Origin: Amaricoccus macauensis
Lineage (GTDB): Bacteria; Pseudomonadota; Alphaproteobacteria; Rhodobacterales; Rhodobacteraceae
NCBI RefSeq assembly: GCF_014201905.1
Contig: NZ_JACHFM010000002.1
Location: 1,178,001-1,242,000 of the forward strand
Length of the DNA stretch: 64,000 bases
Reading direction: 5' to 3'
Shown piece after piece: positions 1 through 64,000 of the stretch. Made by a program: the position numbers and the translations under genes. Every line of letters starts with the position of its first letter. The first letter of the stretch is position 1. The notes under the pieces were generated by a model. The model saw only the letters and a program-made list of their open reading frames with translations, ran no database searches and had not been told where the DNA came from.

Positions 1-225
1 GCAATCGTCGTCGAGCCACTGGTGCGCGAGGCGAACCCGGCCACCGCGGACGCGCTCACGTCGGCCCTTGAAGCCGCGCGCGCGACCCTCGACGGCCTGA
101 AAGTCGACGGCGCCTTCCCCTCCTACGACACGGTCGACGACGCCGGGCGCAAGACGATCTCCGAGGCGTTCGCGCGGATCGCGGATGCCGCCGGCGCGCT
201 CAACCCGGCGATCGGACTGGAGTAG
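1..225 (+). CDS. efeO: EfeO-type imelysin protein, C-terminal end (partial)
   Basis: Reading frame 1 is open from the window edge to TAG at 223-225 and gives 74 residues. The end resembles the C-terminus of EfeO/EfeM imelysin-like periplasmic proteins, with a helix rich in Ala/Leu and then the GAFPSYDTVDDAGRK segment that EfeO proteins share near their end. EfeO is thought to bind ferrous or ferric iron in the periplasm for the EfeU permease. The next gene, efeB, starts two bases after this stop, which supports an efeO-efeB operon. The N-terminus, including any cupredoxin domain, lies outside the window, so EfeM cannot be excluded. Confidence 0.72.
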   Translation, partial: AIVVEPLVREANPATADALTSALEAARATLDGLKVDGAFPSYDTVDDAGRKTISEAFARIADAAGALNPAIGLE

Positions 226-227
226 CC

Positions 228-1586
228 ATGGCCGAAACCCCACTTTCCACCACCCGCCGCGGGCTGCTCGCCGGCGCCGCCGCCCTCGCCGCCGCACCAG
301 GCCTCGCCCTCGCGGCGACCGAGCAGACGACCAGCGCCGGCCAGCGCCACGTCACGGACGCGCCGATCGCCGACACCACCAACAGCCGCGACATGGTGTC
401 GCCCCATGGCGCGCATCAGGCCGGCATCGTCACCCCGCGCCCGGCGAACGGCATCGTTGCCGCGTTCCACGTGCTCGCCAACGATGCCGCCGACCTCGAA
501 GCGCTCTTCCGCCGCCTGACCGAGCGCATCGTGTTCCTGACCCACGGCGGCCCGGTGCCGGACGCGGATCCGAAGCTGCCGCCGCCCGACAGCGGCATTC
601 TCGGGCCGGTCGTGCCCCCCGACGCCCTGACGATCACCGTGGGTCTCGGAAGCTCGCTCTTCGAGGACCGTCCGTGGCTCGCGGCCCTGAAACCCCGCGT
701 GCTGCAACGCATGGTGAAGTTCCACAACGATGCGCTCATCGCCGACCTCTGCCACGGCGACCTGATGCTCCAGTTCTGCGCCAACACCCAGGACACCTGC
801 GTCCACGCGCTCCGCGATGTGGTGAAGAACCTGCCCGGCCAGATGGTCCTGAAGTGGGCGCAGGCCGGCAACGTGCCCGTCCTGCCACAGCGCCCCGGCG
901 CGGCGCCCGAAAGCGCGCGCAACCTCCTCGGCTTCCGCGACGGCTCCGCCAACCCCGACAGCGCCGACGAGGAGCTGATGCGCAGGCTCGTCTGGGTCGG
1001 CCCCGAGAGCGACGAACCCGACTGGGCAACCGGCGGCAGCTACGCGGCCGTGCGCATCATCCGCAACCTCGTCGAGCGCTGGGACCGCACGCCCCTCGGC
1101 GAGCAGGAGCGCATCATGGGCCGGATGAAGATGTCCGGCGCCCCCCTCGACCAGCCGGACGCGACCGAGGCGCAAGTACCCGATTTCGCCACTGACCCCG
1201 ATGGCACCCGCACACCGCTCGACGCCCACATCCGCCTCGCCAACCCGCGCACGCCGGCCACGGAGGCGAACCTGATCCTCCGGCGCCCGTTCAACTACGT
1301 GAACGGCGTGCTGAAGAACGGCCAGCTCGACCAGGGGCTCCTCTTCATCGCGTGGCAGGCCGACCTCGACCGCGGCTTCATCACCGTCCAGAAGCGGCTC
1401 GATAAGGAACCGCTCGAGGAATACATCCGACCCGTTGGCGGTGGCTACTTCTTCGCCCTGCCCGGCTTTGCCGACGGCGACTACGTGGGCTCGACCCTCA
1501 TCGCCGCCATCTCACCGACCAGCCAGACCACGTCCAGCCAACCGGTTTCCTCCGACCCGGCCCCCGACCCCGGGACCAAACCCTAG
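228..1586 (+). CDS. efeB: EfeB, Tat-exported Dyp-type heme peroxidase / deferrochelatase
   Basis: The product is 452 residues, normal for EfeB. The N-terminus has a twin-arginine signal (TTRRGLLAG followed by an Ala-rich hydrophobic stretch ending near residue 32), so the folded heme protein should be exported through Tat. The Dyp-peroxidase signature GFRDGSANP lies near residue 235 and carries the distal Asp. The segment with AHIRLANPR near residue 333 carries the expected proximal heme His. A GGSY motif and a C-terminal FNYVNG segment also fit the family. EfeB oxidises iron or removes it from heme in the periplasm, feeding EfeO/EfeU. ATG follows the efeO stop by two bases. The last 25 residues are Pro/Ser-rich and look like a disordered tail. 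Confidence 0.95.
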   Translation: MAETPLSTTRRGLLAGAAALAAAPGLALAATEQTTSAGQRHVTDAPIADTTNSRDMVSPHGAHQAGIVTPRPANGIVAAFHVLANDAADLEALFRRLTERIVFLTHGGPVPDADPKLPPPDSGILGPVVPPDALTITVGLGSSLFEDRPWLAALKPRVLQRMVKFHNDALIADLCHGDLMLQFCANTQDTCVHALRDVVKNLPGQMVLKWAQAGNVPVLPQRPGAAPESARNLLGFRDGSANPDSADEELMRRLVWVGPESDEPDWATGGSYAAVRIIRNLVERWDRTPLGEQERIMGRMKMSGAPLDQPDATEAQVPDFATDPDGTRTPLDAHIRLANPRTPATEANLILRRPFNYVNGVLKNGQLDQGLLFIAWQADLDRGFITVQKRLDKEPLEEYIRPVGGGYFFALPGFADGDYVGSTLIAAISPTSQTTSSQPVSSDPAPDPGTKP

Positions 1587-1596
1587 GAGTGCTCAC

Positions 1597-2409
1597 ATGC
1601 GCCTCATGACCTTTGCCGCTGCCGGCGCCCTGCTCGCAGCGCAGGCCGCACACGCACAGGAAGCGACGCTCGATCTGGTTGAACCGATCAGCGAGTACAA
1701 GATCTACGTCTCCGAGAACGTCGATACGCTGGTGAAGAACACCACCGAGTTCGTGGCCGCCGTGAAGGCCGGCGACGTGGAGAAGGCGAAGTCGCTCTTC
1801 GCGCCGACCCGGCTCAACTACGAGGCCATCGAGCCGATCGCCGAGCTTTTCTCCGATCTCGACGTCTCGATCGACAGCCGCGCCGACGACTACGAGAAGG
1901 CCGAGGCCGACCCGGCATTCCCGGGCTTCCATCGCATCGAATACGGCCTCTGGGAGAAGAACTCGACCGAAGGGCTCGACCCGGTGGCCGACAAGCTGCT
2001 CGCCGACGTGCAGGACCTTCAAGGCCGCATCGAGAGCCTCACCTTCCCGCCCGAAGTGGTGGTCGGCGGCGCCGCGGTGCTGATGGAAGAGGTCGCGGCC
2101 ACGAAGATCTCCGGCGAGGAAGACCGCTACTCCCACACCGACCTCTGGGACTTCCGCGGCAACTTCGACGGCGCGCAGAAGATCGTCGAGCTGATGCGTC
2201 CGCTGGTGATCGACCGGGACCCGGACTTCATCAAGACCGTCGACGAAAACTTCGCGACGATCGACACCATCCTGTCGAAGTACCAGTCGGGCGAGGGCTA
2301 CGTCACCTACGACAACCTCACCGAAGCCGACCGGGTGGTTCTCGCGGCCGCAGTCAACACCCTCGCCGAGGACCTCTCGACGCTGCGCGGCAAGCTCGGT
2401 CTCGACTGA
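1597..2409 (+). CDS. EfeM/EfeO-family imelysin protein, exported
   Basis: The start at 1597 follows the efeB stop by ten bases, with an AGGAG site at 1585-1589. The product is 270 residues. It begins with a classical signal peptide (MRLMTFAAAGALLAAQAAHA, then Q). The mature protein is one imelysin-like domain with the HxxE-type motif GFHRIEYGLWE, which is the metal site in EfeO/EfeM proteins, near residue 113. No N-terminal cupredoxin domain is present, so it matches the short EfeM form rather than full EfeO. It ends with KYQSGEGYVTYDNLTEADR, parallel to the end of the upstream efeO. The operon thus carries two imelysin genes around efeB. A longer in-frame start at 1435 lies inside efeB and is unlikely. 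Confidence 0.88.
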   Translation: MRLMTFAAAGALLAAQAAHAQEATLDLVEPISEYKIYVSENVDTLVKNTTEFVAAVKAGDVEKAKSLFAPTRLNYEAIEPIAELFSDLDVSIDSRADDYEKAEADPAFPGFHRIEYGLWEKNSTEGLDPVADKLLADVQDLQGRIESLTFPPEVVVGGAAVLMEEVAATKISGEEDRYSHTDLWDFRGNFDGAQKIVELMRPLVIDRDPDFIKTVDENFATIDTILSKYQSGEGYVTYDNLTEADRVVLAAAVNTLAEDLSTLRGKLGLD

Positions 2410-2412
2410 GCC

Positions 2413-2436
2413 CGCAGACACCGTTCGCAGACACCG
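2413..2436. repeat. Short direct repeat CGCAGACACCG, two copies
   Basis: The 11-base unit CGCAGACACCG occurs at 2413-2423 and 2426-2436, directly after the stop codon of the imelysin gene. It may be a chance duplication. I see no function for it. Confidence 0.5.
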
Positions 2437-2448
2437 CTCGCGGACCAC

Positions 2449-2473
2449 TGCGGCTGGCTCTCAGCCAGCCGCA
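2449..2473. terminator. Hairpin between convergent genes
   Basis: TGCGGCTGGCT at 2449-2459 pairs perfectly with AGCCAGCCGCA at 2463-2473 across a three-base loop. It sits between the convergent imelysin and VOC genes. There is no T-run on either side, so it is a hairpin barrier or a weak two-way terminator rather than a textbook one. Confidence 0.5.
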
Positions 2474-2494
2474 CGTCCCCCCGCGCCCCGCGCG

Positions 2495-2974
2495 TCAGCC
2501 GCGCCGGGCCGCCTCGATCGCGGCGACGTCGATCTTCCGCATCGTCATCATCGCCTCGAACGCCCGGCGTGCCTCGTCGCCGCCAGCGGCGAGCGCCTCG
2601 GACAGCACGCGCGGCGTGATCTGCCACGACACGCCCCAGCGATCCCGGCACCATCCACACTCGCTCTCCTTGCCGCCGTTGCCGACAATGGCGTTCCAGT
2701 AGCGGTCGGTCTCCGCCTGATCGTCCGTGGCGATCTGGAACGAGAACGCTTCAGTCTGCGGGAACATCGTCCCGCCGTTCAGCCCGATGCAGGGGATGCC
2801 GGCCACGGTGAAGCGCACCGTCAGCACATCGCCCGCCTTGCCGGACGGGAAGTCCGACGGGGCACGGAAAACCTCGTCCAGTGAGCTGTCGGGAAACGTC
2901 TCGGCATAGAACCGCGCTGCGGCCTCGGCGTCCTCGTCATACCAGATGCAGATCGTGTTCTTGGGCACTCCCAT
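2495..2974 (-). CDS. VOC superfamily protein, PhnB/YjdN-like
   Basis: The start at 2974 is preceded by a strong AGGAGG site nine bases upstream, so the in-frame ATG at 3031 is rejected. The product is 159 residues. It begins with the beta strand KNTICIWYDEDAEAAARFY typical of PhnB-like glyoxalase-fold proteins. It contains GGTMFPQTEAFSFQI and ends with the segment CGWCRDRWGVSWQI, both characteristic of the family once called 3-demethylubiquinone-9 methyltransferase-like. The real activity of most members is unknown. No metal-binding His pattern of true glyoxalase I is obvious. It stands alone and is convergent with the iron-uptake operon. Confidence 0.85.
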   Translation of the reverse strand: MGVPKNTICIWYDEDAEAAARFYAETFPDSSLDEVFRAPSDFPSGKAGDVLTVRFTVAGIPCIGLNGGTMFPQTEAFSFQIATDDQAETDRYWNAIVGNGGKESECGWCRDRWGVSWQITPRVLSEALAAGGDEARRAFEAMMTMRKIDVAAIEAARRG

Positions 2975-3055
2975 CGGGGAAGTTCCTCCTGGGTTGGCGG
3001 ATTGCGGGCGGGCCATCCGGGCCCGCGCCAAGGTTGGTAAACCCGCGAACAGACC

Positions 3056-4054
3056 CTATGGTTCCCGCTTCGCCTCATCGGCCCGCACCGCCGCCTCAAG
3101 GATCGCGTCATAGAGAAGCGCCGCGGATCTCGGCAGCGTCAGGCCGCGCAGACGGATCAGCCCGAACGGCTTCACTTCCAGCGGAAAGCTGACGGCAAGC
3201 GGCGTCACCGCGCGCCCGATCCCTCCGTCGCCGGCCAGCAGCCGCGCCACCTGCGTCGACACCGGCGCGATCGAGTTCGACCGGGTAAGCCGGGTCAGCG
3301 TGACAATGAGCGAGGCGGTGCTCAGCCGGCAGTTCGGCGGCTCGGCGCCGCGCGCCAGGAAGGCCTCCTCCACCGTGCGCCGCAGGAGCGAGCCCGGCGG
3401 CTGCATCACCCAGTCGTAGGATGCGAGATCCTCGATCCCGACCTGCGAACGCTGCGCCAGCGGATGATTGGCCCGCACGATGAACGCGACCGGCTCGACC
3501 CCGAGCCAGCGGATGCAGAGCGGCCGGGGATCGACGCTCGCCGGCACGCGGCCGATGACGAAGTCATGCCGGCTGCGCAGGAGATCCGGGACGAGCACGT
3601 CGCTCGTCGTCACGTCGACCTGGGCTGTCAGGCCGGGATGATCGCGCTGCAGCCGTTGCAGGATCGGCACCACGAGATCGATGGCCGGCGCCGTCACCGC
3701 GCCGACCCGCACCGTGCCGAGCCGCCCCTCCGCCACGTCGCCGATCTCGCGCCCCGCCTCGGAAATCTCCGCCAGCACCCGCCGCGCCCGGCGCGCCAGC
3801 GCCTCGCCCGCCGGGGTGAGCGCGATGCCCTTCGGCTGGCGCTCGCAGAGCGGATGGCCGGCAATGGCCTCGGCCTCGGCCAGCAGCCGCGACGCCGCCG
3901 GCTGGGTCAGCCGCAGGCTGCGCCCCGCCGCCGTCAACTGCCGGGTCTCGTCAATCGCTGCAATGAGCCGCAGGTGCGTGAGCTTCAGACCGCGACCCAT
4001 CAGCCGGTCCGCGCCGCGCGCCTGCTCCTGATCCGGCGATGGAACTGGTCTCAT
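3056..4054 (-). CDS. gbpR: LysR-family regulator, GbpR-like, divergent from chvE
   Basis: The product is 332 residues from ATG 4054, or 314 from ATG 4000. 4054 has a weak GGAAA site nine to ten bases upstream, while 4000 has none. The N-terminal winged helix-turn-helix is clear ([12 protein letters not shown], then [14 protein letters not shown]), followed by the LysR linker helix and a periplasmic-binding-protein-like effector domain. The gene is divergent from chvE-gguABC. In Agrobacterium and Azospirillum, the LysR protein GbpR sits next to chvE and controls sugar-responsive expression. Context is the main reason for the name. The effector is expected to be a sugar such as arabinose, fucose or galactose. 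Confidence 0.82.
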
Positions 4055-4089
4055 GCGATTTCCGTCATGCCATACGCCGTGATTGCGAT

Positions 4090-4119
4090 TTGCTTGATAT
4101 GTCCAAGCCTGGCTAAAGT
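4090..4119 (+). promoter_or_regulatory. Possible sigma-70 promoter of chvE
   Basis: TTGCTT at 4090-4095 and TAAAGT at 4114-4119 are separated by 18 bases, about 112 bases before the chvE start. The pair lies in the short divergent region that must also hold the LysR operator. The match is by eye only and the -10 box is imperfect. Confidence 0.3.
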
Positions 4120-4231
4120 GCAAGCGCGTGGCGGATCCAGGACACAGGACCCGCCACGCCGCTGCGAAACAGAAGAAACGACGGGGGCGCCGGAGATTAT
4201 CGGCAGACGCACCCGCAATGGGGAGATCGCA

Positions 4232-5299
4232 ATGAAGCTTCTGACGCGCATTCTGGCGGGGGCTACCCTTGCCGCGGCACTGGCATTCCCGGCCCTCGCC
4301 CAGGACAAGGGCACGATCGGCATCGCGATGCCGACACAGTCCTCCGCCCGCTGGATCTCGGACGGCCACAGCATGGTGGAGCAGTTCAAGGCCGCGGGCT
4401 ACGGGGCCGATCTGCAATACGCCGAGGACGACATCCCCAACCAGCTCGCGCAGATCGAGAACATGATCACCAAGGGCGTGAAGGCGCTGGTGATCGCTGC
4501 GATCGACGGCACCACCCTCTCGAACGCGCTCGAGAACGCCCACGCCTCCGGCATCCCCGTCATCGCCTACGACCGGCTGATCCGCGACAGCGCGAACGTC
4601 GACTACTATGCCACCTTCGACAACTTCCAGGTGGGCGTGTTGCAGGCCGAAAGCCTCGTGAAGGGGCTGAAGGAGCGCTTCCCCGACGTGAAGCCGTGGA
4701 ACGTCGAGCTCTTCGGCGGCAGCCCGGACGACAACAACGCCTTCTTCTTCTACAACGGCGCCATGAGCGTGCTGCAGCCGCTGATCGACGACGGCTCGAT
4801 CGCGATCCCCTCCGGCCAGACCGGAATGGACGTGGTCGGCACCCTGCGCTGGGACGGCGCGGTCGCCCAGGCGCGCATGGATAACCTGCTCTCGGCCAAC
4901 TACACCGACGCGCACGTCAACGGCGTGCTCTCGCCTTATGATGGTCTCTCGATCGGCATCCTTTCGTCGCTGAAGGGCGTGGGCTACGGCTCGGCCGACC
5001 TGCCGATGCCCATCGTCACGGGTCAGGACGCCGAGGTTCCCTCGGTGAAGTCGATCCTCGCGGGCGAGCAGTATTCGACGATCTTCAAGGACACCCGCGA
5101 GCTTGCCGGCGTCACGGTGAAGATGGTGGACGCGCTGCTCACGGGCGGCACGCCGGAAGTGACCGACACCCAGACCTATGACAACGGAGTCAAGGTGGTG
5201 CCCTCGTACCTCCTGAAGCCCGTCGAGGTCGACAAGTCGAACTGGGAAGCGATCCTGATCGACTCCGGCTACTACAAGAAGGATCAGATCACCAACTGA
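4232..5299 (+). CDS. chvE: ChvE-type periplasmic sugar-binding protein
   Basis: The product is 355 residues, with GGGGAG seven bases before the start. A signal peptide of about 25 residues ends in FPALAQ. The mature part is a type I periplasmic binding protein (RbsB/ChvE class): [19 protein letters not shown] near the start, then [27 protein letters not shown] and [10 protein letters not shown]. These match the multiple sugar-binding protein ChvE closely. ChvE binds monosaccharides (arabinose, xylose, glucose, galactose) and in Agrobacterium also signals to VirA. It is followed by gguA, gguB and gguC. No virA-like sensor is in the window, so a transport role is the likely one. Confidence 0.93.
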
Positions 5300-5352
5300 T
5301 CGACGGCCGGCCGGGCGACCATGCGTTCGCTCGGCTCCCGAAGGGACAGGAC

Positions 5353-6891
<1,539 letters not shown>

Positions 6892-6894
6892 ACC

Positions 6895-8082
6895 ATGGCC
6901 AGCATCAGCGAGTCCCCGCCCCCCCAGTCGCTCGTCGGTCACCTCAGGGCGAACATCCGCGAATACGGCATGCTCCTCGCCCTCGTCGCGATCATGGCGT
7001 TCTTCCAGGTCGCGACCTCCGGGGTGCTGCTGAAGCCCGTGAACCTGACCAACCTGTTCCTGCAGAACAGCTACATCGTCATCATGGCGCTCGGGATGCT
7101 GCTCGTCATCGTCGCGGGCCACATCGACCTCTCGGTGGGGTCGGTCTCGGGCTTCATCGGCGCGCTCGCGGCGGTGATGATGGTGCACTACCACATCCCC
7201 ACGGTGCCGACGATCATCGCCTGCCTCGCCATCGGCGCGGTGATCGGCGCGGCGCAAGGCTACTGGATCGCCTACTGGAAGATCCCCTCGTTCATCGTGA
7301 CGCTGGCGGGGATGCTGGTCTTTCGCGGCCTCTCGCTCACCATGCTGCAGGGCCAGTCGGTCGGGCCGTTCCCCAAGGGCTTTCAGGCGCTCTCGTCGGG
7401 CTTCGTGCCGGATGTCCTTGCGGGCACCGGCATCAACCTCACCGCCCTCGTCCTCGGGATCGCCGCTGCCATCAGCCTCGTCGTCTCGGCGGTGCGCACC
7501 CGCGCGAAGCAGGCGCGCTATGCCGCGATCGAGGAGCCCTTCGCGTTCTTCATCGCCCGCAACGGCGTCATCGCCTTCGCCCTCGTCTTCATCGCATGGC
7601 TGCTCGCCTCGGGCCGCGGCCTGCCGAACGTGCTCATCACCATGGCGGTGCTGATCGCGATCTACACCTTCATCACCACCCGGACGACGATAGGCCGGCG
7701 GATCTACGCACTCGGCGGCAACGAGAAGGCCGCGCGGCTGTCCGGCATCAAGACCGACCGGCTGGTCTTCCTCGTCTTCGTCAACATGGGGATGCTCGCC
7801 GCCCTCGCCGGCCTCATCTTCGCCGCCCGCCTCAACACCGCGACGCCAAAGGCCGGTGTCGCCTTCGAGCTCGACGTGATCGCCGCCTGCTTCATCGGCG
7901 GCGCCTCCGCCTCGGGCGGGGTCGGCCGGATCATCGGCGCGGTGATCGGCGCCTTCATCATGGGCGTGATGAACAACGGCATGTCGATCATGGGCGTTGG
8001 CATCGACCTCCAGCAGGTCATCAAGGGGCTGGTGCTCCTCGCGGCCGTAATCTTCGACGTCTACAACAAGAACAGAGCGTAA
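6895..8082 (+). CDS. gguB: GguB, sugar ABC transporter permease
   Basis: The product is 395 residues and strongly hydrophobic, with about ten predicted membrane segments. It has the CUT2 permease hallmarks: ALGMLLVIVAGHIDLSVG near residues 65-80, GRRIYALGGNEKAARLSGI near 270, and a Gly/Ala-rich ASGGVGRIIGAVIGAF segment near 340. A hydrophilic stretch around residues 200-220 (RTRAKQARY) forms a cytoplasmic loop of the kind seen in XylH/GguB-type permeases. ATG follows the gguA stop by three bases. It should form the membrane channel partner of ChvE and GguA. Confidence 0.94.
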   Translation: MASISESPPPQSLVGHLRANIREYGMLLALVAIMAFFQVATSGVLLKPVNLTNLFLQNSYIVIMALGMLLVIVAGHIDLSVGSVSGFIGALAAVMMVHYHIPTVPTIIACLAIGAVIGAAQGYWIAYWKIPSFIVTLAGMLVFRGLSLTMLQGQSVGPFPKGFQALSSGFVPDVLAGTGINLTALVLGIAAAISLVVSAVRTRAKQARYAAIEEPFAFFIARNGVIAFALVFIAWLLASGRGLPNVLITMAVLIAIYTFITTRTTIGRRIYALGGNEKAARLSGIKTDRLVFLVFVNMGMLAALAGLIFAARLNTATPKAGVAFELDVIAACFIGGASASGGVGRIIGAVIGAFIMGVMNNGMSIMGVGIDLQQVIKGLVLLAAVIFDVYNKNRA

Positions 8083-8088
8083 CCCCCC

Positions 8089-9075
8089 ATGCACATCATC
8101 CAGATCATCGACGAAACCGGCAATCGCCGGGTGGCGTTCCGCGACGGCGAGACCACCCGGCTGGTGCGGGCCACCGACACCACCTACAACCTCGCGCAGG
8201 AGGCGATCATCGCCGGCCAGACGCTGGTGGAGGCGGTCGCGGCCAAGGGCCTCGGCGAGGAAGTCGACCTCGCCGCCGCCCTCGCCGAGGGCAGAGTGCT
8301 GGCGCCGATCGCCCACCCCGATCCCGCGCACCTGCACCTGACCGGCACCGGCCTCACCCACCTCGGCAGCGCCGCGACGCGCGATGCGATGCACCAGACC
8401 ACCGACCCGGAAAAGCTCACCGACTCCATGAAGATGTTCCGCATGGGCCTCGCGGAGGGCAAGCCCGCGGAGCTGCCGGGCGTCCAGCCGGAATGGTTCT
8501 ACAAGGGCAACGGCACCCAGGCGATCGGCCCGGGTGCGGCACTCGTCAGCCCCGGCTTCGCCCTCGACGCCGGCGAGGAGCCCGAGATCGCCGGCATCTA
8601 TCTCATCGGCCCGGACGGCACGCCGCACCGCCTCGGCTTCGCGCTCGCCAACGAATTCTCCGACCACGTGACCGAGCGGCAGAACTACCTCTTCCTCGCC
8701 CACTCCAAGCTCCGCCCCGCGTCCTTCGGGCCGGAGCTTCGCCTTGGCGACCTGCCGCAGCACGTGGAGGGCGAGAGCCGCATCCGGCGCGACGGCGAAG
8801 TGATCTGGGCCAAGCCCTTCGTGTCGGGCGAGGCCAACATGAGCCACTTCATCGCCAACCTCGAACACCACCACTTCAAGTACCCGATCTTCCGCGAACC
8901 GGGCGACGTCCACGTCCACATGTTCGGCACGGCAACCCTCTCCTTCGCCGACAACGTGCGGACCGAGGCGGGTGACGTCTTCGAGATCGAGGTGGCCGAC
9001 TTCGGCCTGCCGCTCCGGAACCCGCTGAAGCTCGCCGAGACGGAAACCGCGGCGGTGCGGGTGAAGAGCCTCTAG
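8089..9075 (+). CDS. gguC: GguC, AraD1-family protein of the sugar operon
   Basis: The product is 328 residues, the usual GguC length. It starts six bases after gguB. Proteins of this type belong to the fumarylacetoacetate hydrolase-like superfamily and are annotated as AraD1 family. Features that match include LTGTGLTHLGSAATRD, the segment EIAGIYLIGPDG, and a C-terminal LPLRNPL. The enzyme activity is not settled for most members. Position in the operon and fold suggest it acts on an acyclic sugar acid, for example a 2-keto-3-deoxy acid from pentose oxidation. That function is inference from context. Confidence 0.9.
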   Translation: MHIIQIIDETGNRRVAFRDGETTRLVRATDTTYNLAQEAIIAGQTLVEAVAAKGLGEEVDLAAALAEGRVLAPIAHPDPAHLHLTGTGLTHLGSAATRDAMHQTTDPEKLTDSMKMFRMGLAEGKPAELPGVQPEWFYKGNGTQAIGPGAALVSPGFALDAGEEPEIAGIYLIGPDGTPHRLGFALANEFSDHVTERQNYLFLAHSKLRPASFGPELRLGDLPQHVEGESRIRRDGEVIWAKPFVSGEANMSHFIANLEHHHFKYPIFREPGDVHVHMFGTATLSFADNVRTEAGDVFEIEVADFGLPLRNPLKLAETETAAVRVKSL

Positions 9076-9082
9076 CCGCCCG

Positions 9083-9703
9083 CTACATCCCGCGCGCGCG
9101 GAGCCCGTCGAGCAACGTCCGAAAGCTCGCGACCGCGCGCGCCGAAGTCTCCGCCGGATCCTCCGACGTGGCGATCCACGTGGCGGCATAGCCACCCGCG
9201 CCACTGATCAGGCGCGCGGCAGCCTCGGTGTCGATCTCGACGATGGCCCCCTCGGCCAGAAGCGCGTCCAGATGCGCTTTCAGGGCCGCGACACAGGCCG
9301 AGGCGCTCGGCCACTGCGACAGATCGCCAAAGACCGCCGGCGCATCGCGGAACATGATGCGCTGGATTTCGGGCTCCAGCGCCATGCGGATATAGGCCAC
9401 CTGCTCATCCACCAGCCCCTGCCAGCGCGACCCGGCCGCGGCCGAGATCGCGCCCAGCCGCTCGGACATCTCCCGGTCGATTTCCTCGACCACCGCGCGC
9501 AACAGTCCCTTCTTGTCGCCGAAGTGGTGATAGAGCGCCCCGCGCGTCAGCCCCGCCGCCGCCGTCAGGTCATCCATCGACGCCTCCGCATAGCCGATCG
9601 TGCCGAAGGCTTCGCGCCCGGCGGCCATCAGCTTCCGGCGGGTCTCGGCCATCGCCTCCTTGCGGGTGGTCCGCGTCCCCTCTCCCGCGATCGTCCCCTC
9701 CAT
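9083..9703 (-). CDS. TetR-family repressor of the adjacent MFS gene
   Basis: The start at 9703 has GAGGGAAGGG directly upstream; a longer start at 9742 would lie inside the operator region. The product is 206 residues. The N-terminal TetR helix-turn-helix is typical (SMDDLTAAAGLTRGALYHHFGD near residues 41-62), followed by an all-helical ligand domain. The gene is divergent from an MFS transporter and convergent with gguC, seven bases away. Two palindromes of matching design lie in the divergent region (9740-9754 and 9771-9785). I infer that this protein binds them, represses itself and the transporter, and is released by a transported drug-like compound. Confidence 0.92.
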   Translation of the reverse strand: MEGTIAGEGTRTTRKEAMAETRRKLMAAGREAFGTIGYAEASMDDLTAAAGLTRGALYHHFGDKKGLLRAVVEEIDREMSERLGAISAAAGSRWQGLVDEQVAYIRMALEPEIQRIMFRDAPAVFGDLSQWPSASACVAALKAHLDALLAEGAIVEIDTEAAARLISGAGGYAATWIATSEDPAETSARAVASFRTLLDGLRARGM

Positions 9704-9739
9704 AGCCCTTCCCTCACATACGCGCTGAATCCGATTTGA

Positions 9740-9785
9740 CATACGCGCCGTATGCCACTATCTGCGCTGACATACGCTACGTATA
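9740..9785. promoter_or_regulatory. Paired TetR operators with CATACG half-sites
   Basis: Site 1 is CATACG-CGC-CGTATG at 9740-9754, a perfect inverted repeat. Site 2 is CATACG-CTA-CGTATA at 9771-9785, with one mismatch in the last base. Their centres are 31 bases apart, close to three helical turns, so two dimers could bind the same DNA face. A third half-site, CATACGCGC, lies at 9717-9725 next to the TetR gene start. The pattern and spacing are seen directly; binding is inferred from the neighbouring TetR gene. Confidence 0.8.
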
Positions 9786-9832
9786 TGAAAATCGGGCCGC
9801 TCCATTCAAGGCCCGCTTCAAGGACCAATCCG

Positions 9833-11053
9833 ATGCGAAACCCCTACGCAGAGATCTTCCGGGCACCCGGCGCCGCCGGCTTTTCCGGCACAGCCTTCAT
9901 CGCCCGCCTGCCGATCGCCATGGCGCCAATCGGCATCATCGCCATGCTGTCGCAGACCCACGGCGCCTACTGGCTCGCGGGCGCCGTTTCGGCCACCTTC
10001 GGACTGACCAACGCCTTCGTGTCGCCGCAGATATCGCGCCTCGTCGACCGCCACGGTCAGGCAACGGTCGCGGGACCGGCGATGCTCGTCTCGGTTCTCG
10101 CCTTCGCCACGCTCACCGTGGCCGCCGCCGCCGGCTGGCCCGCGTGGACGCTTTTCGCCTCGGCGTTCCTCGCCGCGGCAATGCCCAGTATGTCGGCACT
10201 GGTCCGCGCGCGCTGGAGCGAGATCTTCCGCGACCGGCCCGAACTCAACACCGCCTTCGCGTTCGAATCCGCCGCGGACGAACTCGTCTACATCGCCGGC
10301 GCCTCGCTCTCCGTCGGTCTTGCCGTGGCGCTTTTCCCCGAAGCCGGGATGGTCGCGAGCACCGCGCTGCTGGCGCTCGGCGGCACGGCCTTCCTCCTTC
10401 AGCGCCGCACCGAGCCTGCGGTCCGCCCGGTCTCGGCCGATGGCCCGCGCGGCTCCGCGATCCGGCAGCGTGCGGTGCAGATCGTGACTCTCGCCCTCAT
10501 CTTCGTCGGAGCGATATTCGCCAGCGTCGAGGTGAGCACCGTCGCCATCACCGAGGCGCTGGGGCAGCCCGGCGCCGCGACGCTTGTCATCGGCGTCTAT
10601 GCGGTCGGTTCGTTCTTTCTCGGCCTCACCCTCGGCGCGCTCAACCCTGCCTTGCCGCTGCACCGCCAGCTGCTGATTGCCGTCGCCGCGCTCGCCGTCC
10701 TGCAACTGCCGCTGCTGATTGCGGAAGGCTCCGTCGCGGTGCTTGCGACAGCGGTCTTCGTGAGCGGCATCACCATCTCGCCGACCTTCATCACGGCCTT
10801 CGGCCTGATCGAGCGGCGCGTCCCGGCCGCGATGCTGACCGAGGGCGTGACGTGGGTGATGACCGGCATCAGCATCGGCATGGCTCTCGGCGCCTTTGCG
10901 ACCGGCTGGGTCGTCGACATCTTCGGACCGGCGAGCGGCTTCCTCGTCGCGGTGACGGCGGCCGGCGCGAGCCTGCTCACTGTCGCCCTCGGCCAGCCGA
11001 GCCTCGCAGGCAACCGCGTCCCGGCCGATTGCCCCACCCTCGCGACGGGCTGA
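9833..11053 (+). CDS. MFS transporter, TetR-controlled efflux candidate
   Basis: The start at 9833 has AAGGA about nine bases upstream; an earlier in-frame ATG at 9752 lies within the operators. The product is 406 residues with about twelve hydrophobic segments and a central cytoplasmic loop near residues 185-200 (RRTEPAVRPVSADG). The N-terminal half carries SRLVDRHGQATV, the loop 2-3 motif position of MFS proteins. It resembles the YfcJ/arabinose-type MFS efflux group, but the substrate cannot be told from sequence. Divergent pairing with a TetR gene makes drug or metabolite export the most likely role. Confidence 0.85.
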   Translation: MRNPYAEIFRAPGAAGFSGTAFIARLPIAMAPIGIIAMLSQTHGAYWLAGAVSATFGLTNAFVSPQISRLVDRHGQATVAGPAMLVSVLAFATLTVAAAAGWPAWTLFASAFLAAAMPSMSALVRARWSEIFRDRPELNTAFAFESAADELVYIAGASLSVGLAVALFPEAGMVASTALLALGGTAFLLQRRTEPAVRPVSADGPRGSAIRQRAVQIVTLALIFVGAIFASVEVSTVAITEALGQPGAATLVIGVYAVGSFFLGLTLGALNPALPLHRQLLIAVAALAVLQLPLLIAEGSVAVLATAVFVSGITISPTFITAFGLIERRVPAAMLTEGVTWVMTGISIGMALGAFATGWVVDIFGPASGFLVAVTAAGASLLTVALGQPSLAGNRVPADCPTLATG

Positions 11054-11134
11054 CGCACGGGCCAGCCGCCAGGCGCAAGCCTTGCGAGGTGGTCAATGTG
11101 GAACAGATTATCCAGTAGTTTCAGCCATATAACC

Positions 11135-11155
11135 GCCTGCGCAACCTGCGCAGGC
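11135..11155. terminator. Hairpin between convergent MFS and emrB genes
   Basis: GCCTGCGCA at 11135-11143 pairs perfectly with TGCGCAGGC at 11147-11155 over a three-base loop. It lies in the 113-base gap between two convergent transporter genes. There is no clear T-run. Confidence 0.5.
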
Positions 11156-11166
11156 CAGCTTCCCGC

Positions 11167-12708
11167 CTACTCCATCACCGCCGCTGCCGCCTCGGGCGAG
11201 GCCACCTTGGGCTTCCTCAGGAAGAACACCAGCGGGATCGCCGCGATCGTGACGAACATCATCAGGCGGAAATCGTCCACGTAGGCAATGAACGACGCCT
11301 GCGTCTGCACCATCGAGTTCAGCATCGCCGTCGTCATCGTCGGATCGAAGCCCAGCGCCGACATCTGGTCAACGTTGGGATTGAACGGTGTCAGCGCCGA
11401 AGTGATGTCCCCCCGGCTGATGATGATGTTGTGGGCCAGCATCACCGAGACCGCTGAAATCCCGACCGAAGAGCCGATGTTGCGCACCAGACTGAACAGC
11501 GCCGCCGCGTCAGCCCGGTACCTCGGATCGAGCGTCGCGAACGCGATCGTCGAGAGCGGAACGAAGACGAGCCCGAGCCCCAGCCCCTGAACAACCCCGG
11601 AGACGATGATCGGACGGGTATCCATGTTGAGCGAGAACTGGCTCATCTGCCAGAGCGAGACCACCGTGAGTCCCAGCCCCCCGAGGATCAGGATCCGCGC
11701 ATCGACCTTGCCCACCAGCCGCCCGACGACGATCATCGAGATCATCGTCCCCACCCCGCGCGGCGCCAGCACCATGCCGGTCGTCACCACCGGATAGCCG
11801 AAGATGTTCTGAAGCATCGGCGGCATCAGCGCGAGGCCGGCCAGCAGGATGACGCCCACCATGAAGATCATCATCAACGCCATCACGAAGTTCGGGTCGC
11901 GGAAGATGTGCGGGTCGATGAACGCATGTTCCTGCGCCGTGATGTGCCAGACGAACGCCCAGGCGCCCGAGATCGTCAGCCAGAGGTAGAGCCACATCTC
12001 GACGGAGGAGAACCACTCCACCTGCTCGCCCCGGTCCAGCATCATCTGCAACGCCCCGATGGCGATCGAGAGCATGGCAAAGCCGAAGAAGTCGAAGCTC
12101 CGCTCCCGCTTCGGCGACTTCGGCAGGAAGAGGATAAGCCCGGCAAGCGCCAGAAGACCGATCGGCAGGTTCACGTAGAATACGAAGCGCCAGTTGAAGC
12201 TCTCGGTCAGCCAGCCACCGAGGGTCGGGCCGATGATCGGCCCGACCATGATCCCGGCGCCCCAGATCGCCATCGCCCGGCCATGCTCCTCGCGGGAGTT
12301 GATGTTGAGCAGCACCGTCTGCGAGAGCGGCACCAGTGCCGCGCCGCAGAGCCCTTGCGCCGTGCGGAAGAGCACCATCTCGACGAGGCTCGTCGCCATG
12401 CCGCAGAGCATCGAGGTGACGATGAAGCCCATGACCGACGCGATGAACAGCTCGCGCAGTCCCATGCGGTCGGAGAGCCAGCCGGTGACCGGCGTCATGA
12501 TCGCGGCGGCGACGATGTAGGAGGTGAGAACCCAGGTGATCTGATCCTGCGCCGCCCCGAGCGATCCCTGCATCGAGGGCAGCGCCACGTTGGCGATCGT
12601 GGTGTCGAGCACCTGCATGATCGTCGCGAGCATGATCGAGACGGTGATCAGGCCCTTGTTGGCGACCGCCGGGACGCCCCCCGCGGCGGCACCGGCGGCG
12701 GCGCTCAT
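11167..12708 (-). CDS. emrB: DHA2-family MFS drug exporter, EmrB-like
   Basis: The product is 513 residues with about 14 membrane segments, as expected for DHA2 transporters. Segment 1 carries the family start TVSIMLATIMQVLDTTIANVA with the conserved Asp. Motif A-like GWLSDRMGLRELF follows near residue 70. NWRFVFYVNLPIG near residue 165 is the classic EmrB signature. It should form the inner-membrane part of a tripartite pump with the preceding EmrA-like adaptor and an outer-membrane channel encoded elsewhere. Its ATG overlaps the emrA stop (ATGA, 12705-12708), so the two are translationally coupled. Confidence 0.94.
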   Translation of the reverse strand: MSAAAGAAAGGVPAVANKGLITVSIMLATIMQVLDTTIANVALPSMQGSLGAAQDQITWVLTSYIVAAAIMTPVTGWLSDRMGLRELFIASVMGFIVTSMLCGMATSLVEMVLFRTAQGLCGAALVPLSQTVLLNINSREEHGRAMAIWGAGIMVGPIIGPTLGGWLTESFNWRFVFYVNLPIGLLALAGLILFLPKSPKRERSFDFFGFAMLSIAIGALQMMLDRGEQVEWFSSVEMWLYLWLTISGAWAFVWHITAQEHAFIDPHIFRDPNFVMALMMIFMVGVILLAGLALMPPMLQNIFGYPVVTTGMVLAPRGVGTMISMIVVGRLVGKVDARILILGGLGLTVVSLWQMSQFSLNMDTRPIIVSGVVQGLGLGLVFVPLSTIAFATLDPRYRADAAALFSLVRNIGSSVGISAVSVMLAHNIIISRGDITSALTPFNPNVDQMSALGFDPTMTTAMLNSMVQTQASFIAYVDDFRLMMFVTIAAIPLVFFLRKPKVASPEAAAAVME

Positions 12709-13853
12709 TTCGCGTCGGGCTCCGCCGCTACGGCGGCCTTGCCACCGATGCCGATCGCCGCGAGCGCGTTTCCGAGCGGCCCGGGCAGGCCGCGAGCGTG
12801 GCCGGTGTCGACCTCGACGGTGGCGCTCATGCCGGTACGGATCGGCGGCAGATCGGCATCGGTGGCAAGGCTGACCCGCACGGGCACACGCTGCACCACC
12901 TTCACCCAGTTGCCGCTGGCGTTCTGCGCCGGGATGAGCGCGAACTCCGAGCCCGTCCCGGCCCCGATCGAATTGACGGTGCCCTCGAAGCTCCGCCCCG
13001 GGTAGCTGTCGAAGTGCACGGAGACCGGCTGACCGTCGAGCATGTGCTCGAGATCGGTCTCCTTGTAATTCGCCTCGATCCAGGTGTTCGCGGTCGCCAC
13101 CAGCCCGAGGACGGCAGTCGCGGGCGTGACGTACTGCCCGGTCTGCAGCCGCGCCGTCTGGGTGACGACCCCGTCCTGCGGCGCCGTGATGATGGTATGG
13201 GCGAGATCGAGTTCCGCGGCACTGAGCGAGGCCAGCGCCTCCAGAACCTCCGGATGGCGGTCAGTCTCGATGTCGGGATTGCCCGCAAGCGCCGCCCTGG
13301 CGCTCAGGACCTGCGAGTCCGCGGCGATCACCGCGCCCTTCGCCCGCTGCAGCGCCAGAGCGCTGTTGTCCGCATCGGACTGGGCGACGACGCCTGACTT
13401 CCGCAGCGACTGGATGCGATCGTCCTGGGTCTGCGCGGTCGTGAGCGCGTCCCGCGAGATCGACGCCTCGGAGACCGCCTGCGCGTAGGCCGCCTTCAGC
13501 TTCTCCACGTCGAGTCGTGCCGACTGCAACCGCGCCTCGTCCTCGGCGACCGTGGCGCGATAGCTCGAGTCGTCGATGGTGAAGAGCGGATCACCGGCCT
13601 TCACCTGCTGGTTCTCGGAGACGGAAACCACGGAGATCTGACCGCTCACCTGCGGCATGACCGTGACCCGGTCCTGCTTGACGTAGGCGTCGTCCGTCGA
13701 GACATACCGCCCGCCCGTCACCCAGACATAGCCGCCCCCGAGCGCCAGTGCGAGCGGCACCGCAGCGATCAGAAGGTTGCGGCGCAGCCGGCTCTTCCTG
13801 ACGTTTGCGACCTCGGGGGCACCGAATTCCCCACGGGACGGCTGGGCGTTCAT
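12705..13853 (-). CDS. emrA: HlyD/EmrA-type membrane fusion adaptor
   Basis: The product is 382 residues. An N-terminal anchor (LLIAAVPLALALGGGYVWV, residues 28-46) precedes STDDAYVKQDRVTVMPQVSGQI, the standard start of the biotinyl-lipoyl-like domain. A coiled-coil hairpin of about 100 residues follows, then the second lipoyl half (TIITAPQDGVVTQ) and a beta-barrel segment (GMSATVEVDT). It links the EmrB-like pump to an outer-membrane channel. The start codon overlaps the upstream marR stop (ATGA, 13850-13853), and its own stop overlaps emrB. The order marR-emrA-emrB is typical of drug-inducible pumps. Confidence 0.94.
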   Translation of the reverse strand: MNAQPSRGEFGAPEVANVRKSRLRRNLLIAAVPLALALGGGYVWVTGGRYVSTDDAYVKQDRVTVMPQVSGQISVVSVSENQQVKAGDPLFTIDDSSYRATVAEDEARLQSARLDVEKLKAAYAQAVSEASISRDALTTAQTQDDRIQSLRKSGVVAQSDADNSALALQRAKGAVIAADSQVLSARAALAGNPDIETDRHPEVLEALASLSAAELDLAHTIITAPQDGVVTQTARLQTGQYVTPATAVLGLVATANTWIEANYKETDLEHMLDGQPVSVHFDSYPGRSFEGTVNSIGAGTGSEFALIPAQNASGNWVKVVQRVPVRVSLATDADLPPIRTGMSATVEVDTGHARGLPGPLGNALAAIGIGGKAAVAAEPDAK

Positions 13854-14338
13854 GCGATTTCCTTCTCCGCAGCACCGCGGTCGTTCGGGTTCATTTCCTG
13901 TCTCGCAGCGAGCGCGGCGGACAGGTTCTCGGTCATGATCTGCAGCGCCGCGAACAGCGTCTCCCGCTCCGCCGGCGTGATCCCTGCGAGCGCCTCTTCG
14001 TAGACGAGTTCGGCCCGCTCACGCATCGGCGAGAGCAGCGCGCGCGCAAGCTCGGTGGTATAGAGCCGCCGGGCGCGCCGGTCGGCCGGATCGGGCCGGC
14101 GCACCACCAGCCCGGCCACTTCCATGCGGTCGACGTGACGGCTGAGCGTCATCGGCTCGATCTCGAGGAGTCCCGCAAGGGTCGCCTGACTGATGCCCTC
14201 GTTCCTCGCGAGCCGCGCGACGATCTGGAGCTGAGCGGTCGTCATCGCCAGATCGCGGCTCTCCTGATCGAAGCGCCGTCGCAGCAGTCGGGAAGCATCC
14301 GACAGCATATATCCGAGGCTCGGTTTGATCGGTTCCAT
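13850..14338 (-). CDS. MarR-family repressor of the emrAB operon
   Basis: The start at 14338 gives 162 residues beginning MEPIKPSLGYMLSD, a normal MarR N-terminus. A longer in-frame start at 14443 would add an unrelated Cys-rich stretch and overlap the likely promoter. The winged helix is clear: ISQATLAGLLEIEPMTLSRHVDRMEVAGLV, then the wing RRPDPADRRARRLY. The conserved wing Asp-Arg pair (DRRARR) is present. It is first in the operon with emrA and emrB, so it should repress all three and respond to a pump substrate. Confidence 0.92.
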   Translation of the reverse strand: MEPIKPSLGYMLSDASRLLRRRFDQESRDLAMTTAQLQIVARLARNEGISQATLAGLLEIEPMTLSRHVDRMEVAGLVVRRPDPADRRARRLYTTELARALLSPMRERAELVYEEALAGITPAERETLFAALQIMTENLSAALAARQEMNPNDRGAAEKEIA

Positions 14339-14346
14339 GCCGGCGC

Positions 14347-14387
14347 TATAATAACCCGACTTATAATAAGCAAGCTGGATTTCTTGC
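14347..14387 (-). promoter_or_regulatory. Likely MarR operator/promoter region
   Basis: An AT-rich island precedes the marR start. TATAATAA occurs twice, at 14347-14354 and 14362-14369, 15 bases apart. The second copy sits inside the inverted repeat CTTAT-A-ATAAG (14360-14370). A further short inverted repeat, GCAAG at 14370-14374 with CTTGC at 14383-14387, adjoins it. Such palindromes overlapping a promoter are usual for MarR autoregulation. Binding is inferred. Confidence 0.5.
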
Positions 14388-14472
14388 ACTGCACACACGA
14401 CGCAGTGACCCGGCCACGCCGCGGTCACCGCGTGGCCGGACACCGCTCTCCCGAAGGCAGGGCAGTACCCGT

Positions 14473-14517
14473 CCGGAGCGGGAGTCGGGTCCCGGAAGAG
14501 ACCGACACCCGCTCCGG
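14473..14517 (-). terminator. Long hairpin downstream of ggt
   Basis: Sixteen-base arms at 14473-14488 and 14502-14517 pair with one mismatch around a 13-base loop. The hairpin lies about 55 bases past the ggt stop on the minus strand. No T-run follows in that direction, so a role in 3' end protection is as likely as termination. Confidence 0.5.
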
Positions 14518-14572
14518 GTTCCCCAATTATCGCTATACCCTGGGCCTCGGGCGGCCCCGTCCGATCGTCGCG

Positions 14573-16309
14573 TCAGTAGCCCCTGGCTGATCCCGCCGCC
14601 GCGCGGCTGTCGATGGCACCGACGTAGCGGGGGCCTTCCCCGGTGGCGATCTCGTCGAGGTCGCGACCACCGACGAGGATGCCGGCCGCCTCACCCCAGA
14701 TCGGCCAGTCTTCGTCAACGCTGACCCGGTAGCCCTGCCCCGCGAGGATGCGCAGGGTGTCGGGCGAGAGCGCGCGCGGCTCGATGTAGACCCGGTCGGG
14801 GAGCCACTGGTGATGCACCCGCGGCGCGTCGATCGCCTCCTGCAGGTCCATGCCGTGATCGATCACGTTCATGATCGCCTCGAGCGTGATCGTGATGATC
14901 CGCGAACCACCCGGCGAGCCGATCACCATGAAGGGCTTGCCGTCCTTCGAGACAATCGTCGGGCTCATGGAGGAAAGTGGCGACTTGCCCGGCTCGATCG
15001 CGTTCGCCTCACCCTGAACCAGACCGTAGAGGTTCGGCACGCCCGGCTTCATCGTGAAGTCATCCATCTCGTTGTTGAGCAGGATGCCAGTGCCTTCGGC
15101 AACCTTGCCGGTGCCGAACGAGCCGTTGAGGGTGTAGGTGACGGCGACGGCATTGCCGTCCTTGTCGACGATCGAATAGTGCGTCGTCTCTGTGCTCTCG
15201 CCGAAGCCGGCAGGCGTCAGCTCGGCCGAGACACCGGCGTGATAGGGGTCGATCCCGGCGCGGATGCTCTCGGCGTAGCCCTTGCTCGTCAGCTTCTCGA
15301 CCGGATTCTTGACGAAATCCGGGTCGCCGAGCGCGGTGTTGCGGTCGACGTAGGCGTGGCGCATCGCCTCGACCATCAGGCGCGTCGTCTCCGCCGACCC
15401 ATAGCCGAGGTAGGAGATCGGGTAGCCTTCGAGAATGTTCAGGATCTCGCAGATGATGAGCCCGCCCGACGACGGCGGCGGCGAGGAGACGATGTCATAG
15501 CCGCGGTAGCTGCATTCGACCGGCGCGAGTTCGCGGACCTTGTAGGCTTCAAAGTCCGGCTTCGCGAGAATGCCGCCGTTCGCCTCGCTGGCCTTCACGA
15601 TGAGATCCGCGGTCGCGCCCTTGTAGAACGCATCCGCACCGCCCTGCGAGATCGCCTCGAGCGTCTTCGCGAGATCCTGCTGCACCAGCGTTGCCCCGAG
15701 CGGCAGCGCCTGCCCGTCCTTCAGGAAGATCTTCGCCGCCGCCGGATCCTGCGCCAGCATGTCGTTGCCATCGGCAAAGGCGGCGATATCGCCCTGTTCC
15801 AGAACGAATCCGTCCTTCGCGAGATGGAGCGCCGGCGCGATCAGCTCCTCGCGGGTTTTCGTGCCGTACTTCTCCCGCGCCGCCTCGAGCCCCGCGACCG
15901 AGCCCGGGACACCGATCGCGAGATAGGTGTCGGTGCTCGCCCCCGGCACCGGCTCGCCCTTGTCGTCGAGGTACATGTTCTTCGTCGCCGCCCCCGGCGC
16001 CCGCTCCCGGAAGTCGAGGAAGGTCGTGGTGCCGTCGGCAAGGCGGACCGTCATGAACCCGCCGCCGCCGAGGTTGCCGGCGGTGGGATAGGTGACGGCG
16101 AGGGCGTAGCCGACCGCCACAGCCGCATCGACGGCGTTGCCGCCCGCCTTCAGCACCTCCACCCCGACGTCGGTCGCGAGATGCTGGGCGGTCACCACCA
16201 TCCCGCTCTCGCCCTCCGCCGGGGCTGGCGAGGCCGCAAGCGCGACCGCCGCTCCGGTGGACCAGAGCAGCATCGTCATCGTGATGTGCCCTGAAACCCT
16301 GCAGATCAT
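14573..16309 (-). CDS. ggt: Gamma-glutamyltransferase precursor
   Basis: The product is 578 residues, with AGGGAGGA five bases before the start at 16309. A signal peptide (ends near PAPAEG, residue 33) sends it to the periplasm. The large-subunit region holds GGNAVDAAVAVGYALAVTYPTAGNLGGGGFM and DFRERAPGAA. The autocatalytic cleavage site is ETTHYSIVD; the second Thr (about residue 374) becomes the N-terminal nucleophile of the small subunit. NGSFGTGK and SPLSSMSPTIV are further conserved small-subunit motifs. The enzyme cleaves glutathione and other gamma-glutamyl compounds or transfers the glutamyl group. It is a single gene with its own upstream region. Confidence 0.95.
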   Translation of the reverse strand: MICRVSGHITMTMLLWSTGAAVALAASPAPAEGESGMVVTAQHLATDVGVEVLKAGGNAVDAAVAVGYALAVTYPTAGNLGGGGFMTVRLADGTTTFLDFRERAPGAATKNMYLDDKGEPVPGASTDTYLAIGVPGSVAGLEAAREKYGTKTREELIAPALHLAKDGFVLEQGDIAAFADGNDMLAQDPAAAKIFLKDGQALPLGATLVQQDLAKTLEAISQGGADAFYKGATADLIVKASEANGGILAKPDFEAYKVRELAPVECSYRGYDIVSSPPPSSGGLIICEILNILEGYPISYLGYGSAETTRLMVEAMRHAYVDRNTALGDPDFVKNPVEKLTSKGYAESIRAGIDPYHAGVSAELTPAGFGESTETTHYSIVDKDGNAVAVTYTLNGSFGTGKVAEGTGILLNNEMDDFTMKPGVPNLYGLVQGEANAIEPGKSPLSSMSPTIVSKDGKPFMVIGSPGGSRIITITLEAIMNVIDHGMDLQEAIDAPRVHHQWLPDRVYIEPRALSPDTLRILAGQGYRVSVDEDWPIWGEAAGILVGGRDLDEIATGEGPRYVGAIDSRAAAGSARGY

Positions 16310-16600
16310 GCCGTCCTCCCTTTCTCGCTCGTGTCGAGACTATAGCGGGGCGGGCGGATTGCGAGGCGGGAATTTCGCCGGCGGGCCAGCTTTTGACACC
16401 AACGGCTTGATTCTCGGGAATAAACGGCGACCTAGAACAGCAGGCCACTCGACCGGAATGCAAGGCTTGGGTACCGTCCGAGCCGGCTTGCAGTCTGAGA
16501 CGAACCGCCTCCCCTGCCGGCACGGCAGCCGGAGTCCGGGACATCTTCCCCGGACCACGAGGCGCGCCGTCAGGTCGGCCTCTGCGTCGGGCAGGAATGG
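16310..16600. other. Intergenic region without a recognised gene
   Basis: These 291 bases separate the ggt start from the tRNA gene. They must hold the ggt promoter on the minus strand. Short open frames here have no recognisable products, and I see no strong hairpin or repeat. Confidence 0.5.
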
Positions 16601-16676
16601 TGGCGACCCCGGCAGGACTCGAACCTGCAGCCGTCGGATTAGAAGTCCGGTGCTCTATCCATTGAGCTACGGGGCC
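16601..16676 (-). tRNA. tRNA-Arg (anticodon TCT)
   Basis: Read on the minus strand, the gene is 76 bases including an encoded CCA end. The acceptor stem pairs GGCCCCG with CGGGGTC (one G-T pair). The D arm holds AGCTCAATGGATAGAGC, the anticodon loop is CTTCTAA with anticodon TCT, and the T arm is CTGCAGGTTCGAGTCCTGC. All arms close. TCT reads AGA and AGG, rare codons in this high-G+C genome. tRNA-Arg genes are frequent integration sites, but no integrase gene is nearby. Confidence 0.97.
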
Positions 16677-16700
16677 GTTCAGGCACGAGCTGTCCGCTGG

Positions 16701-17012
16701 TCAGTGCGTCCAGGCCGTCCGGCGGAAATACGCGAAGTTGTCGCCGTAGCCGTTGGGACGTACCACCGGGACGCGCTTGTTCGGCTCGAAGAGTTCGAAC
16801 GGGATGCCGTAGCGCTCGGCGTATTCCACCGCTTCTTCCCGGGTCGGGAAGCGCAGGGTCACCTGGCTGTCCATGTCGCCCGAGCCGGTCCAGCCCATGA
16901 GCGGGTCGATCCAACGCGCCGACGCCGGCACGAACTCGAGGACCCAGGTACGGGTCTTGCCCACGCCCGACTGCATGGCGCTCTTGGCTGGCTGATAGAT
17001 CTTCGCGAGCAT
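16701..17012 (-). CDS. ETC complex I subunit, NDUFS4-like
   Basis: The product is 103 residues. It matches the small accessory complex I subunit found in alphaproteobacteria and mitochondria (NDUFS4/AQDQ). It has KIYQPAKSAMQSG at the start, then WVLEFVPASARWIDPLMGWTGSGD and an ending of VRPNGYGDNFAYFRR. The WIDPLMGW segment is highly conserved. In mitochondria this subunit sits at the matrix arm near the NADH-oxidising module and helps assembly. It is monocistronic here, 24 bases upstream of the tRNA-Arg gene on the same strand, far from any nuo operon. Confidence 0.93.
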   Translation of the reverse strand: MLAKIYQPAKSAMQSGVGKTRTWVLEFVPASARWIDPLMGWTGSGDMDSQVTLRFPTREEAVEYAERYGIPFELFEPNKRVPVVRPNGYGDNFAYFRRTAWTH

Positions 17013-17347
17013 CTTACGAACGCACCTCCGACGACGATGGATGTTGTATCGCCAATTGCGACGCGCGGATCAAGCGGTTGGGAAGGGTTCGCGGGCAGCA
17101 GCGAGTCGTCGTCCGACTGCGAGGGAGCGAGGGGTGGGGTGGGTGAACGCACCCGGACGACGACCACGTGCTGCTTGCCCTTACGTTGTACGATCTCCCC
17201 GTCTTTGCACGCAAGGGTTTAGTTATCTAAAATCCTACTCGCGGCAAACTGGTGGACGCCGTGTTGCTTCATCTCGACTTAACCTTGTCATCCGCGCGAA
17301 ACTCGCCATCTGACTCGCCTGCTTCCAGCCCGAAGGGACTGCGCCTG
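17013..17347. other. Divergent intergenic region between complex I subunit and uvrB
   Basis: This 335-base gap must hold promoters for both flanking genes. Short open frames here show no recognisable protein. I looked by eye for the alphaproteobacterial SOS box (GTTC-N7-GTTC) before uvrB and saw none. A short AT-rich stretch (TTTAGTTATCTAAAAT, 17218-17233) is the only marked composition change and could contribute to a promoter. Confidence 0.5.
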
Positions 17348-19528
17348 ATGCCGCTCGTCGACATGCTCACCGTGACGCCGCAGGATCCGCAGCGCGCCAA
17401 GCTCGAAGGTGGCAAGCCGTTCCGGCTCGTCTCCGAGTTCCAGCCGGCCGGCGACCAGCCGACCGCCATTGCCGAGCTGGTCGCGGGGATCAACGCCGGC
17501 GAGCGCAATCAGGTGCTTCTCGGCGCAACCGGCACCGGCAAGACCTTCACGGCGGCGCAGATCATCGCCGCGACTCAGCGCCCCGCGATCATCCTCGCCC
17601 CGAACAAGACGCTGGCCGCGCAGCTCTACGGCGAGTTCAAGGCGTTCTTTCCCGAGAACGCGGTCGAGTACTTCGTGTCCTACTACGACTATTACCAGCC
17701 GGAGGCCTACGTCGCGCGCTCGGACACCTATATCGAGAAGGAATCGCAGATCAACGACCAGATCGACCGGATGCGCCACTCGGCCACCCGGGCGTTGCTC
17801 GAACGTGACGACGTGATCATCGTTGCCTCGGTCTCCTGCATCTACGGCATCGGCTCGGCGGAGACCTACGGCGCCATGACGCAGGACCTGATCGTCGGCC
17901 AGTCCTACCCCCAGCGCCAGTTGCTCGCGGATCTGGTGGCGCAGCAGTTCCGGCGCAGCGACGCAGGCTTCCAGCGCGGCAACTTCCGGGTGCGCGGCGA
18001 CTCGATCGAAATCTGGCCGTCGCACTACGAGGACCGGGCATGGCGGTTGTCGTTCTTCGGTGAGGAACTCGAGTCGCTCCACGAGTTCGATCCCCTGACC
18101 GGGGCGCGCACGTCCGAGCTTCAGCAGGTGCGCGTCTACGCCAACTCGCACTACGTGACGCCGCGACCGACGATGCAGCAGGCGGTGAAGTCGATCAAGG
18201 CGGAGCTTCGGGCCCGCCTCGACCATTTCGTGGCCGAGGGCAAGCTTCTCGAGGCGCAGCGGCTGGAGCAGCGTACGAACTTCGACATCGAGATGCTGGA
18301 GGCGACCGGCGTCTGCAACGGCATCGAGAACTACTCGCGCTACCTCACCGGCCGGGCGCCGGGCGAACCGCCGCCCACGCTCTTCGAATACATCCCCGAC
18401 AACGCCATCGTCTTCGCCGACGAGAGCCACGTCTCGGTGCCGCAGATCGGCGGCATGTACCGCGGCGACTACCGGCGCAAGTTCACCCTCGCCGAGCACG
18501 GATTCCGGCTGCCGTCCTGCATGGACAACCGGCCGCTGAAGTTCGAGGAGTGGGACGCCATGCGCCCGCAGTCAATCTTCGTCTCGGCGACGCCCAGCGC
18601 GTGGGAGATCGACCAGGCGGGCGGCGTCTTCGCCGAACAGGTGATCCGGCCGACCGGCCTGCTCGATCCGCCGGTCGAGATCCGCCCGGTCTCGATGCAG
18701 GTGGACGACCTGCTCGACGAGCTCCGGCAGGTGGCCGCCGCGGGCAACCGCGCGCTCGTCACCGTGCTCACCAAGCGCATGGCCGAGGACCTGACCGAAT
18801 ACCTGCACGAACAGGGCATCCGCGTGCGCTACATGCATTCCGACATCGACACGCTGGAGCGCATCGAGATCCTGCGTGATCTCCGGCTCGGCGCGTTCGA
18901 CGCCCTCGTCGGGATCAACCTCCTGCGCGAGGGGCTCGACATTCCCGAGTGCGCGCTGGTGGCGATCCTCGACGCCGACAAGGAGGGCTTCCTGCGCTCG
19001 GAGACCTCGCTGGTCCAGACCATCGGCCGCGCGGCGCGCAACGTCGACGGACGGGTCATCATGTATGCCGACGGCATCACCGGCTCGATGGAACGCGCGA
19101 TCGCCGAGACCAACCGCCGGCGTGAGAAGCAGATGGCCTACAACACCCTGCACGGCATCACCCCGGAGACGGTGCGCAAGAACGTGGCGGACGTGCTCGA
19201 GGGGCTGTTCAGAGGCGACACCGACCAGTCGCGCATCACCGCGCAGGTGGAGCGTCCGCTGGTCGGCGCGAACCTCGCCGCGCACCTCGACGGGCTGCGG
19301 AAGGCGATGCTGAAGGCGGCGGAGAACCTCGAGTTCGAGGAGGCCGCCCGGCTCCGCGACGAGGTGAAGCGGCTGGAGGCGGTGGATCTCGCCGTTCACG
19401 ACGACCCGCTGGCCCGGCAGGCTGCAATCGAGATGGAAGTGGGAGCCGCGTCGGCCTCACCCCGCTCGAAGGCCGGCAAGGGAGGCACGCGGGTCTATCG
19501 CGGCAAGACCCAGAAGAAGCTGCGCTGA
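17348..19528 (+). CDS. uvrB: UvrB, excinuclease ABC subunit B
   Basis: ATG 17348 has GAAGGGA about nine bases upstream and gives 726 residues; an in-frame start at 17252 would add an unconserved leader. The protein has Walker A GATGTGKT at residues 58-65, the DNA-clamping beta-hairpin [10 protein letters not shown] near residue 112, [11 protein letters not shown] (Walker B region), SATPSAWE and the helicase motif QTIGRAARN. The C-terminal UVR motif ([19 protein letters not shown]) is the contact to UvrC. UvrB verifies damage handed over by UvrA and recruits UvrC for incision. A basic Ser/Lys/Gly tail follows the UVR motif. Confidence 0.97.
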
Positions 19529-19564
19529 GGCTGCGCAGCGGCGACACCCTCGCCTGGCTCGGCC

Positions 19565-21985
19565 TCAGGTCGGGCGAGCCGCGAGTGGCGGCGAATTGCC
19601 CGCCAGGGGCGCTGGATCGGCCGCCCCCGTCTCCGGCGTCTCGTCGGTTTCCGGCACCGGCGGGACGGGGGGCATGTCCCGGCCATAGGCGTTCATGCGG
19701 ATACCGGCCTTGCGGAACTCCTCGTAGATCTCGAAATTCATGTCCGACTTGGCGGAAAGCTGGAAGTTCACGTCCCGAAGCCAGCAGCGCAGTTCGAAGT
19801 TCATCTCGTCCGGGCCGAAGTCCATGAACAGCACACGCGGCGCGGGCTCCTGCAGCACCAGCGGGTGGGTATCGGCGATCTCGAGGAGGATGCGCTCCAC
19901 CGTCTTCGGATCCGACTCGTAGGTGACGCTGATCGGCACCTGAAGGCGCCCCGACATGCTGTTGTGTGTCCGGTTCAGCACCGCGCCGCCGATCAGCGAA
20001 CTGTTCGGCAGGATGACGCTGGCGCGGTCGAAGGTCTCGACCTCGGTCGAGCGCACGTTGATGCCGCGCACGTAGCCGGAATAGCCGCCGACCTCGATCC
20101 AGTCGCCTTCCTTCACCGGGCGCTCAACCAGCAGGATGATCCCGGAGACGAAGTTCGACACGATGTTCTGCATGCCGAAACCGATGCCGACAGAGAGCGC
20201 ACCGGCGACGATGGCGAGGCTCGAGAGATTGAGGCCCGCCGCGGAAATCGCCGCCAGTCCGGCGATGGCGAAGCCCACATAACCAATGCCGGCGAGGACG
20301 GCGTTGCGGCCGCCCGCGTCGAGCCGGGTCCGGGGCAGCACGGTGGAGCGCATCACCCGCTGCATCAGGCGGGTCAGCGCGACGCCGAAGCCGAAGACCA
20401 GCGTGAGGGTGAAGAGCACGCCAACGGACAGGCGCATGCCGCCCATGGTCACGCCGTTGTTCAGCAGCGTCCACACTTCCGCCAGATCGATCCAGCGCGC
20501 GCCCCAGGTGAGTGCGAGGAAGGGCGCCGCGGCCATGCAGACGAGAGCGCCGATCACCACCGGCAGCAGTCCGCCATCCTGGCCCTCTGCGGGCGGGCCG
20601 ACCATTGCCCACGTCACCTTGCAGAGCAGGTCATAGATGACATAGCCCGCGCCGATCAGCCCGAGCGTCAGGATTGTCGGATAGACGAGGAAGGCCCCTG
20701 CCGCCATGTAGCCGGCCGCGCCGAGGATCGGAGCCACAACCGCGAACACCCGAAGCACCCGGGCAATCACCGAGAGGAACCCGAGCCCGGTCGCGAGGGC
20801 CGGAGCGTCCGACATGTCCTTCGGATGCAGGCGCAGCGGCAGCAGCCGCAGGAACCGCGACGCCCGCCAGAGCCCGAGCGCCCCGAGCACGAGCAGCGGA
20901 TAGAACACCGCCACCTGGGTGCCCTGCGAAACGTCCCACTCCGGTGCCGCCGTCTTGAAGGCCGCAGCCAGCGCGAGGAGACCACCAAGGAAGATTGTGA
21001 GCCGGCCCGCGTGCGCCGCTTCGTGATCATCGAGAGGCACGAGGCGATAGTCCGGCTGCTCCGGCGCAAGCAGGCTCGACGCCAGCCAGAACGCCCCGAT
21101 GATGAAACCGACCGGCAATGGCAGCTCGAAGAAGCTGCCGTTCGGTTCCTGCGCGAAGAGCACGCCGAGATCGAAGGCGGCGAAGATGAGGCCGGTCGTC
21201 ACCACCGGAACAACCAGACGCAGCAGATTGCGCAGCGCCACGAGGAAGTCGAAGGTTCGCCCGCCCTTGACAGCCCGCGCCGCCCGCCGCTCGATCCAGC
21301 CGCCGACGCTCCGGCGCACCATCACTGCCGCCGCCACGCCGAGGACAAGCAGCGCGAGGGTCGTCGGCAGTCGCCGCGCCGCCGCCTGGCGGTTGGCCAC
21401 GTCGGAGATCTGGGAGACGATGTGCTCCTTCATGGCGAAGAGCCGCGCCCACGCCTCCTCGCCTGCGGCGAGCCATGTGCCGGGCAGCAGCGGGCTCGGG
21501 CCGCGCGAGAGCAACTCGGCAGAGAAGCGCGCCCGAACGATGCGGTCGATCTGCTCGATGAGGCCGTTTACCCGCTCGAGCACCTCCTGGGCCTCGAGCA
21601 CCGGCGCCTGCGCGCTCGCGATCTGCTCGTTCAGGGTCGCGCGCCGCTGGGCGATCTCCGGGGCTTCGGGCGCACCCTCGGCAGGCGGCTCTCCCAGCGC
21701 CTTCAGCCGACCACTCAGGTCGGTGATCGCCGGCTCCTGCTGTTTCTGGACCTGCGTCGCCTCATCGCGAATCGTCGCGAGTTGCGCGCGCATGATGTCA
21801 AGCGCCGCCGTCGCCGTCGTGGTGTCGTTCACCTGCTCCTGGATGCGCGTCGCGGTCGCGTCCCAGACGTTGGCGCGATCGTTCGGTTGCGCCGCGAGCG
21901 GCAGCGCCAATGCGAGCCAGACGAGGAGCGCCGCGAGGAGGCGAGAGAGGCCCCCGACTGGCGCCCGATCAGCCTTCGCGGACAT
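19565..21985 (-). CDS. MscS-family mechanosensitive channel with DUF3772 domain
   Basis: ATG 21985 with GGGAG upstream gives 806 residues and overlaps the end of cysK by 17 bases. A signal peptide (ends LPLAAQ near residue 33) is followed by a periplasmic helical domain of about 180 residues (DUF3772 type). About ten membrane helices lie from residue 190 on. The pore-lining region GALSVGIGFGMQNIVSNFVSG and the beta domain start VKEGDWIEVGGYSGYV are classical MscS signatures. The C-terminal alpha/beta part ends with a Pro/Ala-rich tail. Such large MscK/MscM-like channels open on osmotic downshift. The overlap with cysK suggests co-transcription without functional linkage. Confidence 0.92.
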   Translation of the reverse strand: MSAKADRAPVGGLSRLLAALLVWLALALPLAAQPNDRANVWDATATRIQEQVNDTTTATAALDIMRAQLATIRDEATQVQKQQEPAITDLSGRLKALGEPPAEGAPEAPEIAQRRATLNEQIASAQAPVLEAQEVLERVNGLIEQIDRIVRARFSAELLSRGPSPLLPGTWLAAGEEAWARLFAMKEHIVSQISDVANRQAAARRLPTTLALLVLGVAAAVMVRRSVGGWIERRAARAVKGGRTFDFLVALRNLLRLVVPVVTTGLIFAAFDLGVLFAQEPNGSFFELPLPVGFIIGAFWLASSLLAPEQPDYRLVPLDDHEAAHAGRLTIFLGGLLALAAAFKTAAPEWDVSQGTQVAVFYPLLVLGALGLWRASRFLRLLPLRLHPKDMSDAPALATGLGFLSVIARVLRVFAVVAPILGAAGYMAAGAFLVYPTILTLGLIGAGYVIYDLLCKVTWAMVGPPAEGQDGGLLPVVIGALVCMAAAPFLALTWGARWIDLAEVWTLLNNGVTMGGMRLSVGVLFTLTLVFGFGVALTRLMQRVMRSTVLPRTRLDAGGRNAVLAGIGYVGFAIAGLAAISAAGLNLSSLAIVAGALSVGIGFGMQNIVSNFVSGIILLVERPVKEGDWIEVGGYSGYVRGINVRSTEVETFDRASVILPNSSLIGGAVLNRTHNSMSGRLQVPISVTYESDPKTVERILLEIADTHPLVLQEPAPRVLFMDFGPDEMNFELRCWLRDVNFQLSAKSDMNFEIYEEFRKAGIRMNAYGRDMPPVPPVPETDETPETGAADPAPLAGNSPPLAARPT

Positions 21986-23003
21986 CCGGAAGCTCCCGCC
22001 GCGCCTCAAGCCATTCCGGCACCGGCAGCCCCTTGGAGCGCAGGAAGTCGGGGTTGAAAAGCTTCGACTGATAGCGCGTCCCATAGTCGCAAAGCACGGT
22101 GATGATCGTCTTGCCCGGCCCCATGTCGCGCGCCATCCGGATGGCGCCCGCGACGTTCATGCCCGAAGACGACCCGAGGCAGAGCCCTTCCTGCGAGAGG
22201 AGATCGAACACCTGCCCGATCGCCTCCGAGTCGGGAATGCGGTACGGGAAATCGACGGCGAGGCCCTCGAGGTTGGCGGTGATCCGCCCCTGACCGATGC
22301 CTTCGGTGATCGACGAGCCTTCGGCTTTCAGCTCCCCGGAAGTGTACCAGCTGAAGAGCGCCGCGCCTTCCGGGTCGGCGAGGCCGATCTTCACGTCGGA
22401 ACTGCGGGCGCGCAAGCCCTCCGCGACCCCCGCGAGGGTGCCGCCTGAACCCACGGCGCAGATGAAGCCGTCGACCTTGCCGCCGGTCTGCTCCCAGATC
22501 TCGGGCGCGGTGGTCTCGACGTGCGCCTGCCGGTTCGCCACATTGTCGAACTGGTTGGCCCAGACGGCGCCGCCGGGCTCGGTCTCGGCGAGGCTGGCCG
22601 CGAGACGCCCGGAATATCGCACGTAGTTGTTCGGATTGCGGTAGGGCGCGGCGGGCACCTCGACGAGCGTGGCGCCGGCGACCCGGATCATGTCCTTCTT
22701 TTCCTGACTCTGGGTCTCAGGAATGACGATCACCGTGCGATAGCCGAGCGCCGAGCCGATCAGCGCCAGCCCGATGCCGGTGTTGCCCGCCGTCCCTTCG
22801 ACGATCGTGCCGCCCGGACGCAGCGCGCCGCGGCGCTCCGCGTCACGGATGATTGACAGCGCGGCGCGGTCCTTGACCGACTGGCCCGGGTTCATGAACT
22901 CGGCCTTGCCCCAGATCTCGCACCCGGTGAGCTCGGACGCGCGGCGCAGGCGAATGAGCGGTGTGTTTCCGACAGCGGCCGGCAGATCCGGTGCAACGAT
23001 CAT
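21969..23003 (-). CDS. cysK: Cysteine synthase A, PLP-dependent
   Basis: The product is 344 residues. The PLP lysine is Lys44 in NPGQSVKDR. The substrate loop is EGTAGNTGIGL, where many CysK proteins have TSGNTG; the Ala form is found in a separate long branch of cysteine synthases. The phosphate-binding loop AVGSGGTLAG near residue 185 is intact. The enzyme makes cysteine from O-acetylserine and sulfide. In Rhodobacter sphaeroides a cysK gene is linked to trgAB at a tellurite-resistance locus, and here the next gene on the same strand is a trgB-like Nudix gene. Confidence 0.93.
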   Translation of the reverse strand: MIVAPDLPAAVGNTPLIRLRRASELTGCEIWGKAEFMNPGQSVKDRAALSIIRDAERRGALRPGGTIVEGTAGNTGIGLALIGSALGYRTVIVIPETQSQEKKDMIRVAGATLVEVPAAPYRNPNNYVRYSGRLAASLAETEPGGAVWANQFDNVANRQAHVETTAPEIWEQTGGKVDGFICAVGSGGTLAGVAEGLRARSSDVKIGLADPEGAALFSWYTSGELKAEGSSITEGIGQGRITANLEGLAVDFPYRIPDSEAIGQVFDLLSQEGLCLGSSSGMNVAGAIRMARDMGPGKTIITVLCDYGTRYQSKLFNPDFLRSKGLPVPEWLEARRELPDVREG

Positions 23004-23105
23004 TCAGTTCCCCTGTGCCGGTGCGACCGGGCGAGACTTATCGGCTTCGCCGCCGGCCATCAACCGGGCTCCCGGCATCGTGCGCGAACGAACGCCGGTG
23101 GACAC

Positions 23106-24191
23106 TCAGAGCCCGGCCCAGTCCGCGCGCAGCCGGGCGGCGTTTGCGTCAAGCCAGAGCAGCGACAGGATGAGCGGCGCGCAGTTGATCTCGCCGGAGG
23201 CGACCGCCGCCACCGCGTCGGCCCGCGTCACCACCAGCGACAGGATGTCCTCGTCCTCCTCGGGGAGACCATGCGTGCCACCGGCGGCGGAAAGATCCGC
23301 CTCGCCCACAAAGGCGGTGATGTACTCCGACATGATCCCCGGGGACGGATAGTACGCCGCCATCCGCTCCAGCCGCCCGAGGGTCAGCCCCGCCTCCTCC
23401 TCGGCCTCGCGCCGCGCCGTCGTCTCCGGCGCCTCGGCCCGGTCGCAGCGCCCGGCCACCGTCTCGAGGCACCAGGGCCGCGGGTCGTGCCGGGCGTAGG
23501 GACCGGCGCGGAACTGCTCGATCAGCAGCACCGCATCGAGGCGCGGATCGTAGGGCAGTACCGTCACTGCGTCGCCGCTGGTGAAGACCGCACGCTCGAG
23601 CGTGGGCGACTCGCCGCCGTCGTGACGCCGGTGGCGCACCCGGTGTTCCTCGATGCCGAAATAGTGCGCGTAGGGCCGCCGGAGGCGCTCCTCGGTCACG
23701 TCCTCCGCGCCGAGCCCCGAGCCGAGTTCGCACGGGATCCGGGTCTCCGGCCCGCGCGCCCGCCCGAGGGCGCGGATCGAGATGCCGTGCATGAGAAACG
23801 GCATGTCCGCCGCAGGGCGCTGGCCGAACTGATCCATCGCCTCGGACAGGGCCTCGAACAGCCGTTGCCGCGCCTCGCCTTCGGGAACCGTACCCTCGGC
23901 CGACGGTTCGGTCAGGACATATGCCTCCACGCCGCCCCCCACCGGAACCGGCGCCGCGCCAATCGCGGCCATGGCGAAATCCAGTCGCGCCCGCTGCTCC
24001 GCGGTCGGCTCGGCCACGTGGCCCGCAGTCCCGGCCCCCGGCGAGGCGGCGAGAGCGATCCGCACCCCGCCGTCCCCGGCGAGGGCGACCCCCGGGAGGG
24101 TCGCAGGACGCAGCGCGGGCGCCCCGTCGGGCAGGATTGCAGCCAGAATATCGGGCGCATCGAACGGCGGATGGAGGAATAACGTGGTCAA
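23106..24191 (-). CDS. trgB: Nudix hydrolase with N-terminal GGCT-like domain, TrgB-like
   Basis: The product is 361 residues. The C-terminal half holds a complete Nudix box (G-x5-E-x7-REA-x-EE-x-GL) at about residues 247-269, preceded by LLIEQFRAGPY, as in ADP-ribose pyrophosphatases. The N-terminal 170 residues are weakly conserved and include a segment (GTVPEGEARQRLFEALSEAM) that may be a degraded gamma-glutamylcyclotransferase-like fold. This two-part layout and linkage to cysK fit TrgB of the Rhodobacter tellurite-resistance locus. ADP-ribose hydrolysis is the likely reaction. The symbol rests on architecture and neighbourhood, not on a search. Confidence 0.82.
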   Translation of the reverse strand: MTTLFLHPPFDAPDILAAILPDGAPALRPATLPGVALAGDGGVRIALAASPGAGTAGHVAEPTAEQRARLDFAMAAIGAAPVPVGGGVEAYVLTEPSAEGTVPEGEARQRLFEALSEAMDQFGQRPAADMPFLMHGISIRALGRARGPETRIPCELGSGLGAEDVTEERLRRPYAHYFGIEEHRVRHRRHDGGESPTLERAVFTSGDAVTVLPYDPRLDAVLLIEQFRAGPYARHDPRPWCLETVAGRCDRAEAPETTARREAEEEAGLTLGRLERMAAYYPSPGIMSEYITAFVGEADLSAAGGTHGLPEEDEDILSLVVTRADAVAAVASGEINCAPLILSLLWLDANAARLRADWAGL

Positions 24192-24263
24192 AGCGCCTCC
24201 GGTGATCCATTTGTCGAGTGTTCTCGTAGCATCGAGACCGTGCCAGATACAGGTGGCCTATCC

Positions 24264-24884
24264 GTGAAGAGCCCGACTTCCGACTTGTCCCCCGCCGCGC
24301 AGGCCGGTCCCGCCGCGCACCTGCCGCCGGCGATGATCTCGGACTACGCCGCCGGACTGCTTTCGCCGGGGCTGAGCTTGCTGGTGGCGAGCCACTTCAC
24401 CTCCTGCCCGTGCTGCCGCGCGAAGGCGGCACGGTTCGAGGCCCTGGGTGGCGCGCTGCTCGCGGGAGCCGATCCGGTGGCGCCGGAGCCCTGCTGTCTC
24501 GAGGCGGCCCTCGCGCGGATCGAGGCGGCAGAACGCGCCGAGCCCTGCTTCGATGCGCAGGGCTGGCCCCTGCCACGCCCGCTCTGCCGGCGGCTGGAGC
24601 GGCCGATCCGGGAACTCGACTTCACGGCGATCGCGCCGGGCCTCGAAGCGAGCCGGCTCGACGGCTTCCCCGGCGAGACCGTCACCATCCGGCGCGCCGC
24701 CTCGGGCGTGCCGCTGGTGACGCCGGGCGCAAGGATCGGGACGATGGGGCTCCTGCTCTCGGGAGCCGCCCAGGTCGGCGGCACCGTGTTCGGCCCCGGT
24801 GACTGCCTCGCCGAACTGGCGGACGCGCCCCGCGCGACCGGCTCCTCGGCGTGCCTCTGCCTGATGGTCGAACCCGCCGCATAA
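24264..24884 (+). CDS. Orphan ChrR-like zinc anti-sigma protein
   Basis: GTG 24264 has AGGTGG seven bases upstream and gives 206 residues; GTG 24240 is an alternative. The N-terminus matches the ChrR/ZAS zinc anti-sigma domain. His19, His44, Cys48 and Cys51 (HFTSCPCC) fall at the spacing of the four ChrR zinc ligands, around SDYAAGLLSPGLSLLVA. The C-terminal part aligns with the cupin-like domain but contains no histidine, so its metal site is lost. ChrR holds the singlet-oxygen sigma factor RpoE inactive. No ECF sigma gene is adjacent here, so the partner is unknown. It is divergent from the Nudix gene. Confidence 0.78.
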   Translation: MKSPTSDLSPAAQAGPAAHLPPAMISDYAAGLLSPGLSLLVASHFTSCPCCRAKAARFEALGGALLAGADPVAPEPCCLEAALARIEAAERAEPCFDAQGWPLPRPLCRRLERPIRELDFTAIAPGLEASRLDGFPGETVTIRRAASGVPLVTPGARIGTMGLLLSGAAQVGGTVFGPGDCLAELADAPRATGSSACLCLMVEPAA

Positions 24885-24891
24885 CGGCGAA

Positions 24892-24913
24892 GGCCCGCAG
24901 TGCGATGCGGGCC
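24892..24913. terminator. Hairpin between convergent chrR-like and M23 genes
   Basis: GGCCCGCA at 24892-24899 pairs perfectly with TGCGGGCC at 24906-24913 over a six-base loop, eight bases past the chrR-like stop. There is no T-run. Confidence 0.5.
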
Positions 24914-24977
24914 GGTCCCTAAGTCGGATGGATCAATCGAGATGAGCGGCGCGGCTCCTTCGGGGGCCGGACCCGGC

Positions 24978-26297
24978 TCAGAAGTCCTTCGCGGCTTCCA
25001 GATAGGTCATCGGGTTCACCGGCTGATCGTTGACCCGGACCTCGTAATGGAGATGCGAGCCGGTGCTGCGCCCGGTCGAGCCCATGTCGCCGATCTGCAT
25101 GTTGCGCGATATCTGCTGTCCGACCTTGACGCGAATCCGGCTGAGATGGCCGTAGACCGTCTCCAGCCCGAAATCGTGCCGGATTTTCACGACATTGCCG
25201 TATCCGCTCTCGCGTCCGGCGGTGATCACGACACCGTCGGCCGTGGCATAGATCGGCGTGCCGCGCGGGCCGGCCATATCGACCCCCGCGTGCATGCGCC
25301 TCCCGGCGCCCTTCGGGTCGTGCCTGTAGCCGAACGGGCTCGAGAAGCGGAAGGTGTCGAGGACCGGCATGGTGACGGGAAGCTTCTCGACCGCCACGCG
25401 CATCAGGTTCATCCGGTCGATGTCGAGCATCAGCTGGTCGAGGCGGCTGTTCTCCGCCCCGTCGATCGACCGGGTCGAGACCGAGACGTCGCCGAGCGGC
25501 CCGCCGACCCCTGAATAGTTCGACCGGACCGTGGCGATCAGCCCGTCGACGTCGAGGTCGGTCTTGCCGATGATCTTCTCAAGGGGGCCGAACGACATGG
25601 CGACCGCCTGCGAAAGCTCGTCGATCATCTCGTCCTGGCGCTGGCCATCGACGCGCGCCTTCAACTCCAGATCGGCAAGCTGCTGGCTCAGGGCCGCGCG
25701 ATCGGCAGTGGCGCGGTCGCGCGCAACCACAGCCTCGGAGAGCGCCTGCGAGACAGTGCCCAAGGTGTCCGTCAGCCCTGCCCCATCCGCTTCGCGGCCG
25801 AGTGAGGCACTTACCTCGTTCACCAGCCGCTCGTTCGCCTGCGACACCGCGTCGCGCTCTGCCACCGCATCAGCGAGACGCGCACGCATCAGATCGAGCG
25901 CGGTCGAAAGCTCGCGCCGCTCCTCGACCGAGGTCAGGATCGCCGACTGCTGGCGGCTGATCTGCTCCATGGCGACCTGGAAGCGTTCCTGCGCCGAGCG
26001 CGCCTCGGCCGCCCGCTGGTCCCGCTCCGCTGCCACGTCCTCGAGACGTTCCTGATAGGCCGACTGCAGCACGGCAGCCGAACTCAGCCGGTGATCGGGG
26101 CCCACCGCCTCGATTGCCAGAGTTGCCGACAGGACGGCGACCCAACCGACGACGCCAGCGAAGGCGGTGCCGGACATGAGCTGGACGAGCGGTGTGAACC
26201 GGAGTGACCGGGTGGAGCGGGGAGTCTGGATGAGGAGGTGCTTCTCCGGGATGATACGCGCGAGCCCGCCGTTCAAACGTCGCCGAAGTGCCCCCAC
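24978..26297 (-). CDS. Membrane-anchored M23 peptidase with coiled coil (DUF5930 type)
   Basis: The product is 439 residues. One membrane helix lies at about residues 40-62, followed by a long Ala/Glu/Arg-rich coiled coil (about 75-215) of the DUF5930 type. A C-terminal LytM/M23 domain comes last. The zinc motif HAGVD is near residue 335, and HLHYEV near 412 holds the second His pair. PFGYRHDP and ATADGVV are further M23 hallmarks. It should be a periplasmic endopeptidase cutting peptidoglycan cross-links or activating an amidase at the division site. This architecture is common in Rhodobacterales and helps place the organism. Confidence 0.93.
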   Translation of the reverse strand: MGALRRRLNGGLARIIPEKHLLIQTPRSTRSLRFTPLVQLMSGTAFAGVVGWVAVLSATLAIEAVGPDHRLSSAAVLQSAYQERLEDVAAERDQRAAEARSAQERFQVAMEQISRQQSAILTSVEERRELSTALDLMRARLADAVAERDAVSQANERLVNEVSASLGREADGAGLTDTLGTVSQALSEAVVARDRATADRAALSQQLADLELKARVDGQRQDEMIDELSQAVAMSFGPLEKIIGKTDLDVDGLIATVRSNYSGVGGPLGDVSVSTRSIDGAENSRLDQLMLDIDRMNLMRVAVEKLPVTMPVLDTFRFSSPFGYRHDPKGAGRRMHAGVDMAGPRGTPIYATADGVVITAGRESGYGNVVKIRHDFGLETVYGHLSRIRVKVGQQISRNMQIGDMGSTGRSTGSHLHYEVRVNDQPVNPMTYLEAAKDF

Positions 26298-26584
26298 GCT
26301 CGCCCCCTGATTGTTCTGACTTCGCCGGATGGTGCGTTCCGTCAGCGGTTTGTCTAGAAATGATGAGAGTGCGGTGCAACGCAGGAGCGTTCACAAGTCG
26401 TCAAACTGGCGGATAGTTGCCGATACACAATCTCTGGTTGTCGAGGCGACATCCCTCACAATGTATGGAGCCGCCTGACCGCCGGGCGGCCGGGGCGCCA
26501 CCCGGGGCCTTCTGTATGGCCACCTCCGCCGGGCCATCTGGTCGCCGGAAGCCGCTGCACCGCGGGATGGCGTTTCGCGGAGGG
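26298..26584. other. Intergenic region without a recognised gene
   Basis: These 287 bases separate the M23 peptidase start from the end of the class V aminotransferase gene. Both genes are on the minus strand. The M23 promoter must lie near 26300-26400, where composition drops in G+C. The open frames here are shadows or lack recognisable products. Confidence 0.5.
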
Positions 26585-28066
26585 CTAGCCGTCCTGGAGG
26601 GCCATCGCCTCCCCGCGCGGGTCGAGCACGAACCGAGCGGTCGCCGTGTCGACCCGGTAATCGGCCTGTGCCATCGGCTCGCGCGCCAGATCGTCCACCG
26701 CGCGGATGATCGCGTCCGCCTTGGCGTCGTCGAGCAGGTAGCTCAGGTTGAGGCGGACCCAGCCGGGCTTCGCGATCTCTTCTCCCCGCGCGATTCGCTC
26801 GCGAAGCACGCCGGACTCCGCCGCGTCGATCCCGAGCAGCCGGTGGGCGTAGGGTCCGGCGCAGGCGCAGCCGCCCCGCGCCTGAATGCCGTGGCAGTCG
26901 CTCAGCATGCGGGTGAAGAGCTGCTGATGGACGAATCCCCCGTGCCCGTCTCGCACCCGGAACGAGAAGATCGGCAGGCGCGGCGCATCCCGCAGGCCGA
27001 GGAGATCGAGCCGGGGGCTGTCGCTCCACCCCTCGAATGCGCGCGCAACGAGTTCCCGATGGCGGCGGTCGATGTGATCCTGACCGACTGCGGCCTTCAC
27101 CATGAAGGCGAGCGCCGCGCGGACGTCGCCGAGCGTGTTCGGCGTGCCCGCCTCTTCGCGCGCCACCAGATTGTCGGAATAGTCGTGTCCCCAGGGCGAG
27201 ACGAAGCGCACGGTGCCGCCGCCGGGCCAGGTGGGCGACAGGGTCGCCACGGCGGATTTGCGGACGATCAGCACTCCCGACGCCCCCGGGCCGCCGGGGA
27301 ACTTGTGCGGCGACACCACCACGGCGTCCTTGTCGGAGACGTCTATCGGCAGATACGGCCCCGCTCCGGCATAGTCCCAGACCGAGCGCGCACCATGGCG
27401 GCGCAGAATCTCCGAGACGCGGGCTACGTCCGTGACGATGCCGGTCACGTTCGACGCCGCCGAGAACGCGCCGATCACCAGCTCCCGCTCGCTGTTCGCG
27501 CGCAAGACTTGCTCAAGCTGGCCGAGGTCGGGGCCGCCCCCGGCGGCTTCGTCCAGCATGACGACATCGGCGCCGCTTTCCCGCCACGGCAGGATGTTGG
27601 AGTGATGCTCGTAAGGCCCGAGCACGACCAGCGGCACGCCACCCCGCGCGATCGCGGCGGGAACGCCCAGCAGCGAGACGAGGCGGTTCAGGCCGGCGGT
27701 CGCGCCGGATCCGGCGAAGATCACCGCATGTTCGTCGCTCGCGCCGGTCAGTTCGGCGATCACCGCCCGCGCCTCGGTGCGCAGGCGCGTCATGAAGGCG
27801 CCACAGGCCGACGCCTCGGTGTGGCTGTTCGAGTAGAACGGCAGCACCTCGTCGCGGATGAAATCCTCCACCTGTGCCAGAGCCCGCCCGGACGCGACGT
27901 AGTCCGCGTAGATCAACGGCTTTGGCCCGAACGGCCCCTCGATGACCGCCTTCTCGCCGATCAGCCCGGCCCGCAACCGCTCGACCGCTCCCGGCCCGCC
28001 GAGAGACCCGCGAAACCGGGCAAGCGGGCTTTCGTCGGAAAGGTTCAGGGTTGCGCCGTGCGCCAT
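26585..28066 (-). CDS. Class V aminotransferase-fold enzyme, cysteine desulfurase-like
   Basis: ATG 28066 with a GGAG site gives 493 residues. The PLP lysine sits in SPHKFPGGPGASG near residue 254, preceded by the cofactor Asp in SVWDYAGAGPYLP. A Cys-rich loop, ARGGCACAGPYAH near residue 399, occupies the place of the mobile catalytic cysteine of group II desulfurases. TLNLSD and IYADYVASGRAL at the start are typical of long class V members seen in alphaproteobacteria. No isc or suf partner genes are near. The divergent Lrp gene suggests amino acid control, so it may be a specialised desulfurase or lyase rather than a general Fe-S cluster donor. Confidence 0.87.
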   Translation of the reverse strand: MAHGATLNLSDESPLARFRGSLGGPGAVERLRAGLIGEKAVIEGPFGPKPLIYADYVASGRALAQVEDFIRDEVLPFYSNSHTEASACGAFMTRLRTEARAVIAELTGASDEHAVIFAGSGATAGLNRLVSLLGVPAAIARGGVPLVVLGPYEHHSNILPWRESGADVVMLDEAAGGGPDLGQLEQVLRANSERELVIGAFSAASNVTGIVTDVARVSEILRRHGARSVWDYAGAGPYLPIDVSDKDAVVVSPHKFPGGPGASGVLIVRKSAVATLSPTWPGGGTVRFVSPWGHDYSDNLVAREEAGTPNTLGDVRAALAFMVKAAVGQDHIDRRHRELVARAFEGWSDSPRLDLLGLRDAPRLPIFSFRVRDGHGGFVHQQLFTRMLSDCHGIQARGGCACAGPYAHRLLGIDAAESGVLRERIARGEEIAKPGWVRLNLSYLLDDAKADAIIRAVDDLAREPMAQADYRVDTATARFVLDPRGEAMALQDG

Positions 28067-28141
28067 GGGGATCTCCGTTGTGGTCCGGCAAAACTCACGG
28101 AGGATCGGCGCGATTTCCACATCATATCTCTTCCGGCGAAG

Positions 28142-28162
28142 TTCATTTTGTTGTCAAATGAA
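28142..28162. promoter_or_regulatory. Palindrome in the Lrp/desulfurase divergent region
   Basis: TTCATTT at 28142-28148 and AAATGAA at 28156-28162 form a perfect inverted repeat with a seven-base spacer. The element lies in the 99-base divergent region and ends three bases before the lrp-type start. It is the natural candidate operator for that regulator, and would repress its own gene by blocking the start. Confidence 0.65.
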
Positions 28163-28165
28163 CGA

Positions 28166-28645
28166 ATGAACCGCCCCAAGATAGATCATGTCGACGCAGC
28201 CATCCTGCGTGCCCTGCAACGGGACTCCTCACTGTCACAGCGCGCGCTGGCCGAAGAGGTCGGGCTGTCGCAGAACGCCTGCTGGCGACGGCTGCAGGCC
28301 ATTCGCGACCGGGGGTTGATCGTCGGCCATTCGCTGCGGGTGGATCGGGCCATGCTGGCGCTCGACATCGTCGCCTTCGTCGTGCTGCGCACCCGCCGCC
28401 ATTCGCGTGAGTGGCTGGAAACGTTCCGTCAGCATGTGAGCAGCATTCCCGAGGTGGTCGATTTCTACCGGATCAGCGGCGAATACGACTACATGCTGAA
28501 GGTCGTGACTCATGACATCGCGAGCTATGACCGCTTCTACCAGCGACTGATCGAGAAGGTCGAACTGGAGACCGTGACGACCTATTTCGCCATGGAGGCG
28601 ATCGTCGAGCAACGCCCGTTCCCGATCACCGAAACCGGCGACTGA
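28166..28645 (+). CDS. Lrp/AsnC-family regulator
   Basis: The product is 159 residues, standard for the family. The N-terminal helix-turn-helix ([32 protein letters not shown]) is textbook, followed by [14 protein letters not shown]. The RAM effector domain holds [17 protein letters not shown] and ends with [15 protein letters not shown]. Such proteins form octamers and respond to an amino acid. Divergence from the class V enzyme suggests it controls that gene, with cysteine, selenocysteine or a related amino acid as the possible signal. The signal is inference only. Confidence 0.94.
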
Positions 28646-28700
28646 CGGGGCGCGCGGGCGCAGGCCACCTCGTGCCGGCGACGAGCGGTGGGAGGGAGGA

Positions 28701-29072
28701 TTGCGGGTTTTCGTCTGCGGCGGTCGTGGCTTCACGGACAGGGAGAGTCTCCGGAGCGCGCTGGACCGGATCGCGTCCGGCGCGCGGATCGATGTCGTCA
28801 TCCATGGAGATGCCGCCGGCGCGGACAGGCTTGCCGGTGAGTGGGCTCGCCTTTCAGGCATCCGCGAGCTCGCTTTCCCGGCGGACTGGGAGCGGCATGG
28901 CCGGGCGGCAGGCCCGATCCGAAACCGCCGGATGCTGGTGGAGGGCGAGCCCGATCTGGTGGTGGCCTTCCCCGGCGGGCGAGGCACCGCGAACATGATG
29001 CGTCAGGCACGCGCCGCAGGCGTGCCTGTGCTGGAGCCGATCACGGCATCGGGCGAGACATCCGGGCGGTGA
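28701..29072 (+). CDS. SLOG-domain protein, DUF2493 family
   Basis: A TTG start at 28701 follows a GGAGGGAGGA stretch directly and gives 123 residues beginning [13 protein letters not shown], the usual start of DUF2493. The fold is a small Rossmann-like SLOG domain. [15 protein letters not shown] forms the nucleotide-binding turn, and [17 protein letters not shown] holds the conserved GGxGT motif. SLOG proteins bind or sense nucleotide-derived ligands, and DUF2493 members occur in phages, plasmids and chromosomes without a firm function. The gene is short, has an uncommon start codon and stands alone after the lrp gene. Confidence 0.85.
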
Positions 29073-29364
29073 CGACCGCCCTTGGTATGTTCGGCGATCC
29101 GCCTCCGGCTCCGCGCGGGACTGCCCTCACGGAGAAACGCAGCAAGGAGCCGCCCGCGCATCGAGGAAAGATACATCTTTGAATACATTCGTCAGAACAG
29201 ATGGTTATCCGTCTGCGCAACTCGCGCGCACCTTGCGACCCTCCCCGAGGGCGGGTCTTGCAGAGGTCTCGGTGGAGCGCGTTCAGGTTCACCCGGCCAT
29301 GGCGACGCGTGCCTGCAAGCGGCCGGGCGAGAGTTCATCGGGAACGCTCCCTCGCCCCCTGCAC
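29073..29364. other. Intergenic region without a recognised gene
   Basis: This 292-base gap lies between the SLOG gene and the convergent acyl-CoA dehydrogenase gene. Short frames on both strands have no recognisable products. AT content rises at 29160-29210, but I see no paired hairpin. Confidence 0.5.
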
Positions 29365-30525
29365 TCAGGAGGCGGCGCGGATCATGTTTCGGGCGATGAC
29401 GATCTGCTGGATCTGGCTCGTCCCCTCGTAGATGCGGAAGAGGCGGGCGTCGCGGTAGAAGCGTTCGATGCCATAGTCGGCCATGTAGCCAGCCCCGCCG
29501 TGGATCTGGACGGCGCGATCGGCGACCCGTCCGACCATCTCGCTTGCGAAGAGCTTGCAGCAGGCCGCCTCGGTCGCCACGTCCTGACCGGCATCGCGGC
29601 GTCGGGCTGTCTCCATGACCATGCAGCGCGCGGCGTAAGCCTCCGCGCGGCTGTCCGCGAGCATCGCCTGGATGAGCTGGAATTCGGCGATCGGCTGGCC
29701 GAACTGCCTGCGCTCCATGGCGTAGGCGAGACTGTCCTCGATGAGCCGCTCGGCCATGGCGACGCAGACCGCTGAGATGTGGAGACGACCGCGGTCGAGG
29801 GTCTTCATGGCCGTCCTGAAGCCCTGGTTCTCGACACCGCCGAGGAGTGCCGCAAACGGAACGTGGCAGTCCTCGAGCACCACGTCCGCGGTGTGAGACC
29901 CCTTCTGCCCCATCTTGCGGTCGGCGGGTCCAATCGAAAGGCCCGGCGTCCCGGCCTCGATCAGGAAGGCCGAGACACCCCGGCCTCCCTCCCGCCCCGC
30001 ATCGGTCCGGGCAAAGACCGTGAAGAGGCCGGCATGGGGAGCATTGGTGATGAACCGCTTCGTGCCGTTCAGGACGTAGCCGTCGCCGACGCGCCGCGCG
30101 GTGGTGCGGAGCGAACCGGCGTCCGAGCCGGCCTCCGGCTCGGTGAGCGCGAACGAGCTGATGAGCTCGCCCGTCGCCAGCCGCGGCAGATAGCGCGCCT
30201 TCTGCTCCTCGGTGCCGTCCAGGATGAGGCCGAGCGAGCCGATCCCGTTGTTCGTCCCGACCAGCGAGCGGAAAGCCGGCGACGTCCTGCCGAGTTCGAG
30301 GGCGATCCTGACCTCTTCCTCCATATCGAGCCCGAGTCCGCCGTACTCCTGCGGGATCGTCAGGCCGAATAGCCCGAGATCGGCGATCTCCTGCCGGATC
30401 CGCTCCGGGATCGCGTCGTCGTCGGCGACGCGAGCCTCCAGCGGCCGCAGGCGCTCCCTGACGAAGCGCGCCACCGTCTCCACCAGTTCGTTCATCGTGT
30501 CGGCTTCGAGAGCCATCGGACCCAT
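29365..30525 (-). CDS. Acyl-CoA dehydrogenase family protein
   Basis: ATG 30525 has GAGGGGG about twelve bases upstream and gives 386 residues, normal for the family; ATG 30588 is an alternative. Signatures in order: FGLTIPQEYGGLGLD, SFALTEPEAGSDAGSL (FAD/substrate loop), NGTKRFITNAPHAG, the ADRKMGQKGSHTADV segment, and a C-terminal GGAGYMADYGIERFYRDAR, with IYEGTSQIQ at the end. The catalytic base Glu of IYEGTS is present. The substrate is likely a short or branched acyl-CoA. It is divergent from a CaiB-type CoA-transferase, which would supply the CoA ester. Confidence 0.93.
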   Translation of the reverse strand: MGPMALEADTMNELVETVARFVRERLRPLEARVADDDAIPERIRQEIADLGLFGLTIPQEYGGLGLDMEEEVRIALELGRTSPAFRSLVGTNNGIGSLGLILDGTEEQKARYLPRLATGELISSFALTEPEAGSDAGSLRTTARRVGDGYVLNGTKRFITNAPHAGLFTVFARTDAGREGGRGVSAFLIEAGTPGLSIGPADRKMGQKGSHTADVVLEDCHVPFAALLGGVENQGFRTAMKTLDRGRLHISAVCVAMAERLIEDSLAYAMERRQFGQPIAEFQLIQAMLADSRAEAYAARCMVMETARRRDAGQDVATEAACCKLFASEMVGRVADRAVQIHGGAGYMADYGIERFYRDARLFRIYEGTSQIQQIVIARNMIRAAS

Positions 30526-30589
30526 CCATTGATCGACGCCCCCTCGGCGCATCGCGTTCATACATGGGCCAGTGCCGATTGACGACACA

Positions 30590-30606
30590 TGAAATATGAT
30601 ATAACG
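30590..30606. promoter_or_regulatory. Island operator site A (acyl-CoA dehydrogenase / CoA-transferase)
   Basis: GAAATATGATATAACG lies in the 200-base divergent region at about 30591-30606. It contains the core ATATGATATA that recurs before the aminotransferase operon and, in minus orientation, before the TauD gene. It is probably a binding site for the island's GntR protein. Symmetry here is weaker than at site B. Confidence 0.55.
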
Positions 30607-30725
30607 CTAGTTACCAGAGCGAGTTGAAGACCATCTTCCCGCCATGACCCGGCCTGATCCCTGACGCCGATCGCGCCCCCGATCGGGCCGCTATCCGTGT
30701 CCGCAGAAGGGGATTGCGCCACGCA

Positions 30726-31943
30726 ATGAGCATTGCATTGAAAGGCCTTCGGGTTCTCGACCTGTCACGGGTACTGGCGGGTCCGTGGGCCACGATGACG
30801 CTGGGCGATCTGGGCGCCGAGGTCCTGAAGGTCGAACAGCCGGGCGCGGGCGACGACACCCGACGATGGATGCCCCCGTCGCTGGACGGGGTGTCGACCT
30901 ACTACCTTGCAGCGAACCGCAACAAGAAGAGCATCGCGATCGACATCGGCACCCCCGCGGGGCGGGCGCTCATCGTCGAGCTGGCACGGCAGAGCGATGT
31001 CCTGATCGAGAACTTCCGGCCCGCGTCCCTGAGGAAGTTCGGGCTCACCTACGACGATCTGCGCGAGATCAATCCGCGGCTCATCGTCTGCTCCATATCG
31101 GGCTACGGCCGCGGGCACGCGCTCGAGGAGCGCCCGGGCTACGACTTCGTCATCCAGGCCGAATCGGGGTTCATGTCCATCACGGGCGAGAGGGACGGCG
31201 AGCCGGTACGGCTCGGCGTTGCGTTCATCGACCTGATCTCGGGCATGAACGCGGTTCAGGCAATTCTCGCGGCGCTCGTCATGCGCGAGCGGACCGGAAA
31301 GGGCCAATGGCTCGACATCAGCCTGACGGACAGTGCGATGTTCCTGCTCGCCAACGTCGCCTCGGGGTATCTGAACACCGGCACGGAGCCTCGCCGCTAC
31401 GGCAATGCCCATCCGAGCGTCGTGCCGTACCAGCTTTTCGATTGCGCCGACGGGCGTGTCGCGCTGGCGGTCGGCAACGATCAGCAGTTCCGGCGTTTCT
31501 GCCGGATCATCGGCAGGCCGGAACTCGCCGACGATCCACGGTTCGCGACGAACAAGGGGCGGGCCGAGGCGCGTGACGCCTTGCTTCCGGTCATCGAGGC
31601 CTGTCTGAGCGAGCGGCCGCTCGGCGATCTGCTCGCCGATCTCCGCGCCTCCGGCGTACCGGCCGGCGAGGTTCGCTCGGTGGGGCAGGCATTCGGCAGC
31701 GAGGTTGCGGCCCTGAGGGATACCATCCTTTCGACGCATTGCGAGAGAGTCGGGACCGTCCGGTCGGTCCGCAATCCGTTGCGCATGTCCGACAGTCCCT
31801 TCGCCGCCCCTACTCCCCCGCCCGGCGTCGGAGAGCACACCCGCGACGTGCTGATGGAGAAGCTCGGACTGACGGGCGGCGACATCGACCGTCTCCGGGA
31901 CGGGGGAATCGTCGCCTTCGGGGAGCACTGGCCGGCGCAATAG
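30726..31943 (+). CDS. CaiB/BaiF family (type III) CoA-transferase
   Basis: ATG 30726, with GAAGGGGA about twelve bases upstream, gives 405 residues. The start GLRVLDLSRVLAGPWATMTLGDLGAEVLKVEQP is the family hallmark. The catalytic Asp is in RPGYDFVIQAESGFM (about residue 141). DTR near residue 45 and RTGKGQWLDISL near 198 also match. Type III enzymes move CoA between organic acids through an aspartyl-CoA thioester intermediate. Divergent pairing with acyl-CoA dehydrogenase suggests activation of a dicarboxylic or hydroxy acid followed by oxidation. The actual acid is unknown. Confidence 0.94.
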   Translation: MSIALKGLRVLDLSRVLAGPWATMTLGDLGAEVLKVEQPGAGDDTRRWMPPSLDGVSTYYLAANRNKKSIAIDIGTPAGRALIVELARQSDVLIENFRPASLRKFGLTYDDLREINPRLIVCSISGYGRGHALEERPGYDFVIQAESGFMSITGERDGEPVRLGVAFIDLISGMNAVQAILAALVMRERTGKGQWLDISLTDSAMFLLANVASGYLNTGTEPRRYGNAHPSVVPYQLFDCADGRVALAVGNDQQFRRFCRIIGRPELADDPRFATNKGRAEARDALLPVIEACLSERPLGDLLADLRASGVPAGEVRSVGQAFGSEVAALRDTILSTHCERVGTVRSVRNPLRMSDSPFAAPTPPPGVGEHTRDVLMEKLGLTGGDIDRLRDGGIVAFGEHWPAQ

Positions 31944-32074
31944 TGGCGGACAGGCGCAGGGCTTCCGGCGGGTCGAAGCGAGCCGTCACCTGCCTGCCCG
32001 GCACCAGAGCCGCCTTCCCGCCGTTCGCAGGTCGATTTCCACACCAGACCAGCGCCGTGATCGTTGTGCCACTT

Positions 32075-32095
32075 AAAGATATATGATATATCTTT
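32075..32095. promoter_or_regulatory. Island operator site B, 21-base perfect palindrome
   Basis: AAAGATATAT at 32075-32084 and its exact complement at 32086-32095 flank a central G at 32085. The site ends 20 bases before the aminotransferase start, in a place fit for repression. It is the most symmetrical copy of the motif shared with sites A, C and D. Confidence 0.75.
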
Positions 32096-32115
32096 CGGAA
32101 AGCAGGTGAGGTTGC

Positions 32116-33345
32116 ATGCTAACGAATTCGGTTGATCAGACGTTGCGGCGCCGTGCGGACCGCGTCGTGCCGGGGTCCATGTGGGGCCACCTGCACGCGG
32201 GCAAGCTGCCACCCGGATTCCCGCAGTTCTACGCACGCGCGGAAGGCGCGCGGGTCTGGGACGTCGACGGGCGCTGCTACCTCGATTTCATGTGCGCCTG
32301 GGGACCGAACCTGCTCGGGTACGGGAACGCCGAGGTCGATGAAGCCGCATTGCGGCAGCAGTCGCTCGGCGACACCATGAACGGGCCTTCGGAAGCCATG
32401 GTCGAGCTGGCCGAACTCCTGGTCGAGACGGTCGGGCATGCCGACTGGGCGATGTTCCAGAAGAACGGGACGGACGCCACCACGACCTGCGTCACGATTG
32501 CCCGCGCCGCCACCGGACGGCGGAAGGTTCTCATCGGACGCGGCGCCTACCACGGCGCGGCGCCGTGGTGCTCGCCATCGGTCGTCGGCGTAACGGCGGA
32601 GGACCGGACGCATCTCTGCTACTTCGACTACAACGACCTCGGGAGCCTCGAAGCCGCGGCGCGCGAGGCCGGGGCGGATCTCGCGGCGATCATCGTCTCG
32701 CCGGTCCGGCAGGAGCGGGAGCTGGATCAGGAATTCCCGACTCCGCAGTTCGCCAATGCCGTGCGCGCGATCTGCGACCGGACCGATGCCGTGCTGATTC
32801 TCGACGAGGTGCGCACCGGGCTTCGGCTGCACCTCGAAGGCAGCTGGCAGCCGCTCGGCATCGAGCCGGACCTCGCGGCCTGGAGCAAGGCCCTTGCCAA
32901 CGGTTACCCGCTCGCCGCGGTGACCGGCAAGGACCACCTGAGGGCCGCCGCGGCCGGGATTTTCGTGACCGGCTCGTTCTGGTGTTCGGCCGTTCCGATG
33001 GCCGCGGGGATCGCCACCATCAACATCGTGAAACGCGAGCGCGTGATCGAACGGCTTCTCGACATGGGCGGGCGGCTCCGCGCCGGCATCGCCGCGCTCG
33101 CGGAGCGGCACGGCGTGGCGCTGCGCCAGACCGGACCGGTGCAGATGCCTTCGATCCGCTTCGACAACGACCCGGGGCTTCGCAAGGGCGATCTCTTCTG
33201 TCAGGCGGCGCTCGACAAGGGCGTCTACTTCCACCCCTGGCACAACATGTTCCTGTCCGCCTCGCACGGCCTCGCAGAAATCGAGGAGGCCATCGCCGCC
33301 GCGGACGTCGCCCTCGCGGCAGTCGCGGAGCGTTTCGGGGGATGA
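32116..33345 (+). CDS. Class III aminotransferase, GSA-aminomutase-like
   Basis: The product is 409 residues, with AGGTGAGG six to thirteen bases before ATG. The layout matches glutamate-1-semialdehyde aminomutase-like class III enzymes: GARVWDVDGRCYLDFMCAWGPNLLGY, KNGTDATTTCVTIARAATGR (phosphate region), the Asp of LILDEVRTGLR, and the PLP lysine Lys258 in WSKALANGYPLAAV. It lacks the usual GGxMP ending of true HemL. It is first in a five-gene series with a two-part transketolase and a DSD-like PLP enzyme, directly behind operator B. It may remove or move the amino group of the island's substrate. Confidence 0.92.
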   Translation: MLTNSVDQTLRRRADRVVPGSMWGHLHAGKLPPGFPQFYARAEGARVWDVDGRCYLDFMCAWGPNLLGYGNAEVDEAALRQQSLGDTMNGPSEAMVELAELLVETVGHADWAMFQKNGTDATTTCVTIARAATGRRKVLIGRGAYHGAAPWCSPSVVGVTAEDRTHLCYFDYNDLGSLEAAAREAGADLAAIIVSPVRQERELDQEFPTPQFANAVRAICDRTDAVLILDEVRTGLRLHLEGSWQPLGIEPDLAAWSKALANGYPLAAVTGKDHLRAAAAGIFVTGSFWCSAVPMAAGIATINIVKRERVIERLLDMGGRLRAGIAALAERHGVALRQTGPVQMPSIRFDNDPGLRKGDLFCQAALDKGVYFHPWHNMFLSASHGLAEIEEAIAAADVALAAVAERFGG

Positions 33346-33495
33346 CACGAACGGCTGCGGATCGCTTCGGGTCGGCACCATCCCCTGCCCGAACCGGGAA
33401 GGTGCACCCCAACCGCCGCAGGGGGCGCGAAGCCACATGAGCGGCGGACCACCGACCAGACGACACAACACTCGACTTCAAGCGGAGGGAAGCGC

Positions 33496-34377
33496 ATGGC
33501 GAGGCCAGAGGGCATGACGGCAACCCGGTCAGGCGACGACCGGCAGCCGGCGTGGCGAACGCGGGATGCAAAGGAACTGGCTGAGCTGGCGCGCAGGTTG
33601 CGCCGACGGGTCATCGGGCTCGTGGCTCCGACCGGTCAGGGCTATGTCCAGCAGGGGCTGGGCGCGGCCGACATCTTCGCCGTCCTCTATTTCGCCGAAC
33701 TCAGGCTCGACCCGGCCGATCCCCGCTGGGCGGCCCGGGACCGGATGCTGCTCTCCACGGCGCACAACACCGCGATCCTCTACGCGACCCTCGAGGCGCG
33801 CGGCCTGGTTCCCGAGGTCGAGGGCTATTGCATCGACGGCTCGGTCTTCGAGATCAACGCATCGGAACGCGTCGGGAGCGCCGTCGAGGCGACCCTCGGA
33901 TCGCTCGGACAGGGCCTTTCGGTGGGCGCGGGCCTTGCGCTCAGCCACCGGCGGCGGGGGTCGGACGCGCGCGTCTACGTCGTCCTCGGCGACGGCGAAC
34001 TGCAGGAAGGCCAGGTGTGGGAGGCGGCCCTTCTCGCGGGCAGCCGGCGGCTCTCGAACCTCTGCCTGATCGTCGACGACAACCAGTTGCAGTGCGAAGG
34101 CCACTCCGACGAGGTCATGCTGCACGCCCCGGTCGCGGAGAAGTTCCGGGCGTTCGGCTGGGACGCGCACGAGGTCGACGGCCACGACATCGAAGGGCTT
34201 CTGGCCGCCTTCGACCGCGCCCGAAGCCTGACGGACAAGCCCACATGCCTCGTGGCGCGCACGTTGCCGGGCAAGGGGGCTGCGGGTCTCGAGGGCATCT
34301 ACGCCCACAACCTCAAGCTGCCGCCCGACGTCGCCGAAAGCGCCCTAAAATCCCTAGAGACCGTGCAGGAGTTCTGA
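33496..34377 (+). CDS. Transketolase, N-terminal (TPP-binding) subunit
   Basis: The product is 293 residues, with AGCGGAGGGA before the start. It covers only the N-terminal half of transketolase. RRVIGLVAPTGQGYVQQGLGAADIFAVLYF is the opening helix pair. STAHNTAILYATL and LGSLGQGLSVGAGLALSHRRR follow. The TPP/Mg motif is GDGELQEGQVWEA near residue 165, with DDNQLQCEG about 27 residues later. The partner subunit starts three bases after the stop. Split transketolases of this size occur in several dedicated catabolic pathways (for example for apiose or sulfosugars) besides the central full-length enzyme. They move a two-carbon ketol unit. Confidence 0.93.
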   Translation: MARPEGMTATRSGDDRQPAWRTRDAKELAELARRLRRRVIGLVAPTGQGYVQQGLGAADIFAVLYFAELRLDPADPRWAARDRMLLSTAHNTAILYATLEARGLVPEVEGYCIDGSVFEINASERVGSAVEATLGSLGQGLSVGAGLALSHRRRGSDARVYVVLGDGELQEGQVWEAALLAGSRRLSNLCLIVDDNQLQCEGHSDEVMLHAPVAEKFRAFGWDAHEVDGHDIEGLLAAFDRARSLTDKPTCLVARTLPGKGAAGLEGIYAHNLKLPPDVAESALKSLETVQEF

Positions 34378-34379
34378 CC

Positions 34380-35366
34380 ATGGCGAGCGCAGCAGACGAC
34401 CTCACGGTCGAGGACTTCAGCGCCCGCTCGGCCAGCGCGGCGCTGGCCGAAAAGCACTACGGCAACGCGTTGCTGGCAGCGGCGCAGTCGAACCCGGACA
34501 TCGTCTGCCTGACGGCGGATCTCACCCTTCCGACCGAGACCGACCTCTTCCGCGACGCGCTTCCCGACCGCTTCTTTCAGGTCGGCATCGCTGAGGCGAA
34601 CATGATCGGGCTCGCGGGCGGCATGGCGCGGAACGGCGATGTCCCGTTCGTCCACTCGTTCTGCGTGTTCGCCACCCGGCGGTGCTACGACCAGATCGCG
34701 ATGCAGGTCGCCTATCCAAACCTCAACGTGAAGGTTGTGGGTGTCCTCCCCGGCCTTTCCACCCTGCTCGGAGTCTCGCATCAGGCGATCGACGACATCG
34801 CGCTGATGCGCGCGCTGCCGAACATGACGGTGATCGAGCCGTCCGGGCCGAGCCAGGTGCGCAAGGCCGTGGCGGCCGTCGCGGAGCACGTGGGACCGGT
34901 CTACCTGCGGATGAAGCGCGCCGACGGGACGGAGATCGACGTGGCGCCGGACGCGAGTCCGTTCGAGATCGGCAAGGTCCGGATCCTGAAGGAAGGCCCC
35001 GACGGGCTCCTGCTCGGCTGCGGCATGATGATCCCGGTCCTGATGGACGCCGCCGGACGCCTCGAGATCGAGGGGCATCACGTCTCGGTCGTCGATGTGG
35101 CCACGATCAAGCCGCTCGATCCGGCCATCGTCGAGCTTGCGGCGGCCGCGCCGGTCGTCATCACCGCCGAGAACCACTCGATCATCGGCGGGCTCGGGAG
35201 CGCGGTCGCGGAGTTGCTCATGGAGGAAGGCGTCGCCCGGCCCTTCGCCCGGATCGGCGTGGAGGACGTGTTCGCCGAGGGGGGCACGACCCCCTACCTT
35301 TTCGAGCGCTACGGGCTGTCAGCCGACGCCGTCATCGGCGTCTACTACGCGAAGCTGGAAGGCTGA
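34380..35366 (+). CDS. Transketolase, C-terminal subunit
   Basis: The product is 328 residues from ATG 34380, two bases after the N-subunit stop. It holds the pyrimidine-binding domain: GIAEANMIGLAGGMA carries the Glu that activates TPP, and FCVFATRRCYDQIAMQVAY matches the usual helix. The C-terminal transketolase domain (LLLGCGMMIPVLMDAA, then VVDVATIKPLD) completes it. Together with the previous gene it makes one full transketolase. The acceptor-phosphate residues of canonical enzymes cannot be judged by eye. The cluster context points to an unusual donor or acceptor linked to the aminotransferase next door. Confidence 0.93.
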   Translation: MASAADDLTVEDFSARSASAALAEKHYGNALLAAAQSNPDIVCLTADLTLPTETDLFRDALPDRFFQVGIAEANMIGLAGGMARNGDVPFVHSFCVFATRRCYDQIAMQVAYPNLNVKVVGVLPGLSTLLGVSHQAIDDIALMRALPNMTVIEPSGPSQVRKAVAAVAEHVGPVYLRMKRADGTEIDVAPDASPFEIGKVRILKEGPDGLLLGCGMMIPVLMDAAGRLEIEGHHVSVVDVATIKPLDPAIVELAAAAPVVITAENHSIIGGLGSAVAELLMEEGVARPFARIGVEDVFAEGGTTPYLFERYGLSADAVIGVYYAKLEG

Positions 35367-35467
35367 CGTCGGTGCGCGCGGCCGGGGCTTCCCTTCCCGA
35401 GGGAACACTGTATGCGTGGGGAGCGGATTTCCGCCCCCCACGCCTTGACGCAATCCGAGACAATCCA

Positions 35468-36760
35468 ATGACTTCCAACGCAGAACACCCACTTCTCGAC
35501 CACCGGACCAAGGGCATCCCCGGTGGCACGGAGCCCTTCCCGCCCGAGGCGATCGCCTCGAAGAACTGGAACGTCCTCCGGGGCGACCTGCCGCTGCCGC
35601 TCGCGATCCTGCGCGAGCCGCGCATCGCCAACAACGAGCGATGGATGCGGGAGTTCTGCGCCAGCGCGAACGTCTCCTTCGCGCCGCACGGCAAGACCAC
35701 GATGTGCCCGCAGCTCTTCCGCCGCCAGCTCGACAACGGCGCCTGGGCCATCACGCTTTCCACCGCGCATCAGGTGCAGGTGGCCCGGGACTTCGGCGTC
35801 GACCGCATCCTCGTCGCGAACGAGGTCGTCGATCCCCGGTTCCTCGACTTCGTCATGGGCGAACTCGACGCGGATCCGGACTTCGACTTCCTCTGCCTGA
35901 TCGACTCCGAGGCGGGCGCGCATCTCGCCGGGCGCCACATCCGCAAGCTCGGGAGCCGGCGGCGGCTCGGGGTCCTGATCGAGATCGGCGCCATGGGCGG
36001 CCGGACGGGGGCGCGCGGTCTCGAGACGGTGCGCGCCATCGCAGATGTCATCGCAGGCTACGCCGACGAACTCGAGCTGCGCGGGATCGAGTCCTACGAG
36101 GGAATCTTCCCGGGGCCGGCCGAGGGCAATCTCGACAAGGTCCATGCGATGATGGACGAGACCTGTGCGGCGGCGCGGGCCCTCGATGCGGAGGGCGCCT
36201 TCACGGGTGCGGAGATCGTCCTCTCGGCCGGCGGGTCGGCCTACTATGACATCGTGGCCGAGCGGCTCGGGGCGCTGACGCTGTCGCGGCCAGTTCGCGT
36301 CGTGACGCGATCGGGCTGCTATCTCACCCACGACGCGGTGATGTACCACAACTACTTCACGTCGCTTCAGGCGCGCTCGGAGCGCGTGCGCGCGGTGCCC
36401 GGCGAGCCGGAGCCCGCGCTTCAGGTCGTCACGCGCGTGCAGTCGACGCCCGAAAAGGGCCTCGTGCTCCTGACCGGCGGCAAGCGCGATCTCTCGTTCG
36501 ACGTGCACATGCCCGTGCCGAGCCTCTGGCGGCGCGACGGCGATCACCCGGAGCCCGTCCAGATTGGCGAGGGATACGAGATTTTCGCGCTCGCCGACCA
36601 GCACGCCTTCATGCGCGTGCCCGGCGACTGCCCGTTGCAGGTGGGCGACATGGTCTTTCTCGACATTTCCCACCCCTGCACGACGTTCGACAAGTGGGAC
36701 GTCCTCTACGGGGTCGATGCAGCCTACAACGTGACGACCGCATACAAGACCTACTTCTGA
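35468..36760 (+). CDS. D-serine dehydratase-like PLP enzyme (alanine racemase fold)
   Basis: ATG 35468 gives 430 residues. The N-terminal part is a fold-type III PLP barrel with Lys76 in PHGKTTMCPQLF as the Schiff-base lysine. The C-terminal domain ends with SHPCTTFDKWD, where His402 and Cys404 match the zinc ligands of eukaryotic-type D-serine dehydratase. Known relatives are D-serine dehydratase, D-threo-3-hydroxyaspartate dehydratase and D-threonine aldolase; bacterial members are often called amino acid deaminase. Its likely reaction is elimination or retro-aldol cleavage of a beta-hydroxy D-amino acid. It is last in the right-facing operon, before the shared terminator. Confidence 0.88.
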   Translation: MTSNAEHPLLDHRTKGIPGGTEPFPPEAIASKNWNVLRGDLPLPLAILREPRIANNERWMREFCASANVSFAPHGKTTMCPQLFRRQLDNGAWAITLSTAHQVQVARDFGVDRILVANEVVDPRFLDFVMGELDADPDFDFLCLIDSEAGAHLAGRHIRKLGSRRRLGVLIEIGAMGGRTGARGLETVRAIADVIAGYADELELRGIESYEGIFPGPAEGNLDKVHAMMDETCAAARALDAEGAFTGAEIVLSAGGSAYYDIVAERLGALTLSRPVRVVTRSGCYLTHDAVMYHNYFTSLQARSERVRAVPGEPEPALQVVTRVQSTPEKGLVLLTGGKRDLSFDVHMPVPSLWRRDGDHPEPVQIGEGYEIFALADQHAFMRVPGDCPLQVGDMVFLDISHPCTTFDKWDVLYGVDAAYNVTTAYKTYF

Positions 36761-36809
36761 GCCGATCAGGCGGGCCGGCGGCCCGCCCCCTGCCCTGTCG
36801 GAAAAAGGA

Positions 36810-36848
36810 AACGGGGCCGATCGCCACACGCGATCGGCCCCGTTTTTT
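36810..36848 (+). terminator. Strong two-way Rho-independent terminator
   Basis: A perfect 15-base stem pairs 36810-36824 with 36830-36844 over a five-base loop (CACAC), followed by T residues to 36848. On the other strand an A-rich stretch (GAAAAAGGAA, 36801-36810) gives a T-rich tail. It lies midway between the convergent DSD-like and aldehyde dehydrogenase genes and can stop both arms of the island. Confidence 0.92.
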
Positions 36849-36885
36849 CGTCTCGGCTACAGGCGCGCCGTGCCCGGTCGGCCGC

Positions 36886-38364
36886 TCACCAGGTCACGCC
36901 GATGTATTTCACCTCGCTGAACTCCAGGATGCCGTGGTGCCCGCCCTCGCGCCCGAGGCCGCTCTGCTTGGTGCCGCCGAAGGGCGCCGCGGGATCGGAG
37001 ACGACGCCGCGGTTCAGGCCGATCATGCCGCTGTCGAGCTTCTCCGAGACTCGCATTCCGCGCGCGAGATCAGCGGTGAAGACATAGGAGATCAGGCCGT
37101 ATTCGGTGCCGTTCGCCCGCGCGATCGCCTCGTCCTCGGTCCGGAACGACGCGATTGCGGCGACGGGGCCGAAGATTTCCTCGGTGGAGATGAGCGCGTC
37201 GTCCGGCACGCCGCTGAGCACGGTCGGCGGGTAGTAGAAGCCGTCGCGGTCGTCCGGCGCTCCTCCGGTCAGAAGGATCGCGCCACGCGCGACCGCGTCC
37301 CGGACCAGCCCGTCGATCCTGCGCAGGGCCCCGCCGTTGATGACCGGACCGCACTCGGTGCCGACGGCGTATCCCGGACCGACCGCGAGCGCCGACATCC
37401 GTTCGCTCAGGCGCGCGGCGAAGGCGTGCTGGATGCCCTCCTGCACGAGAAACCGGTTCGCCGCCGTGCACGCCTCGCCACCGTTGCGCATCTTCGCGAC
37501 CATGGCGCCGTCGATCGCCTTGTCGAGATCCGCGTCGTCGAAGACGATGAAGGGCGCGTTGCCGCCGAGCTCCATGGAGCAGGAGATGACCGTGTCGGCG
37601 GCTTCATGCAGCAGCCGGCGCCCGACCTCGGTCGAGCCGGTGAAGGAGAGCTTGCGCACCCGGGGATCGTGCAGCATGGCGCTGACGAGCGGACCGGAGC
37701 GACCGGTGGTCAGCACGTTGATCACCCCATCGGGCACCCCCGCCTCGGCGAAGATCGCCGCGAGCGCGAAGGCGGTCAGCGGCGTCTCGGTCGCAGGCTT
37801 CAGGACGCAGGTGCATCCCGCGGCGAGGGCTGGCGCGATCTTGCGCGTCGCCATGGCGGCGGGGAAGTTCCAGGGCGTCACGAGGACGCAGACGCCGATC
37901 GGCTGATGCTGGACGATGATCCGGTTCGCCCCGCTCGGGGCGGTGGCGTAGTCGCCGGTGAGCCGCACCGCCTCCTCCGAGAACCAGCGGAAGAACTCGG
38001 CCGCATAAGCCACCTCTCCATGGGCGTCGGGCAGCGCCTTGCCGTTTTCCAGACTGATGATCTCCGCAAGGAAGTCCTTGCGCTCCAGCATCAGCTCGAA
38101 GCAGCGCCGCAGGATCTCGGAGCGCCGGCGCGGCGGCGTCGCCGCCCACTCCGGGCCCGCGTCATGGGCGGCGGCGACCGCGGCCAGCGCGTCCTCGATC
38201 GAGGCGTCGGCGACGTCGGCGATCTTCGCCCCCGTCGAAGGGTCGGTCACGTCGAGCCGCGCGCCGGTCAGTCCGGGACGCCACGCGCCACCGATCAGGA
38301 GGTCCGTCGGGATGCCGGCGAGGTGGGACCGGATCCCCACGGGGATTTTCTGGAATGCTGTCAT
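36886..38364 (-). CDS. NAD(P)-dependent aldehyde dehydrogenase, GabD-like
   Basis: The product is 492 residues. The general base Glu is in CSMELGGNAPF and the nucleophile is Cys299 in GGEACTAANRF. VTPWNFPAAMATRKIAPALAAG and KPATETPLTA form the NAD-binding core, and SFTGSTEVGR precedes the Glu. The C-terminal PFGGTKQSGLGREGG is the conserved oligomer segment. The pattern is closest to succinate-semialdehyde dehydrogenase. Its ATG overlaps the stop of the alcohol dehydrogenase (ATGA, 38361-38364), so the two are coupled. It is the last gene of the left-facing series and probably oxidises an aldehyde made in the pathway to an acid. Confidence 0.94.
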   Translation of the reverse strand: MTAFQKIPVGIRSHLAGIPTDLLIGGAWRPGLTGARLDVTDPSTGAKIADVADASIEDALAAVAAAHDAGPEWAATPPRRRSEILRRCFELMLERKDFLAEIISLENGKALPDAHGEVAYAAEFFRWFSEEAVRLTGDYATAPSGANRIIVQHQPIGVCVLVTPWNFPAAMATRKIAPALAAGCTCVLKPATETPLTAFALAAIFAEAGVPDGVINVLTTGRSGPLVSAMLHDPRVRKLSFTGSTEVGRRLLHEAADTVISCSMELGGNAPFIVFDDADLDKAIDGAMVAKMRNGGEACTAANRFLVQEGIQHAFAARLSERMSALAVGPGYAVGTECGPVINGGALRRIDGLVRDAVARGAILLTGGAPDDRDGFYYPPTVLSGVPDDALISTEEIFGPVAAIASFRTEDEAIARANGTEYGLISYVFTADLARGMRVSEKLDSGMIGLNRGVVSDPAAPFGGTKQSGLGREGGHHGILEFSEVKYIGVTW

Positions 38365-39605
38365 TCTTGATGCTCGCAGTTGCTCGAAGCCGGGGCGCCG
38401 TGACCGTGGAAAGACTGCTCGACGATCGAGGCCATGAGGGGCAGCGTCAGCTCGCGGGGGTTGTTCTTGATCAGCCGCGTGCTGCCCATCGCCCGCTCGG
38501 TGATCAGTGGAAGCTCCGCGGCGCTGACACCGAGACCGGCAATCGTCGAAGGGATGCCGATCGAGGAGAAGAGCGCCGTGACCGCCTCGATGGCCCGTGC
38601 GGCAAGCTCCGCCCGATCGCGGCCGGCGGGCGAGACGCCCATGGCGACGGCGATCTCGGCGAGCTCGGCCTCGCACGCGGGGCGGTTGAACGCCATGACG
38701 TAGGGCATCAGGACCGCGACGCCGAGACCGTGCGGGGTGTGGGTACTCGCGCCGATCGGATACTGGATGGCATGGGCCGCCGCCGTCCCCGCGGTGCCGA
38801 AGGCGAGCCCCGCAGCGAGCGAGCCGAGCATCACGCTCTCCCGCGCCGCGATGTCGCCGGGCGCCTCGCAGGCGCGCTTCAGGCTGCCGCTCAGATGGCG
38901 CACCGCCAGCAACGCGTAGTGGTCGCTCATGGCGTTCTTCCCGAGGAAGACGTGCTCGTGAACGATCCCGCCCGTCGCCTCGCGCCGCCGGGTGGTGAAG
39001 GCTTCGATGGCGTGCGTCAGGGCATCCGCACCGGAGACGGCGGTCAGGCCCGAAGGACAGGAGTATGTCAGCTCCGGGTCACAGATCGCGGTGTGCGGAA
39101 TGAGCGCGGGGCTCGCGATGCCGACCTTCACCTCCCGTTCGGGATCGGCCACCACCGCGACGGGCGTCACCTCGGACCCGGTTCCGGCCGTGGTCGGCAG
39201 CGCGATCACCGGCAGGACCGGCCCGGGAACCCTGAATTCGCCGTAGTAGTCCCTCGGGCGCCCGCCATGGGCGAGGATCAGCGCCACGATCTTCGCGGCG
39301 TCCATGCAGCTCCCGCCGCCGAGACCGATGACGAGGTCGACCCCGAGCCGCCTGCCCGCCTCGCAGCCGGCATCGAGGCAGTCGAGCGGCAGTTCCGCCA
39401 CCGTCCCGCCGAAGACCGCGGAGCGCACGCCCGCGGCCGTGAGGGAGTCCACGAGCCCCGCAAGCTCCGGGGAGTCCGCCAGGCGGCTGTCGGTGACGAT
39501 CAGGGCCGAATGCCCGAGGCCGCGGGCAAAGCCCGCTGTCGCCCGGCGCTGTCCCGCACCGAAGACGATATTGCGTGGCGCGCGCAGGGCGCCAAAGGTC
39601 GGCAT
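38361..39605 (-). CDS. Iron-containing (type III) alcohol dehydrogenase
   Basis: ATG 39605 gives 414 residues. Family features: NAD motif GLGGGSCMDAAK near residue 98, LPTTAGTGSEVTPVAVV near 140, metal-site segments GADALTHAIEAFTT and the later AAHAIQYPIGASTHTPHGLGVAVLMPYVMAFN with conserved His residues. Members oxidise or reduce small alcohols and semialdehydes, such as 4-hydroxybutyrate or maleylacetate. Its start codon shares one base with the stop of the Ldh2-type gene (TGATG), and its stop overlaps the aldehyde dehydrogenase start. An alcohol-to-acid relay with that gene is the simplest reading. Confidence 0.93.
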   Translation of the reverse strand: MPTFGALRAPRNIVFGAGQRRATAGFARGLGHSALIVTDSRLADSPELAGLVDSLTAAGVRSAVFGGTVAELPLDCLDAGCEAGRRLGVDLVIGLGGGSCMDAAKIVALILAHGGRPRDYYGEFRVPGPVLPVIALPTTAGTGSEVTPVAVVADPEREVKVGIASPALIPHTAICDPELTYSCPSGLTAVSGADALTHAIEAFTTRRREATGGIVHEHVFLGKNAMSDHYALLAVRHLSGSLKRACEAPGDIAARESVMLGSLAAGLAFGTAGTAAAHAIQYPIGASTHTPHGLGVAVLMPYVMAFNRPACEAELAEIAVAMGVSPAGRDRAELAARAIEAVTALFSSIGIPSTIAGLGVSAAELPLITERAMGSTRLIKNNPRELTLPLMASIVEQSFHGHGAPASSNCEHQE

Positions 39606-40621
39606 CAGGATGTCTCCGCTGGAGCGGTGGCGCCGGCGAGATCCTGCATCCGGCTCCACAGGGCATCGGGGATCGGCAGACCTTCGCGCTGCCGGCGGCG
39701 TTTGCAGTCGCGGCCGCGCTCGCCGGGCACGAGTACGCCCGGAAAGCCGTCCGCGGGTTCGAGATCGCGGATCCCCTGCAGGAAGCCGCGCAAATCGGGG
39801 TTCGGTCCGTCCATGACGATGAAGACATCGCCCTTGGTGCAGACCCGGTCGGAATCGAGCGTTCCGACGACGTCCGCGCCCACCGCCGCCCCGCTGAGCG
39901 CCGCGACCAGCAGCTCGAAGGCCAGACCGAGCGCATAGCCCTTGGCGCCGCCCAGCGGCGCGATGGCACCGGCCTTGGCGGCCACGGCGTCCGTCGTCGG
40001 GTTGCCGTCGGCGTCGAGGGCCCAGCCGAGCGGGATCGCCGCCCCGCGACTGGCGTGGTCGTGGATCTCGCCCATGGAGACGAGGCTCGTCGCCGTGTCC
40101 ATCATGAATGGCGCGTCATCGCCGGTCGGCACCGCGATGGCGATCGGGTTTGTCCCCATCACCGCGCGTTTGGCGCCCCAGGGATGCACCAGCGCCTCGC
40201 TCGTGGAGAGCGCGATCGCCGAGAACCCCTTCCGGGCGACCTCCTCGACGTACCAGCCGAGCATCCCGATGTGGTTGGAGTTGCGGATCGCCGCGACCGC
40301 GATGCCGTTCGTCCGGGCGCGCTCGCAGAGCGCGTCGAGCGCGCGGAACGCGACGACCGGGCCGAGGCCGCGTTCGCCGTCGACCGCGAGGAAGCCCGGC
40401 GCGCGCCAGTGATGGGTTCCTGCCGTCACGGGGTCGGCGACGCCGTTGGCGATCCGTGCGACGATGCGCTCGAGCCGCAGCAGGCCGTGCGACGTCACAC
40501 CGCGAAGCTCGGCCTCCAGCAGCATGTCGAGCTGGATGCCGACGTTGCACGCGGGAACGCCGGCGCGCGACAGGACGGCTCTGACGAGGCCCCTCGTCTC
40601 ACTCTCGGTGAAGATGCTCAC
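39605..40621 (-). CDS. Ldh2-family (malate/L-lactate-type) dehydrogenase
   Basis: A GTG start at 40621 gives 338 residues; no ATG lies early enough in the frame. Key Ldh2 segments are present: GVTSHGLLRL near residue 40 and RNSNHIGMLGWY near 112, where His is the catalytic residue, then MGTNPIAIAVP and GGAKGYALGLAFELL. Members oxidise 2-hydroxy acids such as malate, sulfolactate, ureidoglycolate or 2,3-diketogulonate, or reduce cyclic imino acids. The gene is coupled to the alcohol dehydrogenase by a TGATG overlap. Two tandem copies of a 14-base motif lie just upstream (40642-40674). Confidence 0.92.
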   Translation of the reverse strand: MSIFTESETRGLVRAVLSRAGVPACNVGIQLDMLLEAELRGVTSHGLLRLERIVARIANGVADPVTAGTHHWRAPGFLAVDGERGLGPVVAFRALDALCERARTNGIAVAAIRNSNHIGMLGWYVEEVARKGFSAIALSTSEALVHPWGAKRAVMGTNPIAIAVPTGDDAPFMMDTATSLVSMGEIHDHASRGAAIPLGWALDADGNPTTDAVAAKAGAIAPLGGAKGYALGLAFELLVAALSGAAVGADVVGTLDSDRVCTKGDVFIVMDGPNPDLRGFLQGIRDLEPADGFPGVLVPGERGRDCKRRRQREGLPIPDALWSRMQDLAGATAPAETS

Positions 40622-40641
40622 GGTTCGCGATCCGATACGAT

Positions 40642-40674
40642 GTTGTCTGGATGCAACTGCGTTGTCTGGATGCA
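40642..40674. repeat. Tandem direct repeat before the Ldh2-type gene
   Basis: GTTGTCTGGATGCA occurs at 40642-40655 and again at 40661-40674, 19 bases apart. The following ACTGC/CTGC also repeats with one base lost. The repeats lie 21-53 bases upstream of the GTG start on the minus strand, a promoter-proximal position. Two head-to-tail copies at about two helical turns suggest a regulator binding site rather than chance. Confidence 0.7.
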
Positions 40675-40833
40675 CTGCGGACAGCCGAAGATGCATTCCG
40701 GCTGCGCACCGCGGTCCCGGCCTCAGTGTCCGGGACGGGTGCGCACCGCGCGTCGACCACATGTCAGAAGCCGGCCCGCGCACCGCGCGCCGGCCAGATG
40801 CCGGGGCCGCGCCCTTCCGGCGCAGCGACCGCT

Positions 40834-41469
40834 CTAGTCGCTCGGAAGCATGAAGATGCCCTTCTTGCCCCGGAAGCGCGCGAGGATCTTCGCGCTCGCG
40901 CCTTCGACGACCGGGACGTCGATCTTCACGGCGCGGAAGAAGTCCGACACCTCGGCCCGATCGGGATGCTGGACGGCGAATGCCTCGAGCACGCAGCCGG
41001 CCGGCGTTTCCGCGGACGGGTGCACGGACGTCCGCCATTGCTTGAAGTATGGCATGTCCGGGCCCCAGGGGCGCGGCCCCGCCGGTGAGAAGTCGATGTA
41101 GTCCCATTCACCCAGCGCGCCGTCCGCCTGCCGCCGGGTGTTCGAGCCGATCTTCGTGGCGATGCCCCGATCCGCGAGGACCTGCTGGACGTGCGATGCA
41201 TCGGGGGTCTGGACGGCGAAACGACGCATCCGTGGCCGCTCGATGCCCTTCAGCGTCTCGCCGTAGGTGCCCGGCGCCGGGTCGTCGAGCGGCCCGTCGA
41301 TGCAGATGTAGCACCCGTAGCCGAAGGCCGAGCCGAGGCTCGCGACCGCCACCTGAAAACCCTTCACCGGATGCTCGCCGTCGAATTTCGGCTCGACGCC
41401 GCTCAGGTCCGCGAACGTGGCCATTGCCTCGCGGAGATTTGGCACCTGCCAGACCAGATGGTCGATCAT
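40834..41469 (-). CDS. VOC superfamily protein, glyoxalase-like
   Basis: ATG 41469 with AGAGAGGA nine bases upstream gives 211 residues. The start MIDHLVWQVPNLREAMATFADLSGV is the usual first strand and helix of a VOC module, with His4 at the first metal position. The later GCVLEAFAVQHPDRAEVSDFF resembles the second module of Glyoxalase_3-type proteins. A Trp-rich middle (EWDYIDFSPAGPRPWGP) is distinctive. VOC enzymes include dioxygenases, isomerases and lyases, so the reaction is open. It sits between the flavoprotein and the Ldh2-type gene in the same orientation. Confidence 0.85.
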   Translation of the reverse strand: MIDHLVWQVPNLREAMATFADLSGVEPKFDGEHPVKGFQVAVASLGSAFGYGCYICIDGPLDDPAPGTYGETLKGIERPRMRRFAVQTPDASHVQQVLADRGIATKIGSNTRRQADGALGEWDYIDFSPAGPRPWGPDMPYFKQWRTSVHPSAETPAGCVLEAFAVQHPDRAEVSDFFRAVKIDVPVVEGASAKILARFRGKKGIFMLPSD

Positions 41470-41630
41470 CGGTTCAATCCTCTCTTCCAGTGTTCGGGTC
41501 GCGGACAGTCCGTGCTGACCCGCTGTCTCGTGGTTTCCGCACGACGCCTCCCGGCGCAGGCCCGCGCCGGGCCTGCCTCCAGAATCTCGAGCAGTGGATG
41601 ACGCTGTTCCGGGCGCCGCCCGCGACGGGA

Positions 41631-43286
41631 TCAGGCGCCGCGATTGTCGGACAGGATGCTGCTGGCGCAGATGTAGCCCCAGGTCATGTAGGGTCCGATC
41701 GTGGTGCCCACCTGACTGGGCGTGCGGGTTCCGACCGGGTTCGCCATGACGTTGCCCGCACAGTAGAGGCCCGCGATGACGCTGCCGTCCTCGCGCAACG
41801 CCTGCCCCCGGGCGTTGGTGCGCACCCCGCCCTTCGTGCCAAGCACCGAGGGCTTGCAGCGGATCGCGACGTAGGGCGGCGTGTCGATCGGCCGCATCAG
41901 GCCGAGCCGCTTCGCGAGGGCGCGTCCGTACTCGTCCTCGCCGCGCCCGAACTCCGTATCGACGCCGGCCTTGGCCATCCGGTTGAAGTTCCAGACGGTA
42001 TCCTGAAGGTTGGCGGCATCGACCCCGATGCGCTGCGCCAGCTCCTCCACGCTCCGCGCGTAGACCAGCCAGTTCCTGTCGTAGCGCTTGTACCAGTTGA
42101 TGAGCAGCGTCCGCCGGACCATGGGCCTGTGAGTGATGACCCACGCCGGAAGGTGCGCCGACCTGCCGGTTTCCGCATCGACGCCCATGATGCGGTCGTT
42201 GATCGTGAAGCTGTATTCGTTGACGAACCTGCGTCCCGAACGATCGACGATGATCGCGTCGGCGTCGGTGTGGATGACCAGCGGCAGGCCATGCAGGGCG
42301 CCCTCGTAGCGGATCGGCGGCTGGACCATGATGTTGGCCTGATCCATCCGGGCAAAGGCCGCGCCGGCCTCCTGCGCCATCCGGTGGCCGTCGCCGGTGT
42401 TGGTCCGGGGGCTGCTGCGATACTCGTAGTCGGTGGGGAAGTACTTCGCCATCATCTCGGCGTCCCATTCGAACCCCCCGGTGGCGAGAACGACGGCGCT
42501 GGTGACATTGACGCGGAACGGCCGCCCGTTGCGCTCGCAGTCGACCGCCGTCACCACGTCGTTCTCGTCAAGAACCAGACCGGTCGCCCGGCAGGACAGC
42601 TCCAGCCGGCAGCCATGATCGAGGCACCCCTTGAGCAGTCCGACGATCACCGCCCGCCCGCGCGACACGCCGCCCGAGAGGTAGCGCCGGAGCATCGTCG
42701 CGCCGTAGCGGATGGCCCCCATCACCGGCTTTCGCAGGATGTTCGCCCGCTGGGCCTCCGCGTAGGTCATGTTGAGGGGCAGCGTCGAGGAACGGACGAG
42801 ATCCCCGTAGCGGCCGATCAGCTTCCTGCTGACGGGAACCGGGCTCAGGAGACGCCCGAGCCGCTTCGCGCCCGGAAGCTCCATCATGGGGTCGGGCACG
42901 TCGGCTATCGTGAAGCGGAGGGGCGAGTGCGCCTCGACGAAGCGCAGCATGTCTGGACCGTTCGCCACCTGCGCGCGCAGAAGCTCGCCTTCGGTTTCGA
43001 GCCAGCCCGCGGGCGCGGCCGCCTCCACGTACCGGATGGCCTCTTCGACGGAGTCCCGGTGCCCGGCGGCGGCGGCCAGATGGTTGGCGGGCACCCACGT
43101 CATGCCACCGGACATGGCGCTGGTGCCACCGATGCTCGCGGCCTTCTCCAGGATGACGACCGACCGGCCGCCGGCCGCTGCCCTGAGGGCCACCGTGAGC
43201 GCCGCCGCGCCCGACCCGATGACGGCGACGTCACAGCGGATCGAATCGCCGCGTTCGTCGACGGCGTTGGGAGCTGAGGCGCCCAT
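41631..43286 (-). CDS. FAD-dependent dehydrogenase, fumarate reductase/KstD-like
   Basis: The product is 551 residues, with AGGAG before the start. The dinucleotide motif VAVIGSGAAALTVALRAAAGG is at residues 20-40, followed by LEKAASIGGTSAMSGGM, where the GGTS segment is typical of FrdA/KstD-type flavoproteins. GGFEWDAEMMAKYFP and the late segment GLYCAGNVMANP support this family. It lacks a heme or Fe-S domain and any signal peptide, so it is probably a soluble flavoprotein acting on a C-C or C=C bond. Relatives include 3-ketosteroid dehydrogenases and tricarballylate dehydrogenase. A steroid substrate is not suggested by the neighbours. Confidence 0.9.
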   Translation of the reverse strand: MGASAPNAVDERGDSIRCDVAVIGSGAAALTVALRAAAGGRSVVILEKAASIGGTSAMSGGMTWVPANHLAAAAGHRDSVEEAIRYVEAAAPAGWLETEGELLRAQVANGPDMLRFVEAHSPLRFTIADVPDPMMELPGAKRLGRLLSPVPVSRKLIGRYGDLVRSSTLPLNMTYAEAQRANILRKPVMGAIRYGATMLRRYLSGGVSRGRAVIVGLLKGCLDHGCRLELSCRATGLVLDENDVVTAVDCERNGRPFRVNVTSAVVLATGGFEWDAEMMAKYFPTDYEYRSSPRTNTGDGHRMAQEAGAAFARMDQANIMVQPPIRYEGALHGLPLVIHTDADAIIVDRSGRRFVNEYSFTINDRIMGVDAETGRSAHLPAWVITHRPMVRRTLLINWYKRYDRNWLVYARSVEELAQRIGVDAANLQDTVWNFNRMAKAGVDTEFGRGEDEYGRALAKRLGLMRPIDTPPYVAIRCKPSVLGTKGGVRTNARGQALREDGSVIAGLYCAGNVMANPVGTRTPSQVGTTIGPYMTWGYICASSILSDNRGA

Positions 43287-43375
43287 GACGCTTCTCCTGC
43301 ACTTGAAACGTGAGCATCGCTCACTTCGGACACGGAACTTGCCGAGGGATCATCCCGGCTTCCGGGTGGCTTCGA

Positions 43376-44161
43376 TCACCTCTGAAGGAACCGGTCGATC
43401 TTCACGAACCGTGCCGTCAGGATGAGGACCGTCAGCGTGACGATGACGAGGCCGGAGGACACGGCGGTCAGCGACGGATCGAGCGGCGACCATTCGAGAC
43501 CGGTGTAGATCTGCACCGGCAGCGTCACCATCGTGGAGGTCGAGAGGAAGAGCGACACCTCCAGGCTGCCGAACGAGATCATGAACGCAAATCCCCACCC
43601 GGCGAAGAGGCTCCACGAGATGCTCGGGACGGTGATCTTGCGGAAGGCCATGATCGGCGACGCTCCGAGACTGCGCGCCGCCCGCTCCAGCGCTCCATCG
43701 TTCGACGCAAGGCCGACCATGTTCATGGAGACGGCGAACGGCGTCGCGATCATGATGTGGCCCGCCACCAGCGAGAGCGGCGTGCCGCCGAAGCCCAGCG
43801 CCGAATAGAAGAGCAGGAACGCGAGGCCGAGGAACACCGCAGGCAGCATCGCCGGCGTCATCACGAGCAGGTAGACGACCTTGTTGAGCGGTGTCCTGTA
43901 GCGGTGCAGCGCCAGGGCCGTCGGCAGCGCCATCGCCGTCGCGACCGTCGCCGCCGCCGTCGCCACGCCGAGGCTCATGATGAGCGCGTACATCGACTCC
44001 TGTTCGGCGAAGATCTTCATATACCAGCGCAGGCTCAGCCCCTCGGGCGGGAACGAGACGTAGTTGGCCTCGGTCAGCGAGCCGATGGTGAGCGCGAGGA
44101 CGGGCGCCAGCAGGAACGTGAAGAACGCCACCGCGTAGACGGGAAGAAGATATTTCCTCAT
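43376..44161 (-). CDS. ABC transporter permease, PotC-type
   Basis: The product is 261 residues with six membrane helices. The inner-membrane-complex loop signature (EAA motif) appears as LERAARSLGASPIMAFRKITVPSI near residues 165-190. Its start overlaps the stop of the PotB-type permease (ATGA, 44158-44161). With the other three genes it forms an importer of the spermidine/putrescine/2-aminoethylphosphonate class. The substrate of this class cannot be told from the permease. Confidence 0.93.
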   Translation of the reverse strand: MRKYLLPVYAVAFFTFLLAPVLALTIGSLTEANYVSFPPEGLSLRWYMKIFAEQESMYALIMSLGVATAAATVATAMALPTALALHRYRTPLNKVVYLLVMTPAMLPAVFLGLAFLLFYSALGFGGTPLSLVAGHIMIATPFAVSMNMVGLASNDGALERAARSLGASPIMAFRKITVPSISWSLFAGWGFAFMISFGSLEVSLFLSTSTMVTLPVQIYTGLEWSPLDPSLTAVSSGLVIVTLTVLILTARFVKIDRFLQR

Positions 44162-45087
44162 GACACCACACTCGAAGCTTGCGCCGGGCCGGAACTGCCG
44201 ATCGGGACGTCGGTCGCGTTGAGACGTCGCGCCGACGCCCAGACCCTGGAGAAACCGCTGGCAAGGACGAGGCACCCCGTCGTCGTCAGCAGCAGAAGCA
44301 CCGCGAGGCTTGCCGCCTTGGGCCAGTTGAGCAGGTTGATCGCCTGCTGGTAGACGAGGAGCGAGGCGAACTTGTTGGTCTGGCCGCCGAGGATGATCGG
44401 CGTCGCATACGAACTCATGCTGAGCGAGAAGACCAGCAGGCACCCTGTCCTCAGCCCCGGCAGGGACTGCGGAAAGACGATCCTCCAGAAGGCCTTCGCG
44501 GGAGACGCGCCAAGGCTCCGGGCGGCACGGACGTGGTTCTGGTCGATGCTCTGCAACGACGCGGCGATCGAGATCACCATGAACGCCGAGAGCGTGTAGA
44601 CCAGTCCGACGACGATCGCCCATTCCGTCTTGATGATGCGGAGCGGCGCATCGATCAGCCCGAGGTTCATCAGCAGGTTGTTCACCGCGCCGCCGTGGCC
44701 GAGCAGGATCAGCCAGCCGTAGGTCGTGACCGTCACGCTCGTCATCAGCGGCAGGAGCAGCAGGATGAACATCGCCGTCTGCCGCCACCCGACCACGCTC
44801 AGGATGTAGACGCTGATCGGGTAGCCGACGATCGCCGCGGCGATCGTCGTGATCAGGCTGATGCGTATCGTCCGCAGGAAGACCTCGCGGACGAACTCGT
44901 CGGACAGGAGGTCGACGTAGGTCGAGAGCGTGTAGGCGCTGCCAGTCGCGGCCGCGCCGTCGCCCGGCGTGAAGCTCAGGTTGACCAGATTGCCGATCGG
45001 CACCGCGTAGAGGAGGCCGAAGATGAGGGTCGGCACCGCGATGAGCGACAACCAGGACGATGCCGACCTGCCGAGGAGCCGCCCCAT
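44158..45087 (-). CDS. ABC transporter permease, PotB-type
   Basis: ATG 45087 shares one base with the ATPase stop (TGATG); an in-frame GTG at 45090 is an alternative. The product is 309 residues with six membrane helices. The first helix (WLSLIAVPTLIFGLLYAVPIG) lacks a cleavable signal. The EAA loop is VRAARSLGASPAKAFWRIVFPQSLPG. PotB-type permeases pair with a PotC-type partner, here the next gene. The overlaps on both sides show a tightly coupled ABC operon. Confidence 0.93.
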   Translation of the reverse strand: MGRLLGRSASSWLSLIAVPTLIFGLLYAVPIGNLVNLSFTPGDGAAATGSAYTLSTYVDLLSDEFVREVFLRTIRISLITTIAAAIVGYPISVYILSVVGWRQTAMFILLLLPLMTSVTVTTYGWLILLGHGGAVNNLLMNLGLIDAPLRIIKTEWAIVVGLVYTLSAFMVISIAASLQSIDQNHVRAARSLGASPAKAFWRIVFPQSLPGLRTGCLLVFSLSMSSYATPIILGGQTNKFASLLVYQQAINLLNWPKAASLAVLLLLTTTGCLVLASGFSRVWASARRLNATDVPIGSSGPAQASSVVS

Positions 45088-46187
45088 CACTGCGCCTCTT
45101 CCTTCTTCACGATCAGGCCCCGGTCGGACGCCCAGTCGATGTAGACGCTCTGGCCGCGCTGCACGCCCCTGAGCGACGAGGCGAACTGCTCGTCACCGGA
45201 GAGCACCATCGGCGCCTCCCCGATCTGCGTGCGGATGACGGTCCGGTTGCCGAGGAAGGTCACATCGACCAGCTTCGCCTCGAACCGGTTCGTTGCCGCG
45301 CAGGTTCCGCAGGCCGGCCGCGTGCCGACCCGGATGTCCTCCGGGCGCACGATGATCTGCACATGGTCGCCGGACCGAAGTCCTCCCGAATGCCGCGCCA
45401 TGACCGGTCCGACACCGCCGGCGTCCACCGTGGCGACCCCGGAGGCGACGCTCCTCAGCCGGCCTTCGAGCACGTTCGACTCGCCGATGAAGCTCGCCAC
45501 GAACAGATTGGCCGGGGAGCGGTAGATCTCCCGCGCACTGCCCATCTGCTCGATGCGGCCGCGACGCATGACGGCAATCGTGTCCGCGATCGCCATCGCC
45601 TCTTCCTGGTCGTGGGTGACCATGATGGTCGCGATCTTGAGCGGCCGCAGCAGTTCGAGAAGCTCGTTCCGCATCTCGACCTTCAGCCGGGCATCGAGGT
45701 TGCTGAACGGCTCGTCGAGCAGCAGCAGCGCCGGCTTGATCGCGATCGCGCGGGCGAAGGCGATACGCTGCTGTTCGCCGCCGGAGAGCTGCTTGGGAAA
45801 GCGCTTGGCGGCGTGCGAGAGCTTCACGAGACGCAACATGTCCGTGACGCGATCGCACACGCTGGCCTCGGCCTCCCGGCGCATTCTCAGCCCGAAAGCG
45901 ACGTTCTCGAAGACCGTCATGTGCGGGAAGAGCGCGTAGTTCTGGAACATGATCCCGATGTTCCGCTTTTCGGGGGGAAGCCCCGTGAGAGCTTCCCCCC
46001 TGACAACTACCCTCCCGCCATCGGTCTCGACGAAGCCGGCGATCGCGTTGAGCGTGGTGGTCTTTCCACACCCCGACGGGCCAAGCAGACAGAGCCGTTC
46101 GCCTTCGGCGACGTTAAATGAAACATGGTCGAGCACGCGGACGCTGCCGTAGGAGTGCTCGAGCGACTGAACAGAAAGGTAGCTCAT
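45087..46187 (-). CDS. ABC transporter ATPase, PotA-type
   Basis: The product is 366 residues. Walker A is GPSGCGKTT near residue 37, the signature is LSGGEQQRIAFARA, Walker B is LLLLDEPFSNLD, and the switch His is in VTHDQEEAMAIAD. The C-terminal 120 residues form the TOBE/regulatory domain (RPEDIRVG, then VTFLGNRTVIR). A Cys pair (CGTCA) near residue 300 inside this domain is unusual for the class and could be redox-sensitive or chance. It powers the two permeases that follow. Confidence 0.94.
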   Translation of the reverse strand: MSYLSVQSLEHSYGSVRVLDHVSFNVAEGERLCLLGPSGCGKTTTLNAIAGFVETDGGRVVVRGEALTGLPPEKRNIGIMFQNYALFPHMTVFENVAFGLRMRREAEASVCDRVTDMLRLVKLSHAAKRFPKQLSGGEQQRIAFARAIAIKPALLLLDEPFSNLDARLKVEMRNELLELLRPLKIATIMVTHDQEEAMAIADTIAVMRRGRIEQMGSAREIYRSPANLFVASFIGESNVLEGRLRSVASGVATVDAGGVGPVMARHSGGLRSGDHVQIIVRPEDIRVGTRPACGTCAATNRFEAKLVDVTFLGNRTVIRTQIGEAPMVLSGDEQFASSLRGVQRGQSVYIDWASDRGLIVKKEEAQ

Positions 46188-46205
46188 CCGGTCGTCCCCG
46201 CCTGC

Positions 46206-47249
46206 TTACCGTTCGACCTCGCGGTTCCACCGCTCGGTCCAGGCGGCGCGCTCCTTGTTGATCGCCGGCCAGTCGGGACGGATCAGCTTGCCGATCGTCT
46301 CCTCGCCGTAGATCACCCCGTCCGCCAGCTCGGGCGTGAGCTTCACCTTCGCGTTCACCGGCCCGACGCGGGACTGCTCGACGTAGATCGCCTGCGCATC
46401 CTCGCTGAGCAGATAGTTGAGCCAGGTCTCCGCGTTCGACTGGTTCGGGCTGTCCTTCACGAGGTTCAGCATCGGCATCACGATCGGCGTGCCGTCCTCG
46501 GGGTAGACGAACTTGAGGGGGAAGCCGGTGCGCCGCACGAAGCGCGCGGTCTCGCCGTTCGTCCAGACCGAGACCGCGATCTCGCCCTGCTGGAACTCCT
46601 TGCTCATCTCGCCGCCGGCGCCGAACGCGGAGACATTCTTGACGACGTCCCGGACCTTCTCGAAGCCCGGATCGATGTTCTCGACGCTGCCGCCGTTGTT
46701 CTGGGCCAGCATCATCAGGGTGAAGACGCCGGGTGTGCTGTTGAAGCCGGGCATCCCGACCATTCCCTCGAAACGGGGATCGGCGAGGTCGTTCCACGTA
46801 CGCGGCGGCGCGACGCCGGCCTTCGTCAACGCTTCCTCGTTGTAGACGAGGCCCATGGCGAGCAGGCCGTAGCCGACGCCGGAATCGTCCACGCCGCGCG
46901 CGATCGGCAGGGTGTCCTGGTAGTTCACAACCGTTTCCGGGACCGCACGCAGAACGCCGAGGTCGCGCGCCTGGCCCTGCGGGCCGTTGTCGATGCAGAC
47001 GAGATCGTATTCCGGCTTCTGGGCCTGCGCCTGAAGCTGCGCGACGAAGTGGGTCGACACTCCCGGAATGTAGCGAACCTTGATGTCGTGTTTCGACTCG
47101 AAGTCCTTGATGAGATAGTTCTCGTAAGTCTGCTGAACCGTGCCGCCGAAGCAGCCGAACACGATTTCCCCCCCGGCGTGAGCAGTCCCGGCCAGCGCGA
47201 ATACCGACGCTGCGGCGAGAAGGCACTTCTTGAAGCAGGATACTGTCAT
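46206..47249 (-). CDS. ABC transporter substrate-binding protein, PotD/AfuA-type
   Basis: ATG 47249 with GAGGGAAG upstream gives 347 residues; ATG 47267 is less likely. A signal peptide ends at GTAHA near residue 26. The mature protein starts GGEIVFGCFGGTVQQTYENYLIKDFE, as in type II extracellular binding proteins for polyamines, phosphonates or iron. WNDLADPRFEGMVGMPGF and NAETWLNYLLSEDAQAIYVE match the PotD family. Polyamine-binding Asp/Trp pockets cannot be verified by eye. It delivers the unknown substrate of the island to the PotABC-type importer. Confidence 0.92.
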   Translation of the reverse strand: MTVSCFKKCLLAAASVFALAGTAHAGGEIVFGCFGGTVQQTYENYLIKDFESKHDIKVRYIPGVSTHFVAQLQAQAQKPEYDLVCIDNGPQGQARDLGVLRAVPETVVNYQDTLPIARGVDDSGVGYGLLAMGLVYNEEALTKAGVAPPRTWNDLADPRFEGMVGMPGFNSTPGVFTLMMLAQNNGGSVENIDPGFEKVRDVVKNVSAFGAGGEMSKEFQQGEIAVSVWTNGETARFVRRTGFPLKFVYPEDGTPIVMPMLNLVKDSPNQSNAETWLNYLLSEDAQAIYVEQSRVGPVNAKVKLTPELADGVIYGEETIGKLIRPDWPAINKERAAWTERWNREVER

Positions 47250-47285
47250 TTCCACTACTTCCCTCATTGGACGTTGGTCATTGAA

Positions 47286-47316
47286 CTCGAGCCAGCGATC
47301 CGTTCGCTGGCTTCGA
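47286..47316 (-). repeat. Hairpin between TauD and binding-protein genes
   Basis: AGCCAGCG at 47290-47297 pairs with CGCTGGCT at 47305-47312 over a seven-base loop, and flanking TCGA bases extend it with a bulge. It lies between two genes transcribed leftward. A T-run at 47338-47344 is on the wrong side for leftward termination. It may stabilise the binding-protein mRNA 5' end. Confidence 0.45.
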
Positions 47317-47351
47317 GCAGGCTCTTGTTTTTTTGACGGATGACGGTGCGG

Positions 47352-48518
47352 TCAGGTCGGCGTCGGCGTCTGGAAGAACGCCTTCGATCCGCCCGACTCG
47401 TAGGGCTTGATCCTCGACGCGGCGATGCCAGCACTCTGCTTCGCCACGATGTCGGCCTGCTTGGCCTTCATGAAGTTCGTCGGGAATTCCATGCTCGGGG
47501 TGCGGTTGGCGAGCCAGCGCCGCGCGATGTCGAAGGTGAGTCCCACCTGCCGCTGCGGCCGCGCCGGCCAGTCGCGGACTTCGAGCCAGAGGCGCAGCAT
47601 ATACCGGCGCCGATTCACCTCGTCGTGGTCCTCGTATCCGGCGCGACCGTGCAGCACGCTCCGGTTGTTGACGAACTGGATGTCACCTTCCTGGATGTTC
47701 ATGTCCAGGACGTATTCATCGGAGTTCACGATCTCCATGTAGAAGTCGTAAGCTTCGAGCTGAAGATCGGTCAGCTTCTTGCCGCCCTTCTCGACGGCGC
47801 GCTTGATTTCCCCGCTGTTCATGTTGCAGAAGAATTCGCCATTGCGAATGGCGAAGACCTCGACGGGTTCCGGAGACATCGGATCGATCCCGGCCTTCTC
47901 GGCGTCGTTGTCCATCTGGCGATAGAAGAAGCCGTCGTAGAAGACCTGCGCGAATGCCGGGTTCTTCTCGACCATCGCATTGTGGACAGCGAGCGCGCTG
48001 ACGAGTCGGCTCGCGCCCCCCGACTTCGCCGCGCGCAGACACATGAGCGAGACGATATCGCAGGCGGTTCCGTCGGTGTGGAAGCCCTGCTTGCCGCCCG
48101 CCTGATAGCCGCGCACACCCGGATCCGCGTCGGTGATGTCGATGACGCTCCCGAGCAGCTCGCCGTTGTGGGACTGCGGCACCGGGAAGCCCATGTACGT
48201 GCCGAGCGCGAAGTAGATCTTGCTGAGCTGGTCGTCGGAGTACTTGTCCCGCGGCAGTCCGCGCAGCAGCACGACGCCCGGGCCGTACCTCAGGTCGTAC
48301 TTGAGACCGGCCAGCATCCGGCCGACCTCGGGGAGAGGAAAGGTCGCCGGGTTGATTTCCAGGAGGTCCGACAGACCACACTGCTCGAACTTCCGCAGAC
48401 CCGCGTCGATCTCGGACACCTCGTCCGCCGTGAGAGTCTGCAACGCGTCTGAATGGTAGTCAAACGAACCGCCTTTCCAGGCGGCGGGGCTTTCAAGCCC
48501 CTGTGGACGATCGTGCAC
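47352..48518 (-). CDS. TauD/TfdA-family 2-oxoglutarate dioxygenase
   Basis: A GTG start at 48518 with GGGGAG upstream gives 388 residues. The iron site is the facial triad: HTD in GGKQGFHTDGTACD (about residues 146-148) and the distal His in SVLHGRAGYED near residue 289. The 2-oxoglutarate Arg is in RRRYMLRLWLE about twelve residues later. The family couples decarboxylation of 2-oxoglutarate to hydroxylation of the substrate. It is the first gene of the left-facing series, just behind operator C, so it probably makes the first attack on the imported compound. The long N-terminal and C-terminal extensions resemble gamma-butyrobetaine- and AsnO-type relatives. Confidence 0.92.
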   Translation of the reverse strand: MHDRPQGLESPAAWKGGSFDYHSDALQTLTADEVSEIDAGLRKFEQCGLSDLLEINPATFPLPEVGRMLAGLKYDLRYGPGVVLLRGLPRDKYSDDQLSKIYFALGTYMGFPVPQSHNGELLGSVIDITDADPGVRGYQAGGKQGFHTDGTACDIVSLMCLRAAKSGGASRLVSALAVHNAMVEKNPAFAQVFYDGFFYRQMDNDAEKAGIDPMSPEPVEVFAIRNGEFFCNMNSGEIKRAVEKGGKKLTDLQLEAYDFYMEIVNSDEYVLDMNIQEGDIQFVNNRSVLHGRAGYEDHDEVNRRRYMLRLWLEVRDWPARPQRQVGLTFDIARRWLANRTPSMEFPTNFMKAKQADIVAKQSAGIAASRIKPYESGGSKAFFQTPTPT

Positions 48519-48540
48519 TTTCCGCTCCCCGTATGTGCAT

Positions 48541-48556
48541 TTGATATATCATATCA
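48541..48556. promoter_or_regulatory. Island operator site C (TauD operon)
   Basis: TTGATATATCATATCA at 48541-48556 contains the perfect palindrome TGATATATCA. Read on the minus strand it includes ATATGATATATC, identical over 12 bases to site B. It ends about 23 bases before the TauD start codon, so binding here should block the promoter or start of the ten-gene series. Confidence 0.72.
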
Positions 48557-48761
48557 CCATACGGACATTGCGCAAGTCAACATCTTTGTTGGAGCGCGGG
48601 TGGAATCCTCTCGGGCGGATCGGACGGTTCGGTGCCGTGGAAATCGCGGCAAGACGGCCACGCGCACGAAAGACCGCAAGCGCCGCGCCCGCGGGCGCGG
48701 CGGCATCTGGTCCGGGTTTCGGGGAGAGTCGCCGGGAGGCCGCTTTGGCGTCGGGGAAAAC

Positions 48762-49535
48762 CTACTTCGGTTTCCGTCTGGCACGGGACGCGCGTTCGGG
48801 CTCCGTCGCCATGCTCCGGGTGTCGCCGATCGACTCCAGGAATTGCAGGAGCTTGGCGCCGCCCTGAATCATGTCGCTCTGCACGGAATTCTTCACACCG
48901 GAGGCGTCCCGCCTCTTCAGCATGTCGAGGATGACGAAATGCTCGTGACCGCCGTCATACGTCGGCCGCGCGTGCGGATAGAGGTAGTTCAGCAGCGGGC
49001 CGTTCCGCATCCAGATGTCGCCGAGGATATGCAGCAGCTCCGGCATCTGCGCCGCCTCGTAGAGCCGGTTGTGAAACTGCCAGTTCGCCCGGACCGCGTC
49101 TCCCCAGCGGCCGGACTCTTCCGCCTCCATCAGCTCGCAATGGGAGACCTTCATGAGTTCGATGTCCTCATCGGAGATCTTCGGCGTCGCGGTCTCCGCC
49201 GCCAGCCCCTCCAAATAGAGCCGGATGGTGCGCAGCTCCAGATACTGCGCATGGGTCATGTGGGCGACCACGATCGAGCGGCCATCCAGCAGTTCCAGAG
49301 CCCTCGCCCGGACGAGCTGCATCAGCGCTTCCCGGATGGGCGTCTCGGAAACCTGCATGGAAGCGGCGAGGTCGCGGATCTTGAAGCGATGTCCGGGCCA
49401 GAACCGCCCCTCCATCAGGCCGGTTCTGAGACTGTTGTATACGCTGCGGGTCAGACTATCGCGGGAAATCGGTTCCATTGGAGCGAGTTCGCCCCTCGGG
49501 GCACCGTCCATCTCTCTCAAACTCACCTCCACCAT
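48762..49535 (-). CDS. GntR-family regulator (FCD type) of the catabolic island
   Basis: The product is 257 residues from ATG 49535; ATG 49511 (behind GGAGGTGAG) and ATG 49478 are alternatives. The winged helix (RSVYNSLRTGLMEGRFWPG, then MQVSETPIREALMQLV) is typical of FadR/VanR-type GntR proteins. The all-helical FCD domain holds NWQFHNRLY and GGHEHFVILDML, whose His residues line the usual metal/ligand pocket. The gene follows the TauD promoter region on the same strand. Shared AT-rich sites before the island's operons, plus a related site before this gene, make it the likely local repressor. Confidence 0.92.
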   Translation of the reverse strand: MVEVSLREMDGAPRGELAPMEPISRDSLTRSVYNSLRTGLMEGRFWPGHRFKIRDLAASMQVSETPIREALMQLVRARALELLDGRSIVVAHMTHAQYLELRTIRLYLEGLAAETATPKISDEDIELMKVSHCELMEAEESGRWGDAVRANWQFHNRLYEAAQMPELLHILGDIWMRNGPLLNYLYPHARPTYDGGHEHFVILDMLKRRDASGVKNSVQSDMIQGGAKLLQFLESIGDTRSMATEPERASRARRKPK

Positions 49536-49593
49536 ACTGCCCGGCCCGCCACATCACGACTGCCTCACCGTATCGAGCCTCTGCACTTCATGG

Positions 49594-49605
49594 CAATATA
49601 TCAAA
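49594..49605. promoter_or_regulatory. Island operator site D (GntR autoregulation)
   Basis: CAATATATCAAA lies about 60 bases upstream of the GntR start. On the minus strand it reads TTTGATATATTG and shares TTTGATATAT with site C. It is a weaker half-palindrome. Position and similarity suggest autoregulation. Confidence 0.45.
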
Positions 49606-49789
49606 TTTCATTCTCCGTCCGCGCTCCCCCGAAAGCACGCCTGAAAGCTCCAAACCTTTCTTTTCAGCCGCCTGATCAGACCGTTGCGCCGGCGGTTGAT
49701 TGGAGATCCAGACTGCCGGCGATGGTGAGGGGGAGAGACCAGATCCTCCCGCACTCGCGAGCGAAAGGCTCCATGCATTCAAAAGTGAC

Positions 49790-50160
49790 TTATTCCACAG
49801 TTATGCTCGATGCGCCAATCGCCTGCACGCCACCGAGCACGTATATTTCGTGGGCACCGCCGCGATGCATCGCGGCGATCACCGCCGGGTTGGGCCTGCC
49901 CTGGAACGGCGCCGTGGCGGCGATGATGCGCGGCACGCCCGCGACACTCGCGGTCGCGACCGACATGTGCCCCGAGGCGACCATCGGAAACTTGCCGGCC
50001 GGCACGTAGCAGCCGACCGACTGGACGGGGATGTTCCTGTGCCCAAGGATCACGCCCGGCAGGGTTTCGATCTCGATATCCTTCATCGAGTCACGCTGGC
50101 CTGCGCGAAATTCCGCACCTGTTCTCGGGCACGATATCCACGAAATCGCGGCGCTCCACC
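49790..50160 (-). pseudogene. Histidinol dehydrogenase-like relic
   Basis: About 100 residues on the minus strand match the middle of HisD-family proteins: [49 protein letters not shown], then [14 protein letters not shown]. The match stops at a TGA-like end near 49790, where the family should continue for another 230 residues with the zinc and catalytic residues. On the other side, the preceding family sequence appears to continue in a different frame near 50115. It is therefore broken at both ends and cannot be active. Relatives oxidise histidinol or, in some clusters, sulfopropanediol. Confidence 0.82.
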
Positions 50161-50355
50161 TGAAGGACGCGCCCTTCGGCCACCGCTCCCACCCCCTCCG
50201 CTTCGTCATCGGACGGAGCGTGCTCCGGTCGTGCCGTGATTCGCTCCCCCCGCGGTTGCCCACACGAGGCAAGCACGTTGCGGATGCGTATGCAGTCCAG
50301 CTCGGGTTCGCCTGCCAAGTGTTCCGCAGGGTTCGCTCGAGCCTGTTGCACAATC

Positions 50356-50383
50356 AGTGTATACTACTTATATACTGTGGTAG
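50356..50383. promoter_or_regulatory. AT-rich inverted repeat before the enolase-family gene
   Basis: AGTGTATACTACTTATATACTGT at about 50356-50378 has the imperfect arms GTATAC and TATAC around a short spacer. It lies about 55-75 bases upstream of the enolase-superfamily start. The TATAC half-sites differ from the island's GATATAT sites, so another regulator, perhaps the second GntR protein, may bind. Confidence 0.45.
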
Positions 50384-50430
50384 TCTGACGACACACCGTG
50401 GGTGTAACTGTTGAATCTCAGAGGATTCCC

Positions 50431-51534
50431 ATGAAGATCAAAGGCATAGACGTCTACGCATACGACCTCACATATGCCCATGGTGAGTATGTCATGTCCG
50501 GCGGTCGCGCCGCTCAGGCTCAGTCATCGACGCTGGTGCGCGTGCAGACCGACGCCGGCGTCACTGGCTGGGGAGAGGCTTGCCCGCTTGGGGGGACCTA
50601 TCTGCCTGCCTTTCCCGCCGGGATCCGCGCTTCCCTCCAGGAGATGTTGCCGTACCTGATCGGCGAGGATCCGACCCGGATCACTGCGCTGCACGAGATC
50701 ATGGACGGCGTGCTGCTGGGCCAGGAGGCCGCGAAGAGCCCGATCGACATCGCCTGCTGGGACATCCTCGGCAAGGTCGCGGGACTTCCGGTCGCCGCGC
50801 TGATCGGGGGCAGGACCCAGGAGAGCTTCCCGCTCTACGAGGCCGTGCCGCTCACATCGCCCGAGGAGATGGCCGCGTTCTGCCTGCTTCGGCGCGAGGC
50901 GGGCATCAGCCGCTTCCAGCTGAAGGTCGGCAACGATCCGCATGAGGACGCCGCCCGGACCCGCGCGGTCGTCGAGGCGATGGGGGGCGAGGCCTTCATT
51001 GTCGCCGACTCGAATGGCGGCTGGAATCTGCGGCAGGCCGTGGTCGCGGTGCGCGAGTTGGCCGGGCTCGACGTGATCGTGGAGCAGCCCTGCCGCGATC
51101 TTGCCGATTGCGCGCTGGTCCAGCAGATGAGCACCCTGCCCCTGTCGCTCGACGAGTGTGTGACCGGGGTCAACGAGCTCTACCGCGCCAAGTTCGAGGC
51201 GGGCGCGGTGGCGCTCAACATCAAGATCGGCCGGCTCGGGGGCATCAGCGGCGCGGTCCGCATCCGCGATCTCGCGACCGAACTCGGCATGATCTTCACC
51301 ATCGAGGACGTGTGGGGCGGCGACGTCACCAGCGCCGCGGTCGCCCAGGTGGCGGGCTCGGCCCGGCCCGACAGCCTGATGCACGCGTCCTTCTTCAACG
51401 ACTGGACCAACGAGCACGTCGCGGGCTATGCGCCCCGCTCCGTGCAGGGCCGCGGCCGCGTGCCCGATGGCCCGGGGCTCGGGATCGAGGTCGACGAGGC
51501 GGCGCTCGGCGCCCCGATCTTCTCCGTCCGCTGA
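50431..51534 (+). CDS. Enolase-superfamily enzyme, possible cis-3-hydroxyproline dehydratase
   Basis: ATG 50431, five bases after GAGGA, gives 367 residues; an in-frame GTG at 50398 is rejected. It has the mandelate racemase/muconate lactonising layout: capping domain with GWGEACPLGGTYLP, barrel with FQLKVGNDPHEDAARTRAV, then the metal ligands in IVADSNGGWN (Asp), VIVEQPC (Glu) and LSLDECV (Asp). NIKIGRLGG carries the second lysine. Some enzymes of this type dehydrate cis-3-hydroxy-L-proline or epimerise proline betaines. The neighbouring deaminase, racemase and amino acid transporter favour a hydroxyproline role. The family is certain; the substrate is inferred. Confidence 0.85.
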   Translation: MKIKGIDVYAYDLTYAHGEYVMSGGRAAQAQSSTLVRVQTDAGVTGWGEACPLGGTYLPAFPAGIRASLQEMLPYLIGEDPTRITALHEIMDGVLLGQEAAKSPIDIACWDILGKVAGLPVAALIGGRTQESFPLYEAVPLTSPEEMAAFCLLRREAGISRFQLKVGNDPHEDAARTRAVVEAMGGEAFIVADSNGGWNLRQAVVAVRELAGLDVIVEQPCRDLADCALVQQMSTLPLSLDECVTGVNELYRAKFEAGAVALNIKIGRLGGISGAVRIRDLATELGMIFTIEDVWGGDVTSAAVAQVAGSARPDSLMHASFFNDWTNEHVAGYAPRSVQGRGRVPDGPGLGIEVDEAALGAPIFSVR

Positions 51535-51543
51535 TCTTGTCGC

Positions 51544-51570
51544 GCGCCGCGGGAGTCCTGCCCGCGGCGC
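51544..51570. terminator. Hairpin between convergent enolase-family and GntR genes
   Basis: GCGCCGCGGG at 51544-51553 pairs perfectly with CCCGCGGCGC at 51561-51570 over a seven-base loop, in the 47-base gap between the two stops. No T-run follows. Confidence 0.6.
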
Positions 51571-51581
51571 AACGCCATTCC

Positions 51582-52286
51582 TCAGAGCGCGATCGGGCGT
51601 CGGTGGTCTCGGGTAATCATCTGCTGGATCTGGCGGACGATCTGGTCGGCATGGGCCGTGGCGATCCGGTCGGCGGCCTCGATGTCGCGCGCCTCGATTG
51701 CGGCGATCATCTGCTCGTGCTCCCCCACGTACTGCAGCGGCAGCTCGTCGTCGAAGGACGAATAGTACACCCGCAGGATACGCCGCCCCTCGTCGAGCAG
51801 CCGGCCGAACAGGCCCGCGTAGTAAGGGTTGCGCCCGGCCTCGGCGATGGCCGCGTGGAAATCGCGGTTGGTGGCGATCATCGCCAGTGCGTCGCGCGCC
51901 TCCACAGCCCGGACGAAGGCAGCCTCATGGCCGCGGATGACGTCGAGATCGGCGGGCCGGTGGAACTGGGCGGCCAGCCGGGTCGTCATGCGGTACATGA
52001 GGGTTATCGCGTCGAAGAAGCTGTGCAGGTTCAGGAAGTCGATGTTGGAGACCACGGTCGAGTGGTTCGGCAGCGTCCGCACCAGCCCTTCGCCGGCAAG
52101 CCGCACGAGCGCCTCCCTGATGGGCGTGCGCGACATGGAGAACTGCTCGGTGAGCTGGACCTCGTCGATCGGGCTACCGGGCGGCAGCACGAGGTTCAGG
52201 ATGTCGTCGCGCAACGCGGTGTAGACGAGCTTGCTGCCCTCCCCTCGCTTGCGCTCGATCGGAGGGCTCTTCGTCTTCTGGGCCAT
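51582..52286 (-). CDS. GntR-family regulator (FCD type), hydroxyproline locus
   Basis: ATG 52286 with GAGAGG upstream gives 234 residues. The DNA-binding part (LVYTALRDDILNLVLPPGSPIDEVQLTEQFSMSRTPIREALVRL) is a standard GntR winged helix. The FCD domain shows NRDFHAAIAEA and VGEHEQMIAAIEARD with the usual His residues. It is divergent from the DapA-family gene. A perfect palindrome, TTGTCGACAA, lies between them and fits FCD-type operators. It probably represses the locus until the amino acid substrate or a pathway intermediate binds. Confidence 0.93.
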   Translation of the reverse strand: MAQKTKSPPIERKRGEGSKLVYTALRDDILNLVLPPGSPIDEVQLTEQFSMSRTPIREALVRLAGEGLVRTLPNHSTVVSNIDFLNLHSFFDAITLMYRMTTRLAAQFHRPADLDVIRGHEAAFVRAVEARDALAMIATNRDFHAAIAEAGRNPYYAGLFGRLLDEGRRILRVYYSSFDDELPLQYVGEHEQMIAAIEARDIEAADRIATAHADQIVRQIQQMITRDHRRPIAL

Positions 52287-52381
52287 GGGGTCGCCTCTCT
52301 CTGTGTGCAAGCGGGGTGTGCCGGTGGAGGATACGGACCTGGCCCGGAGTGCAAGACGAAACGTCGCATGCGGTTGCTTTT

Positions 52382-52391
52382 TTGTCGACAA
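52382..52391. promoter_or_regulatory. GntR-type operator TTGTCGACAA
   Basis: A ten-base perfect palindrome of the TTGT-n2-ACAA form lies in the 193-base divergent region, about 90 bases before the DapA-family start. This shape is common for FCD-type GntR proteins. Binding is inferred. Confidence 0.6.
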
Positions 52392-52479
52392 GTAAAATCC
52401 AACTCGTATTATTACCGCATCACTGACGGATTCGCGCACGCCCCGGGACGCCGCTCCCGCGCCTTGAAAGGGAAAAGAG

Positions 52480-53439
52480 ATGCAGTCCACGATCTTCACC
52501 GGAACGATCCCGGCGCTGATGACCCCGTGCAAGGCGGATCGGACGCCGGATTTCGACGCGCTGGTGCGCAAGGGCCAGGAGCTCGTCGAACTCGGCATGT
52601 CGGCCGTGGTCTACTGCGGCTCGATGGGTGACTGGCCGCTCCTGACCGACGCGCAGCGCATGGAGGGCGTCGAGCGTCTGGTCGATGCCGGGCTCCCGGT
52701 CATCGCCGGCACCGGCGCGGTCAACACCGCCTCGGCCGTGGCTCATGCCGCGCACGCCGCCTCGGTCGGCGCCAAAGGCCTGATGGTCATCCCGCGCGTC
52801 CTGTCGCGGGGCAGCGTCATCGCCGCGCAGAAGCAGCACTTCAAGGCGATCCTCGCCGCCGCGCCCGATCTGCCGGCGGTGATCTACAACAGCCCGTACT
52901 ACGGCTTCGCCACCCGCGCCGACCTGTTCTTCGCGCTGCGTGCCGAGCATCCGAACCTGATCGGCTTCAAGGAGTTCGGCGGCCCCGACGACCTCTCCTA
53001 TGCGGCCGAGCACATCACCTCGCAGGACGCGGACATCACGCTGATGGTGGGCGTCGATACCGCCGTCTACCATGGCTACGTCAACTGCGGCGCGACCGGC
53101 GCCATCACCGGCATCGGCTGCGTGCTGCCGCGCGAGGTGCTGCACCTGAACGCGCTCTGCGCCGCCGCCCAGAAGGGCGACGCAACCGCGCGCCGGCTCG
53201 GCAAGGAACTCGACGACGCGCTCCAGGTGCTTTCGACGGTTGATGCCGGCCCCGACCTCGTGCTCTATTTCAAGCACATGATGGTGCTGAAGGGCGACGC
53301 CGAGTACGGGCTGCATTTCAACGAGACCGATGCGCTCGCCCCGAGCCAGCGCGGGTTCATCGAGGCACAGCTCGCGCTCTTCGAAACCTGGTACGCCGAC
53401 TGGTCGAAGCAGCCTGAAGTCCTGCGCTACGCCGCCTGA
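52480..53439 (+). CDS. DapA-family lyase, likely pyrroline-4-hydroxy-2-carboxylate deaminase
   Basis: The product is 319 residues. The class I aldolase-type barrel of the DapA family is clear. Lys164 in IGFKEFGG is the Schiff-base lysine and Tyr136 in VIYNSPYYG is the partner Tyr. YCGSMGDWPLLTDAQRMEGVERLV replaces the usual GTTGE segment, a feature I associate with the hydroxyproline-linked branch. That branch deaminates delta-1-pyrroline-4-hydroxy-2-carboxylate to 2-oxoglutarate semialdehyde. Nearby oxidase and epimerase genes supply the earlier steps, but no aldehyde dehydrogenase for the product is adjacent. Family membership is certain and the specific reaction is likely. Confidence 0.88.
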   Translation: MQSTIFTGTIPALMTPCKADRTPDFDALVRKGQELVELGMSAVVYCGSMGDWPLLTDAQRMEGVERLVDAGLPVIAGTGAVNTASAVAHAAHAASVGAKGLMVIPRVLSRGSVIAAQKQHFKAILAAAPDLPAVIYNSPYYGFATRADLFFALRAEHPNLIGFKEFGGPDDLSYAAEHITSQDADITLMVGVDTAVYHGYVNCGATGAITGIGCVLPREVLHLNALCAAAQKGDATARRLGKELDDALQVLSTVDAGPDLVLYFKHMMVLKGDAEYGLHFNETDALAPSQRGFIEAQLALFETWYADWSKQPEVLRYAA

Positions 53440-53446
53440 TCACTGG

Positions 53447-53481
53447 CCGGCGACGGCCTTGTTGCCGTCGGCCGTCGCCGG
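53447..53481 (+). terminator. Hairpin after the DapA-family gene
   Basis: CCGGCGACGGCC at 53447-53458 pairs perfectly with GGCCGTCGCCGG at 53470-53481 over an eleven-base loop, eight bases past the stop. No T-run follows. It may separate the deaminase gene from the transporter genes or protect the mRNA end. Confidence 0.6.
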
Positions 53482-53658
53482 TGGGGCGTCCCTGCCGGCC
53501 CACGCCGCCGCTGCTTCGCAATTGCCGGGCAAGCACGACTTCTTCCGCGCTCGTCGCGGATTGCAGCCACTCGCGCTGCGAGTACTGTATCTGTGATCGG
53601 ACTTCGTACTGCAGACCAGTCTCTTCGCCGACCCAAACAACCAACAAGGAGGCTCATC

Positions 53659-54468
53659 GTGAAGCATTGGAATGCCCTCGCTGCCATCGCCGTGGCCGTC
53701 GCCTGCCTGTCGACCCCGGCGCATGCGGACAAGCTCGACGACATCATCTCCTCAGGAACGCTGCGCTGCGCGGTGGTGCTCGACTTCCCGCCGATGGGCT
53801 CGCGTGACGCGGACAACAATCCGATCGGCTTCGACGTCGACTACTGCAACGACCTCGCCAAGGCGCTCGGCGTCACCGCCGAGATCGTCGAGACCCCCTT
53901 CCCCGAGCGCATCCCCGCGCTGATGAGCGGGCAGGTGGATGTGGGCGTCGCCTCGACCTCCGACACGCTCGAGCGCGCCAAGACGGTCGGCTTCTCGGTC
54001 CCCTACTTCGCCTTCGAGATGGTCGTCACCGCCAGCGACAAGTCCGGCATCAAGTCCTTCGACGACATGAAGGGCAAGACGGTCGGCGCCACCGCCGGCA
54101 CCTTCGAGGCGATCGCCTTGGAGAAGCAGGTGACAGAGTGGGGCGCGGGTGAGTTCCGGCCGTACCAGACCCAGGCGGACGTCTTCCTCGCCCTGAGCCA
54201 GGGCCAGCTTGACGCCACGGTCTCCACCTCGACGGTCGCCCAGGCCAACGTCAAGACCGGCAACTATCCCGGCATCGCCGTGGTCGGCAAGGCGCCCTTC
54301 GACATCGACTACGTGGCGCTCTTCACCAACCGCGACGAGTACGGCTTCATCAACTATCTCAACCTCTTCGTGAACCAGCAGGTCCGCACCGGCCGCTATG
54401 CCGAGCTCTTCGAGAAGTGGGTGGGCGGCGAGGTGCCGAGCCTGACCGTCCCGAACGCCTACCGCTGA
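53659..54468 (+). CDS. Polar amino acid ABC transporter, substrate-binding protein
   Basis: A GTG start with AAGGAGG six bases upstream gives 269 residues. The signal peptide ends at TPAHA near residue 22. The mature protein begins DKLDDIISSGTLRCAVVLDFPPMG, the standard start of family 3 solute-binding proteins. NPIGFDVDYCNDLAKALG and the ligand-binding Arg in TLERAKTVGFS follow. It feeds the two HisM/GlnP-type permeases and the ATPase downstream. The locus suggests a hydroxyproline- or proline-like ligand. Confidence 0.94.
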   Translation: MKHWNALAAIAVAVACLSTPAHADKLDDIISSGTLRCAVVLDFPPMGSRDADNNPIGFDVDYCNDLAKALGVTAEIVETPFPERIPALMSGQVDVGVASTSDTLERAKTVGFSVPYFAFEMVVTASDKSGIKSFDDMKGKTVGATAGTFEAIALEKQVTEWGAGEFRPYQTQADVFLALSQGQLDATVSTSTVAQANVKTGNYPGIAVVGKAPFDIDYVALFTNRDEYGFINYLNLFVNQQVRTGRYAELFEKWVGGEVPSLTVPNAYR

Positions 54469-54479
54469 TCCCGCCCGAG

Positions 54480-54502
54480 CGGAGGGCGTGGCGCGCCCTC
54501 CG
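54480..54502 (+). terminator. Hairpin between binding-protein and permease genes
   Basis: CGGAGGGCG at 54480-54488 pairs perfectly with CGCCCTCCG at 54494-54502 over a five-base loop, nine bases past the stop and 36 bases before the permease start. Such hairpins often cause partial termination, giving more binding protein than permease. Confidence 0.6.
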
Positions 54503-54537
54503 TCTTCCCGTCGCACTGTGAAGAGGCGGTCCCCCCA

Positions 54538-55203
54538 ATGTTCTCCTACAAGTTCCAGTGGAACCAGGCCTTCGCCAGGCTGCCCCAGATGCTGGACGGC
54601 GCGCTGATCACGATGCAGATCGCCATCCTGTCCATGGTCCTCGGCATCCTGCTCGCGATCGTGCTCACTGTCTTCCGCCGCTCCGGCAGCCGGGTCCTCT
54701 CAGGGATCGCGACGAGCTGGGTCGAGATCGCGCGCAACACGCCCGCGCTCTTCCAGATCTACATGGCGCATTTCGGCGTGGCGACCTTCGGGATCCATTT
54801 CAACCCGTTCACCTCGCTCCTGATCGGCATCACCTTCAACAACGCAGGCTATCTCGCCGAGAACTTCCGCGGCGCCCTGAAGGCGATCCCCGAGACCCAG
54901 ACCCGCGCCGGCCGCTCGCTCGGGATGACGTCGAACCAGGCGTTCGGCTACATCATGCTGCCGCAGATGCTGCGCATCGCCTTCCTGCCGATGACGAACC
55001 AGATGGTCTGGGCGATCCTGATGACCTCGCTCGGCGTCACCGTGGGCATGAGCACCGACCTCTACGGCGTCACCCAGGCGCTGAACGCGCTCACCTTCCG
55101 CACCTTCGAGCTCTTCGCCCTCGCGGGGGTGGTGTTCTACGTGATCGTCAAGCTCATCCAGTTCGCGGCACGGCTCATCGCCATGCGCCTGTTCCGGTAC
55201 TGA
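54538..55203 (+). CDS. Polar amino acid ABC transporter, permease 1
   Basis: The product is 221 residues with five or six membrane helices. The His/Glu/Gln/Arg-type permease pattern is present: LDGALITMQIAILSMVLGILLAIVL at the start, then WVEIARNTPALFQIYM, and the EAA loop ETQTRAGRSLGMTSNQAFGYIMLPQMLR. It pairs with the second permease twelve bases downstream to form the channel. Confidence 0.94.
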   Translation: MFSYKFQWNQAFARLPQMLDGALITMQIAILSMVLGILLAIVLTVFRRSGSRVLSGIATSWVEIARNTPALFQIYMAHFGVATFGIHFNPFTSLLIGITFNNAGYLAENFRGALKAIPETQTRAGRSLGMTSNQAFGYIMLPQMLRIAFLPMTNQMVWAILMTSLGVTVGMSTDLYGVTQALNALTFRTFELFALAGVVFYVIVKLIQFAARLIAMRLFRY

Positions 55204-55214
55204 GGGGAAGAGAG

Positions 55215-55868
55215 ATGTTCGACACCGCCCTCACCTCCTCGGACTTCCTGTTCCTCGCGCGCGGCGCGGGAATGACCCTGCTCGTCACCGCGATCTCGGT
55301 CGTGCTCGGCACCTGTCTCGGCATTGCCTGCGGCATCTTCCGCTTCCAGGTCGGCCCGTGGTGGGCCGCGCCGATGACCTTCCTGCTCGACATCTTCCGC
55401 TCGATCCCGCTGCTGATCCAGCTCGTGCTGGTCAACGCCTTCCTCGGCATGGTGCTGAAGCTGAAGATCTCGGGCTTCTCCGTCGCCTGCGGCGTGCTGA
55501 CCCTCTATACCGCCGCCTATTGCGCCGAGATCGTGCGTGGCGCCATCGAGGCGGTGCCCGGAACAACCCGGCGCGCGGCGCGCTCGCTGGGGCTCACATG
55601 GTGGCAGGACATGACCAGCATCGTCCTGCCGCTCGCCACCCGAGTGGCGCTGCCCTCGTGGATCGGCCTCGCGCTCGGGGTGATGAAGGACTCCGCGCTC
55701 GTCTATATCGTGCAGGTGACGGAGCTTCTGAAGGCGACCCAGATCCTCATCACCCGACTGCAGGAACCGTTGCTCCTCCTGATGATCTGCGGCCTGTTCT
55801 ACTTCGTCATCAGCTTTCCCCTCGCCCGCCTCGGCGGTTACCTCGAAAGGCGGTGGTCCAATGATTGA
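55215..55868 (+). CDS. Polar amino acid ABC transporter, permease 2
   Basis: ATG 55215 behind GAGGGGAAGAG gives 217 residues with five membrane helices. The family pattern repeats: GAGMTLLVTAISVVLGTCLGIACG, then FLLDIFRSIPLLIQLVLVNAFL, and the EAA loop VPGTTRRAARSLGLTWWQDMTSIVLPLA. Its last codons overlap the ATPase start by eight bases, which shows coupled translation. Confidence 0.94.
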   Translation: MFDTALTSSDFLFLARGAGMTLLVTAISVVLGTCLGIACGIFRFQVGPWWAAPMTFLLDIFRSIPLLIQLVLVNAFLGMVLKLKISGFSVACGVLTLYTAAYCAEIVRGAIEAVPGTTRRAARSLGLTWWQDMTSIVLPLATRVALPSWIGLALGVMKDSALVYIVQVTELLKATQILITRLQEPLLLLMICGLFYFVISFPLARLGGYLERRWSND

Positions 55869-56583
55869 GATCGAGAAGGTCCACAAGTCCTTCGGCCAGC
55901 TGAAGGTCCTGAAAGGGATCGACCTCAGGGTGGCGAAGGGCGAGGTCCTGAGCGTGATCGGCGGCTCGGGATCGGGCAAGTCGACGCTGCTCACCTGCAT
56001 CAACGGGCTCGAGCCGATCGACTCCGGGCGCATCCTCGTCGACGGCACCGAGGTCCATGCGAAATCCACCGACCTCAACAAGCTGCGCCGCAAGATCGGC
56101 ATCGTCTTCCAGCAGTGGAACGCCTTCCCGCACCTGACGGTGGTCGAGAACGTCATGCTCGCGCAGCGCAAGGTGCTCGGCCGCTCGAAGCCCGAGGCGG
56201 AAGCCGAGGCCGTGCGCCAGTTGAGCCACGTCGGCCTCGGCGACAAGCTCAAGGTCTATCCGTCGCGCCTGTCGGGCGGCCAGCAACAGCGCATGGCGAT
56301 CGCGCGGGCGCTCGCGATGTCACCGCACTACATGCTCTTCGACGAGGTGACCTCCGCGCTTGACCCGCAGCTCGTCGGTGAGGTGCTCGACACCCTGCGG
56401 ATGCTGGCGGCCGAGGGCATGACGATGATCTGCGTCACCCACGAGATGAAGTTCGCCCGCGAGGTCTCCGACCGCGTCGCCTTCTTCCACAAGGGAGTCA
56501 TGGCCGAGATTGCCGCCCCTGCGGAACTCTTCGGCGCGCCGAAAAGCGAGGAACTGCGCGCCTTCCTCTCGGCGACGCACTGA
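55861..56583 (+). CDS. Polar amino acid ABC transporter, ATPase
   Basis: The product is 240 residues, normal for GlnQ/HisP-type proteins. Walker A is GGSGSGKST near residue 36, the signature is LSGGQQQRMAIARALA, Walker B is MLFDEVTSALDPQ and the switch His is in CVTHEMKFAREV. It drives the two permeases just upstream. The downstream DadA-like oxidase begins four bases after the stop, so transport and catabolism share a transcript. Confidence 0.95.
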   Translation: MIEIEKVHKSFGQLKVLKGIDLRVAKGEVLSVIGGSGSGKSTLLTCINGLEPIDSGRILVDGTEVHAKSTDLNKLRRKIGIVFQQWNAFPHLTVVENVMLAQRKVLGRSKPEAEAEAVRQLSHVGLGDKLKVYPSRLSGGQQQRMAIARALAMSPHYMLFDEVTSALDPQLVGEVLDTLRMLAAEGMTMICVTHEMKFAREVSDRVAFFHKGVMAEIAAPAELFGAPKSEELRAFLSATH

Positions 56584-56587
56584 CGGC

Positions 56588-57832
56588 ATGACGAAACCGG
56601 CGTCTGTGATCGTGATCGGCGCGGGCGTCATAGGCCTGTCCGCGGCGCTCGCCCTGCGCGAGCGGGGGCTCGGCGTGACCGTGCTCGACCGTGAGGGACC
56701 GGCGGCGGGCGCCTCGGCGGGCAATGCCGGAGCGTTTGCCTTCTCCGACATCCTGCCGCTCGCCTCGCCCGGCATCCTGCGCAAGGCGCCGAAGTGGCTG
56801 CTCGACCCGCTCGGGCCGCTCAGCGTGCCGCCGGCCTACGCACTGCGGATCGCGCCCTGGATGCTCCGCTTCGCGCGCGCCTGCGCGCCCGCGCGGGTCG
56901 CCGCGGCAACCGCGGCGCAGACTGGGCTCATGGACCTCTCGAAGGCCGAGCTCGAGCCGTTCCTTGCCGCCACCGGCACAGCCGACATGCTGCGCAAGGA
57001 GGGCAACCTCCAGGTCTACGAGTCCCGCGCCGAGTTCGACGCATCGCTCCCGGGCTGGGCCGCGCGCGAGGCGCACGGCATCTCGTTCCGCCACATGACC
57101 GCGGACGAAATGGCGGAGATCCAGCCGGGCATTGCGCCGCGCTTCACCCACGGTACCTTCACGTCCGACTGGTTTTCGATCGCCGACCCGAAGCTCTTCA
57201 CCCTCGCGCTGGCGGACCGGCTCCGCAGGGCCGGCGGCGCGATCGAACGGGCCGAGGTCGTGGCGCTGCGGCCGGCCAACGGTGGCGTCGAGGTCCGCAT
57301 GAGCGATGGGGCCGTCCGAACCGCCGCGCACGTCGTGCTCGCGGCCGGCGCCTTCTCGCACCAGCTCGCCGCGACCCTCGGCGAAAGGATCCCGCTCGAG
57401 ACCGAACGCGGCTACAACACCACCCTGCCCGTCGGCGCCTTCGACCTCCGCACACAACTCACCTTCGGTGGCCATGGCTTCGTCGTGACGCGGCTTTCCA
57501 CCGGCATCCGCGTCGGCGGCGCGGTCGAGCTCGGCGGGCTCGACCTGCCGCCGAACTTCCGGCGGTCCGAGGCCATGTTGCGCAAGGCGCGTGACTTCCT
57601 GCCCGGACTGAACCCGCAGGGCGGCGCGCAGTGGATGGGGTTTCGCCCGTCGATGCCCGACAGCCTGCCCGCCATCGGCCCGGCCCGCGCCACGCCGCGC
57701 GTCACCTACGCCTTCGGCCACGGCCACCTCGGCCTGACCCAATCAGCGGGCACCGCGCGGCTGGTCGCCGATCTCGTGACGGGGGCGGCCCCCGCGCTCG
57801 ACCTCGCGCCCTTCTCGGCTTCCCGGTTCTGA
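56588..57832 (+). CDS. DadA-like FAD-dependent D-amino acid oxidase/dehydrogenase
   Basis: The product is 414 residues. The FAD motif VIVIGAGVIGLSAALALRER is at residues 7-26 with the acidic end of strand 2 at LDRE. GASAGNAGAFAFSDILPLASPG matches the start of DadA/DAAO-like flavoproteins. The C-terminal WMGFRPSMPDSLPAIGPA and FGHGHLGLTQSAGTA are the expected FAD-contact segments. With an epimerase as the next gene, the likely role is oxidation of D-hydroxyproline (cis-4-hydroxy-D-proline) to the pyrroline. It may be a dehydrogenase passing electrons to the respiratory chain. Confidence 0.92.
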   Translation: MTKPASVIVIGAGVIGLSAALALRERGLGVTVLDREGPAAGASAGNAGAFAFSDILPLASPGILRKAPKWLLDPLGPLSVPPAYALRIAPWMLRFARACAPARVAAATAAQTGLMDLSKAELEPFLAATGTADMLRKEGNLQVYESRAEFDASLPGWAAREAHGISFRHMTADEMAEIQPGIAPRFTHGTFTSDWFSIADPKLFTLALADRLRRAGGAIERAEVVALRPANGGVEVRMSDGAVRTAAHVVLAAGAFSHQLAATLGERIPLETERGYNTTLPVGAFDLRTQLTFGGHGFVVTRLSTGIRVGGAVELGGLDLPPNFRRSEAMLRKARDFLPGLNPQGGAQWMGFRPSMPDSLPAIGPARATPRVTYAFGHGHLGLTQSAGTARLVADLVTGAAPALDLAPFSASRF

Positions 57833-57890
57833 CGCCCGGCATGCGCACTCGCCTCCATCATCCCCACACGCTCCCAGAGGTCTCCCGGCC

Positions 57891-58892
57891 ATGGCCACCC
57901 ACACGTTTTCCTGTCTCGACGGTCACACCTGCGGCAATCCCGTCCGCCTCGTTTCCGGTGGCGGCCCGCGTCTCGAGGGCGCCGACATGCTGGAGAAGCG
58001 GGCGCACTTCCTGCGGGACTACGACTGGATCCGCACCGGCCTGATGTTCGAGCCGCGCGGCCACGACATGATGTCCGGCTCGATCCTCTACCCGCCGACG
58101 CGGGACGACTGCGACGTGGCGGTGCTGTTCATCGAGACCTCGGGCTGCCTGCCGATGTGCGGTCACGGCACCATCGGCACGATCACCATGGGGATCGAGA
58201 ACGGCCTCATCACTCCCCGCGTTCCCGGCCGGCTCTCCATCGACGCGCCCGCCGGCAAGGTCGATATCACCTACCGTCAGGAAGGCCGCTTCGTCGAGGA
58301 GGTCCGCCTCACCAATGTCCCGGGCTATCTCCATGCGGAGGGGCTGACCGCAGAAGTCGAGGGTCTGGGGGAGATCGTGGTGGATGTCGCCTACGGCGGC
58401 AACTTCTACGCCATCGTCGAGCCGCAGAAGAATTTCCGCGACATGGCCGACCACACCGCCGGGGAGCTGATCGGCTGGTCACCGAAGCTGCGCGCCGCGC
58501 TGAATGCGAAGTACGAGTTCGCCCACCCCGAGCACCCGGCGATCAACGGGTTGAGCCATATCCTCTGGACCGGGGCGCCGGTCACCGAAGGCGCCCACGC
58601 GCGCAACGCCGTGTTCTACGGCAACAAGGCCATCGACCGCTCCCCCTGCGGCACCGGCACGTCCGCGCGCATGGCCCACCTCGCGGCAAAGGGAAAGCTC
58701 GGCGTCGGCGACGAGTTCTGGCACGAGAGCATCATCGGTTCGATCTTCAAGGGCCGGGTCGAGGCGGCGACCACGGTCGCGGGCCGCCCCGCGATCATCC
58801 CCTCGGTCGCCGGGTGGGCGCGGCAGACCGGGATCAACACGATCTTCATCGACGACCGCGACCCCTTCGCCCACGGGTTCGTCGTGAAGTAG
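57891..58892 (+). CDS. Proline racemase-family epimerase, likely 4-hydroxyproline 2-epimerase
   Basis: The product is 333 residues. Both catalytic cysteines are present: Cys90 in PMCGHGTIG and Cys253 in SPCGTGTSA. Two cysteines mark racemases/epimerases, whereas trans-3-hydroxyproline dehydratases have a Thr in place of the second or first cysteine. The start THTFSCLDGHTCGNPVRLV is typical of bacterial 4-hydroxyproline epimerases. It turns trans-4-hydroxy-L-proline into the cis-D form for the oxidase upstream. The transporter, oxidase and deaminase in the same locus support this over proline racemisation. Confidence 0.92.
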   Translation: MATHTFSCLDGHTCGNPVRLVSGGGPRLEGADMLEKRAHFLRDYDWIRTGLMFEPRGHDMMSGSILYPPTRDDCDVAVLFIETSGCLPMCGHGTIGTITMGIENGLITPRVPGRLSIDAPAGKVDITYRQEGRFVEEVRLTNVPGYLHAEGLTAEVEGLGEIVVDVAYGGNFYAIVEPQKNFRDMADHTAGELIGWSPKLRAALNAKYEFAHPEHPAINGLSHILWTGAPVTEGAHARNAVFYGNKAIDRSPCGTGTSARMAHLAAKGKLGVGDEFWHESIIGSIFKGRVEAATTVAGRPAIIPSVAGWARQTGINTIFIDDRDPFAHGFVVK

Positions 58893-59020
58893 CCTCTCCG
58901 GCAGACCGCCTGCAACCGGAGCCGGAACGCCGGCGTTGCCGTAGGGCTGGCACGCGATACCACCGCCTCGGCAGATCGGGAAGCGCAAAGCCCGCGATGC
59001 AAGTGAGGCGGCGGCAGGGC

Positions 59021-60565
59021 ATGAACAGCGACTTCGACGTACTGGTGATCGGTGGCGGCATCATCGGTGCGACGGCCGGACATCACGCGGCCTCCGCCGG
59101 ATATGATACGCTCCTCGTCGAGCAGGACGACTACGCGTCGGCGACGAGCAGCCGGACCTCCCGCATGCAGAACTGCGGGTTCATGTATTTCATGGACCTG
59201 CATGGCGCCGGATCGCAGGTGCTCCGGGATCCGCGCCGCATCGTCTCATCACTCGAACTCGCGCGGCGGGCGATGCGCGAGCGCGCGGACTTCGTGCGGT
59301 CCTCGCCGGATCGCGTGCGCCGGTGCGAGTTCTACGTTCCATATGGCGGGACCACCGGCATCACCGGGTGGCAGATGCGGGCGGCGACCATGGCCATGCG
59401 CCTGCTCGGCGGCGCGGGGCTCTCGCTCGAGCCCGCCTTCCTGAGCGCCGGGGAGGCGCGGGTGCATCCGCTGCTGCGCATGATCGCCAGCTCCGGGGAG
59501 CTTCAGGGCGCCTTGCGCTACGTCGAATATCAGTACGTCTCGCCCGAGCGCATCGTCGTCGACACGATCGTCAGGGGACGCGAGGCCGGCCTCGACGCAC
59601 GCAATCACACGCGCCTCGTTGGTCTGAGGCGAGGGGCCGCCGGGTGGGAGGCGACGCTCGAACACGGCGGCACCACCTCCGCCATCACCGCCAGAGCGGT
59701 CATCAACGCCGCAGGTGCGTGGGTCGATGACATTACCGGCCTCGCCTCGAACCGCGCGCCGCGCCTCAACACCGGCGCGAAGGGCGTGAACCTGCTGGTG
59801 AGGCTGCCCGCGGCCGCGCGGGGTCTCGGCTTCGAGGCCGTCACCGCGCGCGGCACGCCCTTCTACCTCTTCCCCTGGGGAGAACTGCACTACATCGGGC
59901 CGGCCGATACCGCCGCGGATGCAGCGACGACCGAGTTCCGCGCGACTGACCGCGAGATCGCCGAGATCCTGTCGGACGCCAACCACTTCTTCCCCGACCT
60001 GAACCTGACGGCCTCGGACGTGCTCTACAGCTGGGCCGGTGTGAGGCCGCGCACGGCCGGGGCGAATGCACCGATGGGGACGTTCGAGGTCCGCGAGCAC
60101 GATCTCTCCGACCATGGCATGCCGGGGTTCATCGTCTTCACCGGTGGCCTCTTCATGACTCACCGGGACGCCGGCAGAAGACTCGTGCGCGCGCTCGGCC
60201 GGCACATCGCGCCGTCGCGGCCCTCGCGGACCCCGGACTACACGCTGACCAGCCAGGCCGACGAGGATCGCGTCACCGCGCTCAGCGTCCGCCGCGCCAT
60301 CGTCGATGAACAGGCGCGAGACCTCTCGGACATCCTGCGAAGACGCCTGCTGGTCGCCTGGTCCGACGACCTCGGTCTCGGCGTCGCGGAGGAAGCCTCC
60401 CGGCACGCGGCCGACGTCCTCGGCTGGGACGAAGCCGAGCGCGAGGCGCAGCTCGCCGCCTACCGCGCCGGGATCGAGCGGAGCTTCCGCCCGCGAGCAG
60501 CGGCTTCCGGCGAAGCAGACCCGAGACCGCCCAACTTCCCGGAGAGCCCCCCGAGCGGTCCTTGA
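59021..60565 (+). CDS. FAD-dependent oxidoreductase, GlpD-like
   Basis: ATG 59021 gives 514 residues; ATG 58997 is an in-frame alternative. The N-terminus is a clear FAD motif (VLVIGGGIIGATAGHHAASAG) followed by LLVEQDDYASATSSRTSR, which resembles the segment of glycerol-3-phosphate dehydrogenases. GALRYVEYQYVSPERIVVDTI and NAAGAWVDDITGL are GlpD-type segments, and YSWAGVRPRTAG matches the conserved substrate Arg region. The C-terminal 110 residues are helical as in GlpD. The start SSRTSRMQNCGFMYF differs from GlpD proper, so the substrate may be another hydroxy or amino acid. It follows the epimerase in the same direction. Confidence 0.88.
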   Translation: MNSDFDVLVIGGGIIGATAGHHAASAGYDTLLVEQDDYASATSSRTSRMQNCGFMYFMDLHGAGSQVLRDPRRIVSSLELARRAMRERADFVRSSPDRVRRCEFYVPYGGTTGITGWQMRAATMAMRLLGGAGLSLEPAFLSAGEARVHPLLRMIASSGELQGALRYVEYQYVSPERIVVDTIVRGREAGLDARNHTRLVGLRRGAAGWEATLEHGGTTSAITARAVINAAGAWVDDITGLASNRAPRLNTGAKGVNLLVRLPAAARGLGFEAVTARGTPFYLFPWGELHYIGPADTAADAATTEFRATDREIAEILSDANHFFPDLNLTASDVLYSWAGVRPRTAGANAPMGTFEVREHDLSDHGMPGFIVFTGGLFMTHRDAGRRLVRALGRHIAPSRPSRTPDYTLTSQADEDRVTALSVRRAIVDEQARDLSDILRRRLLVAWSDDLGLGVAEEASRHAADVLGWDEAEREAQLAAYRAGIERSFRPRAAASGEADPRPPNFPESPPSGP

Positions 60566-60601
60566 CGCACCGCCAGGGCTGGCTCCCGTGAGCCGCTCGC
60601 G

Positions 60602-61480
60602 TCAGGCGCCGAAGCGTGGTTCGGGGACGCCGGTCACGCCGAGGCCGGTGATGGCGAAGAGGCTGCCGCGCAGCACACCGTCTCCGGGAAAGCGGGGGAG
60701 CGGGGGTTTTGCCATCGAGGTGACGTAGAGGGTGTCGAGGTCGGGGCCGCCGAAGGCAACGCTCGTCACCTTCTTCACCGGCATCTCGATCTCGCGGTCG
60801 AGCTTGCCGTCGGGGGTGTAGCGCATCAGCTTGCCGTCGTAGACCTGCGCGTTCCAGAGGCAGCCTTCGGCATCGACGGTGGAACCGTCGGCGGCGCCGC
60901 CACGGGAGGTGTCGATCGTGGTGAACGTGCGGCGGTTCGAGACGCTGCCGGTCGTCTGGTCGTAGTCGTAGGCCCAGATCTCGCCGGACCAGCTGTCGGC
61001 GAAGTAGAAGGTATCGCCGTCCGGACTCCAGCACGGGCCGTTCGAGACGATGATGCCGGTGTCGAGGGTGTGGAGGGTGAAATCCGGGTCGAGGCGGTAG
61101 AGCGCGCCGTTCGGGCCGCTCTCCTCGGTATCCATCGAGCCCGCGATGAAGCGGCCTTGCTTGTCGACCTTGCCGTCGTTCAGGCGGTTCTCGTTGCGGC
61201 CGGGTTCCGGGTCGTGGATGAGTTCCACGTCGCCGGTTCGGAAGTCGAGGGTGTGGAAGCCGCGGGCGAGCGAGACGATGGCCCCCTGCCCGTCCTTGCG
61301 GATCGCCATCGAGCCGATCTTCTGCGGCACGTCCCACGAGCGGATCTCGCGGCCGTCGTGGGTGGCGCGGAACACCCGGCCGTCGAAGCTGTCGATCCAG
61401 TAGAGGCGCTGCTGGTCGACATCCCACAGCGGGCCCTCGCCCAGAGTGGTCTTCACGTCGACAACGACGTCGATCTTCAT
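60602..61480 (-). CDS. SMP-30/gluconolactonase-family lactonase
   Basis: ATG 61480 behind GGGAGGA gives 292 residues; a longer frame from 61552 lacks a ribosome site. It is a six-bladed propeller of the SMP-30 family. The metal ligands are the Glu of TLGEGPLWD near residue 15, the Asn of VSNGPCWSPDG and the Asp of GSTVDAEGCLWNA. NRLNDGKVDKQGRFIAGSMD is the family's central motif. Such enzymes open sugar-acid lactones, for example gluconolactone, xylonolactone or L-arabinolactone. Convergent with the GlpD-like gene, and 139 bases downstream of the cleavage enzyme on the same strand. Confidence 0.92.
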   Translation of the reverse strand: MKIDVVVDVKTTLGEGPLWDVDQQRLYWIDSFDGRVFRATHDGREIRSWDVPQKIGSMAIRKDGQGAIVSLARGFHTLDFRTGDVELIHDPEPGRNENRLNDGKVDKQGRFIAGSMDTEESGPNGALYRLDPDFTLHTLDTGIIVSNGPCWSPDGDTFYFADSWSGEIWAYDYDQTTGSVSNRRTFTTIDTSRGGAADGSTVDAEGCLWNAQVYDGKLMRYTPDGKLDREIEMPVKKVTSVAFGGPDLDTLYVTSMAKPPLPRFPGDGVLRGSLFAITGLGVTGVPEPRFGA

Positions 61481-61512
61481 GGGTCTTCCTCCCGGTTCCG
61501 ATGGTTCCCCGC

Positions 61513-61547
61513 ATCCCCGCTCTGCCCAAGTCTCGCGGAGCGGGGAT
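61513..61547 (-). terminator. Hairpin between cleavage-enzyme and lactonase genes
   Basis: ATCCCCGCTC at 61513-61522 pairs perfectly with GAGCGGGGAT at 61538-61547 over a 15-base loop. It lies about 70 bases past the cleavage-enzyme stop and 33 bases before the lactonase start. It could end the upstream operon or act in the lactonase leader. Confidence 0.5.
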
Positions 61548-61618
61548 ATCATTTTGAATCAATCGCCTATCACTTGACGTCAGCCCGGTCCCAATCGGGA
61601 TGCACGGCTGCGCGGACC

Positions 61619-62596
61619 TCAGAAGTTCACCTGATCGCCGCCCTTCAGATCGAGGATGGCGCGCGCCTCGTCGGGTGTCGCCACTTCGAGGCCGAGGCCC
61701 TCGATGATCTTGCGGGCGAGGACCACCTGCTCGGCGTTGGATTTCGCGAGACGCCCGCGGCCGGCCCAGAGGCTGTCCTCAAGCCCGACGCGGATGTTGC
61801 CGCCGAGGGCGGCTGCCTGTGCGGCGATGCGAAGCTGGCTCGCGCCCGCGCCGAGCACCGACCAGCGGAACTGGTCGCCGAAGAGCCGGTCGGCCGTGCG
61901 CTTCATGTGCGCCACGTCCTCCGGGTGCGGACCGATGCCGCCGAGGAGGCCAAAGACCGACTGGACGAAGAACGGCGGCCTGACGAGGCCGCGGTCGGCG
62001 AAATGCGCGAGGTTGTAGAGGTGGGCGATGTCGTAGCACTCGAACTCGAAGCGCGTGCCGTTGTCGTAGCACGTCGCAAGGATGTACTCGATGTCCTTGA
62101 AGGAGTTGCGGAACACCAGATCCCGCGTGGCTTCGAGATGGGTCTTCTCCCACTCGAACTTGAAGCTCGGGTACTTCTCCAGCAGGGGATAGAGTCCGAA
62201 GTTGATCGAGCCCATGTTGAGCGAGGCGACCTCGGGCCTGAACTCGGCCGCAGGGCGCACACGCTCCTCGACCTTCATGTAGGGGCTGCCGCCGGTGGTG
62301 ATGTTGATGGCGGCGTTCGTCGCCTGCTTGATGCGCGGCAGGAAGCGGGCGAAGGCCTCCGGCGTCTGGTCGGGCTGGCCGGTCTCGGGATTGCGGGCGT
62401 GCAGGTGCAGGATGGCCGCCCCCGCCTCGGCGGCGGCAATCGCCTCGGACGCGATCTGGTCCGGGGTGATCGGCAGGTAAGGCGACATGGTGGGCGTGTG
62501 GATCGCCCCCGTGACCGCGCAGGTGATGATGACCTTGCGCTTGTCGGTGCTGCCGCTGCCCTTGCGGACGCTCGCATGCGGGGTCGTTTCGGTCAT
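61619..62596 (-). CDS. Beta-keto acid cleavage enzyme (BKACE, DUF849)
   Basis: The product is 325 residues. Zinc ligands are in ILHLHARNPETG (two His near residue 65). KVIITCAVTGAIHTPTMSPYLPITP is the family start, and GLEDSLWAGRGRLAKSNAEQV near residue 260 holds the third zinc Glu. FECYDIAHLYNLAHFADRGLV is typical of the 3-dehydrocarnitine/unknown-substrate groups. BKACE enzymes cleave a beta-keto acid with acetyl-CoA to give acetoacetate and a new acyl-CoA. Its ATG overlaps the stop of the upstream 3-hydroxyacid dehydrogenase (ATGA, 62593-62596), which would make the beta-keto acid. Confidence 0.93.
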   Translation of the reverse strand: MTETTPHASVRKGSGSTDKRKVIITCAVTGAIHTPTMSPYLPITPDQIASEAIAAAEAGAAILHLHARNPETGQPDQTPEAFARFLPRIKQATNAAINITTGGSPYMKVEERVRPAAEFRPEVASLNMGSINFGLYPLLEKYPSFKFEWEKTHLEATRDLVFRNSFKDIEYILATCYDNGTRFEFECYDIAHLYNLAHFADRGLVRPPFFVQSVFGLLGGIGPHPEDVAHMKRTADRLFGDQFRWSVLGAGASQLRIAAQAAALGGNIRVGLEDSLWAGRGRLAKSNAEQVVLARKIIEGLGLEVATPDEARAILDLKGGDQVNF

Positions 62597-63540
62597 TTGC
62601 CGAACTCCTTGTCGGTTCTGCGCTTGTGGGCCGCGAGCGCCATCAGCCGGCGGTCACGCCAGACCTGACGCCCGCCGAGATCGGCCTCGGGAAGCCGGGC
62701 GCGGCGGTCGGCCTCGACGCGGTCGAGCACCGGGCCGGCCCAGTCGGCGCGGTGCTGCATCTGGGGAAAGAGGTTGGAGTAAATCGACTGGTAGCGGATC
62801 ACGTAGTCCCGCACCCCACCCGGCGCGTTGAGGTCGATGGTCTCGAATGGCCCCATGAACGACCAGCGCAGCGCCAGCCCCTCGCGGATGCCGATGTCCA
62901 CGTCCTCGGCGGTGGCATAGCCCTCATCGACCAGGCGAAACGCCTCTTCGAGGAGCGCGCCCTGCATCCGGTTCATGATGAAGCCGTCGAGTTCGCGCTG
63001 CATGACGAGCGGCGCATGACCGGCGGCGACGAGGAACGCGCGGGTCCGCTCGACGACGGCAGGGTCGGTCCACGGCGCGGGGACGACTTCGGCGGCGGGG
63101 ATCAGGTACGGCGGGTTGATCGGATGGACGACGAGGCAGCGGGCGCGGCCGGGAAGCGCCTCGGTGAAGGCCGATGGCAGGATCGCGGAGGTCGAGCTGG
63201 CGAGCACCGCCTCGGGCGGCGCGAGAGCGTCAAGCTCAGCGAAGACCGCGCGCTTGATGTCGAGATTTTCCGGGGTGTTTTCCTGAACGTGGGCGACCCC
63301 TGCGAGGGCATCGCCGAGGTCCGCGACCGGGGTGATCCGGGCGAGAACGGTGGCGGGATCAGCGCCGTTCAGCAGGTCGTTGCCGGCAAGATCGCCCAGC
63401 ACGCCAGCGATGTAGCCGCGCGCGGCGGGTGCCGCCTCGGGCTCGCGGTCCCAGAGGGCGACATCGTGGCCGGCGCGGGCAAAGGAGATCGCCCAGGCGC
63501 GGCCGATGAAGCCGGAGCCGATGATTGCCGTCCTTGCCAT
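62593..63540 (-). CDS. 3-Hydroxyacid dehydrogenase, lambda-crystallin/3HCDH family
   Basis: The product is 315 residues. It begins with the NAD motif AIIGSGFIGRAWAISFARAGHDV. VQENTPENLDIKRAVFAELD and ASSTSAILPSAF are family segments, as is HPINPPYLIPAAEVVPAP. The C-terminal half has NRMQGALLEEAFRLVDEG and MGPFETIDLNAPGG, as in L-gulonate 3-dehydrogenase and carnitine dehydrogenase. It oxidises a 3-hydroxy acid or 3-hydroxyacyl-CoA. Coupling by overlap to the BKACE gene suggests it makes that enzyme's substrate. Candidates are L-carnitine or a sugar acid; the sequence alone does not decide. Confidence 0.92.
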   Translation of the reverse strand: MARTAIIGSGFIGRAWAISFARAGHDVALWDREPEAAPAARGYIAGVLGDLAGNDLLNGADPATVLARITPVADLGDALAGVAHVQENTPENLDIKRAVFAELDALAPPEAVLASSTSAILPSAFTEALPGRARCLVVHPINPPYLIPAAEVVPAPWTDPAVVERTRAFLVAAGHAPLVMQRELDGFIMNRMQGALLEEAFRLVDEGYATAEDVDIGIREGLALRWSFMGPFETIDLNAPGGVRDYVIRYQSIYSNLFPQMQHRADWAGPVLDRVEADRRARLPEADLGGRQVWRDRRLMALAAHKRRTDKEFGK

Positions 63541-64000
63541 CAGAGGGACTCCACGTTGCCGTCGACGCCGAGCGACTGGCCGGAGACGTTCGCGCCCGCG
63601 TCGGAGAGCAGGAAGGCGACCATCGAGGCCACGTCCCACGGGCTCGTCATGCGGCGGAGCGAGATGTTGGCGAGGTAGCGGGTCTTCATCTCGTCGTGGC
63701 TGACGCCGACCTGCTTCGCGCGGTTGGCGATGACGCTCTCCATGCGCGGGCCTTCGATGATGCCGGGCAGGATGGCGTTGACCCGGATGCCGGACGGCCC
63801 GAGTTCCTTGGCGAGCGACTGGGTGAAGCCGATGATCCCCCATTTCGCCGCGGAATAGGGCGTGCGGAAGGCGTAGCCGAAGCGGCCGGCGGCAGAGGAC
63901 ATCGAGACGATCGAGCCGCCGCCGGCCGCCTTCATCAGCGGCACGGCGCGGCGGGCGCAAAGGAACTGCCCGGTGAGGCAGATGTCGATGCAGCGGCGCC
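63540..64000 (-). CDS. Short-chain dehydrogenase (SDR), partial at window end
   Basis: The minus-strand frame is open from the window edge to TGA at 63542-63540, about 153 residues of the C-terminal part. GGGSIVSMSSAAGRFGY carries the catalytic Ser, and YSAAKWGIIG holds the YxxxK pair. LGPSGIRVNAILPGIIEGPRM and NVSGQSLGVDG are classical SDR C-terminal motifs. The Rossmann GxxxGxG start is outside the window. Its stop shares a base with the next gene's ATG (TGATG), so it heads or belongs to the SDR-3HCDH-BKACE operon. The substrate is unknown. Confidence 0.93.
   Translation of the reverse strand, partial: RRCIDICLTGQFLCARRAVPLMKAAGGGSIVSMSSAAGRFGYAFRTPYSAAKWGIIGFTQSLAKELGPSGIRVNAILPGIIEGPRMESVIANRAKQVGVSHDEMKTRYLANISLRRMTSPWDVASMVAFLLSDAGANVSGQSLGVDGNVESL

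Follow-up and report, generated by a model that had tools for sequence, protein, structure and literature searches.

What does a gene set that joins a TauD-family dioxygenase, a split transketolase (TK), a class III aminotransferase and an ABC importer catabolise, and do its two arms serve one purpose? This question was raised by an island within a 64,000-nucleotide stretch of Amaricoccus macauensis DNA (the window). The island comprises 17 genes, all open, at positions 29365-49511; gene starts within it were picked by eye. Its features are as follows.

29365-30525, minus strand: acyl-CoA dehydrogenase (ACAD; Pfam Acyl-CoA_dh), divergent from the plus arm
30590-30606, no strand: weak operator-like copies with 2 mismatches, in the gap separating the ACAD and CoA-transferase genes
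30726-31943, plus strand: CaiB-type (family III) CoA-transferase (Pfam CoA_transf_3)
32075-32095, no strand: operator-like palindrome AAAGATATATGATATATCTTT, 10-bp arms, upstream of aminotransferase
32116-33345, plus strand: FumI-type class III aminotransferase (PDB 6hbs match)
33496-34377, plus strand: TK-N, remodelled transketolase N-terminal (ThDP-binding) chain (Pfam, residue comparison)
34380-35366, plus strand: TK-C, remodelled transketolase C-terminal (pyrimidine-binding) chain (Pfam, residue comparison)
35468-36760, plus strand: DSD-like (D-serine deaminase type) PLP enzyme (Pfam D-ser_dehydrat)
36809-36845, no strand: hairpin terminator between the convergent arms (16-pair stem, T-rich tail)
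36886-38364, minus strand: aldehyde dehydrogenase (ALDH), succinate-semialdehyde type (TIGR01780 match)
38361-39605, minus strand: iron-containing alcohol dehydrogenase (Fe-ADH; Pfam)
39605-40621, minus strand: Ldh2-type dehydrogenase (Pfam)
40834-41469, minus strand: VOC (Glyoxalase_3) protein (Pfam)
41631-43286, minus strand: KstD-like FAD oxidoreductase (Pfam, NCBIfam)
43376-44161, minus strand: importer permease (Pot/Phn-type ABC importer)
44158-45087, minus strand: second importer permease (Pot/Phn-type ABC importer)
45087-46187, minus strand: importer ATPase (Pot/Phn-type ABC importer)
46206-47249, minus strand: periplasmic binding protein (Pfam SBP_bac_8)
47352-48518, minus strand: TauD-family 2-oxoglutarate dioxygenase (Pfam, HxD...H triad)
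48542-48551, no strand: operator-like palindrome TGATATATCA, exact, upstream of TauD
48762-49511, minus strand: GntR/FCD regulator (Pfam)
49594-49603, no strand: weak operator-like copy preceding GntR, with 2 mismatches

Gene families of the island

Pfam families were assigned to all 17 genes, in agreement with the families listed in an earlier note on this DNA; its arrangement of genes facing one terminator was also borne out, but its count of 16 genes is corrected to 17. Among the matches listed, which for the aminotransferase, ALDH, FAD oxidoreductase, one permease and the ATPase were the top 25, no island protein reached an NCBIfam cut-off. Six neighbouring gene pairs overlap or are separated by gaps of at most 18 bp, and a sigma-70 scan returned 0 promoter-like sites, compared with 1.6 in shuffled sequences.

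TauD carries the triad H147, D149 and H290 and matched the Pfam TauD domain at 102 bits (cut-off 27); its nearest solved relative is PDB 7n7v. It missed the cut-offs of the gamma-butyrobetaine dioxygenase (38.8 of 414.75 bits) and TmpA (30.9 of 400 bits) models. For the importer, components matched PhnT2/PotA-type models below cut-off among the matches listed. A PotABCD spermidine/putrescine importer was rejected, the cut-offs being missed among those matches (PotA subfamily, 341/355.6; PotB, 155/348; PotC, 122/326; PotD, 38/582 bits), as was, by the same measure, a 2-aminoethylphosphonate importer as a named type. The nearest solved chain to the binding protein scored 72 bits. The top NCBIfam model for the CoA-transferase was succinate-glutarate CoA-transferase (399 of 750 bits), and ALDH scored 562 of 646 bits against TIGR01780 among the matches listed. 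The DSD-like enzyme matched PDB 3gwq at 346 bits and missed the cut-off of the BhcC 3-hydroxyaspartate aldolase model (48 of 690 bits). The top plasmid relative of the VOC protein is 34% identical.

The aminotransferase and the two-chain transketolase

The nearest solved relative of the island aminotransferase was found to be FumI (aminopentol aminotransferase, PDB 6hbs), with 464 bits over 401 aligned residues; the second-best solved match scored 167 bits. The active lysine, K258, is kept and is invariant in nine relatives. Judged by these matches, the class III aminotransferase of the island is a relative of FumI, an enzyme of fumonisin catabolism in Sphingopyxis sp. MTA144. As described in passages of the FumI paper, that enzyme forms a 2-keto-3-hydroxy product with pyruvate as acceptor, and the term counts for transketolase in that paper's text are 0 (PMC2933618). 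The importer, TauD and CoA genes of the island suggest a different substrate.

TK-N and TK-C together contain both domains and the ThDP- and metal-binding residues of a transketolase, a two-chain layout in common with the split-gene transketolase of Carboxydothermus hydrogenoformans (6yaj/6yak). Five substrate residues are replaced in the island TK. At the places of the E. coli sugar-phosphate-binding residues H26, H100, R358, H461 and D469, the island residues are Y, N, E, L and L, respectively. By comparison, generic split TKs retained H26 in 78/78, H100 in 78/78, R358 in 75/75, H461 in 73/75 and D469 in 74/75 cases; these controls comprised 78 loci, mostly from Firmicutes and other distant phyla, taken from a TK-N scan of genome contigs. 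That scan returned mostly generic transketolases, with L086 and L087 as the near relatives. The same positions were compared at 12 loci, 11 of them aminotransferase-linked; over the 20.8 kb of L087, the remaining locus, no aminotransferase is present. Clade I TKs, including that of the window, have Asn at H100, whereas clade II relatives retain H26, H100 and H461; the TK of locus L211 has Arg at the place of R358. Judged by its changed substrate residues, the island pair is not an ordinary sugar-phosphate transketolase, and that candidate was rejected.

Some of the residues altered in these TKs are also targets of enzyme engineering aimed at related chemistry. H100 and D469 are altered, as in the island TK, in engineered E. 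coli enzymes (H100L/D469T and relatives); passages of the source describe changes at these two positions made to obtain CH3-CO-CHOH-R ketols, and the combination H100L and D469T as giving use of pyruvate-type donors with non-polar aldehydes (PMC10787763). In contrast to these variants, the island TK carries Asn and Leu at the two positions naturally, with H26, R358 and H461 changed too. Its Asn at H100 differs from the Leu or Phe of engineered or DXP-synthase cases.

A palindrome in both arms and the recurrence of island genes

Orthologues were sought in 292 genomes of the order (TauD, DSD-like enzyme, aminotransferase) or 244 (Fe-ADH), in 385 genomes of the class (TK-C), and in plasmids with eight single proteins. 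Of 12 aminotransferase copies in eight genomes of the order, 10 have a split TK pair no more than 10 kb away; these genomes contain 10 split TK-N genes, 8 of which are those close to the aminotransferase. Starting from the TK, the aminotransferase was present in only 2/6 loci, short contigs accounting for two of the six. Of the plasmid regions opened from the aminotransferase, only 2/8 had the TK pair. Nine clusters (L047, L050-L055, L057 and L086) combine a FumI-type aminotransferase and split TK as in the island, most of them with a GntR gene and the palindrome; they differ in that several contain amide hydrolases and OtnK/OtnC. An importer like that of the island lies near the aminotransferase/TK genes in L047, L050, L051, L053 and L055, and in L041 and L043 the aminotransferase has ACAD relatives (63-67%) nearby. 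In the neighbourhoods opened, which represent part of the matches, neither TauD nor VOC nor the Ldh2 trio lay beside the aminotransferase/TK genes, and no whole-island orthologue was seen.

Four operator-like sites were found in the window, strong at the aminotransferase and TauD and with two mismatches at the other two. The palindrome lies upstream of the aminotransferase, TauD and, in weaker form, GntR and the CoA-transferase, and the two arms may form one regulon under a shared GntR, which would bind it. The palindrome is present in 9/10 relatives with a GntR gene, a count made on the same sequences from which the palindrome was chosen. L086 and L083 have a GntR gene and lack the site. Ten aminotransferase or TK loci that were opened have no GntR homologue, and the scan covered seven of them (L044, L049 and L056 omitted). 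In the later loci L211-L213, the palindrome lies outside coding sequence in one of three; in L211 it precedes TK-N. The regulator beside the aminotransferase/TK cluster of Rhizobium sp. SSA_523 (L047) shares 63% identity with the island GntR. In L211, which belongs to another family, a 57% relative of the FAD oxidoreductase lies immediately 3' of TK-C, and the TK-N, TK-C, FAD run unites genes of both island arms. At the level of sequence, these features of site, regulator and gene order argue against unrelated control of the two arms, which the earlier note had named as grounds for giving up its proposal.

The main alternative is a mosaic of cassettes, in which the arms would have distinct though related substrates, the aminotransferase/TK genes of the plus arm having only the regulator in common with TauD, FAD, the importer and Ldh2/Fe-ADH/ALDH of the minus arm. 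Several observations favour it. Ldh2, Fe-ADH and ALDH occur in the same order, apart from the aminotransferase and TK, in 4/4 rhizobial plasmid regions opened (ALDH 66-76%, Fe-ADH 52-66%, Ldh2 55-68% identity), and the order recurs on contig 5 of this genome; unlike in the island, the rhizobial cassette has different transporters as neighbours, along with a hydratase, an aldolase or an enzyme of racemase type. The DSD-like gene likewise has settings of its own, in Shinella (81%) beside an amino-acid importer and in L021 and L083. No neighbourhood opened held more than 7/17 island genes. The palindrome and regulator ancestry common to the arms nevertheless speak against a mosaic, as does the FAD gene next to TK-C in L211, and we consider it rather unlikely.

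Since Ldh2/Fe-ADH/ALDH is a separate cassette occurring elsewhere, not all parts are special to the island; the catabolic set of the earlier note is kept with this qualification. A literature search found no paper on a cluster of the island's kind, in line with the earlier note, which knew of no described pathway with such a list, and none on the Ldh2-Fe-ADH-ALDH cassette.

A candidate pathway for an imported amine

We tentatively favour, at somewhat less than an even chance, one GntR-controlled regulon that would catabolise an imported amine by transaminating it and then cleaving the ketol. The substrate, the reactions and their order are all inferred. The amine would have, or acquire, a 2-amino-3-hydroxy head; TauD would most likely add a hydroxyl next to the amine-bearing carbon before transamination. 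The FumI-type aminotransferase would then transfer the amine nitrogen onto an acceptor, which for FumI is pyruvate, leaving an alpha-hydroxyketone, R-CHOH-CO-CH3 (or -CH2OH). The two-chain ThDP enzyme would cut the bond that joins the carbonyl to its hydroxylated neighbour, releasing R-CHO and handing the two-carbon unit to another acceptor. ALDH would oxidise R-CHO, and beta-oxidation would follow via the CoA-transferase and ACAD. Fe-ADH, Ldh2 and the FAD enzyme may adjust remaining hydroxyl or keto groups, and the DSD-like enzyme may deaminate a by-product amino acid. Of the steps outlined in the earlier note, import, removal of the amino group, transfer of two carbons and a CoA-linked end are retained here; its initial hydroxylation by the dioxygenase is an inference.

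Quite improbable is a variant in which glyoxylate would receive, through the TK pair, the hydroxyacetyl group of HOCH2-CO-CHOH-R, giving 3-oxotetronate for OtnK/OtnC, with 2-amino-1,3-diols as substrates and the C2 unit of the window routed otherwise. It draws on genes of OtnK/OtnC type that neighbour the aminotransferase in L040, L041 and L043 (by annotation) and in L047, L050, L051 and L052, and on the H100 retained in clade II. However, the window TK, with its Asn, belongs to clade I. Nor was an OtnK/OtnC gene noted among those of the island; the genome's best OtnK-like match, at 40%, lies on contig 3. A betaine- or phosphonate-like pathway, in which TauD would hydroxylate an imported quaternary or phosphonate amine, the class III enzyme would be an ammonia-lyase or mutase and the TK would serve a later sugar-like step, is highly improbable. 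It draws on the weak TauD and importer matches given above and on a weak class III match to the lyase PbfA (97 bits, among the matches listed). Against it, all these scores lie far under cut-off, FumI is by far the nearest solved relative of the aminotransferase, and the sugar-phosphate residues are gone from the TK.

Under the favoured reading of transamination followed by ketol cleavage, a recurrent aminotransferase/TK pair for which no paper was found gains a testable function, as do the TKs with altered residues. If true, it would make naturally occurring catalysts available for amino alcohols and 1-deoxy ketols, and hint at a bacterial route for sphingoid-like or ephedrine-like amines. 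A broader notion, that "hydroxylate, transaminate, cleave" is a general bacterial strategy for amines, is unlikely. In it, a dioxygenase would form the 2-amino-3-hydroxy head and a FumI-type aminotransferase the alpha-hydroxyketone, and transketolases that turned to non-sugar ketols on two or more separate occasions would take off two carbons; the strategy would be a natural catabolic counterpart of chemists' transaminase/transketolase cascades. The predicted GntR and operator would let the substrate be sought via inducer screening.

A link to hydroxyproline was also considered; the cluster at 50.4-59 kb was set aside, and it has its own GntR-like gene at 51582-52598 (by eye).

Gene content of the island

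The 64,000-nt window corresponds to positions 1178001-1242000 of contig 2 in the 4.83-Mb A. macauensis genome. The earlier note had described sixteen genes facing one another across one terminator; that set is real, its families were confirmed by Pfam, and a 16-pair hairpin (36809-36845) lies where the two arms converge, but the number was wrong, as 29365-49511 holds 17 open genes (one divergent, five in the plus arm, and 11 in the minus arm). Among the NCBIfam families listed, no cut-off was reached by the island proteins.

Genes of the island
Divergent from the plus arm: acyl-CoA dehydrogenase (ACAD)
Plus arm, in order: CoA-transferase; class III aminotransferase; split transketolase, N-terminal chain (TK-N); its C-terminal chain (TK-C); D-serine-deaminase-type (DSD-like) enzyme
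Minus arm, from the hairpin: ALDH; Fe-ADH; Ldh2; VOC; FAD oxidoreductase; two permeases; ATPase; binding protein; TauD; GntR regulator

The trio Ldh2, Fe-ADH, and ALDH kept its order in all four rhizobial plasmid regions opened (52-76%), in loci L076 and L081, and in a second copy (L075) that the window's genome carries on contig 5. Of the three, only Fe-ADH and ALDH were seen in L077-L080. The trio is a general oxidation cassette and not an island marker. Besides its Pfam domain, TauD has the triad H147/D149/H290. Its closest relative among plasmids (43%, Paraburkholderia) adjoins a CoA-transferase, and its best relative within the order reached 35%. By eye, Paraburkholderia locus L020 (16419-22663) combines CoA-transferase, TauD-related, CitE-like, aconitase-like, and isocitrate-lyase-like genes and may encode a further acid pathway that a dioxygenase starts.

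The aminotransferase and its proposed transketolase partner

The solved structure nearest to the island aminotransferase was 6hbs, the aminopentol aminotransferase FumI (464 bits; a gap-free alignment of 401 residues), followed by glutamate-1-semialdehyde aminomutase (167 bits). K258, which we take to be the PLP lysine, is invariant across nine relatives. FumI is described as taking the 2-amino group off hydrolysed fumonisin B1, with pyruvate as acceptor, to yield a 2-keto-3-hydroxy compound (PMC2933618).

When 292 genomes of the order were searched (E <= 1e-90), the aminotransferase was present in nine, the window's genome included; the other eight held 12 copies. TK-N and TK-C lay within 10 kb of 10 of these 12 copies, in seven of the eight genomes, with two copies sharing one transketolase pair in G078 and again in G207. 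The same eight genomes contained 10 split TK-N genes, as judged by open-frame length and neighbours, and eight were near an aminotransferase; no split transketolase was found in the eighth genome, G141. Among 14 plasmid records with the aminotransferase, eight regions were opened: two (L042, L047) had a split transketolase, two (L041, L043) had a fused alpha-ketoacid dehydrogenase with an acetoin-type E2, and four had neither near the aminotransferase. Starting from the transketolase, the aminotransferase was found in two of six loci (L086, L212).

GntR was a companion in 10 of 20 opened loci and a Pot-type importer in L047, L050, L051, L053, and L055; some loci also carried OtnK/OtnC or amide hydrolases (dimethylformamidase type, penicillin acylase, amidase), and in L041 and L043 the aminotransferase had an ACAD relative (63-67%) nearby. 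DSD-like relatives clustered with dimethylformamidase-type genes in L021 and L083, directly adjacent in the latter, which suggests a wider family of amide/amino-acid clusters.

TK-N and TK-C both matched best to the split transketolase of Carboxydothermus, and positions (E. coli numbering) were located from alignments to it; the roles of the substrate residues, and the conversion from human or yeast numbers, are partly assumed. Twelve related loci were compared with generic split transketolases from a genome-contig scan (78 TK-N, 75 TK-C). The window carries H26 to Tyr, H100 to Asn, R358 to Glu, S385 to Pro, H461 to Leu, and D469 to Leu. Generic enzymes retained H26 (78/78), H100 (78/78), R358 (75/75), H461 (73/75), and D469 (74/75); S385 varied among them (Ser 30, Ala 44, Gly 1), and its change carries little information. 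R358 and D469 were lost in all 12 related loci, and H26, H100, and H461 in four. In all of three later loci (L211-L213), H26, H100, and D469 were replaced by Tyr, Asn, and Leu, respectively; the R358 place is Arg in L211, and L212 lacks R520, elsewhere kept.

E. coli transketolase with H100L and D469T is described as accepting non-polar aldehydes and, as a donor that lacks the C1 hydroxyl, pyruvate; analogues of spisulosine, phenylpropanolamine, and phenylacetylcarbinol are named there (PMC10787763). Changes at R358, S385, D469, and R520 are described as improving the use of aromatic aldehydes, with Phe at the H100 place in DXP synthases (PMC7661550), and D469T as making room for aromatic rings (PMC5073344); a synthetic in vitro cascade is described as coupling transaminase and transketolase (PMC8719814). 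The FumI product is a CH3-CO-CHOH-R ketol, the type for which engineers alter H100 and D469 (PMC10787763); this match is central to our interpretation, in which the island transketolase would act on such a ketol. TauD would presumably install the hydroxyl beside the amine.

In FastTree trees, clade I (window, L042, L047, L086, L087, L211-L213) had support of 0.99 for each chain, and clade II (eight Rhodobacterales-type loci) 1.0. In the TK-C tree, clade I joined L195, L196, and L214 (0.999) and clade II joined L102 and L133 (0.986); the TK-N tree separated the two more weakly (0.75-0.85). On these topologies the clades are not sisters, so that such transketolases seem to have been paired with FumI-type aminotransferases on more than one occasion. 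An aminotransferase lies near five of the eight clade I members (window, L042, L047, L086, L212). As judged from sequence, the FumI-type aminotransferase and re-specialised transketolase form a recurrent core; in line with the earlier note, whose author knew of no described pathway with this gene list, no description of that core turned up in the literature searched.

A palindrome shared by both arms

The intergenic palindromes of the island share the core TGATATATCA.

Island palindromes
30590-30606, between ACAD and CoA-transferase, two mismatches
32075-32095, upstream of the aminotransferase, 10-bp arms
48542-48551, upstream of TauD, exact
49594-49603, upstream of GntR, two mismatches

With up to two mismatches, the window contained 13 matches (4.0 expected; largest shuffle 10), six at the four island sites and seven elsewhere; when one mismatch was allowed, the 9-base core gave 10 versus 1.9, some being one place on both strands. 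Genome-wide, one mismatch gave 21 places versus 7 for the reversed pattern. The exact 10-mer occurred twice, upstream of TauD and on contig 1 (383883-383892, L183). The L183 copy sits where a short-chain dehydrogenase gene begins, with genes for a sigma-54 activator and a zinc alcohol dehydrogenase close by; it perhaps reflects chance, or ketol metabolism.

Nine of ten GntR-bearing relatives (L040, L042, L047, L050-L053, L055, L057) had the palindrome with up to one mismatch, 25 in total versus ~0.1 expected per locus, the pattern having been chosen from sequences on which it was counted. At that threshold none was found in L086, which has a GntR homologue, and one of seven scanned loci without GntR had it (L041, a single site ~4 kb from the aminotransferase). 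Of two DSD loci that have a GntR relative, L021 (A. larrymoorei) had four versus 0.6 expected and L083 had none. Given how the pattern was chosen, L211-L213 provide a fairer test: the palindrome lay outside coding sequence in one of the three (L211, 39 bases before TK-N), and L213 had one inside TK-C. In L211, moreover, a FAD oxidoreductase relative (57%) directly follows TK-C, tying a minus-arm gene to a plus-arm enzyme. Against expression of the two arms under unrelated conditions, which the earlier note had raised, the shared palindrome favours a single regulon, with two mismatches at two of the four sites.

Flanking DNA

A histidinol-dehydrogenase-family gene remnant (49790-50353, minus strand) separates the island from the next cluster; its residues 82-182 align to profile positions 80-179 of 411. 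A hydroxyproline-type catabolism cluster follows (50398-58892), with a 4-hydroxyproline epimerase (57891-58892; 598.7 bits, cut-off 376), a cis-3-hydroxyproline-dehydratase-like gene (50434-51534; 348 bits, below the cut-off of 500), and, by eye, DHDPS-like, amino-acid ABC, and DadA-like genes. At 60602-63960 (minus strand), a 3-hydroxyacyl-CoA dehydrogenase family gene (NF004783; 474.5 bits, cut-off 347) adjoins genes that by eye are BKACE-like and gluconolactonase-like, perhaps a carnitine-type route.
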